DNA of 64,000 bases, taken from Utricularia gibba. Lineage: Eukaryota; Streptophyta; Magnoliopsida; Lamiales; Lentibulariaceae. A model generated the notes under the pieces. That model saw only the letters and a list, made by a program, of their open reading frames with translations. It was not told where the DNA came from and did no database searches. The stretch spans positions 1,488,001-1,552,000 of the forward strand of contig NEEC01000008.1 of NCBI GenBank assembly GCA_002189035.1. Reading direction: 5' to 3'. The position numbers were made by a program, and so were the translations under genes. Of this stretch, positions 1 to 64,000 are shown piece by piece. Each line of letters begins with the position of its first letter. Within the stretch, counting starts at the first letter, position 1.

Positions 1-134
1 GTGGTTTGTTTTTCTTTTGGGATTCAAGGCGGAAGTGTTTGTTATCGAGATTGTGATATCAATGGGCGAAAAGTCGACAGAATTCACATGCCCTTTCGGA
101 GTTCAAAAGGCTGCGCCTCCGCCTCTTTTCTTCG

Positions 135-143
135 CATAAAAGG
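135..143 (+). promoter_or_regulatory. Possible TATA-like box of the HECATE-like gene
   Basis: A CATAAAAGG element lies about 75 bases upstream of the HECATE-like start codon, a plausible distance for a TATA box with a short leader. Only the sequence match and position support it. Confidence 0.3.
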
Positions 144-214
144 CAGGGATAGAGTGCCCCTGTTTCCCTGTTGCATTCCGTTCGACATTTCGTCCACGGC
201 TGCTTTTCTGTTCC

Positions 215-819
215 ATGGATTTCCTGACACCAGAAAACGAGGATCAGATGGAAATGATGCTGATGCAAATCGAAAAGCATCTCCCTGATTTCTCATCCCC
301 TTCCAATAACAGCGGCAGCAGCAGCAACCCAATCATTGATTTCTCCAACCAGCCACCGAACCCGAATCTCCCTGTTTCCTCCTGCGAACCAGCAGGGGCA
401 ACTCCGTTCCTGCAACGGGAGGGAGAGGGCAAGAGGGCGTCTCCAATGGCGGCTATGCGCGAAATGATATTCAGAATCGCTGCTATGCAGCCCATTCAAA
501 TCGACCCTGAATCGGTCAAACCCCCAAGAGAAGAAACGTCAAGATCTCTAGTGACCCACAGAGTGTCGCCGCGCGACACCGTAGGGAGAGGATCAGTGAG
601 AGGATTCGGATTCTTCAGCGACTCGTCCCTGGGGGGACTAAAATGGACACGGCATCCATGCTCGATGAGGCGATACATTACGTCAAGTTCTTGAAAAGTC
701 AAGTGGAGTCTCTGGAACAGGTTTCGACGATCAATGGGACGCTGCCACCGCCGGAGTCTCACTTTCCGACGGGTACCTATTTTCCGGCGACCAACTTCGA
801 GGACCCATCGAGCTCTTGA
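215..819 (+). CDS. HECATE-like bHLH transcription factor, with an apparent one-base frameshift
   Basis: Single-exon gene for a bHLH transcription factor of the HECATE clade, nuclear proteins that act in gynoecium development and auxin/phytochrome responses. The start at 215 gives the HEC-type acidic N-terminus ([16 protein letters not shown]) and, near residue 85, the clade motif [17 protein letters not shown]. The basic-helix-loop-helix that should follow is complete but in the next frame: after codon 103 the +1 frame reads [20 protein letters not shown], then [20 protein letters not shown] and [19 protein letters not shown], ending at TGA 817-819. The break sits at the C5 run 521-525 followed by AA; one extra C or A there gives the family's KPPKRRN and a protein of about 201 residues, normal for HEC proteins. 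The unbroken first frame instead runs to a stop at 694. A sequencing deletion is more likely than a pseudogene because both halves are well preserved. Confidence 0.85.
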
Positions 820-1763
820 TTTCCAGTTGATTTTTGTATTTGCGAGGAGCAGAATGAATAACTATTAGTAGCTTAATGGCTTTGTTGATGAAGTTTAATG
901 GGCGCAGTGTTCCCAGAATTCGGTATTGTTAACGATATTAGCATCTAATCTCAACCGTTAAATGCCTCCGGCGTCACCGACGGCTGGGGTGAGACCGCGA
1001 CGGCAAATCCACGTGACGGTCTGACAGGGTGGGCCCGGTTTGTGCCTTGGAGCTCCACGTATATGACCAACGCTGCTCCTGCCACGTGAAACAAGAGTGG
1101 AGTTGATTTCATATTATGTTTTAATTTGATGCATACATGATTAATTTATATAAAATAATATTTTTTTCAAAATATAAATTTATTTTATAAATATTTTTAT
1201 TTAAAAATATATATATTTATCATGTATTTATATACAATTTATAATTAGATTTATATGTAATTCAAAAAATTAAAATAACAAATAACAATATTTATTTTAA
1301 TATCATGGAAATCATTACATCATCTGATAATGAGTTTACATTTAATTATGGATAAATATTAAAATAAAAAGTATTTATATATTTAATTTATGGTATTAAA
1401 TATGAATGCTATAGAATTATTTAATATAAAGTATTAAACTAGCCCTTAGTTCATTAAATAGGATTGACTTGGTTTATTTTTGCCAGATGTCCGAATCTTT
1501 GGGTCGGGTCCAGATTCTGGTTGGGTTGATTGGGTCGGGTTCAGTTATATCCGGATGGTCCAACTTTACCAGAGAGTGTTTCTGGGTATTCCCGTTCAAG
1601 ATTTGATCTTCAAGCATCTGTATGGTTTAGCTTGCATGGTTCCATTTCTCAGAATATTTTATGAGATAGACTTGCACTCATGAACTCCGCGTTATTACAA
1701 ATCCAACTATTAATGTCGGATTGCGGATTATTGTCACCAAAACCAGCAGCAATTGTACAGTGG
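820..1763. other. Spacer between HECATE-like gene and remorin 3' end
   Basis: No gene is recognised. Two CACGTG G-boxes occur at 1010-1015 and 1083-1088, followed by strongly AT-rich sequence to about 1440. The last few hundred bases probably include the 3' UTR of the leftward remorin gene. Confidence 0.5.
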
Positions 1764-4089
1764 CTAAGAAGAGTGGCAGGTGAAGTATCGAGTAAAGAAT
1801 CCACCACGAAGTACTCTCTGAGGCCATGTTGCTAGATGTGAAGTTCGATGGGCCGCCTGGTTAGCCATCATAGAGCTCCTCATGTGCTCTGCCTTCCTCT
1901 GTGCACCTTTAAGTTTGTTCATTATCTTTTCCATGGATGATGACCTCTTCTTTTCCAGTTTCATCTGCAGGGAAGGAGGAAATGGTGTAGGGATGATTTG
2001 ATGGAGTGGACTGCAGTGGAAACAGAACTCACAAGTACCTCTAGTTTCCTTATTGAAGCCTCCGCTTTTGCTTTTTGCAGATTCTCCCAAGCAGTGATCC
2101 TGGCTTCCTCCCTCTGTGCCCTGAAAGCATGCGTTTGATGTCACAAAGGTGTTTTTAGCGACAGAGCAAAGAAGAAATGTAGGTTTTGCATGATCCATTA
2201 CTTTGAAATGCTCTTTGATGCTCCTGCTGAAATGATCCAACTCTTCTTTGACCACCTCGACATGGTAACACGCTCCCCGATCGTCATGTTCCTGATTTCC
2301 TGTTGGGAGGCATGCAACTCTACAAGGGGGAGAATTGATGGTGTTGCAATGGAGAATGAGGAGATACGCTCGGGGGAGGAATTGGAGCTGTTCTCAGGAC
2401 TCATCTGAGTAGCCATATCCCTCCTTGAGACACCAACGGGTGTGTTGTTTGCAGCAGCATCCTCGATGCCACTGTAATTTCCATCTTGATTTAAACCTGA
2501 AAAAAGGAACTAGTTATGGGGAAAAAAAAAGACTGCAACTCCTGAAGAAAGTAAATAAACCACTACGATCCTGGTACAGCAATGCTTGCAGAGAGGAAGC
2601 AAGGATACCTTCATGTCCTGGAAATGCTGACTTAACTACCATTTCACCGCATCCATGAATACTAATTGACCTCGCCATGCAAGGATTTGTAGCTAAGATG
2701 AAGTTCCCGCCGTCTTGACTGATTCTATGCCGAGTAGATGAGGCATCTGCTGATGCAACTCCTGCAGAAATTGGTGAATCTCCTGCCATTTTCCCAAATT
2801 TTCCACTTTCAAAGGAAGGAACTGCCGGGGAAAACATTTGATAGTACGCCATCCCAGGATTTCCAAGAGGGCCACTTTTTGACTTTGGGCGTTGAGGCTG
2901 TTGGAATGAATTTCTAACCAAACCTTCACCAGAAACCGGACTAAAAATCCATCTCTCAGCATCTTCCCATTTTGAAGGCAGAGTTCTCCCATTGTTGCAG
3001 GCCATCAAAGCACCATTCATATTTCTTCTGTTCATATTACTATGGAGCGGGACACGCTCCGAGCTCCAACCTTTCTGAACCACAACATTAGAGTTCCTAT
3101 ATGTAGGAGTTCCTGGGCTCGGAAATGATCCTGTTCTTTGAGTTGAAGCTGATGGCTTTCGCATTAAACCGATTCTCGGTGATGAAGAGGTTACAGTATT
3201 AGATGACAAATTGTTAAGCTCCCCAGAAGCCAATCTTGGACGCTCTGTTTTCTTCAGTACGACTTCAGATTTTAGCCGTCTTTCCTGGCATTCTGACAAA
3301 AGAGTTTCCAGGAGAAATGAGAAATTCAAATCAACAGTAGCTTCTGGTTTCACTGTACGTATAATTCACATATTAATGTACCTTTAAGAGCTCTAGAGAA
3401 AGAATTTCTAGCAGAATCTAGGGCATTATTATTATTGTCATCCACAGTTGCCTCAGCTTCACTGGTATCCAGTTTTTGGCCTAACTCAGGAACATGATTG
3501 AGTGAAAACATGTTAGGCCTTTGAGCATGAGAAATCAAAATTGAAAACATAAGATGTTGCAAAATTTCCTCTAATGGCCCGTCATCGAAAAGCTCAAATA
3601 TTGTACCTTTCGCCTTCTCTTTTCTGCTGAGAACAACGCTTATCTTGTTCACAGGTGTGAGCTTGGCTGGATCTGGACCACCCCCTACTACTTCAGACCT
3701 TTCACGCCCAACCAAATTCTGTTTCAAACTCAAGAATTCAAACTCCGAACCTCCCATTGAACAAGATGTTTTTTTAACAGAAAAGAACTAGATTCAACCA
3801 AAGCATCATGCCTTTTGCGTACTTAAAACAACCGATAGCGGGTTCAAAGAATGAGTAAGAGCAAAGATACCAACAATCTACCGAAAAATGCAGCTAAATA
3901 GCAGAACATTACTTGAGAAACTGCGGAAGCAACAGAATCTGGGTCAGGTGGATCAGAAGCAAAAGAGCAGCGTTCCACACTGGCAGAAGTGGAAGAGAAC
4001 ATACTGAAGGTGGATTCACCGGTGAAAATAACCGAATCCGGGCTTAAATCACGCCCCGGATGCAGATGTTGAAAACCCACATCCAGCAT
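1764..4089 (-). CDS. Remorin family protein (long, disordered N-terminus)
   Basis: Plant remorin, a plasma-membrane/cytoskeleton-associated scaffold of membrane nanodomains. Coherent exons on the minus strand: 3913-4089, 3382-3718 (its 5' edge is the least certain), 2609-3292, 2202-2496, 2039-2120 and 1764-1964; all phases agree and predict about 591 residues. Family signs in order: start MLDVGFQHLHPGRD with a serine-rich head, ARNSFSRALKECQERR across an intron, LPSKWEDAERWI, SRRDMATQMSPE followed by RWSKK, then the remorin C domain REEARITAWENLQKAKAEA and KLEKKRSSSMEKIMNKL (coiled coil), ending in a Cys-containing FTRYFTCHSS tail. That tail resembles the RemCA membrane-anchor region of remorins (inferred). 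The layout fits the long-N-terminus remorin groups. The stop at 1764-1766 follows directly from the last exon frame. No frameshift is seen. Confidence 0.85.
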
Positions 4090-5605
4090 TGTTAGAGAGA
4101 ATAAGAGAAGAAAGTGGTTATGCTGTCATCCCCACGCAAAAACTGTATCGAGGCAGGGGTGTGTCACTGGTCCGCTATACTACGAAAAAGAAAAACACGG
4201 TCTTTATCATGTGGCTTCTTCATGTTTAGGCATCTAGCTCTTGAAAGGTGTACATCCACATAATAAACCGTTCTTTTTGGAGTTTGGTGGGATTAAAGAG
4301 CAGACTTCCATCATAATAAACGAAAAAGTTTAAAGTAGGCCTCACTTCTTTCAATGCTCTGTGGGGGCGTCCCTCCTTTTCACCTCAAAAAAAGTAATCC
4401 CAATTAACCACTATGAATTCAAGATCAAGATCAGAACTTTAGATCACAATTGAACACTAATCAACCTGGGGTGCAATTGTTGGTCTTGGAAATGAATCAG
4501 TTAACAGCATTCAATGGGCACTGACTTTGTCCAGATGGGGGAAATAAATTAGCCCCCACCTTCCCTGACCAACAGTGCCATGATTCGGTCGTCACTACTA
4601 ATTTCAAATTCAACGACTGGAGGAGAAAGAGGGGAAAGATAAAGGCTGTTCATTCAGCAGACAGCCTGGAAACATGTCTCTTCTGCTCATAAAAGAAAAA
4701 AATAATAATAACACACAAGCTCCATAATCGTAGCAACATCCAGAGACAACATAATCGGTGTCCTTGAAATTAAGGGTTTCCAAGCAACATTCAATGCCCT
4801 CAATATAAACAAAAAAAGGAACAGTCAAAAGAAGAAAAAAACAAAGCTGGAAAATCTTTGAATTGGGTTTTTTAAATCTCAAGAGCTCGTTCGATTTGTC
4901 CATCATTCAAGAATTATCTTACAAAGAGCTCACTCGGAACCCCTGGCAACCGTGGAACCCTACAACGCCGGAGCCCGGGGATCGTTCAGAGATTTGTTTC
5001 AAATATTTTTATACATTTACCAAAAATGCTCCAATAATTAATTACAATGGGCCTTGTACTTGATGTTTTTTTTAAAATTTTCACAATAAAATAATTATAT
5101 TAGTTTCTTATCTAAAGAAACATCAAACTCATTCATGAATGTGACAAGGTTTGTTTGATTCCTAGATTTACTTATATTTTATATACAAATTATAAATGAA
5201 TTTCATTTGCTCCATTAATTTTGAATAAACATTACAAAAATGTAGGTATTTTATAAAAGAAAATATTCCAAAATTTTAATTAATATAAATTCTTGAATCT
5301 ATTTTAAATATATTCAAATAATTTAACTTTAGGATAAACTCAAACTTAGGAATCAAAGGAACCCTCAAGTTGCTAATTATATTTTAATATGTATTTATAT
5401 ATTCAAATGAAATCTATAAACCTTTTTTTGTAATACACACGTGATTCATAAAGTAATTGTGTTTTTTAAATACATTTTAAAAAGTATAATTATAAACACA
5501 ATTAAATATCATTAAAAAAATTTAATCACAATTTCAATGCATTAATAAAAGACACGGGGTTGAGTTAGAACGTCTGTTCTTCAGGGCCGCCCTAAGGCGA
5601 GGAAA
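4090..5605. other. Divergent spacer between remorin and THO5
   Basis: Shared upstream region of the leftward remorin and rightward THO5 genes. The half next to remorin is mixed in composition; 5040-5540 is very AT-rich. No conserved coding sequence or RNA gene was recognised. Confidence 0.5.
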
Positions 5606-6859
5606 ATGGAGGTGGCGATGGCGGAGCCCGGCGAAATATTGCCTGAGAGAAATGTTGACATGTCGGCACTCTACGATATGCTTCGAGAAGCCAAGGCTTC
5701 TACGGAGGAAACCGTGGCGAAAATGCTGGCAATGAAGAAAGAGGCTCAGCCCAAGTCCCAACTTCGAGAACTTGTCACTCAAGTTCTCCTCAATTTCATC
5801 AAGCTCCGCCAGGTATCGTTAAATTTTATCCGTTTTTTGAGGAATATCACTGCATATATAGGACGCATTTTCCTGCAATCGTGTTGGTACTTGTTTCTTT
5901 CTTGCTAGGGCTTTTTGTTGTTTTGGTGAAAATTGGGATTTGGATATCTTTAGGCGTGGTTGCATTCATTGTTGATTGACAGCATATTCTGGATGGGATG
6001 AATGGGTTTGGATTCTAATATTGGTCCGTCTGTTTCTAAATGCTTTTAACAGGCGAATAGATCGATCTTGCTGGAAGAAGATAGGGTTAAAGCTGAAACG
6101 GAACGCTCGAAGGCTCCTGTAGACTTGATTACTCTGCAACTCCATAATTTAATGTACGAGAAGAATCACTATGTAAAAGCGATAAAGGCATGCAAAGACT
6201 TTAAAACGAAGTATCCGGATATTGAACTTGCACCAGAGGAAGACTTCTTGAAAGATGCCCCTGAAGATATCAAGAGCCCCACATTGTCAGCTGATATGCC
6301 TCATGATTTGATGCTGAAAAGGCTTAACTATGAGCTATTTCAGGCATGTGCTTTCTGTGATTGTACGTATCTTTCCATATTCTTCTAAAAATCAGGTTCC
6401 ATACTTTTTATCTCTATTTCAGCGCAAAGAACTATGCAAGCAGCGTGAGGAGTTGGAAAAGCAAAAGAATTTTCTCCAAGACACAATATCAAGCAGGAGA
6501 AAATTTTTATCTAGTCTTCCAGCATACCTTAAATCTCTCAAAAAAGCATCATTGCCTGTCCAGCAGCATTTAAGTTTCATGCACACCAAAAAACTGAAGC
6601 AGCACCAATTAGCGGAGTTGCTTCCTCCTCCTCTTTATATAATCTACTCACAAATGCTAGCCCAGAAAGAAGCCTTTGGGGAGAACATTGAACTGGAGAT
6701 AGTGGGGAGTGTAAAGGATGCACAGACTTTTGCCCGACAGCTAGCTAACAAGGACTCTGGTAGTTTGATTTATATTATGAATGCTTTTAATGGTCACTTG
6801 GGGTGTTATTATTCCAGCCATGTATCATATCTCTATAGTGCCCATGCTGCATTGTTTAT

Positions 6860-6902
<43 letters not shown>

Positions 6903-9100
6903 TAGCGGCTAGTTTTTGCTTCTACCCTCTACTCATTTGTAGTGAGAAATTCGTTGGTGCATGTTTTATAGTCTCTCACTTCTTGTTCTTTTTTGCCTGT
7001 TAATTTCAAGGAGTTTCCACACATGTGGATATATCAAGGTTGGATGAAGATGCTCTAGATGAGGAAGATGATGAACAAAGGAGGAGAAAGCGGTCTAAAA
7101 AAATACCAAGCAAGGAAAAACTTGACCGGTCTGGCATTTATCAAGGTCATCCACTTAAAGTTCTTCTTGATATAAATGATGATCAGAGTGCTGGTGGAGC
7201 AACGAGAAAACTTATAACTCTGAAATTCGAGTTCTTGTACAAGTTAAACATCGTCTGTGTAGAAGTTGATGGTTCCTATGGGTCTTCTCGTAGTGATACT
7301 TTGTGCAACTTGTTTCCTGACGACACTGGCTTGGAACTCCCTTATCAGGTTTTCTTATTTGTTCATGACTTGGTGACACTATGATTGTAATCTTTGTGTG
7401 TAAAAGTACTCGTTCTTTTCTGTGCAGGCAGTGAAGCTCTGTGTTGGAGATTCTGTTATGTTTGATGAAACAAGAACTTCACGGCCATTTAAGTGGGCTC
7501 AGCATTTAGCAGGAATTGATTTTCTGCCAGAGGTGTCGCCATTGATTTCAGTCACTGCCGAAACAAATGGTGAAAATAGTAAGCATTCACTCATCTTATC
7601 TGGTCTCTCGTTGTATCATCAGCAAAACAGGGTTCAAACTGTTGTTCAAAGGATACGTGACCGAGTGCATGCTCAAATGGCTCTTGAGTGAGTGACTATT
7701 TGAATTTATTGTGGAAAGTTTTGGTTGATGTGTGCTTCATATTAGGTATCGAGGTCTGAGTTTCTGTTTTGATCTCCAGTGCGTCACATTATATGAAAGC
7801 TCTCTCTGTGCGGATGTATTGCTTTTTGTGTGGTCGTTTTTTTTTTCTTGGTTCATGTTTGGTTTTTGGTGAGATTTGGTCCTTCTAAAATTTGATCAAT
7901 TAAATCTGGGAATTCGCCATATTATCTTACAGGCAGATACTTGATTTGTTAAAGACGCTTAATTGGCCACGGTTGATCTCTGACAATGTTCCATGGGCCT
8001 CCCATAAATCAGTCTGTTCCTTTAATGACTGGTATCCCATCTGCGCTACAGGCAATAATGGTATGTCTTCGGTTCATGCCAAGTTATTGAAAGGAAAGGA
8101 CCCTGAAAGCTTCAGACCAAATGTAAAAGTTGTTGCATCTATGGAAGAGATGGAGAATGTAAAGGAGGATGGGGAACTTCCATCTCTAGCTCCTGTTGGT
8201 AATGATGTTACAAGCTTGCCTTCAGGACAATCTGATTTTGAGCAGTCTTGGGATGTAAACTTAATCTCAAGGAGTATTGTATCCCCAGTCAGCAAGGGGA
8301 AATCGCCAAGCTTTAAAAAGATGGATGAGGATGTTGATCTGATGCAGCTATCTGACAGCGAAGTGGATGAGCCAGTCCAAGTGGAAGAATCTCCTGAAAT
8401 TCTGTCGACTGTGGGGAATCGAGGATCAAATTCTACCTCATGGGCCAACTGTGGTATCCAGGAATATATGCTTATACTCACCCAAAAGTTGGGCAATGAC
8501 GAGAGGACAATGAAAATGGAGGCCAAGGTTAAACCAGCTGTATCTTTTTCTGTTTTTCCATTTGGCAGGACCCTGCTATCTTGAAGAGGTTATTTATTTT
8601 CTTTCTTTCTTTTTTTTTCCCAGGTTAAGCTGACTCCAGAATATCCTCTTCGACCACCTCATTTTAGCCTGAATTTGCACAGTTCCTCAGGGGGGATAAT
8701 CATTTTAATGCAATTGGCTCCGAGTTTTTCAATGAGCTTCGGGCGCTTGAGTCAGAGGTGAGCACCTAATACACGGTGATTCCCGTGCCAAGATGAGCAG
8801 TGCCGTTTGTGATTTCTTACCTATGTGCGAAAACTCATGTGTTTCTTTTGTTCCTTGCAGGTGAATTGTCATCTTTTGAGATTGATACCCTCCGCTGAGC
8901 AGAATTTAGTTCTTGATCACCAAGTGCTCTTCCTTGCTATGCTATTTGACTATTTCCTGGATGATACTGTCATGTCCTCCGAGAAGAAACCCACGTCAAA
9001 AATTGACACCGGTTTCCCGAGCCGGTCCTTTCGTGGTCGAGACCACAGAAAGATGATTTCTTTAGAAGCTAACATCCGCTCTGCTAGCAATCCTCGGTAG
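5606..9100 (+). CDS. THO5: THO complex subunit 5 (THOC5 homologue), with an apparent one-base frameshift in exon 7
   Basis: Subunit of the nuclear THO/TREX complex, which couples transcription to mRNP assembly and export and, in plants, to small-RNA production. Eight exons: 5606-5812, 6053-6343, 6423-6759, 7011-7348, 7428-7687, 7933-8527, 8624-8757, 8861-9100. Recognisable blocks are ALYDMLREAKASTEETVAKM, LQLHNLMYEKNHYVKAIKAC, LELFQ-type exon end joined to RKELCKQREELEKQKNFL (coiled coil), LPPPLYIIYSQMLAQKEAFG, an acidic EDALDEEDDEQRRRKRSKK segment, and the C-terminal ARSFRGRDHRKMIS-like end (here SRSFRGRDHRKMIS). Intron 2 starts with GC, not GT. Exon 7 is 134 bases although its flanking phases require 135; the frame changes at the G6 run 8690-8695, upstream of the conserved NHFNAIGSEFFNELRALESE. 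With one more G the protein would be about 800 residues, as expected. Its 3' end converges with the ABF gene. Confidence 0.92.
6861..6901 (+). repeat. Poly-T tract of 41 bases in THO5 intron 3
   Basis: An uninterrupted run of 41 T lies in the intron 6760-7010, before the 3' splice site at 7010. I see no SINE body or target duplication beside it, so it is listed as a simple repeat. Its true length is unlikely to be reliable. Confidence 0.95.
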
Positions 9101-9537
9101 ACACCAACAGTTCAGGTTCTTGCTTGGTTTTGTTGGTTCTCAGATAGGATTTTTCTGTGGCTTGGGAGATTCCTGCTGACTATGAAATTCGCTTCCCGGG
9201 TCAGCTTCTACTTCCTCGAAGGAGGGTTTTTAGGACAAACCAAAAGTTGATTTTCATATTTTTTATCACAGAATTTGGGATTCTCAGTCGATTGTGTACT
9301 CAACACATCCCAGATGACACCTTTGATGCTGACAGGAATTCCACCTATTCTTATTATTTCTTAAATCTGGAATATTACATTCGTCAAATCGGAATTCTAG
9401 AACTTAGGATCACAGAAACTAAACATGCTTGCTTTTGAAACGTTGTTGTCCGCTTCCTATTCGGGTACTACTAGAAGATGGTGTTCCTGAGTAATTATCT
9501 ACAAGCCGAGAACGATTGAGTTCCACAGCAGGGTTTA
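9101..9537. other. Convergent 3' region of THO5 and ABF
   Basis: A 437-base stretch between two convergent stop codons; it must hold both 3' UTRs and terminators. No other feature is seen. Confidence 0.6.
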
Positions 9538-11014
9538 TTACAAGGGACCTGACCCCGTCCTCCTCAGGCATTTTCTCTTGCTCTCCTGCTGGCTCATGAG
9601 TTCCAGAACCTGAGGACCATGAAACTCACATGTTGAGACCACATTCGAATCCGAATGCTTCCTTTTCATTAACAAATGCATTAGTGAAATTGCTACCTGA
9701 TTCCTATGCATTTCCACCAGTTCGGCCTACAACATCCAGAAGGAAATAAGAATCCTAATGGAGTAAAATAGTGCATGAGGATCAGGCGATTTGATTTATC
9801 TACCTGCTTTTTTCTCAGGTTCTCATTCTCCTCCTTTAATTTAGCAACTTCTCCTTCCAATTCCACTGTGTATGCCTGCATTTACTCCAGATATAAGCAT
9901 GTTCATTCGCAACACCTTTCTGGAGCCGGTAGCATGTGTGATTTTTAATTACCTGTTTACGAGCTCTTGATCTTGCAGCTGATTCTCTATTTTTAATCAT
10001 TCTCCTTTGCCTTCTCTCAACCACTTTCTCTAAAGCAGGAGTTTTCCTACCGCTTAAACCGCCAATAAAGTAAGGAACTGGAGACACCGAAGATGATGGT
10101 TCACCATTGCTTGGTGAAATGACTGGAGATCCTGCTCCAATCATCCCTAATCCTGCACTCGGTAAGCCGTAGTTCTGAAGCACTGGTTTGTTCACTGTTT
10201 GTTCAGGAATTCCCAGAATCCCATTCCTCGTCCCTGTACTAGCAAGATGATGATTACTATTCGCAAGTCTAACTGTCGAACCATAGGCCAAAGCAGTCTG
10301 CTTCGGCAGAACTGGCTGCGGGTTCTGAGGCGAAAGCTGGTGTCTTGCTCCTTTCGAGTCAACTACCAGATTAGCAGACTGTAATGAAGGAGAGTTGCCA
10401 CTCTCAGGAACCAAACCTCCCATTAATCCACCCTGTTGATGCTGATACACATACCCTGAGCTGCTACTCATCGGGGTTGAAAAATTCCCAAGGAAACCAA
10501 TAGCACTAGGCTTGGGTGGTGGCGCACCCTGAACCTCCTCCCTCACCACACCGGCTCTCACCAAAAACTCCTCCAGTGTAACCTCTCCCAGAGTTACCTG
10601 CCTCTGTGTCTGTGTGAAATTCATCCCACTAACTGGTATATTCTCCTCCTTCCCTGGACCGAATTCCTTGGATATATCACGCCAAACTTCGTCCACCGTT
10701 TTCTGGCTTAGAGTCCTAGGAAGAGTTAGTGACCCCTGTCTCTGTAAATATCCAGGCGCAGCTCCGTCCTTGCCGGCGGCTGTACTTGTCGAACCAAAAC
10801 CGTTGTTCTCCTCTGCGCTCCATATGTTCTTCAGCAACTCATCCATGTTCATTGATCCGAAATCCTTCCCGATTCCCCCAACTGAACTCTGAAACTCATC
10901 GAAAGTCATGGAGTAGATTGAAAGCTGCCTTGGCAGCTGGAAATCCACCTGAGGCGTGTTAGCACCACCGCCTCCCTCACCCCCAACACCCTTGAAATCA
11001 AAATCGCTCCCCAT
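9538..11014 (-). CDS. ABF/AREB group-A bZIP transcription factor (ABA-responsive element binding)
   Basis: bZIP factor that binds ABRE (ACGTG) promoters in abscisic acid and drought responses; in the family, SnRK2 kinases phosphorylate the conserved C boxes. Exons on the minus strand: 9953-11014, 9804-9875, 9697-9726, 9538-9609, giving 411 residues, typical of ABF2-like proteins. Seen in order: C1 RQLSIYSMTFDEFQ (about 29-42), C2 RQGSLTLPRTLSQKTVDEVW (92-111), C3 RQVTLGEVTLEEFLVRAGV (138-156), basic region RRMIKNRESAARSRARKQ (337-354), leucine zipper AYTVELEGEVAKLKEENENL in the next exon, and the C-terminal CLRRTGSGPL box. The start MGSDFDFKG is the normal family start; a longer in-frame extension lies across what looks like a 5' UTR intron (about 11045-11216, GTAAGC...TTACAG). 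Frame intact. Confidence 0.93.
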
Positions 11015-11216
11015 CCCGATCGCCCAATCACAGACTCCCCAAACCTGTAAAACCTGAAACAACGGTGGAGAACACTGAAAACCAGCTAAAGAGACGATGA
11101 TTCGACTGAATCGCGCAGTGAAGGAGAAGGGTCTGAGCAATTCAAAGTCCTGTCTGATTTCTTATATACATATATACACACACAGAGAAAGGGGGAAAAA
11201 TAGAAGGGAGGCTTAC

Positions 11217-12419
11217 TCCGATGAAGATTTCTGCGCAGAGCCGCCCGCTGGATTCGCTGGCTTTGAAGACGAAGTATGTGATCAAGGAGGCGATTCCGGC
11301 GTGTGTTGCTTAGTGGGAAGCCGGCGACACGGGAACAGTGATCGGAAAGGGCGAAGGAGATAACGAGGGCGATGTGAAGCATGGGACCAGGGAAGCATTG
11401 AAATCGGCGCGGAATTCCCGGCTGTAGAGTGGAGAAAGATGTGGGCAATCCGCACCGTCCACGCGTCCGACCCATCGACGGCTGGATTCCGACCGAGGTG
11501 ATTCCTGCCCTTGTCGCTTTTTCGGACAACCTGGATTTTGTTTTCATTTTAACATAAAACTGTTATCTCGTATTACAAAACCCATTTTACTGGTCCCGTT
11601 TTAACACGCATTTCGTACTCAATTTATTCCACAGAAAACACAATACTCGTACAATATACATTAATAAAATGGCGAAGCCCACGCCCCGAACATGTGCCAT
11701 GTGGGCCGCCCCTTGTAGGGCGCCAGTTCGGAGCCCCGACCGTAGCCACGTGATCGTCCTGAACCCAATCCCAATTCATGATATTGCCTCACCAGCTACA
11801 CCCACCCACTGCAACGAATTTACCATCTTGATTTTTTTTGTTCAAGATTTATTTATGGGCATATCCAAATACTAGCGGATTCAAATCCAAATTGAATGGG
11901 TCGGATTTGGATTTCGGGTCTAAAAAATCCATATCCTGTGGAAGGGTTTGGGGTATTTTGAAATCTGATTACCCTCTCATTACTGTGTAAAAAATTTGGA
12001 CATTTTCAATATATTTTTTTAACATAGTATGTGTGAAAGAGGTTCAGATTTGTAAATGGCCCGGAAGAGTTTAGCAGGCCCAGTCATGGTTACGAAGAGT
12101 TCTAGGCTTTATGATGGGCTTTACTGCAGCCCAATTCCAATTAGCCACGTCGGGCTCATCGACTTACTACATGTCGTGTTTTTTTTCTTTTTAAATAGTA
12201 AATATATATTTTTTAATTTTTAACTTAACTAATTTTGATCATAAGATTTAAATTATATTTATTTTATATAGTTGTTTAAAATATTGAATTAATAAATTAT
12301 TTAAATCAAGGAATGTGTGCCTGTATTCTTTCTTTGTTTTCGTTATTGGGGAATGGGAAACGAAAAGAGAAACCTTTGCTAGTAATGAAGAGGAAGGTTT
12401 GATGTTTTTGAGTTCATGG
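11217..12419. other. ABF leader/promoter and spacer to BKI1-like gene
   Basis: The right-hand 350 bases next to the ABF gene are GC-richer, as expected for 5' leader and promoter. The remainder is moderately AT-rich with a CACGTG at about 11747. No gene recognised. Confidence 0.5.
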
Positions 12420-13022
12420 CTAGTGGACGTCTTGCGTAACGGTGGAGTTTTTGCAGTGCGCGATCGCAGCTTCGATGGCAGCCTGCAGTTCTTCCATTGA
12501 ACTGTCATTGTGCGCCATCGGGGTCGAATTCCCGCTAGAAACCAACAACCCGCTATTCGACGGCGAACCTCTCACCGTCGCCGGCGCCGACCGACGCATC
12601 GCCTCCTTGGTTCTCTTCATCGTCATGTGGGGCAGCCGCTCAACCGCAGGATCCCTCTTCCCCTGTTTTTCTACCTTGTTTCTCAACGAACCCAAAATCG
12701 GCTTCGCCAATCTCTCGTACCACTTGTGCACATCAAATTTCTTCCTTTTGTTTCTCTCGAACTTGGGCATCGAGAAAAATCGAAACTTTTCCCTTTCTTT
12801 GCCTTTTAACAGATGGGTATCCTCGATCTCGATCCCCTTATCCGCGACTCCGCCATCCTCGCCGTTATCCGCCGAGTGGAAATGGAGAGGCAGCAAATGC
12901 CCGTGATGGAAGATCTCATCCGCCGGAGACAAATCCACGGCAGCGGCGCGGGAAGTTGCTTCCGGCGGGTGGACTGAAAAAGAGAAGGAGAAGTCAGATG
13001 ATTCCCGGCGGGCTGCTTCCAT
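12420..13022 (-). CDS. BKI1-like BRI1 kinase inhibitor / membrane-associated kinase regulator
   Basis: Single-exon 200-residue protein resembling BRI1 KINASE INHIBITOR 1. BKI1 sits at the plasma membrane through a basic patch, blocks the brassinosteroid receptor kinase BRI1, and is released when phosphorylated on tyrosine. Seen here: N-terminal serine/phenylalanine stretch SSDFSFSFSVHPPE, an acidic/His middle, a strongly basic segment KFERNKRKKFDVHKWYERL (about residues 92-110) matching the membrane-binding patch with a tyrosine in it, and a C-terminal SSMEELQAAIEAAIAHCKNS (about 174-193), the family's BRI1-interacting motif. Ser-rich linker between. Start chosen at MEAARRESSDF, the first ATG before the conserved head. 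Could instead be a MAKR paralogue, but the C-terminal motif favours BKI1. No frame problem. Confidence 0.85.
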   Translation of the reverse strand: MEAARRESSDFSFSFSVHPPEATSRAAAVDLSPADEIFHHGHLLPLHFHSADNGEDGGVADKGIEIEDTHLLKGKEREKFRFFSMPKFERNKRKKFDVHKWYERLAKPILGSLRNKVEKQGKRDPAVERLPHMTMKRTKEAMRRSAPATVRGSPSNSGLLVSSGNSTPMAHNDSSMEELQAAIEAAIAHCKNSTVTQDVH

Positions 13023-14566
13023 TCCTCCACTCTTTCAACACTCAATACAACGGAACGAGAATTTTCTCAGAGCTTGCGGTGGTCAAAGTTGTAACCCTTC
13101 GTGCAGTTTGAGATTATTTCCACGTTCAAGACATTCAATGCAATAGAATAAACGATTCATGTCCTTTTTTGTTTGTTTTCGGGAAGAGGTTGTCTTTTTC
13201 TAACACTTTCAAGTTTGGAAAAATGATAAACTACAAATCCAGGCGATTTCAAATCATGGGATTCAAGACTTTACAGTTTAATTTAATTCATGATTAAATT
13301 TGAAAATAAGTTTAAAAATTATTGAATTAGATTCGATCCATTATAAAAAAATAATTTTAATTTGTTTTGTAAAAACAAACCCAAGTGAGATCTTTGGGCT
13401 TGACCATGGTTTGGTTAGGCCTTAGGAAGGGTGGACTGGATGCAAAGACCCAACATTGACCACGTTAGAGGAACGACCACGTGTGTCTTGTGGAGTCCAC
13501 GATGGAAACGGTTAGCCCATTTTGTTTCCATTTATAACCAAAATGAAGATAAGATATTTTCCTGAAAAAATCATTCCTTTTTTGAAAAGGAATTTCCTTT
13601 CTAAATGTGGTTGATTCGATTCCTTTTTTTTTTTGTTTTTAAGTTGTGAAATTTCACTATTTTTTTTTATAAAAAATCCAAAAACTGACTCATGAAAATT
13701 CGATAACATTCTTTATGATTGCTAAGGGTTATTTGATAATAGAGTATAAAATATGTATATCTCAACTTATACATATATCATTATTTGATTTATTAGTATA
13801 TATATAATAATATTATATAATTATATCAATAATATACTCATTTTTTAAGTATATAAATGATATATACAAATTAAGGGAATGTCTAATTATATGAATATAA
13901 CTCATATATTCAAAATTCTATTTTACGTATATCAAACATTATATATATATATATATATATACTTAATTACATTATATTTAAATATACTAATATTTTTCTA
14001 TCAAACGATATTGTAGTTGAATCCCTAACTAAAGAGCTTATTTCCTATCTCTTCCGTTTAGTCATGATCTTGAAACCTTAAACTGGTACTTAACTAAATA
14101 GTTCCAACATGCCTTACCACATTCCGACCAATCTTTAATGGTTGACATCTCGAAATTGTAAAGTCTTCAATTGATCCATCCATCCTTCATCCATCTCTAA
14201 ATTTCATTGAAAATAATGTGTTGGGCTTGTTTTTGGGAATCAAGATCATAGTAATGAATAATTCAATATAGACATATTCAAGTTTGATTACTATTAGGGT
14301 CTTGAAAACAGCCTCATATTTCATGTTAGAAGTAAGAATCATTTTGAAATTTTTACTGTTTTTGAAGAATAAATCATTTTTGATAAATTATATATGATAG
14401 TAGAAGTAAATTCCAAATAGACCCTGGGTCGTGGCTGCAAGAAAAAAGGTTAATATAGTCTTTTTCCAACATATGCAGAGCATCCACGTCACATATAAAC
14501 ATGTATAAATACTGTATTTGATAGATTGCAATTTGCAGGCTGCCGAGTGGTATGCTGATCTTCCAT
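13023..14566. other. AT-rich spacer left of the BEL1-like gene
   Basis: Contains the promoter side of the BKI1-like gene and the 3' side of the BEL1-like gene. From about 13720 to 14010 it is almost pure A/T with repeat character (listed separately). No coding sequence recognised. Confidence 0.5.
13737..14010. repeat. AT-rich dispersed repeat, copy 1
   Basis: This stretch shares a core with 36965-37280: both contain CGTATATCAAACA, then an A/T tract, then a block close to ACATTATATTTAAATATACTAA. It also holds an (AT)11 microsatellite at 13940-13961. The shared order of blocks suggests two decayed copies of one repeat; ends and class are not resolved. Confidence 0.45.
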
Positions 14567-16741
14567 TCAAAACGCCTCAAAATCCCTACTCGTCAACTGC
14601 CTCATGGTCACATTCGGCAGATTCTCCTTGTGCCTGAGCTCCAATGTCAGGGAAACTTCTCCGGCGGCTCGAGTTATGCCTCCTCCGCCGCCGATCTGCC
14701 CCGCAGGAGCGAAAAAGGCCGGGATTTCGCCGAACGATGGAGGGGGCTCCTGATGGCCGATGTCGATGACTGCGGTGGGGTCGCTTTCTGTTCCATTGAT
14801 GTTTGAAGAATGGGTAGGTGGATTTGGTGCGGTAGCCTCGTGAATGTCCCCGGCCGCTGCTTCGTGGTGTACTTCTTGCAACTCGCGCTGGTACATTTCT
14901 TCCACCATTGGCTTCCATAGTCGAACCCTTGCATTTATGAACCAATTTGATACCTGGGACAGGGGATTTATGGTTATTCAAGGAGTAGGTAGGCATTCAA
15001 TTTCATTCTATTGTGCAACCAATGACATTCTGCTCATTCACCATTCAATGTGCACCATGTAATCTTCATGAAGAATGGGAGATTGAAGTTCATATGTTTT
15101 TTTGGATGGCATCTTCATAAGTACCTGATTCTTGGATAAACCAGTCTGCCTTGACAGCAGATGCTTGTCAGCTTCAGTTGGATACCTGTTTCCCACATCC
15201 AATGAAATTCATCATATCTATTCACATTTCTATGGGGTGAAAGTTTCAGGGACGTACGGATGTAGGAAGTGCTCGAACAGCCATGATCGGAGAATGTTGA
15301 CGCTGCGCTCCGGTAGGCCGCGTTGGGGGCGCCACGATTCTGGATCGAGGACTCCCATTTGTTGAATCGATTTCTGCTGACGGTATCTCTGTTCCAGCAT
15401 CTTGAGCCGTGGTGTCTCACCCTTCGTTAGGCCCCTGCTGCCTGCGACGTCTTTCTCACCGAGGAGTAGGCAGGCCGATTTCAGCTCGTTCGAGATGGCA
15501 TCCTTCATGCACCGGAAGTGCCGTGACATTGCCTTCTGCGCCAGCTCGGTGTACGGCGCCGCCGCGCCCCTGCCCACAACGCAATCGAACCAGTTCACCA
15601 GTGCTTGCATTTGCTCGCAGTACCTCATGTACCTCTCTTCAACCTTATCAGACAACACAGCATTTTTCTGAGATTCTTTTGCAGTAACGACGATACTTCT
15701 AGTAGCTACCAAAAGAATGTATTAATGAAACAGTAACAAGCCGCCATACACATGCTAAACAAAGCTTCTACCTGTCTGAGAACTAAAGGTAAAGATACTT
15801 AGCTTAAAATCAGGCGTCAGCGTTAATCAGAACTTAATCATACTCTGAAATCATGCACAGGAATAATAAAGGAGATGCATACCTCATCAAACATGGATAA
15901 AAGTTTGATTTTTCTCCTCTGATACTCAGTCCTCTCAGAAGGCCACAGCGAGTGGCGGTCCTTTAACGGCGGCGGCGTCGAAGAGGCGGGGGCGCCGGAA
16001 GGTTGATTAGGGTTTTTGTCATGGCTATCGAACTTGGATCTCTTGAACTGAACTCTCCCAACGCTACAGATCTCTAGAAGAAGCTCTTGTGCAGGTCTCA
16101 GGTAACGTGAACTCCTCAGAAAACTTGTGAAAGCATAATTTGAAACCCCCAATCCATGGCTTCTGTGGTATAGCTCGTTATGTCCGACGTTTATTCTGTG
16201 CAGCTTATTAGCCTCGATGCTTCGTAAAGACGAAGAGAGGGACAAAGAAAGCCCTTGAGTTTCCATAATCCTGCCGGCCCTCAATCCATCCTCGCCGCTG
16301 ATCCAGCCGAACTGCGAGGCGCCGGCGATGCTCGAAGGCGAATATGGTCCTCCGTTCAGGTGGTGGCCTTGAAGCTGAGGGTCTGCTGAAGTCTGAACCA
16401 GCTGATGAAAGTAAAGAAGGAAAGAAAAAAGAATCCTTCATAAAAAAATGAAGTTCTCAACTCATCAATAAAACAAAAAGAGAGAGAAAAATACTCCATG
16501 AAAATTTTCTGCAATCCCCTTATTCAGATTCTCCGATTCTCACCTCTACTGCAGCGCCATTTACTGCCGCTGACAGTTGCTGTTTTTGCGACCAAATGAA
16601 ACTGGACTGGATCTGATGATCCCCGACCACCATACTTTGCGGCGGAGCAACGAACTCCGCCGCCGCCGCCGCATCCCCAAATCCCCATGTCGGCAAATCC
16701 AATTCCTGCTCTTTCACCATCCACTCCACCTGCTTATTCAT
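14567..16741 (-). CDS. BEL1-like (BELL) TALE homeodomain transcription factor
   Basis: TALE homeodomain protein of the BELL family, which pairs with KNOX proteins through the SKY/BELL region and controls meristem, ovule and organ patterning. Five minus-strand exons: 16544-16741, 15883-16401, 15258-15643, 15125-15185, 14567-14953, giving 516 residues. The fourth exon is 61 bases, characteristic of BELL homeobox genes. Seen in order: ZIBEL motif [10 protein letters not shown] (116-125), SKY box [19 protein letters not shown] (about 163-181), BELL domain spanning [20 protein letters not shown], homeodomain from [20 protein letters not shown] through [14 protein letters not shown] and the recognition helix [19 protein letters not shown], and a second ZIBEL-like VSLTLELRH near the end. 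Start [12 protein letters not shown] is the first ATG in exon 1. A run of alanines and an intact frame are noted. I do not assign a subgroup. Confidence 0.93.
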
Positions 16742-19700
16742 CTCCCAACCAATACAAATGAAAGGCGGCTTTCCTCGCCTCACTATCAACACGTTGAGAA
16801 AAGCTGGGTTTTTACAGATAGGGAGTAAATCAGAAAGACAAGACGATCATTTTTTTGCTGCGTGTGGATGGAGTACGGCGTCATGGAATCTAGGAGGACG
16901 GGGTTCTCTGAATCAGACAAAGTAGAAAAAGATGACGAAAAATAAAAACAAAGGATTCAAAGCTTACCCTCCTGCCCTTCACGCCCACCCCTCACTTTCA
17001 TCAGCTTTTACTTTATAATATAAACAGATAACATATACTTCCAGTATTTATAGTCATCTTTTCTTCACATTATTTAATATCCCAAAAAATATCATTATTT
17101 AATGCCTTAAATAAACATTACAAAGTCTGTCCAATTTCCTTGAATTTTTGGACAATATTTATGAATCTTTCCAATTTTCTTGAATTTCAAGCATTTATTT
17201 ATCTATTTTTTGATGCTGCATTTAAAAACCATGATTCTTTTAGAATTTTAAAATATTTTTGAAATTCCATTTGGAGGTCATAAATCACGGCGTCTCTGTC
17301 GGAGACATTCACCATGATCTCGGCGATGGTGCTGCGCGGTGCTGCTCTTCGCCTGGAAATCTGTCGGCAAGCTTGGAGTGGAGCTCGCCAACATGGGGAA
17401 AAATGATTTATTTGCAGCGATGAACCCACGAAAGGAACCCAGAATGCATGAATCCCCGACAATGCATTAAGATGCAGATTCTAGATACCTAGGGTTTGCA
17501 TTGGTTTCATATGATTTGGGCGTGGCGGGCAACCAGCATGCCGTCGAGTCTTCTGCTCACATAGGCTAGATGTTATGATACCAACTAGGGGAGCTTAGAC
17601 CTGAATTTCCGACTAGGGGAGCTTTCTAGGGCGCAGAATTTCATATGCAATTGGGAGGTAGGATGATCGAACGCCTACCTACATGCATGTGAGGAGGCGC
17701 AGTCTAACTAATAGTTCTGTAACTTTGATCGAAGGGATGGATGCATTCATTTGTATGTGTCTTGCAAGGAAGCAGCCACTGGTTTGTTTATGAGGAGAGT
17801 ATCAGAAAATAGGCTCGTGGGGTTTTCGGAAAGTGCTGTCATGATGATGTGATTAGGATTAGGATTCCAGGCGCGCAGAAAACAAGATTGCACAGGCGGG
17901 AGGAGGAGGAGGAAGAAGAAGAAGACGGAAAAAGCAAAGTATGGGTAGCTTTCTGGCAAAAGTGCGGACGATGTCGATGGATCCGCACCCAAAAAAGCTC
18001 TGCTTTTACCATTCTGCTCATTTTTCTTGTAGCCTTCATTGATTCAATTCTTCATCCCCCGAAGACAGAGACCCGGGAAAATTCGTTACTTAACTATCAC
18101 CACATTGAATACACGAATCAGGGTCCCGAATCCTCCCCCTCCCGTGGCTACCATCAGCCTCGCCACAGCCACATCATGTTGGCGACTTTTGGATACAGGA
18201 AACTGGTGTACCCACCCACCCCCTCCTGCTGCATATGATTCGGATACCGTAGAGAGAAAAAATAAGGGCACTAAGGGATGAAACTCTCGAGCATGGACAC
18301 ACAGAAGAATGTCTCCCTTATCCCCAACCTACACAGGATGGAACACTTGGCATGCAGATAGGCAACAAATTCCAGAACCCCATGGACTGTAGCATTACTC
18401 CAAGCCAGCTTCCCCTTCATTCTCCCGACTGGTTCTTCTCCACTTTGGGAGAGTCCCCTTTATCGGCTAATCCATAAGATAGGGAGGATTTTCTGATGGT
18501 GATTATTAGAACAATCAATCCTATATCGGATCCTGAATTTCAATAGTAATTAAGTGCAAGATGCAAGGACCAAGTTCAGAGAGAAGAACATGAAAATTTT
18601 CTGAGATTAAAAATAAATTCAGGGTTTTCTTTTGGTATTAGGTATATGCATTAAGATTGCCTTTGATGCTGATTTTCAAAATAAAAAGTCAATAAATGAT
18701 TCTAATAAGTGATATTTTGTTAGATATTTCTTCTTGAAAATCACTTTTCTGAAAGTGAATTTGAAAATCTTGAAATTCACATTTTGCAATGTTTTAAAAA
18801 TAAGAGGTGTTTTCAAATTTTTAAATTTTTTGAACAAAAGTTGTTTATATTTAGTAAAAAAAAATTAATTTTAAATTACTTTTTCAAAAACAAAAACTGT
18901 TTCAAATAAAGTTTGAATATGTGTAGCTTTTTAAAAATAATAAGTACTTTTTAAAGCAAAAGTAACTCTTATTTATTAACAAAATTGATTGTGCATCAAT
19001 TTTTTTACAAATAACACAATCTAATATTATCTGCCATCTTTTGAGCACCAATACTTCATAGAATGACCGAATTTTTATAAACTAATGTGATCTGTTTGAA
19101 ACGAACTTCGAAATGGTATAATATGAACACACCATGAATCTTTAATTGATAATATCTACCAAGGGACCATTCAAATGTTGGTGTAGGCACGGAATAAAGG
19201 TGGGGATGAATTGACTGCAAAATTAATTTAATTTAATTTAATTTTAATAGAGGCAGTCAAAGGTGAGGGGAAAATGTCTGAATGCGGAGGGGGAAAAAAA
19301 AGAAATCAAAAGGGGGACCAGGGGAGGGAAAATAAAAGGACCAGAATCGTAAATGCCCAATAAGGCGGGGACCAACTAGCAAAAAGAAAGGAAGGAAGAA
19401 CGGGCAACCGGCAATGTGCCTGTGCGCCTGCCCATGCCCACAACCACCAACACTCTCTTTTTATTTTATTTTTTAAATTAAAGAGATAATTTCATGATTT
19501 TATTATATAACTATTATTTAAAATTTTGACATAACACGTGCCGACAAATGAGCTATTAAGGTGAATTATTAATTACTTTTAAATGAAGGAAATAAATAAT
19601 ACACGAGGGCAATTTATAGTAATTACACATGTGGGCCATTTTGTTGGCCTGTTTGGTATATGTATTTATAGGCGCAACTCAATTAAATGCACCTTTAAAC

Positions 19701-20570
19701 AAGTGTACTTATAATAAACATGTAATGCGAGTAATAACATTAATAAATGTTCGTTAATGGGCTTCGTATGAAAGGCCGGCCCGTTACTACCAGACCCATA
19801 TACTTCTATAATTGAGCCCACCCAACTTGTAGATAAATTTATTTTAATTAATAATATATCTAAATTATTTATAACTAGATATATATATACGTAAGGTCAT
19901 GTCTGACAAGGGGTGACATCAACAATTTAGGTGAATCCACATAAGAAAAAAAAAGAATGAATAAAGTAGAATAATTATGCAAAATTTATATGCATTTTTT
20001 TCGAGATAGTTTTCTTAATAATAATTTCAAAGTTTAAGTGTATGGGTAATAATTTTGGGTGATCATTTAGAAAGTTGTTAGCATCCAAAGATAAAGAAAT
20101 ATACAAATATGAGGATAATATTAAATAATATCTTTCGAATGATGATGATATATTATTTTATTAGAATAATATAATTAATAATTTATTTAAATAAAGATTT
20201 GATATATGATTAGAATGCAAAAAATATATTTTTGGTACATAATGTTTACAAATACGTCTTGAATGTAAAATTTTGTTACTCGGAAAAATAATTTTTAATA
20301 AAAAGTATACATAGCAATAATGGTGCTACTTTCATTATCACGACACCGTACTAGAAAACCCTTTGAAAACTGAGACATGATAAGATTTGGATTAGATATG
20401 GACAGTGGATATACATACATACGTAGCATGCTACAGACAAGGGTTCAAGGATTGGATCATGGACATGGTGGTGGTCGGAAATAGCTAACATCACCATGGG
20501 CGAAAGCCTAAGGATGAAGAGGAAGAACTTGAGGGCAGCAATAAGGGCTTCCCCTTTCTGTTCTTCTGGT
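16742..20570. other. 3.8-kb gene-free spacer
   Basis: Upstream of the BEL1-like gene and downstream of the AFR gene. The first 400 bases are probable BEL1-like promoter. 17280-18480 has near-average composition but only short unrelated open frames, including one low-complexity Glu run. 18590-20350 is AT-rich with a degenerate inverted-repeat look (18640-18990) but no clear ends. No RNA gene recognised. Confidence 0.5.
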
Positions 20571-21721
20571 TCATTTGTTGGGGAGGTTCTTCAATCTCTT
20601 CGCCGCCTGAACGAATCCGCTGATCACCTGCAGTTCATCTACTTGCTGCGAGAAACAGAGTGTGAATTTCAATCGGGCAATCTACTGTTGAAACGAAGTA
20701 TGCGAACGAACCTGTGAAATGAAATGCCTTTGGACAACATCGATCAGCTGCTCCCTCGATGGATTCGGCACTGCATCCGCCTGAAAAGTAGCATAAGAAG
20801 GAGGTGATCACTGAGAAATTAATGGATTCAGGGTACCCCAGGTTCCAGATTGTGGAGAAATTCAACATTTTTCAGAAGAAGAAGACTCACAAGGTTAAAG
20901 TGTAGCAAGTATTTCCACAGTGCATCCATTTCAAGTTTCCCGAGGTCTACCTTCTGGGTGTGAGGAGTCAATGGGCGGCATCAATGATCAAGAAAAGAAG
21001 TAAAGCATAAACAACCACGGGATAAAGCGAATTATTATACCATAGAAGCTTTTAGGTGGTCTTTGGATGGCAAGTCGCCGGAGAGGGGCCGGCGGTGAGT
21101 TTTCCTACATGTTTCAAGGGGCTTTTGCAGACGAATCTTTTGTTTTGGCAGCCTTTCACCGTGTTCAAAAGCTGGTAAAAGACAATGGGAATTAATAAAC
21201 CTGCTGCATTTTCTAAATGGGGGTTCTACAAAAGGAATCCTATGTGAGGATCAATTGAACAAAAAGAAGAAAGGAAACAAACCCAGATTAGAGCCATCGC
21301 ATTGGGCTTCTTCATAATCAAGATCGCGATCTTCCTCATTCCCACTCGGAGCTTCAATCACAGTTAACGCATTCCTCTGTAGCTTCACCTCGATTCCATT
21401 CGTTAAAACCTACTACCATGAAACGATCGGATTGAAAATCAGCAAATGAAAATCTGGGTTCTCACAAACACCCCCAAATTTTCAGCTTCGAACTTACCAG
21501 CCAATGCCATCCCCGAGACCCACTGCCTTCTTCACAACACCACGAACACCCACAAGAACAGATTTGGTCCTGTTGTTTCCGGTGACAACAACCTTAGTAT
21601 TCCGAGGCAGCACCGCGAGCTCCTCCTCACTGCTATCGCCGCCGCAGGAATTCAAGTGTGAGGAGCTTGGATGCGGAAACTCCCCACCGAAATTGCTGCA
21701 ATCCGAGGGCGTTTCGAGCAT
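20571..21721 (-). CDS. AFR/SAP30-like Sin3-histone-deacetylase complex protein, with an apparent one-base frameshift in exon 1
   Basis: Plant SAP30 FUNCTION-RELATED (AFR)-type protein; family members join histone-deacetylase complexes and help repress the flowering gene FT. Minus-strand exons: 21498-21721, 21283-21409, 21041-21171, 20891-20953, 20712-20780, 20571-20645. Seen: start MLETPSDCSNFGGEFPHPSS, PRNTKVVVTGNNRTKSVLVG, VLTNGIEVKLQRNAL after intron 1, then the C-terminal Sin3-binding region from KLEMDALWKYLLHFNL through NPSREQLIDVVQRHFISQ to VDELQVISGFVQAAKRLK. Exon 1 is 224 bases but joins exon 2 at phase 0, so one base is missing. The break is at the C4 run 21511-21514 (G4 on the coding strand): the family's GLGGWHWL is read as GLGDGIGW followed by a stop. 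With the base the product is about 229 residues. Confidence 0.87.
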
Positions 21722-23273
21722 TTCGAGATCAGGAAACCAAAGCAATGGGAGGATCGGGAAGCCGCAGTTGCTGAGATTGGAGAGATTGCGCGAGCTCTGA
21801 TGGCGGGAAGTGGAGAGAAATGGGGGAGAGGAAACTGGAGAGCGCGAGGATGAGAGTGACGGGTGAAGTGTGTTTTCCAGTTGATTCAATTTTGAAATTT
21901 ATCGACTGGCCGACGACGCCAATCCCGACGAGAGAGAAGTGGAAGAATCAGAGACCGCCACGTGGCAGATGGGCTAACATCGAGCTGGCTAAGGAATTTA
22001 GGGTCTGACATGACCCCCTCATGGATTGACCGTTGGACTTCTTGTCCAAAGACGAGAATACCCCTGGTCACCTTACGCCCTCTTGTTCTAAAGGATCAGC
22101 CATGGTGCCCGAGTGGGCAGGGGATACGAGGAGGGTGTGATGGTAAAATGACGGAAGCCGGGATGAGGCAAGCAGCAATAAATGTCCAGAGAATAGACAG
22201 CATTTATTACAAGGACGGTCTGTGGGTCCCACCGCCCCCTTTCTTTTCTTTTCCTACAAGTCGTGGATCCAGACCCCTCCCCTGCACGATTAGCGGGTCG
22301 GGTTGTCTCTTCCTCGAATGCTACATTTGTTTTCTGCTTTTATCATTATTATTTTTATCGTCAAAGCATTTTTAACGTTTTATCTTTAATAATTTATAAT
22401 TAAAATTATATTATAAATTGCCAACTCGGTTTCGTTGATGGAATTGTGAATATTTGACTTTTATTGGATTCGATGTGGGATAGAAGAACTTTCTTATTAT
22501 TATAAAAAAATACCCTAAGTTTTCATTAAATTTTATTACAAAATTATTATATTACAAAATCAATTATTGGTGACCAACATTTTCTAGAAGAACGACGAAT
22601 TGACGCTCTTTTCTCTACATCAGCAACTCCCTCCAGTCGCCTGCGCCGGCGCCGCATTCTGTAGAAGACTAATACTTTTTTCTGGGTAAAGCATGCTGGG
22701 ATTCGGAGGATCGGCGGCGCCGGCCGCGGCGATGATAAGATGCCAAAAACAACGCTTTTTCTGTCTTCTGTTCTTTTGTATTCATCAAACGGTTGTTCTG
22801 TTACACTGACTTTGTTTTCCACGAAGGCCCCTCTTAAGCGAGGCTGCAACCTCGAGATGGATACACCGTTTACTGTATCAGATGGCTGGCTGAAGTTACT
22901 ACCAGCCCAAACACATCATGGTACCACTTCTCCGACTTTCAGTAGATTGATAGTGCATCAGATGAGGGAAATGGTGAGGCATTCGACTTTGGGAATGTTG
23001 CTCTGTAGCTGTTGTGTTGTTATCCTTTCTTTGTTTCCCTCATGTTTTCGACCCTTTTCTTTCTAGTCTCTCTTGCATCACCGAGATACAGTTGGTGGAT
23101 TAACAACATTTTACTTGAATATGAAGGAATGTGGAAAGAATCAGCAAAAGGGGAGCACCAAAATCTTTACAAGACCATGGCTTCATGATCAAAATATCAA
23201 AGGAAACATAAAGGTTCAAGAAATGAATGGCATGACTGGGATCAAGGAACCCGGTGGCTGCGACTTTCCCAGC
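21722..23273. other. AFR promoter and DeSI-like 3' flank
   Basis: The part next to AFR is GC-rich and has a CACGTG at 21959-21964 in the likely promoter. 22380-22560 is AT-rich. A rightward spliced open frame around 22858-23290 can be drawn but matches nothing I know and runs antisense into the DeSI-like 3' end, so it is not called. Confidence 0.45.
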
Positions 23274-24209
23274 TCACCTTTCCTTCAATCTCTCCCTCAG
23301 AGATCCTGATTTCCTGAAATCCCATGGAGGCTTTGGTAGGCATCCCTTCAAGGGGTATCTGAGTAGCAACGAGGAGGTGGACAAGTGTTTCTCTCTCGCT
23401 GAGATGGAGGCAAGACGACTGAATCGACTCGTCAGTCTCCTCTTTTCTTCGTCATTGCATGTTTGGTACTTGCTGCCATTCTGTGCTGCAGTGATCTGAA
23501 GCGTTTTGGGAAGGACGCAGTTGAAGACGGAACCTAGAAGAGTTGCAGCGAAACCAACATGAAGAGTGATACTTGTTCTTCTATTCAAGTAAAGAATACA
23601 TAACTTTCGATGGAGGATATCCATGGAGTTTTACCTAACTTGGCAAGACGATTTACCCACTTGGGAATTCTTCTCCCAGTCAGCTTGAGGCATATGTCCC
23701 TGCAAAAATGGTTGCAGTTCTTGACAATCAAGTGGTAGGTATCACCATTGTAACTGGCAGACTGAAGCTCCATGAATTCCCGAACTTGAGCAGCGTTCAT
23801 GGATGTGGTTCCAACGAATATTGATTTTCGAAATCGAAATCCAGGACACTGACGAGGTTCAACTTCAAAGACACCACTGGAAGGAAAATCATGAGCACCA
23901 AATGCATATTCCACTCCATGAACTGTCCAAAGCATGACTGTCTGATCAGGCATAATAATCCAAACAAGCTCAGAAAGTTGAAGAAGATGAATGATTACCT
24001 TCAACACCAGAGTGAAAAACACCAAGACCTGCCCAATAAAGATACCGGTTCACGGGAGTCAAGTCGTATACGTTGAGATACACAGGAGTGCTTTTGGAAC
24101 CACAACTATCTGTTTTCACTTTGGAGAACAAACAGAACCGCTCGGCTGATTTTTCAGACAAGCCATGGGGGATCACAGACTTCCACCCTTTCTTTTGTCC
24201 TAATTCCAT
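23274..24209 (-). CDS. DeSI-like PPPDE thiol peptidase (deSUMOylating-isopeptidase type)
   Basis: PPPDE-family cysteine protease, related to deSUMOylating isopeptidases and thought to remove SUMO or ubiquitin. Minus-strand exons: 23999-24209, 23635-23922, 23274-23533, phases consistent, 252 residues. Seen: N-terminal basic head with GWKSVIPHGL, TPVYLNVYDLTPVNRYLYWA at the start of the PPPDE domain, FHSGVEVHGVEYAFGAHD spanning intron 1 with the catalytic-type histidine, EPRQCPGFRFRKSIFVGTT, and YHLIVKNCNHFCRDICLKL with the catalytic-type cysteine in NCNHFC. After the domain comes RIPKWVNRLAKLG and the plant-specific C-terminal tail ending near LKGCLP. The tail then continues about 19 residues (KPPWDFRKSGSLRERLKER), longer than I expect. 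Frame intact. Substrate specificity is inferred only from family. Confidence 0.9.
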
Positions 24210-25670
24210 GCTGCTGCTCTTAGTTGCTAGTCGGCTCCAAGTATCACCTTATGCATCTGCATTAGAAAGAGGTGATCATTATAAACAAAAGCAGATACAA
24301 AGATGCTTCCAGGATAGAAACATAGAGGACGGGGAGAGATCTATCGAATCAAAGATCCCCATAGAAATAAAACAGATCAAAGGCAAGGAAAATTTGCTCC
24401 AAAAAGGAAACACCTTTCATTGACGATAAGGTGCAAAAAATGGAAGCCTACAGCAGTCATATTTCAGCATTCATAACCCCAATCAAACGCAGTTATTCAT
24501 CAAAATCTTCTACGCTGAAATTAGAACAAAACCCACAATCAGGAAAACAACAAAAGTAGTCAAGAAGCCAAGAAGATCAAAAGCATCTGAAAAGAAAGGT
24601 AATTACTGAAGATTTAAGTAGACATCAAGATTTAAGAGTGATGCGAGTGACGCCAGATCTTGTTCCGAAAAACAAAACAAACAAAAAAAAATCAGGACAC
24701 AACTCTGAATATTTCAACAACCAAGGGAATGAAAAAAACGCCAACGAGTTCCAGAAACTAGAAAAAACCAAAGAAACAACGGTGGGCATCTTTACAGATG
24801 AAAACTTCCAAATAAACTCATCATGAACGAACGAAAGCTCGAAAAAAAAAAAGAGAAAAAATGACAGATTTGAATGTGGTTAACATCACCGGATCCCAGC
24901 CTAGAGCTTCTTCCCACCCTTTTTTTTGTGGGCACTGGAGTGGGAAGAAGGTATTTCACTGTGGTGGGTCTGCGTAGGCGTACGACTAAGTTGCATCAGA
25001 GAGAGGAGGAAAGAGACCGCAGTTAATTAGCTCCATCACTCTAATCTTTACTGATCCCGAATCGCAGAAAAGAAACAAAATCAGCCGTAAAAGTTCTTCC
25101 TTTTTGGGCCTAAACAAACAGTTCGTTGTCCCAGGGATATTAATCTCAAAATTGAATGCCTGAACAAAGGCCCAGATGCTCGTCTCCATCGCTTCGTTCT
25201 TTCCGATCTCCCATTTGGACAATCTGAAGTTTCAAAGCCTTAAACTACCCAACGAAAAGCAACGGGTTTCTGCGTCGGTACGCTTGTGTAGGACATCCTT
25301 GGCTCAGTAGTAGGGCCTAAAGTCTCCACATTTTTTTTTTGTTTTCTCCCTCTCCGCTGTTTGGCCATTGAATTCGCTTACAAGGATTGTAGAAGTTACC
25401 TTCAATGAGATCAGTTCCCACAGTAAAATCTTAACACAATTTTCATTTACTGCTCGGGCTACTCTTGATGGCGAAGTTTCAACTTTCATTGCAACTGGTT
25501 TTCAGAACTCCCCATTTCTTATGTTATAACATACCATGGTAATACGTGCACCACAACTGCTAAAAAAAGGTGCTTTTGCGAGAGAACTTCAAGAACTATG
25601 ACGGCAAAAAAGTACGCTTCCTAAAGCATCAGAGTTACTCCTAAAAAATCTCATTCTACAAGAAAAAAAC
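24210..25670. other. DeSI-like 5' flank and IDD 3' flank
   Basis: A-rich sequence dominates 24290-24860. 25000-25250 has a short open frame with no recognisable family. No RNA gene or mobile element seen; part must be the IDD gene's 3' UTR. Confidence 0.45.
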
Positions 25671-27377
25671 CTATTTTTTCCGGTCAAACCGGCCGGTGGG
25701 GCTTCCCTCAGCTGTATCGACACCGGAAAAATCTCTTTCCCGAACGCCGATTCCGGCACCGATTGAGCCGAAGTACGCTGAATAGCCAACGCTAGAGGGT
25801 GCAGCATCGCCTCCAGGAACCAATCCCAGTCCCAGAAAATCAACAGTAGTGGGCTCGTTACTGAATAGGCCCAATGGGTTCATAATCAGTTCGCTAAGGC
25901 CTGTTGATGGGTTGGGCTGTATGCCCAGACCCGGCCCATAATGCATTAAATTGCTTTCCACCTTCCCGCCACTGTTCCAACAAGAACTTTGCAATGAAGA
26001 TGCGTTGTCTTTAGAGTTCGCCGGGAACGGCAACTCGAGGCCGAGGCCACGGAGGAAGGAGGAGCTAGAGGAGGTGGAGCCCATTTGGGCGGCTTTTTGG
26101 AGAAGCACGGTGGCTGAAAGAGCGGGTTCTGAGTTGGGTTGGTAATGTGGAGGATTTTGCGACGAAACGGAGAAAACTGACGGCGCTCTGCCGTACAAGG
26201 AGGAGGAGGAGGACAGGGAAAGGGTTTCGATTTCGACATTAGGAATATCGGAAGTATCCATTGAGCAGAGTATGTTGGAGTATTGCGGGAGTTGGGTGGT
26301 AGTTGTTGATGCAGCGAAGTTGTTTGTGAAAATTCCTGTTACGCCTGGGAATAAGTGGTGGTTACCGGAACTGTTCGCTGTGGCCGTTGTTGTTGTGGGG
26401 CCTATGGTTTCATGGGTGGGTTCCGGTATAACGGAAGTTGATGAAACCGTTGTTGGTTGTGGCCGTTGCGGCGGCGTATTCAAGATACCCAGGTTCTCCG
26501 GCATCTGGCCTCCTATAGGAGACAGCACTCCAGTTGAGGGAGTAGCCGGCGACGACGGGGTACTTGAAGTAGGAGGTCGAGAAGACGGCGGTGGAGACGG
26601 GTCAACATTCTTCTTATCTTCCCCTGACTTAGGAGCTGGCTGAGGCTTCGCCCTATTCTTCTCCTGAGCCAAAGCTTCGCAAAACGCCCTATGAGTAACA
26701 AAACTATCCCTCCTGTTGAAAAGCTGAATCAGTGAAAACAGTTGCAGGTTGATTTGAAATGATAAATGGGAAGAAGAAGAAGAAAGAGATATGTTTCAGT
26801 CACCTTGAATAGCTGGAGCCACAGGCGCAACGGTAGTCTCTGGTTCCACAAGTCTTCATATGAGCTTTCCAATCAGATTGAACAGCATACTTTTTGGTAC
26901 ATCGCTCGCATCTGTAAGTCTTCTCACCATGTTTCCGACAAAAATGTTTCTTGATTCCAGTGAGATCACCAAGAGCTCTAGAAGGCTCGTGATGGAGACA
27001 AGTGGGTTCAGGGCATACATAAACTCGCTTCTTCACCTCTTTGCCGGCTCTTTTCCGGAGTTTCCACGGCAGGTTGTGGCCCCTCCGGTGGAGCTGCAGA
27101 TTCTGGTCCCGTTGAAAGCCTTTGTTGCAGATCTCGCACACGAATCTGTTCGTCGATAGCAATGTCTTGGGTGACAATGCAATCACTTCTGCTTCAGGAT
27201 CTTCCACACACCAGAGAAACCATTCACACTTGCAACACAAAACTCAATGAGATTTTCTTTTTTCTTACCAGGCATCCCAGGGAGGTTGCGTTTCTTCTTC
27301 AGGGGAGGAATCTCTTTCTCTTTGGGTAGCTCTTGATCACTCGCAGACCCAAGTTGCGCAATGTCCATTCCAGCCAT
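25671..27377 (-). CDS. INDETERMINATE DOMAIN (IDD) C2H2 zinc-finger transcription factor
   Basis: Nuclear zinc-finger protein of the plant IDD family; members act with GRAS proteins in root patterning, gravitropism, GA signalling and metabolism. Minus-strand exons: 27269-27377, 26804-27200, 25671-26712, giving 515 residues. Seen: nuclear-localisation stretch KKKRNLPGMP, the ID domain with ZF1 FVCEICNKGFQRDQNLQLH, the HNLPWKLRKRAGKEVKKRVY bridge, ZF2 CPEPTCLHHEPSRALGDLTG, ZF3 YRCERCTKKYAVQSDWKAHM and ZF4 YRCACGSSYSRRDSFVTHRA across intron 2. The tail is Pro/Ser/Thr-rich with the family motifs LSATVLLQKAAQMGS and VDFLGLGLV near the end. In ZF4, GSSYSR replaces the usual GTLFSR. Start at MAGMDIAQL, the first ATG in the exon frame. 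Intron 1 uses an unremarkable GGAAG acceptor. Frame intact. Confidence 0.93.
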
Positions 27378-28742
27378 GGCCACCACTGCCAAGGTACGTT
27401 TTAGAAGCAGCGAGAAAGAAGTGTTTCTTTCGTGGAGAAACACACCAACTAATATAACTAGTCCTTAGACGGTGATCAAAGAGGCATTAAAACCCATTGG
27501 TAGTCGCTTTCAAAAGTCCTTTCACGAGGCAGTAGCCCAGAACTCAATGCTGTTGGAGCTTAAATATTTTGAGACCCACTTCCTCCTTCCCTTCCCTCCA
27601 ATTATCTGAAACAACAGTAGAAAAGGCTGTTTTTCTCGAACTTAGTGTTAACCCAGACCCCAACCCCATTTCATTTCGTTTCCCAGTGCTTTTTATTTGT
27701 CAAGCTAGCAGGTGCCGCCTTCATTCCATTTATAACATTACCAAGATTCCCACCAGTTCATGTATCCCTATGTGCTCAGTGTTCATCAAGTTTCTTATCT
27801 TACATGTAAGATATTGCTGAATACTCACCACCCCGATCTTGATCCCTAAATTTAAGACTGGTGTGTGACAGGTGTTGACCGAGCTTCCTATCTTCAGACT
27901 GAAGAAATCAGTGGCTTGGGCTTCTGACCTGACCTCCCCCACGTGGCTGCATCTGGTAACTGTAAGTTTGTCGGAGCAACTCAATGATTCTCCTATGGGC
28001 AAACACAATTTTATCTACAGTTCCTTGAACTTGGCTTTTCTGCTGTTTTCACCATGTTATGTGTATCTATCCCTCGGATTGATAACTGATGTGCCAGCCC
28101 ACACTCTGTCAAAATGTCCAACTCTAGAGAGAGACACACACACAGACACCCTTGTAGCGCAACATGATCCAGTTGATGAAGTTGTGGGGTTGTGTTTGGA
28201 AGGGTGGGATCAGATTTCTGTGACTAGGAAGTGAGGCCATGGACACATTTGAAAAGATGAAGAGGTGAAGAAGACAAAAGGGTGGAGGCAGGAGGATGGT
28301 CAAGTGAGGGGTTTGACAGTGGGAATAAATGGGGAGAGAGAGAAGTGTTGATTGGGTTGCGATCCTAGAAATCCGAGCTGTCCCCGATTCTGCTACCAAA
28401 CGCTGCTGCTGTCCCATCTTAACCCCCGTTTATTTACTAATTTCAAGTACAATTATTTGGAATTTTTTAATAATGGGTAGTTGACGTGTGCTGTAGTCGG
28501 AATTAAAAGATGATCATCTCTCTGTCTTGGTGTGTGTTATGGGAATTGAATCCACAGGATGACCAGCACACCATATCACACTACACTTATGCTGCAAAGC
28601 AGTTTGATCCCGGTACCAGAGGCTTCACGCCTCGGTAGTCACCATTCAATGACCCTCTCCAAAATCCACATTTACCTTTTTTTTTTAATATCATGTACAG
28701 ATTAAAAAAAAAAATCATAGTAGTATGTGAGGATGATATTAC
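27378..28742. other. IDD promoter region and spacer
   Basis: Upstream of the IDD gene. It contains a CACGTG at about 27940 and several short open frames without family similarity. 28670-28715 has opposed poly-T and poly-A tracts. No gene recognised. Confidence 0.45.
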
Positions 28743-28815
28743 TGGAGATGCGGGGGATCGAACCCCGTGCCTCTCGCATGCAAAGCGAGCGCTCTACCAT
28801 TTGAGCTACATCCCC
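28743..28815 (-). tRNA. tRNA-Ala (anticodon UGC)
   Basis: Intronless 73-base tRNA gene on the minus strand. The acceptor stem pairs GGGGATG with CATCTCC (one G-U) and the discriminator is A. The anticodon arm is CTCGC-TTTGCAT-GCGAG, placing TGC (alanine) in the loop. The A box TAGCTCAAATGG and B box GGTTCGATCCC, which form the RNA polymerase III promoter, are both present. A T-run for termination lies about 30 bases downstream (poly-A on the plus strand near 28704). It is nuclear type: the plastid tRNA-Ala(UGC) gene carries a large intron and sits between rRNA genes, which is not the case here. Confidence 0.96.
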
Positions 28816-29327
28816 GTTTGTCTTATTCGTTGATCCTAGTATTATATTTTTTAAAAACAAGAGTTTTCAAAATAATTCCATGACACCAATTTTATTATTA
28901 TTATTTTTTATCTAACACATTTCCCCAGGGGACGAGGCTGTTGGTTGACTCCAATAGTGTTTCTGTTAGTAGCCAGCATCAACCACCGAGGAAGCACAAT
29001 TCCAGAGAATGGCGAGCATGTGCAACAAAGCTTCTGCATTCCTTTTACTACTTTTACACGAACAAATTATTCATACACATGAAAGTGAAAGCTTGAGGAC
29101 TGATAGGTGAATTTCATAACAACACAGGAGAAAACAAAGCAGATGAAGTGAGGATCAGACAGCCACCGCAGTTCCCTAACTACTATGATGTTCACAGGAT
29201 AGAGGCATCGCCATCCCATTTCTTCCCATTATTCTCCCTAAAATATAGACAGTGGAGCAGAGGTTGGTTGCTCATCCTCCTTCAGACAACTTGATTTCTG
29301 GAGGAAAAAGGCTGACTCTGCATGGGT
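28816..29327. other. Spacer between tRNA-Ala and RADIALIS-like gene
   Basis: About 500 bases without recognisable coding or RNA features; the right part is probably the 3' UTR of the RADIALIS-like gene. Confidence 0.5.
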
Positions 29328-29679
29328 TCACTTCAGCCTGAGGCTCTTGGCAAGCCTGTTGAAAGTGAAAGAACTCATTAGTCACAAAAAGGCCAGTCTT
29401 CTACTACCTTCAGAGCATGCTGTACCTCTGCTCAATTCCCACTTTGGGGACAGTGCGGTAGTTCGGAATCGGGACTTGATCAGTTTCGATCTTCATGATA
29501 TCTTTCTCCAAGGCTTCATAATGCCTTCTCACGTCTTCTGGTGATTTTCCAGCCACCTCTCTTGCGATGTTGTGCCACCGGTCAGGGGTTTCCTTGTCGA
29601 ATTTGGCTAAGGCATCCTCAAACTGCCTGTTCTGCATGACAGACCAGCTGCGGGAGGATGCCACAGAGCTTGATGCCAT
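29328..29679 (-). CDS. RADIALIS-like single-SANT/MYB-related protein
   Basis: Small nuclear SANT protein of the RADIALIS/RSM group, which antagonises DRIF-type MYB partners and shapes floral asymmetry or early seedling growth. Two exons on the minus strand, 29426-29679 and 29328-29355, give 93 residues, a normal family size. The SANT domain covers about residues 11-60: SWSVMQNRQFEDALAKFDKE, TPDRWHNIAREVAGKSPEDV and RRHYEALEKDIMKIE, followed by the group hallmark VPIPNYR. The 28-base last exon encodes LAKSLRLK and a stop; reading through its donor (GAG-GTACAG) would instead add SML and stop, so both ends are possible. Start at MASSSVASSRSW, the typical RSM head. Frame intact. Confidence 0.92.
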
Positions 29680-30923
29680 TGCAGAGTGAAAGAGACTGGG
29701 AGAGTGAGCTGGTGAACAGCGGAGAGGAGATAGAAGCAAACTTGGTGGTGAGCTTGGGTTGTATTTCAAACATAAAGGGCTTATATATATGCATGAAAAG
29801 ATGATGCCTGAATTCAAGTTGAGGGGTGCATCTCATACCTTTTGTTGTAGACGGCTAGATGTTATTCCCCTGCATGACATCACATTTTCATGTTCTTACA
29901 GATGATTATTCATGACGTTTAAAGTTGAAACGTAGAGCAATGCTGTGGCATATGATTGTGCATGTTCAAAAGAGATCAAGTAAAGCCCAAGTGTTTTAGA
30001 CCATGGGGCAAGAAGAGCAGAAGAAACCAATCTCTCCTTCGTGACCGAATAGATGGTGAAGGCTATTTCCATAAGAGAAAGGGGGAGCACACTTGTTTTG
30101 AGTGAATTCAGGGCTTTGGAGTGTATTGGAAAGAATGAGACTAAGGAGAAGCTTCAAGTAGGGAGACATTCTTATCTTGATTGCACTTCGAAGTTCTTAA
30201 GCTTGTCAACTTATATGTGCAATATCTGCTCTGAACGCAGCCTGGTGCAGTGATACTATTCTGCTAGTTTGTGGGTTGTGTTGTGTTTTGAGCACTAATG
30301 ACACCTGAATTTTGTTGCATCTACAAACACAAGTTGACCTCAGACTTGAGTTCACTCAAAATCATCTCATACTCAGAAAAAAAAAAAGAACTAAATTGTC
30401 CCTAGGAGAGTTCAAACATCTCCTTAACACATCTGTTATTGATTTCCATGTTCCATCTTTCAGCTGCATAACTAGTAAAGAAGGCAAAAGCTACCATTTT
30501 CGTATTCAGTGTACTCTTACTACACAACAAAACAGGGATGTATCTGTCACTAGTTCAAGTAGTGAAGCAGGGGATCCTTGTTCACTTTTTGTCTCCCATT
30601 TTCATACCTTTACACATCATGATCCTATTCTGGATAGGTCCTTTTCCGGTCCTTTTGAATTATGTGCGGATGATGATGTCTCTCCCAGCATAGCCAACAG
30701 ATTTTCAGTTATATTCTGCGTGCAAGCTGCTTCACAAAGATTCTGCTCCTTTTTTGGGCAGCCGTTGAACCATATCATGGGGTGCTCTCAGGCAAACCAG
30801 CTACTGCTCCCTTAAACAACACTACAAAAGGAAACAGACGAAATATGTAAAGTAAAAGCAGAAAAGAATCTCTAATTTATTCATGGAATCCATTGAGTTT
30901 TCTGCTCAGAATCATGACGCACA
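29680..30923. other. RADIALIS-like 5' region and spacer
   Basis: Apart from the TATA box no feature is recognised. A 167-codon open frame at 30312-30815 (+) has no recognisable domain, and is probably chance. Confidence 0.45.
29781..29790 (-). promoter_or_regulatory. TATA box candidate of the RADIALIS-like gene
   Basis: A TATATATAAG element on the minus strand lies about 100 bases upstream of the RADIALIS-like start codon, a typical TATA position for a leader of about 70 bases. Confidence 0.5.
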
Positions 30924-31260
30924 CTAAGAAAAGCATCGGATACACAACCATTTTAACCTTTTCAAGTTCTTAATTGTAAATTGTCCACGTAAGCAGGAAA
31001 ATGTATCATTATACCATATTTGAAGGCTTCTAAGAATTGCCGTATGCAAAGCCTCCTTCAAAACTGGAGATATCCGCTGTGGCATATGCTGCTCCAGATG
31101 CATACCTTGGGCCCTCTCGCATCTCTTTCTTCCCATCGCTTTTCTAAGTTCTGCGTCTCTGGACAATCGAATAATACTTTCTGCAAGAGGTGTCACCCCC
31201 ACTTTTCCAGCTGGATGCAGCCAACCTGTGGTTCCATTGACTACTGTTTCCTCTGTGTCT
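30924..31260 (-). pseudogene. Isolated terminal exon of a GT4-type glycosyltransferase
   Basis: One minus-strand exon, preceded by a plausible 3' splice site (TATCTAG), encodes the C-terminal part of a plant glycosyltransferase family 4 protein (the UDP-glycosyltransferase-superfamily type found as At1g19710/At1g75420 in Arabidopsis, from memory). Seen: EETVVNGTTGWLHPAGKVGV, TPLAESIIRLSRDAELRKAM and EQHMPQRISPVLKEAL; the VNGTTG segment follows the nucleotide-sugar-binding region in this family. The frame then runs on about 40 residues (RSLQIWYNDTFSC and beyond), longer than I expect. I found none of the preceding exons (for example the conserved GRITIEAMA segment) in the next several kb on this strand, where the HIPP gene starts instead. 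It looks like a duplicated or left-behind gene fragment; expression is doubtful. Confidence 0.6.
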
Positions 31261-31976
31261 CTAGATAGGACAAAAACATGTAATAACAAATATTTTATTG
31301 TGATTTTGTGCCAACACAGACATGACACAATGGGGAAGATAACTCATGTTGCTCAGGGTTCAGTTCTTTAATAGAATCAGCAACCAGGGAAAGCTTCCAG
31401 GTTAGAGCCAAAGCCACTGCAACGAGGCAAATGATCACCTTGGACGCTATTTCCATCCAAGAACACAAATGCTTTTTGCAGCTAACTTATGAAGCTCACA
31501 CATTCAGAGTACCCTCCACACGAGAGTTGCGCAACTGGGCAAAATCATGTAAACAAATCCCACTAGCTTTCGCTAACCCATCATTCTTCCTAATTAGTGC
31601 ACAAGGAACTCTAAATGAAAACCAGTGCTCCTAGTGAACTGGATTTCCAAAAAGAACAATATGTTGTTTCCATGAGAAACTGCCCACCAAACACATTCTT
31701 TTGCTGCTTTTACTTACCTCGTCAACGTTATACAGCTAGTGTTTCTGGTTCAAAAGCCTTCCCTGCTCCACATTGCAAGGAGCAGAAGTATGTAAGCGAC
31801 GTTTCTGCCTGTTAAGCATGTGTTCAGTTGGCACTATTTCTCATACGTAAGAAAGTAGCAGATGAAAGACATCCTCACGAAAAATCTGATGTACAAGTTA
31901 TTCAAAACATATTTTTTCACAAACTTCTGATGAATCTTTGATCATGGTGATGAATTTAACATCATCACGATGAATA
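31261..31976. other. Spacer between the GT4 exon and HIPP gene
   Basis: No recognisable coding sequence. It probably includes the HIPP gene's 3' UTR. Confidence 0.45.
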
Positions 31977-32807
31977 TCACATGATAGAGCAACTATGGGG
32001 ATTTTCATCAATGAAGAAGTACTCCCATCTACCGGCATTCCTATCTCCACGTGGGTCTCTCCCAAAGTCATACGCGGAACCACATTCGTAATCATCATAC
32101 CATGTCTCCGGAGTTGCATACCCATAACCATGGAAGCATACTGCGCAGCATGTCCTCCGGAAATGGTCCCGAGGCCCGTATGTGTGCCCACAAAAACATG
32201 GACCTCCAGCATACCCATGAAAACATGCCATGCAACATCTGCCGCAAGGTCTCGGATCATGCCCCGGACACGGATCCGGTTCTGTATCTTTTATGGGTTT
32301 CCCGGGCGGTTTCGGGTCCTTCGATGCCCCGTCCACTACCGGCTTTTTGGGCTTTTCTGGCACCGGATGTTTTGGTGAGTTGTCGACGACGGGCTTTTCT
32401 GGGTTGTCAACTATAGGCTTACTGGGAATTCCCGGTCCCGGATCCTTTGGTGGCTTGTCAACCATAGGTTTGTTGGGCTTTTCAGATTCCGGTTCAGGAT
32501 TCTTGATCAGAATGCTTTTGATGACATTTGCACCTTTGCAGCACAATTTATCTCGAATTCCCTCGGGATCACAGCAGAAAACAGTGATTGTAACTGTGTT
32601 GGTCTTTTCATCGAACACCTGGTCTCTAATTTCTGTTCAGCAAAAGAATAAAGGGAAGAAAACTTATGAAAACAATCTGTTTCAAGAACGTGAGAATATG
32701 CAGGAAATTATGGATGGTAACTCACGGGGAAATTTGCAGAGGATCTTCTTAACTTTTCTGTAGCAAGACGAGCACTGAAGATCAACCTTGAGAACCATAG
32801 TCGTCAT
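31977..32807 (-). CDS. HIPP: heavy-metal-associated isoprenylated protein, Pi21-like
   Basis: Heavy-metal-associated (HMA) domain protein of the plant HIPP family; members bind metal ions and attach to membranes by a lipid anchor, and rice Pi21 is a related proline-rich member affecting blast susceptibility. Minus-strand exons 32726-32807 and 31977-32632 give 245 residues. The HMA domain covers about residues 1-70: MTTMVLKVDLQCSSCYRKVK with the metal-binding CxxC at Cys12/Cys15, then KKILCKFP. Residues about 73-151 are a Lys/Pro linker of degenerate KPxVDxPxKxP repeats. Two copies of a Cys/His/Tyr motif follow: CCMACFHGYAGG (about 161-172) and CCAVCFHGYGYA (189-200). The protein ends in CSIM, a CaaX box predicted to be farnesylated. 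Start MTTMVLKVDLQ is the family norm. Frame intact. Confidence 0.92.
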
Positions 32808-33988
32808 CTTCTGAAATCAGTATAATTCCTCAATGTTGGAACACCATCAAATGCCATGAGAAATCAACCATATATCTACTGATGATTCTGCTACTGAAGA
32901 TATGAAGAGAGATTTTCGTGGAGTTTTAAGTGGGAATCAATGCTGCTGATTTCCACTGATGTCTCTTTAAATGACGAATTAAAGAGGTTGAAGAATCTGG
33001 GCCACCTCATAAAGGAGGAATATGAGAAATGTTGAGCATGCTGCTTCATCATAATGGAGGAATATGAACAATAAAAAACATTTGTAGATAAGGCAAGTGC
33101 ATGTTCAAGAAAGACATCAAAGGGGCTGGCATCCATTCTGGAAAAAGTGTGCAGTTTCATACAGATCACATGATGTTTGGTAGATGCAGTTTTACTTGAA
33201 GAAAAACCCAAACATCAGCTAGAAACTCGACGCAAGCAAGAGTTCACAAATAAGAGAAGCAGCATTGATTCATAAGGGGAGCTGCAGATTGACCTGATCA
33301 ACAAGCTTTACGATCAGGCATGGGGAAAAGTCCAGCACCAGCAGCATCCCACGGCGGCAACAAACCCAATGGTTTCTGGAAATTAGTCCTTATACCGATA
33401 GAACACAAAAGAGCCACAGAGTAACCTGTCATGTCGTTCTATATCAATCTTATGAGTAGAAACAGAATCTTTAAAAATGGACAAAACCCAACTCGATTCC
33501 TTCAAGGGCATTTCGGCGCGATCCATCCTTTTAGATTTACATGATTACTTGAGATGATCTCAGTCGGCCGCAGAATTTGCGTCTGTTGTTTTCAGCGTCT
33601 CTAGCTTCTTAGCGGCTTGTCGATGGATGAGTTGAAAGATTTGTACGAGGATGCTCGATAGATCAGCAGCCACGAAATGACTTTGCAGAGCACGACGGTG
33701 TGCGGCATCGGAGTACTTCGCGCCGGACCACCATCAGGAGAGAACACCTCGCAGGAGAGTCGTGCGACGAGGCTGAAGGGCGAAGAGTAAGGACCCTAAT
33801 TGTCCTTACATACGCCCATTAAATGGCCCAGAGTTCGATTCCATCCTGCTGTTTTGTGCTCAAGCTTAAGAACAAAAATGGCGGAGGGAAGAATTCAGGA
33901 AAGTACTGAATTAAGAAGAAGCCGTTCCTCGTACACCGAATTGACATCTCTGTTCTCCTCATCAGTTACATCATTTGAACATTTTCTT
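32808..33988. other. HIPP promoter side and SnRK1-beta 3' flank
   Basis: No recognised gene. 33530-33790 is GC-richer with only short open frames. The last part should contain the SnRK1 beta 3' UTR. Confidence 0.45.
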
Positions 33989-35547
33989 TTACCTTTGTAT
34001 GGACTTGTAAAGCACCACTGTCACGTACTTGGAGAGGAAGCGGTTCGTGGAGCCAAGAGCCACGACAGATGGACGGTTACGATCTCTGTGCATGTAGAGG
34101 TGATTCAGAATGACGTGCTGTGGCCTTGAATGAGGAAGGGGGAACTCCATCTGTGGCGATGGAGCATTCAAAAGTGTTGAGTTTAGATGTGGAGGGACAA
34201 GTGGTGGTTCTTTGGAGAAGTCATCTTGGTTGAGTATCGTATTGGTGTAGCTGGATTCAGGGGACAGTGGGGGCTCAAAGCCGGAAATGCTGTCGATATC
34301 TTCTGGCACGAATTCCTGCAGAATAAGCACCACAAAATCACCGGAGAAGATGATGAACACAGAAGATGATTGCTGTGAAACAGTTGCAGTTGTTCATGGT
34401 GATTTTTCCAGAAGCAAGAGCAACTGAACAAAGAGGAGTAACGAGATTTCACAAGAAAAACCGAGCGATACCTGCAAGTCCAGTATGTTATATGCATTTC
34501 CAGAGTCATCTTGTTCCCAAGGTAGATCAGGGGAGTGCCTCCATTGCCCATCAACGTGAAACCGGTATCTGTATACTCCAGAAGGGAGTACTTTCATGAT
34601 GCTGAAGTCTTTCCCTGATCTCTGCAATGGATTTCTGTTCAAGTAATGTTCAGAAGGTGCTCAATGGTTAATGAATGCATGAATCCAAAGACGGAATAAC
34701 GAGAAAGCAACCTCATTTTCCAATCATCCCACGAACCTTCCACCGCAACTTCCTTGCCACCATGGCTCCAAGTTATCATCACCGGAATACATTGCTCTTG
34801 GCATGCCTCTTCATAGTCTGAGCTGGTTTGCATCCATGAAGGGTTCGGAATGTGAAGCTCTTCTGGTCTTTGTAGAGGAACCATTGGCATCTGAAACAAC
34901 CAGTCTAGGCATGACGTGGAAACAGATGGTGAAAAGAATCAAAGATGAAGGAGGCACTTCCATTGAGAAACCCTTTTTGACATCCCCCCTGAACAGTCCA
35001 GTTTTCAGTATTCTCTAGAAAGCGTCTCAAAATGGAGAGGCGCGGGCAGACCAACAGCAACACAAACATTCCACGAGGAAAAGACACGGATGGTATCATC
35101 TATGCCGCACAGTTGGTAATCAAACAGAAAACTAAGAGGCAAAAAGGGCACGGCCAGAAACAGAGATTTTCGAAGTCCGAATGTAATGATGCAGCAGTGC
35201 AAAGTGCTACAGCAACTCACGCATATTTACACACGAATCCCAGTAGAAACTAAATACACCACTCCTCAATATTCTCAGAAAAACACACAAAGACGAACCT
35301 TTAAGCAAAAGACCAAAACTAGATCCTATGAAGAGAAGAATCATAACAAATCAAGGCTAAAAAGACTGACCTCAGGTCTGAACATCAAAGGAGATTGCGA
35401 CGCCCTAGGACTGGTCGGAGGAGACTGACCCACAAATTCCCCACCAATAAACTCCTGATCCGCCATCCTAACCTGCGCAGCACGGGAATCGTCGATCCCC
35501 GAAGGACTATCACCATCTGTCCCCTCCCTCCCATTGACATTACCCAT
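33989..35547 (-). CDS. SnRK1 beta subunit (AKIN beta1/beta2 type)
   Basis: Regulatory and scaffold beta subunit of the SnRK1 energy-sensing kinase (plant AMPK/SNF1), linking the catalytic alpha and gamma subunits. Minus-strand exons 35371-35547, 34712-34890, 34472-34634 and 33989-34315 give 281 residues. Seen: MGNVNGREG with Gly2, an N-myristoylation signal; the glycogen-binding (CBM48) domain with [40 protein letters not shown] and [17 protein letters not shown]; then [20 protein letters not shown] and the C-terminal ASC domain with [31 protein letters not shown] and [20 protein letters not shown]. The full CBM48 plus ASC arrangement with myristoyl site separates it from the short beta3 form. 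Frame intact and exon phases consistent. Confidence 0.95.
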
Positions 35548-36964
35548 TTCAAAGAGCGTCTCCGAGAAAGGAGGAGCAGCAAAAAGTAAAAAAGAAAAAC
35601 CCACCAACAAAATTCTATGGATTTTCCTTCTCAATACACCTTGAAGAAGAGGTTAAACGAACAAGGAAGAAAAGGGGAAGCAAGAAAAGAGCCAGAAACC
35701 GGTCAGTTTTGGGGAGATTAAGATTCAACGAAATTACAGAGATCCCATTCATCTCAGGACAGATCTGAGCCCTAAAATTGGGAGACTCTCACTCATTAAT
35801 ACCAAAAACTTTATACGAAATATAATTATAACACGTGACAATTATCTCATTTTAGCTTCAATTTTTTCAAGTGTGACCTTGGAATCCAAATTTTCTACCA
35901 TGTCATCTTCTATCTTCAGCCATCTTGTTATAATTAACAATACATAACAATTTTTCTACTTGCATTAACTTATAATATAATGTGACTAATGTCATTATCT
36001 CCATCACACATGATGGCACAAATATCATAAATGAAATGAGTCAATTCATATTCCAATCCAAAATATTAAAGATAATACTCTTCCACTTTTACGCACATTG
36101 CATTTGACATCAAAATTATTAAAATAATTTTTTGAAATAAATATTGCATAAGAGATAACGGTTATTAATACTTTTCAATTAAACACGAATAATATAATAT
36201 TATACCTAGCAATCACATATGTAACTTACACCCTAATAATTGTTATCCTGGTTTACCTTATTATGCAACCAAAGGAGCCTAGAGTGTTACGAGGTATATG
36301 TGTGGTTCTTGGTCGGTAGGTCAGGGTTGGTCTCACTTGAGGGTATTTGATAGTTGATTGTATTTAAAATGGGTATACCACATGAAGTAGGAAAAAAGAT
36401 TAAATACAACGTCCTACGGGATAAAGTCTTATTATCATCAAATTGGAAAATCTAAACAAGCCATAATAAGGTTACATAAATGGGCCCAAGAAGAGAGCAT
36501 CTAATTGGTTTCTATAGGACCAAATCCGTTAAGGGGCATGAATCAGACTTGGGTGACCGCAAACGCAGGCCTGTAGGACACATGAATAGGATAATGTAAG
36601 ATCTAGACCGTTTTAACAGAATTTGAAAAGTGATTGATTAGCAAAAATTTAGAGCAAATGACCGTTAGTTATCAATATAACCACATGTATAAATGACATA
36701 TTTGTTAGGTAAAAAAAGTAGTTGACACTTAGATCGAAATTCTGTTGTAAAATTTTTCATTTCAACAATTTCCACGTTAAAATCCCTAATAATCCCTTGC
36801 TTCCATTATTGCTTTTATTGCTAACAAAGATTGATCCATTAATCAACAAATTGGACCTAAAATACCGATTTAATCCACTCGAAATCAGATTTTTCCTTAG
36901 GATTGATTTTAAACAACAACAATAGCATATCATATAAGATTTATATCTAAATTTACATATAAGC

Positions 36965-37280
36965 TATTGTTTGATTAACTAATATATGTATGCTTGTCAA
37001 TCACTAAAATACTTATTTTTTGAATATATATTTAATATACAAAAATATAGAGTAGAGAGAGAATTAATTATATTTATATTAGAACATGTTTTCACATGTA
37101 TATTCTTTAAAAAATTATTTCTCCTCTAAAACTTTAGTCGTTATGTTTTTATTACATATCAAATACTCTTTTCGACTGTTATATCTCATATCTTTATTTC
37201 GTATATCAAACACATAATTTATTATATATTTATAATTAATTATATACATAATTATACTATATTTAAACATACTAACATCT
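36965..37280. repeat. AT-rich dispersed repeat, copy 2
   Basis: Shares the CGTATATCAAACA core and a following block close to ACTATATTTAAACATACTAA with 13737-14010, in the same order and orientation. Ends are not resolved, and low complexity limits certainty. Confidence 0.4.
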
Positions 37281-37340
37281 TACTCCCCTCATGTCATGGA
37301 CATTTTGAATAGTTGTCGTCTTGGTGTGAGCACCTACAAG

Positions 37341-37971
37341 TAGAGATGTTATAACGAATGAACAATTCGTGTTCGAATTGTGTTCGACTCGATTAAGATC
37401 GTTTATTTTCTTTTAAATAGTATAAACAAACGAACAAAAACAAAACTTATGTTTGATTACTTTATTAAACAAATACAAACAAGATCAATATCCGATTATT
37501 TTTTATTTTGTTCGATTATAATATATAATATCATATTAAAATTATGTATTTTAAATTGATATAAAATAATAATATAAAATATATTATATTAATCAATATA
37601 TAAACATAATTTAATTATTTCTACAATATATATAATATTAGAAATTATTTTTTGTGTTAATATTTAAGTTATAAATAATTTTTGACCATTTTTTGATTAA
37701 AATATATGAAATACTAATTTGTATTAAAAATATTATATTTATATTTATGTTACAATAATAATTTGTTTATGTTTATGTTAAAAAATAAATATATTATATT
37801 TGTTCATGAATATTCGTGAACGATCGTCAACTTTAAATAAACGAACATGAATAAAATTTTTGTTCGATTAACTTAAATAAACAAATATGAACAAATTTTT
37901 TGTTTGAAAAAGTTAAAAAAACGAACACAAATATAGGTGTTCGTATTCATTCATTCGATATAACATCATTA
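37341..37971. mobile_element. Non-autonomous DNA transposon (MITE-like, hAT-type target duplication)
   Basis: About 631 bases bounded by inverted ends: the left end reads TAGAGATGTTATAACGAATG and the reverse complement of the right end reads TAATGATGTTATATCGAATG, matching at 17 of 20 positions. It is flanked by CCTACAAG (37333-37340) and TCTATAAG (37972-37979), which match at 6 of 8 positions with two C/T differences; 8-bp duplications are typical of hAT elements. The interior is very AT-rich, with sub-terminal GTTCG/CGAAC motifs in both orientations and no coding frame. I infer an old non-autonomous insertion. Confidence 0.7.
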
Positions 37972-37992
37972 TCTATAAGATATGGACTTAAA

Positions 37993-38227
37993 CAGTGTTC
38001 CGAAATATTTCTCCAGAGTATTTCTATTTCTCGAAAAATATAAAGTAGAAATAGAAATAATTTATAGAAATATAACTCTTGTTACTTTTAATTTTTACTG
38101 TTCTTATAACTTGATTTTAGAAATATTTCTACTATAATTAAAAGTAGAAATTAATTGTGTTCCTTATAAAAATTTTTTTTGTTATTTCAAAAATAGAAAT
38201 AGTAACCAGAAATATTCAGGAACACTG
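37993..38227. mobile_element. Second MITE-like foldback element
   Basis: About 235 bases with inverted ends: left CAGTGTTCCGAAATATTTCT, right-end reverse complement CAGTGTTCCTGAATATTTCT, matching at 18 of 20 positions. Similarity extends outward a few bases (ACTTAAA against ACTAAAT), so the true ends may be near 37986 and 38234. The interior is AT-rich with further self-complementary AGAAATA/TATTTCT motifs and no coding frame. CAGTGTTC ends are common in plant hAT-like MITEs. No clear target duplication was found. Confidence 0.65.
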
Positions 38228-38752
38228 ATTTAGTTTTATTCTTGGTTTTTATGCTCCATTATCGTTCCTACTTTTTTAAAAAAAGAATTAATAGATTTGA
38301 TATTTATAAGATTAATAAAATTGGAGCTCTTTGTTTTTTTTGTTCCAATTGCAAAATTTGAAATTACTTTTATATCTCTAAATCGACCTTCAAATGATAT
38401 AAATTATAGAAAACAAAAAAAGTTGATGATGGCATTGTTGGGCGATTGTCATTGCGGCAACTTATAATATTAAATACTTTATTGCAGATCAAAAAATCAC
38501 TTATTTTTCCAAAGTCATTAAATGCTTAAATATTTTAAACTTTAATCCTATGTGGGGCCCCCTACACTTATTTTTCAAATATATATGACAAAGCAAAAAA
38601 AAAAGAAATATTTTTGTAAATATTTAAAAGAAGAGGGGTGAAATAAATAAACAAATTTATGGCCCCCACCCTCTCAATAAATATTAGCATCCCATGATGT
38701 AGAAATTTTTAGGTGGAGTTGTTAATAATAAATAAATTCCGTCTCTCCGCAG

Positions 38753-38774
38753 CATTATTATTATTATTATTATT
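38753..38774 (+). repeat. (ATT)n microsatellite
   Basis: About seven ATT units in a row in the AT-rich spacer; a simple repeat with no further features. Confidence 0.9.
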
Positions 38775-39314
38775 GATTTAAAAAATGATAATAAATACCT
38801 GGAAAAAAAACGTTATTTTAAATTCAATGTGTGGGATGCGAGATAAGGAAAGGTGCAAAGGGTAATAAAGTGGGGAGGGATGGTTAGGAGCAAAAAGAAA
38901 AAGAGAAGAACAGGGAGGGAGTTTATTGAAAGGGATGTAAAGGTGCGGATGAAGAGATGTTGCTGGGAAAGAGACCGGGAGGCGGTAAAAATCTGGAGAG
39001 ATGCGGCGGGGGTGTATGAAGGTCCATGTTTTTCACATACCCAGTAAAGCAAAGCAGACATGGGGGCAGTGAATGAGTGAGTGAAAGGTTGATTCCTTCC
39101 GTATTTATGTTGATTTGGCAGTACGCGCCTTGAAAAAGGCGTCGCATAGGCAGGCATACAGGACAGGAAGGCCAAGACTGCCCAGAAACCTCCTCCACCA
39201 TCAATCTCAATCACGGAGACCGGTGACTGAGATAAAGCTCTGATTTTGGGGTGCCATGGGTTTATTTGCTCCTGCATTGGGTTAGCTCTTTTTTCAAGTT
39301 GAGATTTGTTGGAG

Positions 39315-41084
39315 ATGGGTGGTGGAGGAGCGCCGTGGAAGTGCAAAAGGGCGGCCAGAAAGCTGTTCTTGCGAACTTGCGCCTCACTCTGCCGAGACCC
39401 TGCTGATGGAGCCGTTGCTGTACCTGTAAGTCCCTTACGAGTTTCTTGGCCGCGTGTCTGTTTGGTTCTTTTTTCTTCTGGATTTTGTTCTTGATTTGAT
39501 CTTGGATGCGTTGCATTATTCACCCAGTTTCCAGACTTCACAGGGAAATCAGAAGGGGGTCATATCTTGCCAGATGACTCCATCAGAAGTTTGTGGGTCA
39601 GCCAATCCCAGTATCAGTCCTGGTAATAAGGTATTCTTTCGCCATGTTTCTTGTTTCTGCTTTCAAGATTGAAGCTTGTCATGGAGTTTTTTCTCTACTT
39701 CGAAGATTGAATGAAGGTTAATTTGATGGCCGAGTTTGTTTCCTGTGTGGTGTTTCTACAGAGTTTGTGTACAATTTGTCTAGATCCTCTGAACTACAGC
39801 TCCGGTGGGAGCCCCGGGAAAGCGATATTCACTGCGCAGTGCTCGCATGCCTTCCATTTTGACTGCATCTCGTCCAATGTTCAGCACGGTAGCATTACTT
39901 GCCCCGTCTGTCGTGCTGAATGGACTCAGCTACCTCGCACCCTCCGTTTCCGCTGTTCTGCCCCTTCCAACAAAGCCGACCCTGTTCTTCAGATCCTTGA
40001 CGATTCCATTGCCAATTCTCGGTTACACAGACGATCGTTCCTCCGTGCAGCTCGCTACGATGATGATGATCCCGTTGATTCTGATCAGGACAGTGATCAA
40101 CCCCGTCTGCAGTTTCTTGTTACTGGCCCTTGGCGTCACCATTCCCGCAGCATAAGTCTTGACTCTAGAGAGGGCTCAGGCCATTGTTCTGGCTCTTCAT
40201 CTAGAGCAGGATCTCCTCTCGCTGTAAAGGACTTTTGGGGCGAGGCACCGTTTCTCTGTCCTAGTAACGTTGCCTATCTTCGTGTGATGCTTGGTTGCCG
40301 GCCTTCGACCGATCTGGTTCTCGTTGCTTGCCCCGACGGACCACATCTCCGGATGATGAAGCAGGCAATGGCATTAGCTGTTTTCTCCCTCGAGTCAGGT
40401 GATCGTCTAGCCATTGTCACCCACTCTTCTGCTGCTGCCAGAGTCTTCCCTCTTCGGCGAATGACTCCATTGGGGAAGAAAGCCGCGCTGCAGGCAATAG
40501 ATAGATTGTTCTACTGCGGACAAGTTGATCCAAATGAGGGGCTACAAAAGGGAGTAAAGATACTCACCGATCGTATCCATCTGAATGCTCAATCCTGCAT
40601 CCTGCACCTGACAAACAGCTCAACCAGGTCATATCACCTCCCAGCCATCGCCGCAGGTGATGGTCAGATCAGCGTGCATCGGTTTCATCTCGCATCCGGT
40701 TTCGGAGCTCCCATGGGGCTCACACTGCATGAATTTGAGGATTCTCTGAGGGAAATGCTGAGCGGCACCATCCGAGACATCCAGTTGAGGGTTGAAGGAA
40801 GCTGCGGGATAATTCAGATCACAGAACTGAGAGGTGGCGAGGAGCAGCAGGTCCCGATTTATGCACACGCAGGCTGGCCTTTGCATGTGTCCTACAGTTA
40901 CACGGACACTGCAGACGGCGGATGTGTTAGAGTTGGGGAAGCTCTGGTGGGCTTCGCAGAAGGGAGTGAAAATGCGGATGTTGCAGCGGTTGCCGGAAGG
41001 ACCAGCTCCGGCGAGAACTGGGAATACTACGATTCCTCCATGGCCAGAAGATGGGCTAAGCATTTGCATGGACATCGGCCGTAG
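39315..41084 (+). CDS. WAV3/EDA40-like RING and von Willebrand A domain E3 ligase
   Basis: RING E3 ubiquitin ligase of the WAVY GROWTH 3 family, which acts in root gravitropism and growth. Three exons, 39315-39425, 39535-39630 and 39762-41084, give 509 residues. The N-terminus is MGGGGAPWKCKRAARKLFL. The RING finger covers about residues 72-119: CTICLDPL, AQCSHAFHFDC and CPVCRAEW. A vWA-like domain begins near 253 with TDLVLVACPDGPHLRMMKQA and continues through DRLAIVTHSSAAARVFPLRR. The DxSxS metal-binding (MIDAS) motif of WAV3 vWA domains is absent; CPDGPHL stands in its place. The C-terminal region includes HRFHLASGFGAPMGLTLHEF and AGWPLHVSYSYTD and ends at RWAKHLHGHRP. Start is the first ATG of exon 1, and the donor CCT-GTAAGT is strong. 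Frame intact. Confidence 0.88.
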
Positions 41085-43837
41085 TGCGTTTGCTCGCATT
41101 CCACACACATGTCATTCTTTTCCTGATGAAGAGGTGTGCTTATGGCAGAAAAAACTTGTTACATTCCTCTGATGAAATGAGAAGCTAATAAGCAACCACC
41201 CATGTCGCCTGCCTGTAGTTCAAAGAATCTAAAAACTTGAGACACCACACAGTAACCCCCTGAAACAAGCAAGCAAAATTAGCTGCTAATGTTGATGATG
41301 CACTGCGAAGTTTATTGTAAACTGGTTGGGTTGTATCAGGGTGAGTAACCTATGGTAAATGCATTTTCACTACGCAGTGAAAAATGCAAGGACAGGGTAC
41401 TTGGAGGTTATGGTCGCCATCAAAAAGCGCCTCTGGACCAGAGAACAAAGCTTAATACCAGCTCCAAATTGCTTGTAGAGTAGAGCAGAAGAAGACAGTT
41501 GATCCGGGCATCACCTACCTGTCTCATCACCATCACTGCCTTCAGACGTAAAAAAGGGGATCAGGAAGTTTTTGCATAGGGCCGTGAACCACGGGCTGCT
41601 ATAAAACACAGCAATAAAACTATAGTTAGTTAAAGAACTCCGTAGTTACAAACAGAAACTCTGATTATCCAACCCACCTTTTGCTTAACTCTTTTTGAGA
41701 TTTATCTTGAAAGGGTTTCCTGAAAAAGGCTGCTGACAATCATCTGTAGGACGCGTATACCCATTAGTTGCTTCCGAGATCTGGAAAAAAGGGGCAAAAT
41801 CTAGGTAACGTGATGTGATACACCACCAAGGAAATTCTGTGGCATGAATGTGTGCTTCAACAATGGGGATATGTGGACAAGCCCTCAGGGTCAACCAAAT
41901 CTAGGCAAACTTTGATGAATGTAAGTACTCCCAGCACAGGGAATATGGTTTGCAGTTCATTTATTTATATGCATGCATCAGATCACTATTTAGAAACGAA
42001 GTTAGTTATAAACAGCCTGGTGTTACAGTCAAAACCATTATTGCAGTTGTAGGAGTGAACATCTTTTGATCATTGCTTTCTGGGAGATCATGAACTGATT
42101 GAAGAGCTACTGCAAAAGATCTTGTGATCTTTTAATGAGCATGAGTTGACATGATACCATGAGATCAGAAGTGAAGGGCAGCTGTATCTGATGGGAAAAG
42201 AACAAACGGACACAGAAATCTGATCACAACCCCGACGAAGTTTTGTCCAGATGACATATGCCTCCTCACCATGGACATTGTCCTATAGAAACCAGGAATA
42301 AGTCACTGGAGGCTTCTACAAGTAAATGATCAATATTGTAAAAAAGGGACAAACCTGTACAACGATATTATCATCTTCAGAAATTTAACCAGAGAATCCA
42401 GCAAACAAAATCAGAGCATCAATATATGACAAGAAAAGCGCATCAACATTTTTCAAATGTACGGGAAAGGCATGTGTAAAAAGCTATTGACTCAAAGCGT
42501 CATTCAGCTCAGATCCACCAAAGACTAATGCATAGAGATTCACATCAGTACCAAGCTCCTAGAAATAACACGGGGGAGACCAAGAAAAATGTAATAGGTG
42601 GTAAGTACAAGGATGTAAGACTGCGTCTCTGTTCATGTAAGTATTATACTTATTCATCAGACTTTGAAGGAGCACCACAGTCTTGAGCTTAAACACCCAT
42701 TAAACTATATAAGAAAATGCACTACCAAGTTTACGCCATTATTAAGTCAAGTCTACATGCAGAAACCAGGAATTCAAATTTAAGAGAAGCAGAATGAAGA
42801 TTATTACATGAAGCGTGGTGTAGAATAAATTCTGTTGTGAGGATAATTGTAAACTTGTGTACACAGTCTGTTTATGAATAAAGCACATGAGGTAAAATGA
42901 ACATGATTGTGGTCACATGAAATATAGACAGTACAGTGACAGGATCTGTAGCTGATATGAGAGCACCAAACATCAGACACTCCAGCTGGGTACCAGTAAT
43001 GATATGTACACCACTCAACATTTCTCCAGAGAACAGAGGAATGATGCTCACACCAAAACTCCTCTGGCGATAGATGCATCAAACGCTCCAAAGATAGCAA
43101 AATATTACAATGACCCCAAAGTTTTGAAGGAATGGCTTCTGAGAAATCAAATAAAAAAGAAAGGATCATATCAACATTCAAATAAATAAGAAAGAAGACC
43201 AAAACTTTCAGTGGTAATCATGTTTGATGTCAGCATCTCACAGCAGGCGCATGCAGGTGATGGGGAGAGGATGATAGCCACAATGCAATTGTAAATGCAA
43301 CATTCAATCCCCTGACCTCTCTATCATACCCTCCAGACACACAGACACCGTTCACGCAGGGTAATAGGTCCATTCACAGGTAAAAGCTTAGCCTCATATG
43401 ATGGCATAGCACCAAATTTTGCACCATTGGCACTACATGAAAAAAGGCCAAGAAAGCCAACAAGTAACTTCCTAGAATGAAATTCCGTACATCAACCCAA
43501 AAAGTATTTTAAAACAAACTGCATGAACTCCCATCTTTAAAACACATCAATCTGTGGGCAACTCTAAAGAGCAGAGCAGACCAGGCACGTTGACCTAAGG
43601 GCTAAGTGTTGAGGGCCGGGCTCATAATGGGCCGACACATGGGGCCCATGTGCTTGCTAATGCTTTCCACACAATTCCTGGACCTAGTCTGTTGTGCATG
43701 CAATATTAAAAAAATATAAATATTTTTACAAAATATTGCAACGTTGTACTGGTACGATGACCCCCTGGTTGTCGGATAAGATAAGATCCCTTGTTAACAC
43801 GCGCTGCGAAAACTCCATCTCCCTCCTTTCTTGATCA
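41085..43837. other. 2.75-kb stretch without recognised genes
   Basis: Begins with the probable 3' UTR of the WAV3-like gene. Composition is near average, not AT-rich. On the minus strand there are splice-like segments (about 41690-41780 after TTTTTCCAG, and one ending at about 41516 before a GTAGGT donor) but no protein family is recognised. A short hairpin lies at 41360-41388. It may hold an unannotated non-coding transcript. Confidence 0.4.
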
Positions 43838-44299
43838 TGTTTTCTCCACCCCACGGACGAGCAGCCGGTCGCCGACTACAAAATCACGGGCGGAGAAATC
43901 GTAATCTCTGAAAATCTGAACCATGGGAGGCACCAGGCCACTGATTTGCCGATCAGGGATTTGGAATGCTACTTTTATATTCCTCGCGATCGGAAGTTCC
44001 TGACCGGTTCGCCGACGATGTCCGGTTACTGGAATGCCACCGGTAAAAAGATAGGAATCCGAACCGATTGGGTGATCCTCGAGGACCGCCTGGCCGCCGA
44101 TTCTCCCTCCCTCCTTTTCGATTTCATATTATTCCAGAAACAAATAACTCGATTTTAATGTTCTTTTCCAGTTTCTGTTCAGGATTCTTATGTTCTCTGC
44201 CGGGTTGATAACAACACATGCAGTAACCAAAGGCGCCGCCCAGGTAGTGAAAACGGCCGGAACGACAACCACCGCCGCCCCGGAAATGGGTTCCAGTGA
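43838..44299 (+). pseudogene. Decayed NAC-domain transcription factor gene
   Basis: Remnant of a NAC transcription factor. In one forward frame it reads LHPTDEQ (subdomain A), ADYKITGGEIVISENLN, DLECYFYIPRDRKFLTGS (subdomain C), SGYWNATGKKIGI (subdomain D) and RTDWVILEDRL (subdomain E). After an interruption the second-exon-like part reads VSVQDSYVLCRVDNN and stops at 44297-44299. Damage seen: no ATG or LPPGFRF head, loss of most of subdomain A/B, a deletion of roughly 20 codons between KIGI and TDW where the KKTLVFY block should be, and no clear GT donor before the CCAG acceptor near 44171. It cannot encode a normal NAC fold. I found no intact NAC gene in the window. Confidence 0.8.
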
Positions 44300-45208
44300 T
44301 TCTCGCCTTTCACGCCGGTGAACATCAACATAAATAAATCTCACCCCAACGTTCAACTAGTCGGCCCCAGGAAGTATCCCTCTTCAACATGATCATCATT
44401 TTATCTTTCTGTAAAGCTTCCCGGTCGGGGAGCCCATTCGCTTTCTTCTCCTTCTTCGCTCTTCTCCATCACTTCTTTTGACTCCCTGAATCCTCTTTCC
44501 CCCATACTTCTGCGATGTTTTCACCTCCGGATTTTCTGCTACCCCTTCAAAAAAAAAAAAAAAACTCTTCTTTTAATCAAGCGTGCTTCCTGGTCACAAT
44601 GATTCCACTTACAGTAAAAAAAAATTTACCAAGAAACATAGCTTGATGTTGTGGATTTACTATAATTATTTTTACTATTGGTTACAGGATTGGGGTAAAG
44701 AAGTCGAGTGAATTTTATATTTTTAAAATATTTTATTCTGTATATGATAATTGGTAAAATAAAATTTGAGAGGAGGAGAGAGGAAAGGGCATGGGGACCA
44801 CACACAACTCCAATCCCGATACCCACAGTATACGTACATGTGACGTCATTTTTTATTATATATTTTATTTAGTTTATTTGTAGGGAAATTCTAGGGGAAT
44901 AAATGAATGGGGCATGATGCGTTGAAACACACTCCACATCAATCATTTAAGAGAGGGGGATAGGGGCGGAATTGCAAATAAAGAAAACCTCGGGGAGGCA
45001 ACTGAAAATATTTGGTGAGATGTAAACGTTGTTGAGGTTGAAGGGAGTCCCCCTCTGCGGTTGGGAAGATGGGCTGTCCCTTTTGTCTCTTGCTCCCACA
45101 AGCTTCCATCCCCCGATTTCCTGCCCTGTAAATCTCGCCCACTCACACCAAGGTTCAACAGAAATTCCACTCGCGGAGAACTTTCTTCAATTTCCGCTAT
45201 CTTCGAAA
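44300..45208. other. Spacer and promoter of the DUF620 gene
   Basis: Contains poly-A tracts near 44549 and 44619 and AT-rich sequence to about 44890. The last 250 bases are the likely promoter and leader of the rightward DUF620 gene. No gene recognised. Confidence 0.5.
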
Positions 45209-46818
45209 ATGTCGTCCGCCAGTTTTAGGAGGAAACAGCGGTGGTCGCCGCAGCCATTGACGCCGTTGATGGAGGGTCCTGACATGGGAATGGAGGATTC
45301 CGAGGGGAGTAAGAAGGAGAGTTCCTGGGATTTGATTAGGGATTGGTTTAAAATGCAGAGGATTGTTCCTGGAAGTGGAGGTGGTGGGAGCAGTTCTTCT
45401 TCCCCGGTGTCGTCGGTGCAGGGTAGTGCTAAAGCTCAGGATTTGAGGCTTCTACTCGGTGTTCTTGGTTGCCCACTTGCTCCGATTCCGATTCCGAAGA
45501 AACCCATTTCCATTGCACACATTAAGGATGTCCCCATTGTGAGTATAGCACATTCCCATTGTGGGCTGATTTGGGTTTCTCTCCCATTCTTCTCACTTGA
45601 TTTACTTCGGATTCTTCATATTGTTCTTTTGAGATGTTCACAGGAAGCTTCCACTGCCCACTACATAATTCAGCAGTACTTAGCGGCAACGAGGTGCTCG
45701 AAGCACGACGCCGGCGCTAAGAGTATGTACTGTACAGGGACGGTGAAGTTGGTTCGGTGCGAAACCGAGATCTCCACGGGCAAAAACGTGAGGACATTGG
45801 GATCGAGAAGCAGTGAGAATGGGTGTTTCGTTCTCTGGCAAATGTCTCCCGGAATGTGGTCCCTGGAACTTGCCGTCGCCGGTCACAAAGTCGTCGCCGG
45901 CAGCGATGGCAAGATCGTGTGGCGCCACACGCCATGGCTCGGCGCTCACGCCGCTAAAGGCCCCCAGCGCCCCCTCCGCCGCATCATTCAGGTAGCCCCC
46001 GTTGGAAGTAACTGTTCACACTTTCGGTACTGTTCAGTTTGATTAAAAAGACAGGTGCTTGATAAAATGGAGATTATTTCATTAATTAATTAACTAATTA
46101 ATGTCTTGGGAAATCTGCACCGTCCACTGATCTCAGATCCGGACGGCTGAGATCGTACCATTTTTCCTTCCCTTCTTGGGATCGTCGAAGAAACAGACAC
46201 TTTAAAGTGCACGAAGCATATTTTGTTTTTACATGCTTTTGAGCTGCTTTCAAATTTCATTATCCGCTTTTACTTTTTTTTAATCTGATCAATTAATCTG
46301 TGCCGTTGGATGGAAAAAAGGGATTAGATCCACGGAGCACAGCAAGCCTGTTCGCGAAAGCGCAGTGCCTGGGGGAGAAGCCGATCGGGGACGACGCCTG
46401 CTTCGTACTCAAAGTGACGGCAGATCGGGCGGCGGTGATGGAACGGAACGAAGGCCCGGCGGAGGTGATACGCCACGTGTTATACGGATACTTCAGCCAG
46501 AAGAGTGGTCTTCTGATCTATATGGAGGATTCGCATCTCACGAGAGTTCATTCCGCGGAGAACGACGCCGTTTACTGGGAGACGACGATCGGGAGTAGCA
46601 TCGGGGAGTACCGCGACGTCGACGGCGTGATGATCGGACACCAAGGGAGGACGGTGGCGACGGTGTTCCGATTCGGTGAGACATCGATGCATCATAGCAG
46701 GACGCGGATGGAGGAGATCTGGAGCATAAACGACATCGTTTTTAATGTACCGGGGCTCTCGTCGGACTCCTTTATTCCGCCGGCCGAAATCCTGGAGGCG
46801 GCGTCGGCATCCCCTTAA
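45209..46818 (+). CDS. DUF620 family protein (plant-specific, unknown function)
   Basis: Plant-specific protein with a DUF620 domain; no biochemical function is established that I know of. Three exons, 45209-45538, 45644-45991 and 46321-46818, give 391 residues. Seen: a basic Ser-rich head, the acidic/tryptophan segment SSWDLIRDWFKMQRIVPG, a Gly/Ser linker, LRLLLGVLGCPLAPI, STAHYIIQQYLAATRCSKHD, and the conserved core from FVLWQMSPGMWSLELAVAG and KIVWRHTPWLGAHAAKGPQR through CFVLKVTADRAAVMERN, YFSQKSGLLIYMEDSHLTRV, YWETTIGSSIGEYRDVDGVM and VFRFGETSMHHSRTRMEEIW. The acceptor before GLDPRST is the purine-rich GGAAAAAAG, weaker than usual but phase-correct. Frame intact. Confidence 0.88.
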
Positions 46819-47125
46819 ATAAAAAATATATATATTAAGTTGCAATATTTTTCTTTCTATTCCTAAAAATCTCCCCCCCTTCATATCTGGCCCTCTTTCC
46901 TTTTTTAGACATGCGACACAACGGCCCAGCCCATTTCATTACCCAGGCCCAGACAGTACGTGGCCGGTTTTGGTTGGTTGCCAGAATTCACAGAACACGA
47001 AGAGAAAACTTCACAGTTACAGTCACCATCGACATGGGTAGCTTTAACGATCTCTCCAGCCGTCGATATCATTGATCTTAGGGGTCTGTGGAGATCCAAA
47101 TTGACGGTCAGATGAGAAGAGCTGC
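46819..47125. other. Convergent 3' region of DUF620 and SSADH genes
   Basis: A 307-base stretch between convergent stop codons. It should hold both 3' ends; nothing else is seen. Confidence 0.55.
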
Positions 47126-50100
47126 TCAGCTGATGTTCCCTTGGCAGATGTATTTGATCTGTGGGGGAAAAGAAGCAAGCTATAGATCAGTAAACCTTTG
47201 AGTTTCATGAACATTTCTGTGTTTTTGCTGTGAAATGAGGAGGATGAGTTGAGTTATGTGCATACTTCAAGATACTCATCCAACCCGTATTTAGATCCTT
47301 CACGGCCAAGGCCTGATTGTTTCATGCCCCGAGGGGAGCCATCTGCATGGCATGGAGTGATCGTCAATGAAGAGATGCTAGAAAAGTGAAGAAGAAAGAA
47401 ATTAACCTCCATGGTAACTATTGCTTCATTGACTCCCACAATCCCATATTCAAGAGCTTCAGGCACACGCCATGAGCGTTGGGTGTTGGTTGTGAAAACA
47501 TATGCAGCCAGACCTACAGGAGAGAGCATATCTCGATGAAAGATGATCCTTTTCAAGCACTGGTTAACTAGTAACAGCTTGAGCATGCATGTTTTCTGAA
47601 ACAGTAGTTTCATTTGCATATTAAGAGTCAGATAGGATCGATCTTTCACATGGCAGCCATGTATCTTGCTCATTGCACCATATGTACTAGGAAGGGAAAG
47701 GGTTTTGATAGATCAAGGTTCATAAGAACCTGCATTAGTGTCGTTGGCGATACGGATAGCTTCCTCTTCAGTTTTGAACTTCACAAGCGGTGCAACTGGT
47801 CCAAAAATCTCCTCCCTGGATAGGAAAGGTGGCAACTTGGAATGAGATCAGAATTTCATCTACTCTTGGACAACAATTTTCCTATGGCCGAGGTGAATAT
47901 TGTCCAATAAGTGAATGCATACGTTGATAAAATTTCCAGACAGAGATTACCTTGACAGAAGCATGTCGCTTTTGATATCGGTTATCACTGTAGGCTCATA
48001 GAATGTCATCCCAAGACTGTGCCTCTTCCCCCTGTAATGACTTTTGCACCCTTTAACCAAAGAGGCCACCATTACTATCACAACAAAGCCTTACAGTGGA
48101 AGAGATCTTTTGCAATCTTGTGTGAATTTTGACTAAACGTGTGAATATTGGCCCATTTTATATAAACATTTCACTCTGTCACGAAATCAGTATTTTAGCA
48201 CTAACTTTATGGAGACAAATGAGCTAACCTTTGAAACGGCATCTTGCACAAATCTTTCAACCTGAGGAACATTTCTGGAAAAATTCAGCTTTAGGCATCA
48301 ATAATCTTGCATTCAAGGAATCCAGGGTGTGTTTAGATCGAATGACCTTGTGTAATGCAGCATCATTAATCAAAGGGCCCTGAGTAAAATAAAAATTGAA
48401 CATCAAGCACCGCCTACAGGTTCACTACTAGAAGTTATGGAGATGGATATACAGTAAATTATCTGCCCTCCCTGAACTCAGGATACCTGTTCCACACAGT
48501 CATCAAATCCACCCCCAACTTTCATGCTCTCGACAGCAGTGGCAAAGGCATTTGCAAATTTCTCATATATTCCTACATTCAGTGGTTAACAGGATCAAAA
48601 ATAAAAGGCACAAAGCGACAGGAGCTAGAATTACCAGAACTTGCAGCATACCTTCTTGCACTAGCACTCTGTTTGCACAAACACATGTTTGCCCAGTATT
48701 CCGAAATTTGGTTGCTAGCTGCAATTCCAGTTTTATCACTTGCAGAATTTCCATAACCAGAGAGCAAGAATAACAAACTAAAACAGAGCAACAAACATGT
48801 TTCCAAGAATAAAAATAAAATAAAATAAAACATAGTAACGACTCCTTGATTTTTCCATTTCAGAGTATCCTAAACACTATACTATCGGACTGTTCATGAC
48901 TGTAAAAAGAAAGTCAATCAAAAGTGGTGGCTTATGTTTAGGAATTAGAGATGCAATGGGAAAATTATCATACAGGTCCTAACACAAGGACTGGAATAAC
49001 AAGGAAATAATCAGAGTGACTTACAGTTCCCCTTATAGCAAGATCAAGATCTGCATCATCAAAAATAATGCATGGTGCATTGCCACCAAGTTCAAGGGAC
49101 ACCTAACATGATAATAAAAAGAAGATTCACAAGCCTGAAATTCTAAAGATGCAGTTCTAATCTAACCTTTTTAACTGTTGATGAAGCTCCGCTCATTATC
49201 TTTTTTCCAACAGCTGTAGAACCTGTGAAAGTAATCGCTCTCACCTATGAAATTAAATACATATTCTTCCTGTTAGGGGACTTTTGAAATGGAAATATAC
49301 AATATGCCTGTTATATTTCGAGAACCTGAGTGCTCGCAAGCAAAGCTTCTCCAATCTGAGGTGCATCTCCCATTACAACATTAATTGCTCCCTGTTTTGG
49401 GAGACAAAAAAGGTGAAGTGATAATCATCCTTGGTCAGCCATGTCCTCTTGGTAATAAAAGCTCAGGCTACACACATAATTTGCAGCTTCCACCTAAAAC
49501 AAAATATCAGCTACATTCAACCAGACACTACTGGACACATATTTTCCCATAACAAGAACCGGTTATCAGATGGTTGTGGATAGCTCAAGCCACAGTGCTC
49601 TCTTACTCCTGATAACTTTAAAACCAATTTCAGAGATGTCCCATTTCCCAAATGTGTGCAACTCAGTATCTGCATGATTCATTAAGGTATCAGACTGAAG
49701 GAGACCAGAATTTACCGGTGGCATCCCTGCTTCAATGGAAAGTTCAGCCGCAACTAATGCTGTCAATGGTGTATATTCCGAAGGTTTAACCACAACAGTG
49801 CATCCGCAAGCAAGGGCAGGGGCAACCTGGCTTATGTTGCTATGTAAGTAACAACGAAACCATATCTCACAAACTTGAGATACAACAGTTCACTGACCTT
49901 GCGTGTAATCATTGCCAAAGGGAAGTTCCATGGTGTAATTGCACCAACAACACCAACTGGCTGCAAGAGAATTTTCCGTTTTTACTTTTTTTAAGCCAAA
50001 CATAGGCAATCAAAGTAAAGAAAATACAGATGGGAAGAAAATGAAGAAAATATGAACTAAAGAAGCAATGCACAGGAACGTGAGATGGGAATGTAAAATA

Positions 50101-51538
50101 ATGATGTTGGAAACATCTTCAAACACACCTTCACCACCACAGGACCCCTTGGATTTAGTCAATTTAGTTTCACTAAGAGTTTGCAGTCATGAAAAGTCAG
50201 GCTTACTACTCATCTACAGAACAATTAGCATTTTTTAACTCCAGGTATAAGGTGGCATTATTGTTCTTTTGACATGGTAGTGTGAAAACGAGGGTTCGAT
50301 TTTGTCATTCTAGATAGGATCATCAATTCCAAAAGTTCTTCTTAAGTCTTAACCTGCTTCAGGACAAACAAACGGCGGTCGGAGAATGTTGCAGGGATGA
50401 CGTCACCATAAATTCGCTTAGCCTCCTCAGCATAGAACTCTATGAAACTCGCACCAAAGTTAACCTGTGATTGCATGCATCCCCAAAAATCCTCCAACAA
50501 AAATAGAAACACTGATAACCTTACAGTAATAAGGAACTAATTCACCTCGCCAATGGCCTCTTTTAAAGGCTTTCCCTGCTCTAAGGTTATCAGCTTCCCA
50601 AGTTCTTCCCTCCGGCTAATTATCAAATCATACCATTTCCTAAGGCACTTGCTTCTTTCAGCAGCAGCGAGCTTGCTCCAAGCTTTAGTTACAGCATGCA
50701 GTCAATTGGATTCAGCAAAGACATCCTCTCATTTTATGAGTGAGTATTGGCATGCAAGGAAGGGCGTACGAAAAAAACCATCTACAATCGTAAAGATAGG
50801 ACATACTCACCAGCAAATGCTTCATGAGCTGATGCAATAGCATCATTTGTCTCCTTGCTGCCCATACAAGAGACACTCGTTATGAGCTCCCGGTCGCGGG
50901 ATTAACAACCTACCACAACAGTGGAGCAATGAAGGTACCACAGAAAAGACTATCTTTTTCAATAGCCTTCTTATACAATGAGAATCGAACCTCGAGAGTT
51001 TTCCCATCGTATGCATCAACAAATTTTCCCCCAATAAAACCTTGACTTTGTATCAACCCTGCACTCTTTAGACGTTCTGCAACGAGTTTTGACTCTGTAG
51101 ACATCTGCAGTAAAGTAAACATAACCACACTACACAAAAAATCAAGAAAAATAGCTACACTGAATCTAAAAGATTCTGTGAGTTAAAATCTCCACATAAT
51201 CGATTCTTAAGCCATCAGCCATTTTGATAAACAACCCAGTAACTAAATCTCAAAGATTACATGCATAAACCAATCGCCAAAGTCACACGTTCTCCGATCA
51301 ACATTGGATCACAAGCCAAACAGAGTAAAATAATGCATTTCCCGATCAACTGTGATCACCGAAAAGACATAGCATTACACCCGCCAGCATAGAGTAACTG
51401 TGCGAGTCAAACCCCCGTCACCCAATCAAAATACACCCAGAAAATAACCTGACGGGAAAATATAGCAGCCTTGACGGTGCAGTGATAACGATATGCTGCG
51501 AATCTAGGAAAGAGGGAACTGCAACGGGTGAAGGCCAT
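47126..51538 (-). CDS. SSADH: Succinic semialdehyde dehydrogenase (ALDH5F1 type), 19 exons, three apparent one-base frameshifts
   Basis: Mitochondrial ALDH that oxidises succinic semialdehyde to succinate with NAD+, the last step of the GABA shunt. Minus-strand exons: 51449-51538, 50991-51104, 50811-50909, 50546-50682, 50354-50464, 49898-49960, 49716-49826, 49326-49391, 49167-49244, 49025-49102, 48652-48718, 48487-48572, 48347-48379, 48229-48261, 47951-48050, 47730-47815, 47407-47513, 47266-47342, 47126-47158; about 523 residues. Exon 1 is a basic presequence ([19 protein letters not shown]). Seen: [41 protein letters not shown] with the catalytic Glu, [11 protein letters not shown] with the catalytic Cys, and [19 protein letters not shown]. 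Exons 3, 15 and 18 are each one base short of their required phase, at C-runs 50889-50891, 48028-48032 and 47327-47330 (G on the coding strand); each break hides a stop a few codons later. Everything else is conserved, so I treat it as a working gene. Confidence 0.93.
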
Positions 51539-52632
51539 TCCGAGAAACGCCGCGCCGGGCAATCTTCACTATGCAGAGCCACTTTGAGCCGCAAGTAAGC
51601 ATCCTGCACCTGCAACTTGTATCCAAGGAGTAATCATTCAAAAATTGACATTTGACAACAGAGAATTATTGAAAGTGAATGTTGTTAAAGACAACAACAA
51701 AAAATTGTTAGATAATTTTATTTTACATTTTTAAAATTAAAAATTATTTTTATTTGTTTTACATGTTGCACACTTTTATCATTTTCAAAATTAAAAACAT
51801 CAATACATTTCTTATTTTCATTTTTAAAAAATCTTAAAAAAATGTGAGTAAAATAATTTTAATTATAAATTTAATTATCTAAATCACATTTGTTAATAAA
51901 AACATTTTTTTTAATTTATCATGTAATCAGTAAATACAAAATTCTTTTAATGAAAACACCAAATTTTTGAAAAAACTAAATTTAAATTTTATTATTTTCT
52001 CTCAAATAGAAAATATTTGAACATGATTTATCATGTTATTAGTAAATAATGAATCAAATTTTATATTAATAAAAATATTTTTGGATTTGTAAAAAGAACT
52101 TGTAAAGAAGTGTCATGTGTTTAACATTTATCACCTATTTATTTAAAGGTATATGATTATGTTATTACAAATTTATTTTTAAGAATTATTTATAATAAAA
52201 TGAAAGATTAATAAAAATAATAAATATTGTTTAATGTTATTTTTAAAAAGATTAAAAAATATTATATGTAGTAACTAAATTATTTTTACAATATTTTTTT
52301 TCTAAAAACAATTGTTTATAGCAAATACTTAAATCTTAATATACAATTTACCATTCCTCACAAAACAATATTCAATTTTAAAAAATATGAAATGAATTAC
52401 ACAGCACTATTTGGACAAGTTGCTCCAAAAATTGGATTGCCTATTAAATTTATTAAATATTATTTACCACTTATTAACATTTAGGGAATGCAATATCCAA
52501 TATGTACATGTACATCTAATTTTGTGTAACCCGAACCCAAACCGGATCCGGAATCGGAACCCGGTCCATAACCAATTTAAATGACGTTCGACCAACAACC
52601 CAAAATTTGCTCTTGGCCTCTGAATCCAGCTT
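51539..52632. other. SSADH upstream region, AT-rich spacer
   Basis: Upstream of the leftward SSADH gene. From about 51660 to 52450 it is extremely AT-rich, with no coding sequence and no clear repeat ends. Confidence 0.5.
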
Positions 52633-54016
52633 TCAAACATCTGTGTATATGAAATGGCAACCATCATAACCTGAAGGCAGACAAACACATAATTAAATAA
52701 TTAAAATAGTGATTTTATTCATAATATAATATAATATGTTTAATAATTTGGAGGAGGAGAAGAAGATAGAAGTGTAAGATACTTGGATCCACCGTGACGA
52801 GCAAAGCGGTGCCTCCAAAGTCACAGGTGCCGCCGGCGACCTTGGTGCGTTGCCAGTAGCTATTGAAAGCAAAGGATGCATGAGCGAATAGTGTGTCCGG
52901 CTGAAAGCAGGGCCGTCCCGGTTGGATCTGCTCGCAGTCGGCGCCGGAGCCACATGCATAGTTCATCGCCTCTTGGATGATGGGATCGGGGACCGCGGCC
53001 TTAGCCACACACCACGTTGCTGTGAATGGTTCCCGGTACGGGGGCGGCGGTACTGACGGCGGAGGATAGACGATCGGCGGTAGGAACCTGGGGCCCGGAC
53101 TTAGAGGGGATGGCACACTGGACGGGGGGCTTGGCTCGTAGTCATAAGGAGGCGGGCTGATGAACGGGAGAGACGGCGGCGTGGTTGTGATTCCCGGTGG
53201 GAATGGAGATATTTCCGGAGTCGGCTCATAACTGTAAGGGGGCGGACTCAAGGATGGGAGAGACGGAGGCAGGGTGCTGATTCCCGGTGGCGATGGAGAT
53301 GCTTCCGGAGTCGGCTCATAGCTATAAGGGGGCGGACTCAAGGATGGAGGAGACGGCGGCAGGGTGCTGATTCCGGGTGGGGACGGAGATGCTTCCGGAG
53401 TCGGCTCATAACTATACGGGGGCGGACTCAAGGATGGGAGTGACGGCGACACAGGAAGTGTCGCCGGCGGATTCGGAATGACAGAAGGTGGGGTTTCCCC
53501 GATCGAGGGGGGAGTGTAAGAGGAAGAAGACGGCGGCGGTGAGGGGTTGTAATCCGCCACCGGAGAAGGAGGTTGGGGGGTGAAAATGCAAAAAGGTGGC
53601 GAATTTTCCGGCGCAATATATGGCGGAAGGGAGTCGTAGGGCGGTAGGTTAGGGGAACTGACGTACGGTTCAGAGATGGAAAAATCAGGACCATTTGGTT
53701 CCAAGTATTGCAATAAACTAAAATGTCTGATGCCCTTTGCCCCCTCTGATCACACACAATCAAACAGAACAATCATACGTAAAATTCCAAATATTTATTA
53801 TCCTGAATAAAAAAATAAATAAACATAATAAAAACTACCCGTATCATGCATTTATTATATTATTATTATTTAAAACATCTACTACAAAAAATATCAATAT
53901 TTGTTGTAAGAAATAAAACGAGTTTCGGAAATCTCACCGGATGCCGGGAGAAGGCGGCAAGCCGTAGCCAAGGCCAGAAAGCCCAGTAGGCGAAAGACGA
54001 CGCCGTTTCGCTCCAT
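52633..54016 (-). CDS. Secreted proline-rich X8 (CBM43) domain protein
   Basis: Cell-wall protein with a C-terminal X8 domain (CBM43), which binds beta-1,3-glucan (callose). Minus-strand exons 53938-54016, 52783-53745 and 52633-52670 give 359 residues. Seen: signal peptide MERNGVVFRLLGFLALATAC (1-20, cleavage near residue 25); a region of about 200 Pro/Ser residues with PPYDSLPP, PPPSSSSYTPPS and a tandemly repeated SLSPPPYSYEPTPEASPSPP unit; then the X8 domain from WCVAKAAVPDPIIQEAMNYA through CGSGADCEQIQPGRPCFQPD, HASFAFNSYWQ, GGTCDFGGTALLVTVDPS and, from the last exon, YDGCHFIYTDV with six conserved cysteines. It ends directly after X8, with no hydrophobic GPI-anchor tail, so it is probably secreted rather than a GPI-anchored PDCB. 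Frame intact despite several G/C runs. Confidence 0.9.
53131..53460 (-). repeat. Four 90-bp in-frame tandem repeat units in the X8 gene
   Basis: The anchor TCGGCTCATA (plus strand; TTGGCTCGTA in the first) occurs at 53131, 53221, 53311 and 53401, exactly 90 bases apart. Units 2-4 are near-identical; unit 1 is diverged. Each encodes 30 residues of the Pro/Ser/Tyr-rich spacer, so unit number can change without shifting frame. Confidence 0.9.
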
Positions 54017-56128
54017 GATCCAAAACTGAAGAAGAACGAAGGCGGTGGCGGAAGCAACAGGGAGCAGGGGAGGCGGCGCGTGAAGGGCAATCGAAACGCG
54101 GCGGCGCGTGAGGAGGAAAGGGGATTAAGGAGTGAGCATGGTAGTGAGGGGGTAGTGAGGATTATGTAGGAAGAGGAAGCGTGATTTGAGCGAACAGGGA
54201 ATAGGCTTTTTTTGTTAATTGGGATCGGAAGCGGCCGGGGGAATATGTACTTGCCGTGGCGCCGGCGAAGTTTGGGGGTTACGCTCCTCCTTTTCGCTGG
54301 CTTTCTTCCTTCTTACTCAAAGACTGCCATCGCCGTCGCCCCCATCTCCAGCTTCCTTCACACCGCCATCGCTGCATCATTTTCATTCTTTCTTTCCTTC
54401 CCTTTTATAATACGTGAAACACGTAAAACTTATTTTTAATAACATGTCAATTTTTATTCAATATAAATATAATTATTTTTTCTCTAATATAAAATATCTG
54501 GACACCATTTATCATACCATTAATATATAATATCACTTTTTTTGTATGGGTACCAATTTGATTAATCTTTTTACATGATAAATAAATTAATAATTTCTAA
54601 TTATTATACATGCATCATTAAATATACTTTGAGAATGAAATGAAAATACATAGATAATTTAGATACATCAAGGTTATGGGATTATTCTTATTATCATAAT
54701 AATAATAAAACTCTTGTGATGCCAACCAACACAGGGATGCGCTGGAGAAGGTGATGTCTAGTTGGGCGCATTTGAACAAAGACGATCGGAAAAAAAGTCG
54801 CTTTGGAAAAAAGCTGAAGTGGAGCAATTCTGAGACACAAAAGCCCGTAGACACGGAGCATGTTGAGCAGATAATGCTCGAGAGAGGAGGACTTGTATAG
54901 TGAAGATCCAGATATGAAATTTAAGAGAAGGTCCAACTTCATGATTCATTTAGAAAATTAGTCAATTTGGTCGTTTTCTTTTATATACTATGATAAAAAA
55001 TTTATATATATGATAATCATTTTTATCATACATTCAAAATACATTAATCAATTATATAATACATATATCTCAAGTGAGAAATGCTGATGATTGTTTTCAT
55101 AGTGATAACCTGAGATGGAGTTGATCTAGATGAGGAATGATTGAGTAGGAAGATGTAAGCTAACCTAAGTATTGAAACTCAAAATCTAATGGATAAAATG
55201 AGTACATATCAAGTTCAAGTATATAAAAAATGTAAATCATATTAAAAAATATTAAATTCAATCGATTATTAATGATTCATAATTATTTATTATATATTTG
55301 ATTATTATATTTTCATTTTTCGATATGAAATTATATATTTTAACACTAATGAGTGGAGCAAGGTACCTCATGATCAAGAAAACCTCAAAAGCCATGTCAA
55401 CTAGGAAACCCCTCCATATAATGGCGTTCCATGATGAAGGATGAAGTGTGTGAAAAGTGTTGCACATGTGTGGATATCAATCAAGTGTATTTTTAATACA
55501 TTCAAGAGTTCTAATACATTCATACAAAAATTTTTAATTGAAATTGTATTTTTTTCACATATTTCATCAATAATGTCGTATTTGTAATACACCCTAATGC
55601 ATCTTGAGTATCTCGATAACAACCAAGAGTGCTCCGAACAATACCCAAGATTGAGTATGTTGATCATATATCATGGAAAATTTGCTTGCCTTTCACAATG
55701 TTTAAATAAAAAAGATTATATTATATTTTAAATGGGCCCAGTCATGGTCATCAGAAATTACTAACTAAAGGTCAAATTTTTAATATATTAATTATTATTT
55801 TTTTGGCTGGAGTGAAGCATGACGTCCGAAAGGAAAAATTTACGGGCCGAAAACGGGGTTCCCCGGGCCCAAGCAGAATTCGGCGCATGCGGATCACTGT
55901 AGCATAGTAACGGCAGCCTTCACTAAAATACGCCTCTTCTTCTTTAAAGAACCTCGACTCTCTATAAGACAATCCGACATCCTTCTAGAATCCTCGCGAG
56001 CATATTCACTTCGAATCGACGTCTCCCGAGGTTTGCATTTGAACAGCGCAGGTATGGTTCTCGACTTTTGCCGATATTGATTGGGATTTGGGTGGTGGGT
56101 TTAGGATCCTGTGGTGTGAATTCTGCAA
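54017..56128. other. Divergent spacer between X8 and PGK genes
   Basis: The left part is GC-rich X8 promoter with a long pyrimidine-biased stretch near 54290-54410. 54430-55780 is AT-rich with no gene. 55800-56128 is the probable PGK promoter and leader, with a TATA-like CTATAAG at about 55960. Confidence 0.5.
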
Positions 56129-57938
56129 ATGGCGACGAAGAAGAGCGTGGGTTCGTTGAAGGAGGCGGAGCTGAAGGGGAAGAGGGTTTTTGTGAGGGTG
56201 GATCTGAACGTTCCCTTGGATGATAACCTTAATATCACTGACGATACGAGAATTAGAGCCGCGGTTCCGACGATCAAGTACCTACTCTCAAATGGAGCGA
56301 AAGTCATCCTCACTACTCACCTGGTATTCATCCCAATTATTTTTTTATAACATTTTGATGGGTCTATTCCCTTATTCGTGTCGTGCATGTTGGATCTTTG
56401 TTGACATGTTTCTAGAATGCTGTTGTCCTTTAGTCTATTAATGGATTCTATGGTTGCCGGTGAATCTCAATTGAGCAGCTTTGCTAATTCATATTTAGTT
56501 GGTAGTGGGTTGCAAGATTGGATATTTCAGTTATTGCTCTTGCTAGATAGTGGAAGTTTATTGTTTTTTGCAATTCCGTGGGAAATATTCAGGGACGACC
56601 AAAGGGTGTGACCCCAAAATACAGCTTGAAGCCCCTCGTTCCCAGACTGTCCGAACTTCTGGAAGTCGAGGTCCACGTCCTCTTCGCTCTCCATCCTCCT
56701 TTGGTGCTATTTTGAAAACCCCTGATTTATTTTCTGAGGGGAAAAAAAACCGACCTTGGTTCTTTTCAGGTCAAGATAACTGGCGATTGCATAGGCGAAG
56801 AAGTCAAGAGTGTCGTGGCAGGGCTGCCAGATGGCGGCGTCGTTCTCCTTGAGAATGTGAGATTCCACAAAGAAGAGGAGAAAAACGATCCTGAGTTCGC
56901 AAAACAGCTTGCTTCCATTGCAGATTTGTATGTTAATGATGCATTCGGAACAGCCCATAGAGCACATGCCTCAACTGAGGGGGTGGCCAAGTACTTGAAG
57001 CCTGCTGTTGCAGGATTTCTTATGCAAAAGGTTTTTTACGAACTCATTTCGGTTTTAATCCATCTCCAATGTCATTCGCTTGTCATCTAATCAAATTTAG
57101 CATATCTTTTCAGGAACTTGATTATCTAGTTGGCGCTGTAGCAAATCCACAGAAGCCATTTGCTGCGATTGTTGGCGGTTCCAAGGTTTCAACTAAGATT
57201 GGGGTCATTGAATCCCTCCTTGCCAAGGTTGATGTCCTGTTGCTAGGTGGTGGAATGATCTTCACATTCTACAAGGCTCAAGGATATCCCGTCGGATCCT
57301 CTCTCGTAGAAGAGGACAAACTTGAACTTGCTACATCACTTCTTGAGAAGGCTAAGGCTAAGGGTGTCTCCCTTTTGCTTCCTTCTGATGTGGTCATTGC
57401 TGACAAGTTTAATGCCAATGCCAATAGCAAGGTTACCATTTTCTCTCCATGCTGATATAAACGCTTTTGCATTTAAATTTGCTTCATTCTCCAACTTGCT
57501 TCAGGTTGTTCCAGCGTCTCAAATTCCTGACGGATGGATGGGACTGGATATTGGACCCGACAGTATCCACTCCTTCAGTGAAGCATTGGAATCAACAAAG
57601 ACCATCATCTGGAATGGACCTATGGGTGTCTTCGAATTCGAAAAATTTGCTGCAGGAACAGAGGTAGCCGGCTGGCTGGCTCCTCCGTGAATTCCTCCTA
57701 CCTCAAGAGCACATCTCACCCGGTTTTCCTTTTCCCTTTTCAGGCGATCGCCAAGAAACTCGCCGAACTGAGCGGCAAGGGAGTGACCACGATCATCGGA
57801 GGTGGGGACTCGGTTGCCGCCGTCGAGAAGGCTGGACTAGCAGACAAAATGAGCCACATTTCCACCGGAGGCGGAGCAAGCCTGGAGCTCCTCGAGGGCA
57901 AACAGCTCCCCGGTGTGCTTGCCCTTGATGATGCCTGA
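56129..57938 (+). CDS. PGK: Cytosolic phosphoglycerate kinase
   Basis: Glycolytic enzyme that transfers a phosphate from 1,3-bisphosphoglycerate to ADP, reversibly. Six exons, 56129-56323, 56593-56670, 56770-57030, 57114-57431, 57505-57663 and 57744-57938, give 401 residues, the normal cytosolic length. Seen: [17 protein letters not shown], the substrate-binding [19 protein letters not shown] across intron 1, [87 protein letters not shown], and the nucleotide-binding [18 protein letters not shown], then [20 protein letters not shown] near the end. No transit peptide precedes [10 protein letters not shown], so this is the cytosolic isoform rather than the plastid one. All exon phases agree and no frameshift is present. 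Confidence 0.97.
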
Positions 57939-58588
57939 AAACTGAAGAGTCTCCATGTTGGAAGTGAATGCTTTTTGCCTACGCAATAAGGAAAACCCCA
58001 TCTGCTCAGACAGATGTCGAAAACTCAATGCTACACCCCACTTTTCGAGTTTTTTTTATATAATTAATGAAATAATACACATTATTATATTAATATAGTT
58101 TTTTGACAGTTTCTAAATTTAGAATCCGGTTTCCGGACCATAAAAGGCCCATATCTAGGCCCAAGGACACGCGCATTTTGTATATAATTATTTCAACAAA
58201 TAAACGAATATTTATCGAAATTACGAATATTGGGCTCATATTTTTTTTAAAAAATAAAATATACATTTAGATTTTGTTTGTTTCGAAAATTGTGACAAGA
58301 TAAGCAGCAGCATTGATTAGTAGTTGCCAATCCATGTTCATAAATGCAATGACAAGAATGAACACCTAATGAAAATAATGAATTGAAAATGCATAAATAA
58401 GAAATTCCATTTTTTTTTCAAGAAAAAAAAAAAAAGGAAGATGAGATTTTACTCATTAAATGCGGCAGTAATTGGATTTAGTTATTTATTTCAAAGCGAA
58501 ATCTGGTTCGGTGCTGGGCTCCTATAAATGGATGTTCCATGACGGGCGACGCCGATGTGAGGGGTTGGTTACTCAGTCCCTGGTTTCC
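57939..58588. other. Spacer between PGK and CFL1-like genes
   Basis: PGK 3' UTR followed by AT-rich sequence and the CFL1-like promoter. Nothing else recognised. Confidence 0.5.
58523..58529 (+). promoter_or_regulatory. TATA box of the CFL1-like gene
   Basis: TATAAAT lies 66 bases upstream of the chosen start codon. It overlaps an earlier in-frame ATG (58530), which supports the later ATG at 58589 as the true start because transcription would begin downstream of the earlier one. Confidence 0.6.
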
Positions 58589-59427
58589 ATGCCCGCCGAT
58601 GCCAATGTGACTTCTTCGACGATGAACGGCGCCGCCGCAGCCGCCAGGGAGCCTGGTAAATCAACGATTGCGATGAATCGCGATTTTCTAGGCGGTGGTT
58701 GTTGTACGCGTGAATCGGAGGTTGTAGACCTTGATCTTCGAGTTCCTTATGGCTGGGAGAAGCGCCTGGATATGAAGGTTAGTTCATTTGATTATCGCTC
58801 TTTTCTTCATCGTCGAAAACTGGGAAGCAGCAGTTGGGGGGAATTGAGTTTGATTACTGTTTTCTGGATTTAGGGCTTAATTGATTTTGTTACAGTTGGG
58901 GTGGTTATATTCAATGCGGCTGTTTTTTTTGGATTTATTTATTAATGCAGTCAGGAAAAGTTTATCTCCAGAGATCGCGTAACACAACAAATTTCTGTTA
59001 CTCGACGGCGGGGGACCCGCCGGGAACGCCGTCCGGGAAACTCCAGGACCTCAACTTTCCCCCGAAACCGTCGCGTACGCATCAAACACTGAACCTCTTC
59101 GACGACGGTAGCCTTGATTTAACTCTCATCACATCGTCGTCCTGGAATTACCAGAGCGTTTGCACTCTGGACAAGGTGAAATCCGCTCTTGAGCGGGAGG
59201 AGAAAGAGGCGGCGCGAAAGCGGTCAGAATCAAAGTCATCCTCGTCGTCAGCCAGAGACGCCTACGGCGTGGAGGACGGGAAATATACGACGGCCGCCGC
59301 CGCGTGCCCCGGCTGCTTCCTCTACGTGCTGATTTCTAAAAGCAACCCCAGGTGCCCAAGGTGTGATTGCCAAGTGCCCTTCCCGGTGCCCCTTAAGCGA
59401 CCTCGTGTGGACCTCAATTCCCTTTGA
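58589..59427 (+). CDS. CURLY FLAG LEAF 1-like WW-domain protein
   Basis: Plant WW-domain protein like rice CFL1 and its Arabidopsis homologue, which restrain cuticle formation through the HD-ZIP IV factor HDG1. Two exons, 58589-58777 and 58951-59427, give 221 residues. Seen: an Ala/Ser-rich head, VVDLDLRVPYGWEKRLDMK at the exon 1 end joined to SGKVYLQRSRNTTNF, together forming the WW-type segment; LQDLNFPP; the conserved LNLFDDGSLDLTLI; YQSVCTLDKVKSALEREEKE; and a C-terminal zinc-ribbon-like CPGCFLYVLISKSNPRCPRC followed by KRPRVDLNSL. Only one canonical WW tryptophan is evident, as in the family. An upstream in-frame ATG overlaps the TATA box and was rejected. Frame intact. Confidence 0.88.
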
Positions 59428-61843
59428 AACCTGCAACCTCGATGACCTACCTACTACCTATGCCTCATACTACACACAATATGCTCTTTTATTTCGTATT
59501 TTAAATAAAATTAGTATATATCAAATTACATAAAATTCATTTTTTAAATAATGGAAACTAGTTTTACAATTATTTTGAAATATTGAAAATTAATTATATC
59601 TAATTTTCAAATAATATGGATAACTCTAAAAAAATTTCAAGAGGTTTGCCCATTTACCCAAATGGAGTAGTGAATTCATTTCAATTTTCTAGAATAATAT
59701 TAATTTAACGCTAAGGAACCCTAATTAATGATCAAATCTCCATCCCTTGATTCGCTTTGGGAAACCATGGTGCAGTAACTCCCATTGATTGCAATAATTG
59801 TCTTGTTTTTAACCCAAGAGACATGGGACACGGCACACTTCCCGAGTCGGACACCACGATGCGTTGCAAATCGCTAGAAAGAACAAAGTGGTAATTGAAG
59901 TCTAGAAAAGGGCTGCCGGAATGTGACGCACCCAACTCATAAATGATGCCTTTATTATTCTTCCACCCTCCACGCTGTTCGTTTTTAATTGCCGTACAAT
60001 AATACATAAATTCGGACGCGCATCGTGTCCGCGTCCGTGTCCCATGGAACTCCCCCCCCTAATTACATACATCACATATGCCCGGTTCGAATTATTATTA
60101 TTATGAGACATGGAATAAAAAAATATATTCAACTTGGAACCATGGTAAACCGTACAGCGTACAACTCTAATGCACGCTCGTATTTTACGAGTATCGAATA
60201 CATAATCATTAAATGCACATTTACTCAGATTGTACCAAGTCGACAGACAGAAGCGGATTTATCCTCGCCACCTACTCAAATTTTATATTTATTATTCGGG
60301 TGGTTTCTCGATACTCGAAACAAAATTGATTATTTAGCTTAAATAATATCAAATAATTATTGAAGCAAGTATTTTACTCAGTTAATAATATATGCTTATC
60401 GTTTCTCCGGAGACAAATTTGGTTGGGCTTCGTGGTGGGTCTCTATTGGGCCCAATTCAAGTCCACGAACAAAGATCAATTTCCCTGAGAAAAATTCAAT
60501 ACCTTCATTACCATAGAAATAAAAGTGTATGTTTTGTGGAGCTCAAGAACTTTCATTTGGGATACTTGGTAATTAGCCATCTCTCGTCAAAAAATCAACG
60601 AAAACAATCGAAAAATCAGCCCTCAGATCGACTAGTGCTTGACATATTGAAACAATTGTATACAAACCAACTACCTTGCAACATGGATTATGCAATTGGT
60701 TTTTTTAGTGAAATATATCAAATTACATTATACGATATTATTCGTTTTAAATATTTAATAGGCGTTTGTTCGTGATTATAGGCCTTTGATTTCGGGCCTT
60801 CTAATCCAATCTGAGCCTTCATAATGATTTAATGAGCCCCATTCGGTCCAATAGGCCCCTTTTGTTTTTTCACAGTGATGGACGGACGGTGTGGGATTTT
60901 TATTTGTATATATTTGTTGGGTAATTGCAACACGAATTTACAGCGGTAAGTAGAAAAACGACGTCACGGGGGTGAGCAGCGTTATTTATTACGCACGCTG
61001 CCAGCGAGGATTTCCACGCCCTTCTGAAATTTGTTCTTTTCCGATGTGAACTGTCCAAGAATCGCATTTATTACAACACAAACGTCTCTGTCCCCATCTT
61101 AAAAATTCAAATCCCAATCCATTATTCAACATATTTATTTCCCCCAAAATCCTTATCATTATTATTATTCTCCCCTTCTTATCCTTATTTTTACATAAAA
61201 CAAAATATCTCATAATTTTCTAATTAAAATAGAAACGCTTTCTTATTTTTAACTAATTTTTACTTCCTATTTTATTTCAATTAAATATAAGAAAAAAGGC
61301 TGCAGAATCCCCACGATTGGTCTCGGTGTTCTTTTTTATTATTACATTATAATAGCCCAAAAATAATTATTTAGTATTTATTGTTGTTTACTGTTAGTTA
61401 CCGTAGATAGACAGCGGTAAGTTTGTGGCATTTTTGGGCAGTTACTTTTTAGGGTTGGGGGGAATGCGCCCATTTAAGGAATGGGGTGCGACACACGTGA
61501 GTTATGATGATGGTTAAATGCGAATCTGTTGTAATAGCAGGTTAAGCCGAGGATTAGGACAGTACGGAGGGATTAACCGGAGGAGTGCAATGCAAAATGA
61601 CCGGCTAGCGACATGGAAAGACAGTGAAGTCACCGGCTTTTCTGGTAACCGCCAAAATATATTTATATCCTTCGTCTTTATCTTCCATCGCCCCGCTTCA
61701 AAACAAGCGACTTTGCCCATCTCCAGTCCTGCTTTCTCTCCATATTCCAGCGACAGGGTGGAAACCTACTTTCCTTCTCTCTCTCTCTCTCTACACAATT
61801 TTCATACACAGAAACAGGGACATAGATATATATTTGGGTGTGG
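59428..61843. other. 2.4-kb spacer and BOI-related promoter
   Basis: 59500-59700 and 60150-61350 are AT-rich. A 127-codon open frame at 60392-60775 has no recognisable domain and is not called. The last 250 bases are the leader and promoter of the BOI-related gene, with a CT-rich tract just before the start. Confidence 0.5.
61776..61792 (+). repeat. (CT)n tract in the BOI-related 5' leader
   Basis: About eight CT units lie 52 bases upstream of the start codon. CT-rich leaders are common in plant genes, so this may contribute to expression; no more can be said. Confidence 0.85.
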
Positions 61844-62865
61844 ATGGCGGTTGAGGGTAATTTGCTTCTTCCTCTGAGGTTTGCTGGGAACAGGTAGATT
61901 TTGAGTTCTTTCATTGTTTTTTTTTTTAAGAGTGTTGAGCTTTTGGAGTGGTGTTGATCTTCGTTTTGTTTTTGGGAGTAGAGAGGTGGTCGGGATGAAT
62001 TGTGTTGACGGAATCGTAGGCGGATGCGGGATGCCGTTATCGCGGCCGTCGATAGCGACGGATGGTATGCTGCCGGTATACGGCGGCGAGGTGTGTGAGA
62101 CGACTGTGTATCCACTGCCGGCGGTTAATTCAGGGAGTGCTGCGGTAGCGCTCCCATCGAGGAAGAGGTGTCGAGAAAGTGCGATTCCGGGGAACTTGTC
62201 GTTTCTGGGCGATGATCGTGATCTCTCGCTTCTTCTTCAACTGCAGCAGATGGAGATGAATCGGCTAATTGCTCATCATGTGAGTTTTTCTTGCTATTTT
62301 TCGTAGAATTTATCTCGGTACGTTCCAACCAAAATTCGAGTTGAGAATCATATTGAACGCAGACGGAGAAATTGAGGGGGAAATTGACATGCGGCGGAGG
62401 GATTGCTCACGGCGGATCGCCGATGCGGTGGAAGAAAGTCTAATGAAGAAACTGAGAGTCAGAGATGCAGAAATTGAGAAAATGGGGAAATTGAACTGGG
62501 CTTTGGAAGAAAGAGTGAAATCCCTCGCACTCGAGAACCAAATTTGGAAAGAGTTAGCCTCGACGACCGAAGCAACGGCGAACGCCCTCCGCTGTACCCT
62601 CCAGCAGGTTCTCGAACAAGTCCAAGAAGACAAGCCCAGCAATCAAAACAACGACGCAGAGTCGAGTTGCGGCAGCAGCTCCGCCGTGCACCCATCCACG
62701 GATCGACGCCTCTGTACAAGCTGCCGGAACGAAGAACCCTCCGCACTCCTCCTCCCCTGCCGCCACCTCTCACTCTGCACCGTGTGCGCCGCGTCGCGCG
62801 ACACGTGTCCCGTTTGTAACGCCGTTAAAACCGGCAGCATTTGTGTGAATCTCGCCGGCGTCTAG
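61844..62865 (+). CDS. BOI-related (BRG-type) RING E3 ubiquitin ligase, with an apparent one-base frameshift in exon 3
   Basis: RING ligase of the BOI/BRG (SBP1) family, which limits cell death, modulates DELLA/GA responses and takes part in stress tolerance. Three exons, 61844-61893, 61982-62279 and 62363-62865, give about 283 residues when the break is allowed for. Seen: family head MAVEGNLLLPLRFAGNR, SRKRCRESAIPGNLSFLGDD, LQQMEMNRLIAHH at the exon 2 end, then the WRD-type coiled coil with RIADAVEESLMKKLRVRD, KMGKLNWALEERVKSLALEN and ATANALRCTLQQVLEQV, and a C-terminal RING: CTSCRNEEPSALLLPCRHLS, LCTVCAASRDTCPVC. Intron 2 (62280-62362) ends at CGCAG before ACGGAG. Exon 3 is 503 bases but needs 504; the frame changes at the G5 run 62376-62380, where family alignment (HHTEKLRGEIDMRRR) requires six G. 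The uncorrected frame stops within six codons. Confidence 0.88.
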
Positions 62866-64000
62866 TCGCCGGAAGTAAAAACCGCAGCGCTACAATTTCC
62901 ACAGTTGAACAGACACAAATTTTAGATGAATTCCCTCCCAATGGTAGACGTCGTCGATACCTTTTCCCGTTGGAAACGCCCCTGTCTCGGAGGTGGCGCA
63001 CGTTAGCAAGCAGTCGATGTGGGGGTGGGCCCCGGTTGCAGGTAGTCAGCTGAAAGCGAAACATGCGTGCAGCGTGATCTCCGACACGTGGGACTCCCGT
63101 AAAATGTCTGCCCACACTGTACCTCGTGTGAGGCATAATTGTCCAAACGCCACCCACCTACGTAACACACACACAGATTATCTCTACCTCACCTTTATTT
63201 ATTTCATATTCTATTATTATTATTATTATTTTTAAACTAAAAAGAAATTGTAATGTACTCACAAAAATATCTGTCCTTATTTTCCGTGCCCCAACATCCT
63301 CATTTTTGTCATCAAATCAATTCAAAAGGCATCTCACCATAATTCAATTAGGAAAAGAATCATCACGATTCCCTAAAACGGCGTCGTTTTGGGGGAATCA
63401 TATATCCTTGTGTTTTGGCGCTTCTAATTACGCAATTAGGGTTTGTTGACCAAGAAAAAGGGGGAATGTAATCCCTTCCTTTCGAACTGATGCGGAGATG
63501 AGAATCCGGAACCATAATTGCAATGGCAAGTGCTGTCTCGCTTTCGTGTGGCGATGGGATCGAGACCACTCAATTTTTTCTCATTTTCTTACCCAAGATT
63601 CACGTCGATCGATTCCCTCAACCCGATCTCGTGTGCGGGTGAGTAAATATCCATATCCTTCCTTCGTCTCTTACACGCTGAAAAGCAGCAGCGCCGGGTT
63701 GTCGCGACGCGAGCTTGGCCTGGACTGGGGTGGTGTATGAATGAAGGAGGACAGACACGTGTTCCCCCCGGACGGAAGACGAAGTTAATGAGAATCACGA
63801 TACGGAAAGACGGTGGGCCCAGCGGCGACCACAATGGGAAACGAAACGAAAGGGCGTGCTATTGTCCGAACGAAGCTGTGGGTCCCACTAGATGATGACA
63901 TTCTGCCTCTTTTGGAGGGACGGGGAGGGGGCCATTTTCCCATTTCACCCCCCAGGCACGTGACTTGGTAATAAAATTATGCATCATTTACAGCTTCTTA
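62866..64000. other. 3' flank of the BOI-related gene to the window end
   Basis: GC-rich for about 250 bases, then mixed. An (ATT)n tract lies near 63213-63231. A palindromic AAACGGCGTCGTTTT at about 63376-63390 and open reading up to 63740 could belong to a gene starting beyond the window, but no family is recognised. Confidence 0.45.

Follow-up and report, generated by a model that had tools for sequence, protein, structure and literature searches.

Single-base losses in five genes of a Utricularia gibba contig are very probably residual errors of a long-read assembly

Reading frames are broken at seven places, in five genes, in a 64,000-nucleotide stretch of the Utricularia gibba genome (hereafter the window; C414:1488001-1552000) that belongs to an assembly of 100,091,633 bases in 516 contigs. 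Each break amounts to the net loss of one base, and comparisons of sequence within this assembly lead us to regard all seven, with little doubt, as residual consensus errors of a long-read assembly, an error that would extend across the assembly as a whole. As biology, the breaks are not a real feature. The original prediction had placed seven short runs within the intervals listed in Table 1, and reading the letters of the window bore this out. That each break needs a net addition of one base was likewise borne out by gene models rebuilt by hand and by intact duplicates or paralogs, and the statement that losses occur without gains holds for seven of seven breaks in the window.

Table 1. Broken genes and frame breaks in the window (positions are those of the window; a hyphen within letters marks the missing base)
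Feature	Position	Strand	Basis
HECATE-like (HEC) bHLH gene with a single exon and one frame break (-1)	215..819	+	Reading frames; C3 duplicate
Break 1: CCCCCAA, one base missing	521..527	+	Window CCCCC-AAG where the C3 duplicate has CCCCCGAAG
THO5 gene of eight exons, with exon 7 short by one base	5606..9100	+	Exon borders and lengths
Break 2: G6 in THO5 exon 7 (8624-8757)	8690..8695	+	Exon phases
AFR-like gene, two exons seen	21281..21721	-	Own-genome protein search
Break 3: G4 in sense (C4 on +)	21511..21514	-	Paralogs L096, L097 CTCGGTGGATGG / CTTGGTGGATGG versus window CTCGG-GGATGG
Succinate-semialdehyde dehydrogenase (SSADH) gene, 19 exons, three breaks	47126..51538	-	Hand exon model; intact C3 duplicate
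Break 4: G4 in sense, SSADH exon 18 (47266-47342)	47327..47330	-	Window CTCGG-GGC where the duplicate has TTCGGCGGT
Break 5: G5AA in sense, SSADH exon 15 (47951-48050)	48026..48032	-	Window GGGGAA-GAGG where the duplicate has GTGGAAAGAGG
Break 6: G3 in sense, SSADH exon 3 (50811-50909)	50889..50891	-	Window GACC-GGGAG where the duplicate has AACCGGGGAG
BOI-related RING gene, two exons, intron 62280-62362	61995..62865	+	Gene model; C3 duplicate L085
Break 7: G5 in BOI exon 2	62376..62380	+	C3 duplicate L085, one base more

The broken genes and their copies elsewhere in the genome

The strongest case among the five genes is SSADH. Its protein matches the Pfam family Aldedh (PF00171, E 2e-169) and, with X written at the three breaks, 482 residues align without a gap to PDB 8of1, a solved SSADH structure. 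In the hand-rebuilt model the exon borders are AG/GT at 19 exons, and three exons fall short by one base: exon 3 with 99 nt, exon 15 with 100 nt and exon 18 with 77 nt. A duplicate of the gene on contig C3 (L081) is intact and has 19 colinear exons. When the two copies are compared exon by exon their coding lengths differ at three places only, each time by one base missing from the window, and the shortfall in exons 3, 15 and 18 sits exactly where the duplicate has one base more. The copies are otherwise separated by 203 substitutions, of which 49, 28 and 126 fall on codon positions 1, 2 and 3, respectively (dS 0.42, dN 0.075, dN/dS 0.18), and this comparison yielded neither a nonsense codon nor any coding indel beyond the three losses. 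Which base was lost is often ambiguous. Because the duplicate reads TTCGGCGGT, with GGCGG, at break 4, the base lost from exon 18 may have been a C, and the G4 run would then itself be a product of the loss; because the duplicate reads GTGGAAAGAGG at break 5, with AAA after GG, the base lost from exon 15 at 48028 may have been an A.

The HEC gene, whose protein carries the Pfam domain HLH (PF00010), is read in frame 1 as far as the residues KPP and in frame 3 thereafter. Its duplicate on C3 is 80.7% identical and has one base more at break 1, as the longer context also shows (CCCCCGAAGAG against CCCCC-AAGAG in the window). The missing base falls at the third codon position of a proline, and its identity is ambiguous here too. 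The copy of HEC on C411 is gapless over 450-716. The BOI-related protein has a RING domain (PF13920), and the duplicate of its gene uses the acceptor gcag/ACGGAGAAA, as in the window, and has one base more at 62380. For the AFR-like gene (SAP30-function-related) a protein search of the same genome found six paralogous loci, and the protein has a weak similarity to PF23112 that falls under the cut-off of that family. The two paralogs examined, L096 and L097, are intact, with one base more at break 3 and an identical donor.

The duplicate of THO5 (Pfam FmiP_Thoc5, PF09766, E 5e-107), L086 at C3:3318842-3321060, is a truncated copy left after genome duplication. The counterpart of window 7725-8942 is absent from it, about 60 bases replacing about 1.2 kb. 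Since the duplicate thus lacks the exon with the break, break 2 rests on exon phases: exon 7 measures 134 nt against the 135 that phase requires. With several exons missing from the duplicate, the window holds the sole full copy of THO5 found. A long poly-T tract in a THO5 intron (window 6863-6902) is also absent from the duplicate.

No further break was found in the other conserved genes of the window that were checked (remorin, bZIP, BKI1, BEL1, DeSI-like, IDD, RADIALIS-like, AKIN-beta-like, RING/VWA, DUF620, X8, PGK and WW-like). The copies of DUF620, bZIP and remorin in the window are whole, and their C3 duplicates (L087, L090 and L089) are each a base short, at or next to a G/C run (opposite window 45307, 10871 and 3048, respectively); these one-base gaps are a like error on another contig. 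Most of the window, from 5600 to 62900, is covered by a syntenic duplicate block at C3:3.319-3.440 Mb, and the duplicates of HEC and remorin occupy another part of C3 (1.554-1.559 Mb), where their order is inverted. Three segments of the window (13715-14012, 37333-38240 and 55170-55350) are multi-copy repeats with tens of copies genome-wide.

Losses within the window and across the assembly

The G/C runs at the seven break sites are 5, 6, 4, 4, 5, 3 and 5 bases long, in the order of Table 1. When single-base losses were simulated at random in the window exons that carry breaks, about 2% landed no more than 3 nt from a G/C run of at least 5, and not one of 20,000 simulated sets of seven losses reached the observed mean run length. 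The coding sequence sampled, about 17 kb, contains 103 G/C runs and 125 A/T runs of at least 4, of which six and none, respectively, were hit (Fisher p=0.008); seven losses in about 17 kb correspond to roughly one per 2 to 3 kb. The earlier claim that the bases were lost from G/C runs is right as a statistical statement, and it is uncertain site by site.

The genome-wide figures rest on three Pfam families (GRAS, KCS and HSP70) and on selected stretches. A further 23 single-base losses were placed outside the window, 19 in GRAS genes and two each in KCS and HSP70 genes. The GRAS losses were placed by frameshift-aware alignment together with pairwise DNA alignments. In this largely intron-free family many copies are split across two frames. 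Several losses fall where DELLA-type copies encode RPGGPP, a stretch whose DNA runs G5 to C7. A rough estimate of the GRAS rate is 19 in about 43 kb, again about one per 2 to 3 kb. The HSP70 copies with losses retain 94-96% protein identity to an intact reference. Twenty of the 23 losses touch a G/C run of at least 3, compared with a null expectation of 0.18 from simulated random losses in the genes concerned (p ~1e-12), and 13 touch one of at least 4, compared with 0.05; none of the 23 losses in the three families touches an A/T run of at least 4. The loci concerned are spread over many contigs, regardless of gene or selection.

All 23 events placed in GRAS, KCS and HSP70 genes were losses, and no single-base gain in these families stood up. 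Apparent gains in two GRAS copies (L061 and L066) and one KCS copy (L073) were explained by introns or by a base missing from the reference copy, and a further GRAS copy, L063, with one loss and one gain, was excluded as too divergent (~40% identity). Eight histone H3 genes were seen to contain no true break, two H3 copies with apparent breaks being interrupted by introns rather than by frameshifts.

Redundant contigs, which represent one locus more than once, differ from each other in the same way. C316 and C412 are separated by one substitution and 10 indels in 4.1 kb, with every indel missing in C316 and the indels dense at the contig end. Over 1.1 kb, C422 and the end of C414 show four indels, with C414 the shorter each time, and no substitution; at the comparable places the C3 duplicate of the gene agrees with C422. 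These two comparisons lie partly at contig ends. Over 3.7 kb, C343 and the middle of C328 differ by five single-base indels, of which four lie in G/C runs, and since six substitutions also separate them they may represent two haplotypes and not a single sequence that was read twice. Polymorphism would be expected to produce far more substitutions than indels, and because the reverse is seen in C316/C412 and C422/C414 these pairs provide direct evidence for error. More generally, disagreement in single bases, mostly in G/C runs and with few substitutions, argues for consensus error over mutation. A fourth pair, C241/C304, was set aside, since 16 substitutions over 3 kb mark it as a tandem copy or a haplotype. 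The original prediction of a systematic assembly error is supported on both counts, by like losses in unrelated conserved genes throughout the assembly and by redundant contigs that differ likewise.

Consensus error weighed against real frameshifts and faulty gene models

According to a review (PMC5793159), the U. gibba genome is an HGAP assembly with 88x SMRT coverage and an N50 of 3.4 Mb. We infer from the size and contig count of the present assembly that its platform was PacBio/HGAP/Quiver, and further that under-calling of G and C by this chemistry is the cause of the breaks. The long-read consensus step would have dropped single bases, mainly in short G or C runs, accurate short-read correction would not have removed the errors here, and the five broken genes would be intact in the plant.

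It had been argued in addition that genuine mutation would not favour such a pattern. This was too strong, since replication slippage within runs and the decay of pseudogenes, with its bias to deletion, also yield losses, so the pattern alone is compatible with mutation; what excludes mutation is the behaviour of the redundant contigs together with purifying selection. The frameshifts might be real if the genes had only recently become pseudogenes or were null alleles in the heterozygous state, as would be expected where a lineage has undergone genome duplication and gene loss. Run slippage does produce single-base deletions, frameshifted copies beside intact duplicates are just what pseudogenes look like after whole-genome duplication, and the intact duplicates of SSADH, HEC, BOI and the AFR-like gene would make the loss of one copy tolerable. 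We nevertheless consider this very improbable. A pseudogene should show a dN/dS near 1 or nonsense changes, yet SSADH, with three independent breaks, has a ratio of 0.18 (a pairwise value that by itself permits a very recent loss), no nonsense codon, no other coding indel and one class of lesion only. The same explanation would have the only full copy of THO5 found be a broken one, and it has to accommodate events that are losses only, a similar rate in unrelated families and redundant contigs that differ likewise within one locus. A genuine mutational bias towards deletions, specific to G/C runs and acting on this small genome, would account for a spectrum so strongly biased to losses, and to us it seems very improbable: selection should purge losses from HSP70, DELLA-type GRAS genes and THO5, where they are present at a similar rate, and paralogous exons have accumulated many substitutions but hardly any frame-breaking indel outside G/C runs. 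We give just as slight a chance to the idea that the bases are truly lost through a genome-wide deletion process in G/C runs, while duplicates or RNA-level correction preserve function.

That no base is missing at all, the gene models being wrong at alternative splice sites or small introns, is hardly credible. In its favour, BOI has an acceptor at 62377 (GAG/GGG) that would bring the exons back into phase with no base missing. Use of this site deletes the conserved residues TEKLR and departs from the acceptor of the duplicate. The intact copies of SSADH, the AFR-like gene and HEC either share the borders seen in the window or are intronless, and they contain one base more. The possible acceptor at 62377 does weaken one part of the original prediction, which held that broken exons fall one base short of what the phases of their neighbours require: the SSADH and THO5 exons are indeed one base short, but for BOI the splice argument is weak.

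Consensus error of this class is itself well known. After assembly by HGAP3 and three rounds of Quiver, a genome of E. faecium retained 561 single-base homopolymer deletions in ~3.2 Mb, as seen by Illumina sequencing (PMC4888979). Quiver-only PacBio CLR assemblies of this kind resemble the present one in having single-base run losses and hardly any gains, and their density of one per 5 to 6 kb of genome (PMC4888979) is of similar order to about one per 2-3 kb of coding sequence here; the present case differs in its explicit preference for G/C over A/T and in that short runs (2-4) are also hit. In raw RS II P6-C4 reads, C-rich six-mers are under-represented (PMC7671305), which agrees with the G/C preference and is no proof for consensus calls. 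Oxford Nanopore assemblies likewise contain gene-breaking single-base deletions in runs, but the k-mer bias of ONT R9.4 reads is strongest at A/T runs (PMC7671305), whereas here A/T runs of at least 4 are spared. A literature search found no published report of frameshift errors in this assembly.

Many genes that seem damaged in the assembly are probably healthy. If the rate holds, many coding genes would carry at least one false frameshift, and automatic annotation would split or truncate genes. The species is studied for genome miniaturisation and gene loss, and errors of this kind mimic both pseudogenes and a deletion bias; work on gene content, small-deletion spectra or protein families that uses this assembly needs correction with accurate reads first. 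C316, C422 and C343, contigs of ~30 kb that repeat stretches of large contigs, are usable as a gauge of the assembly error rate.
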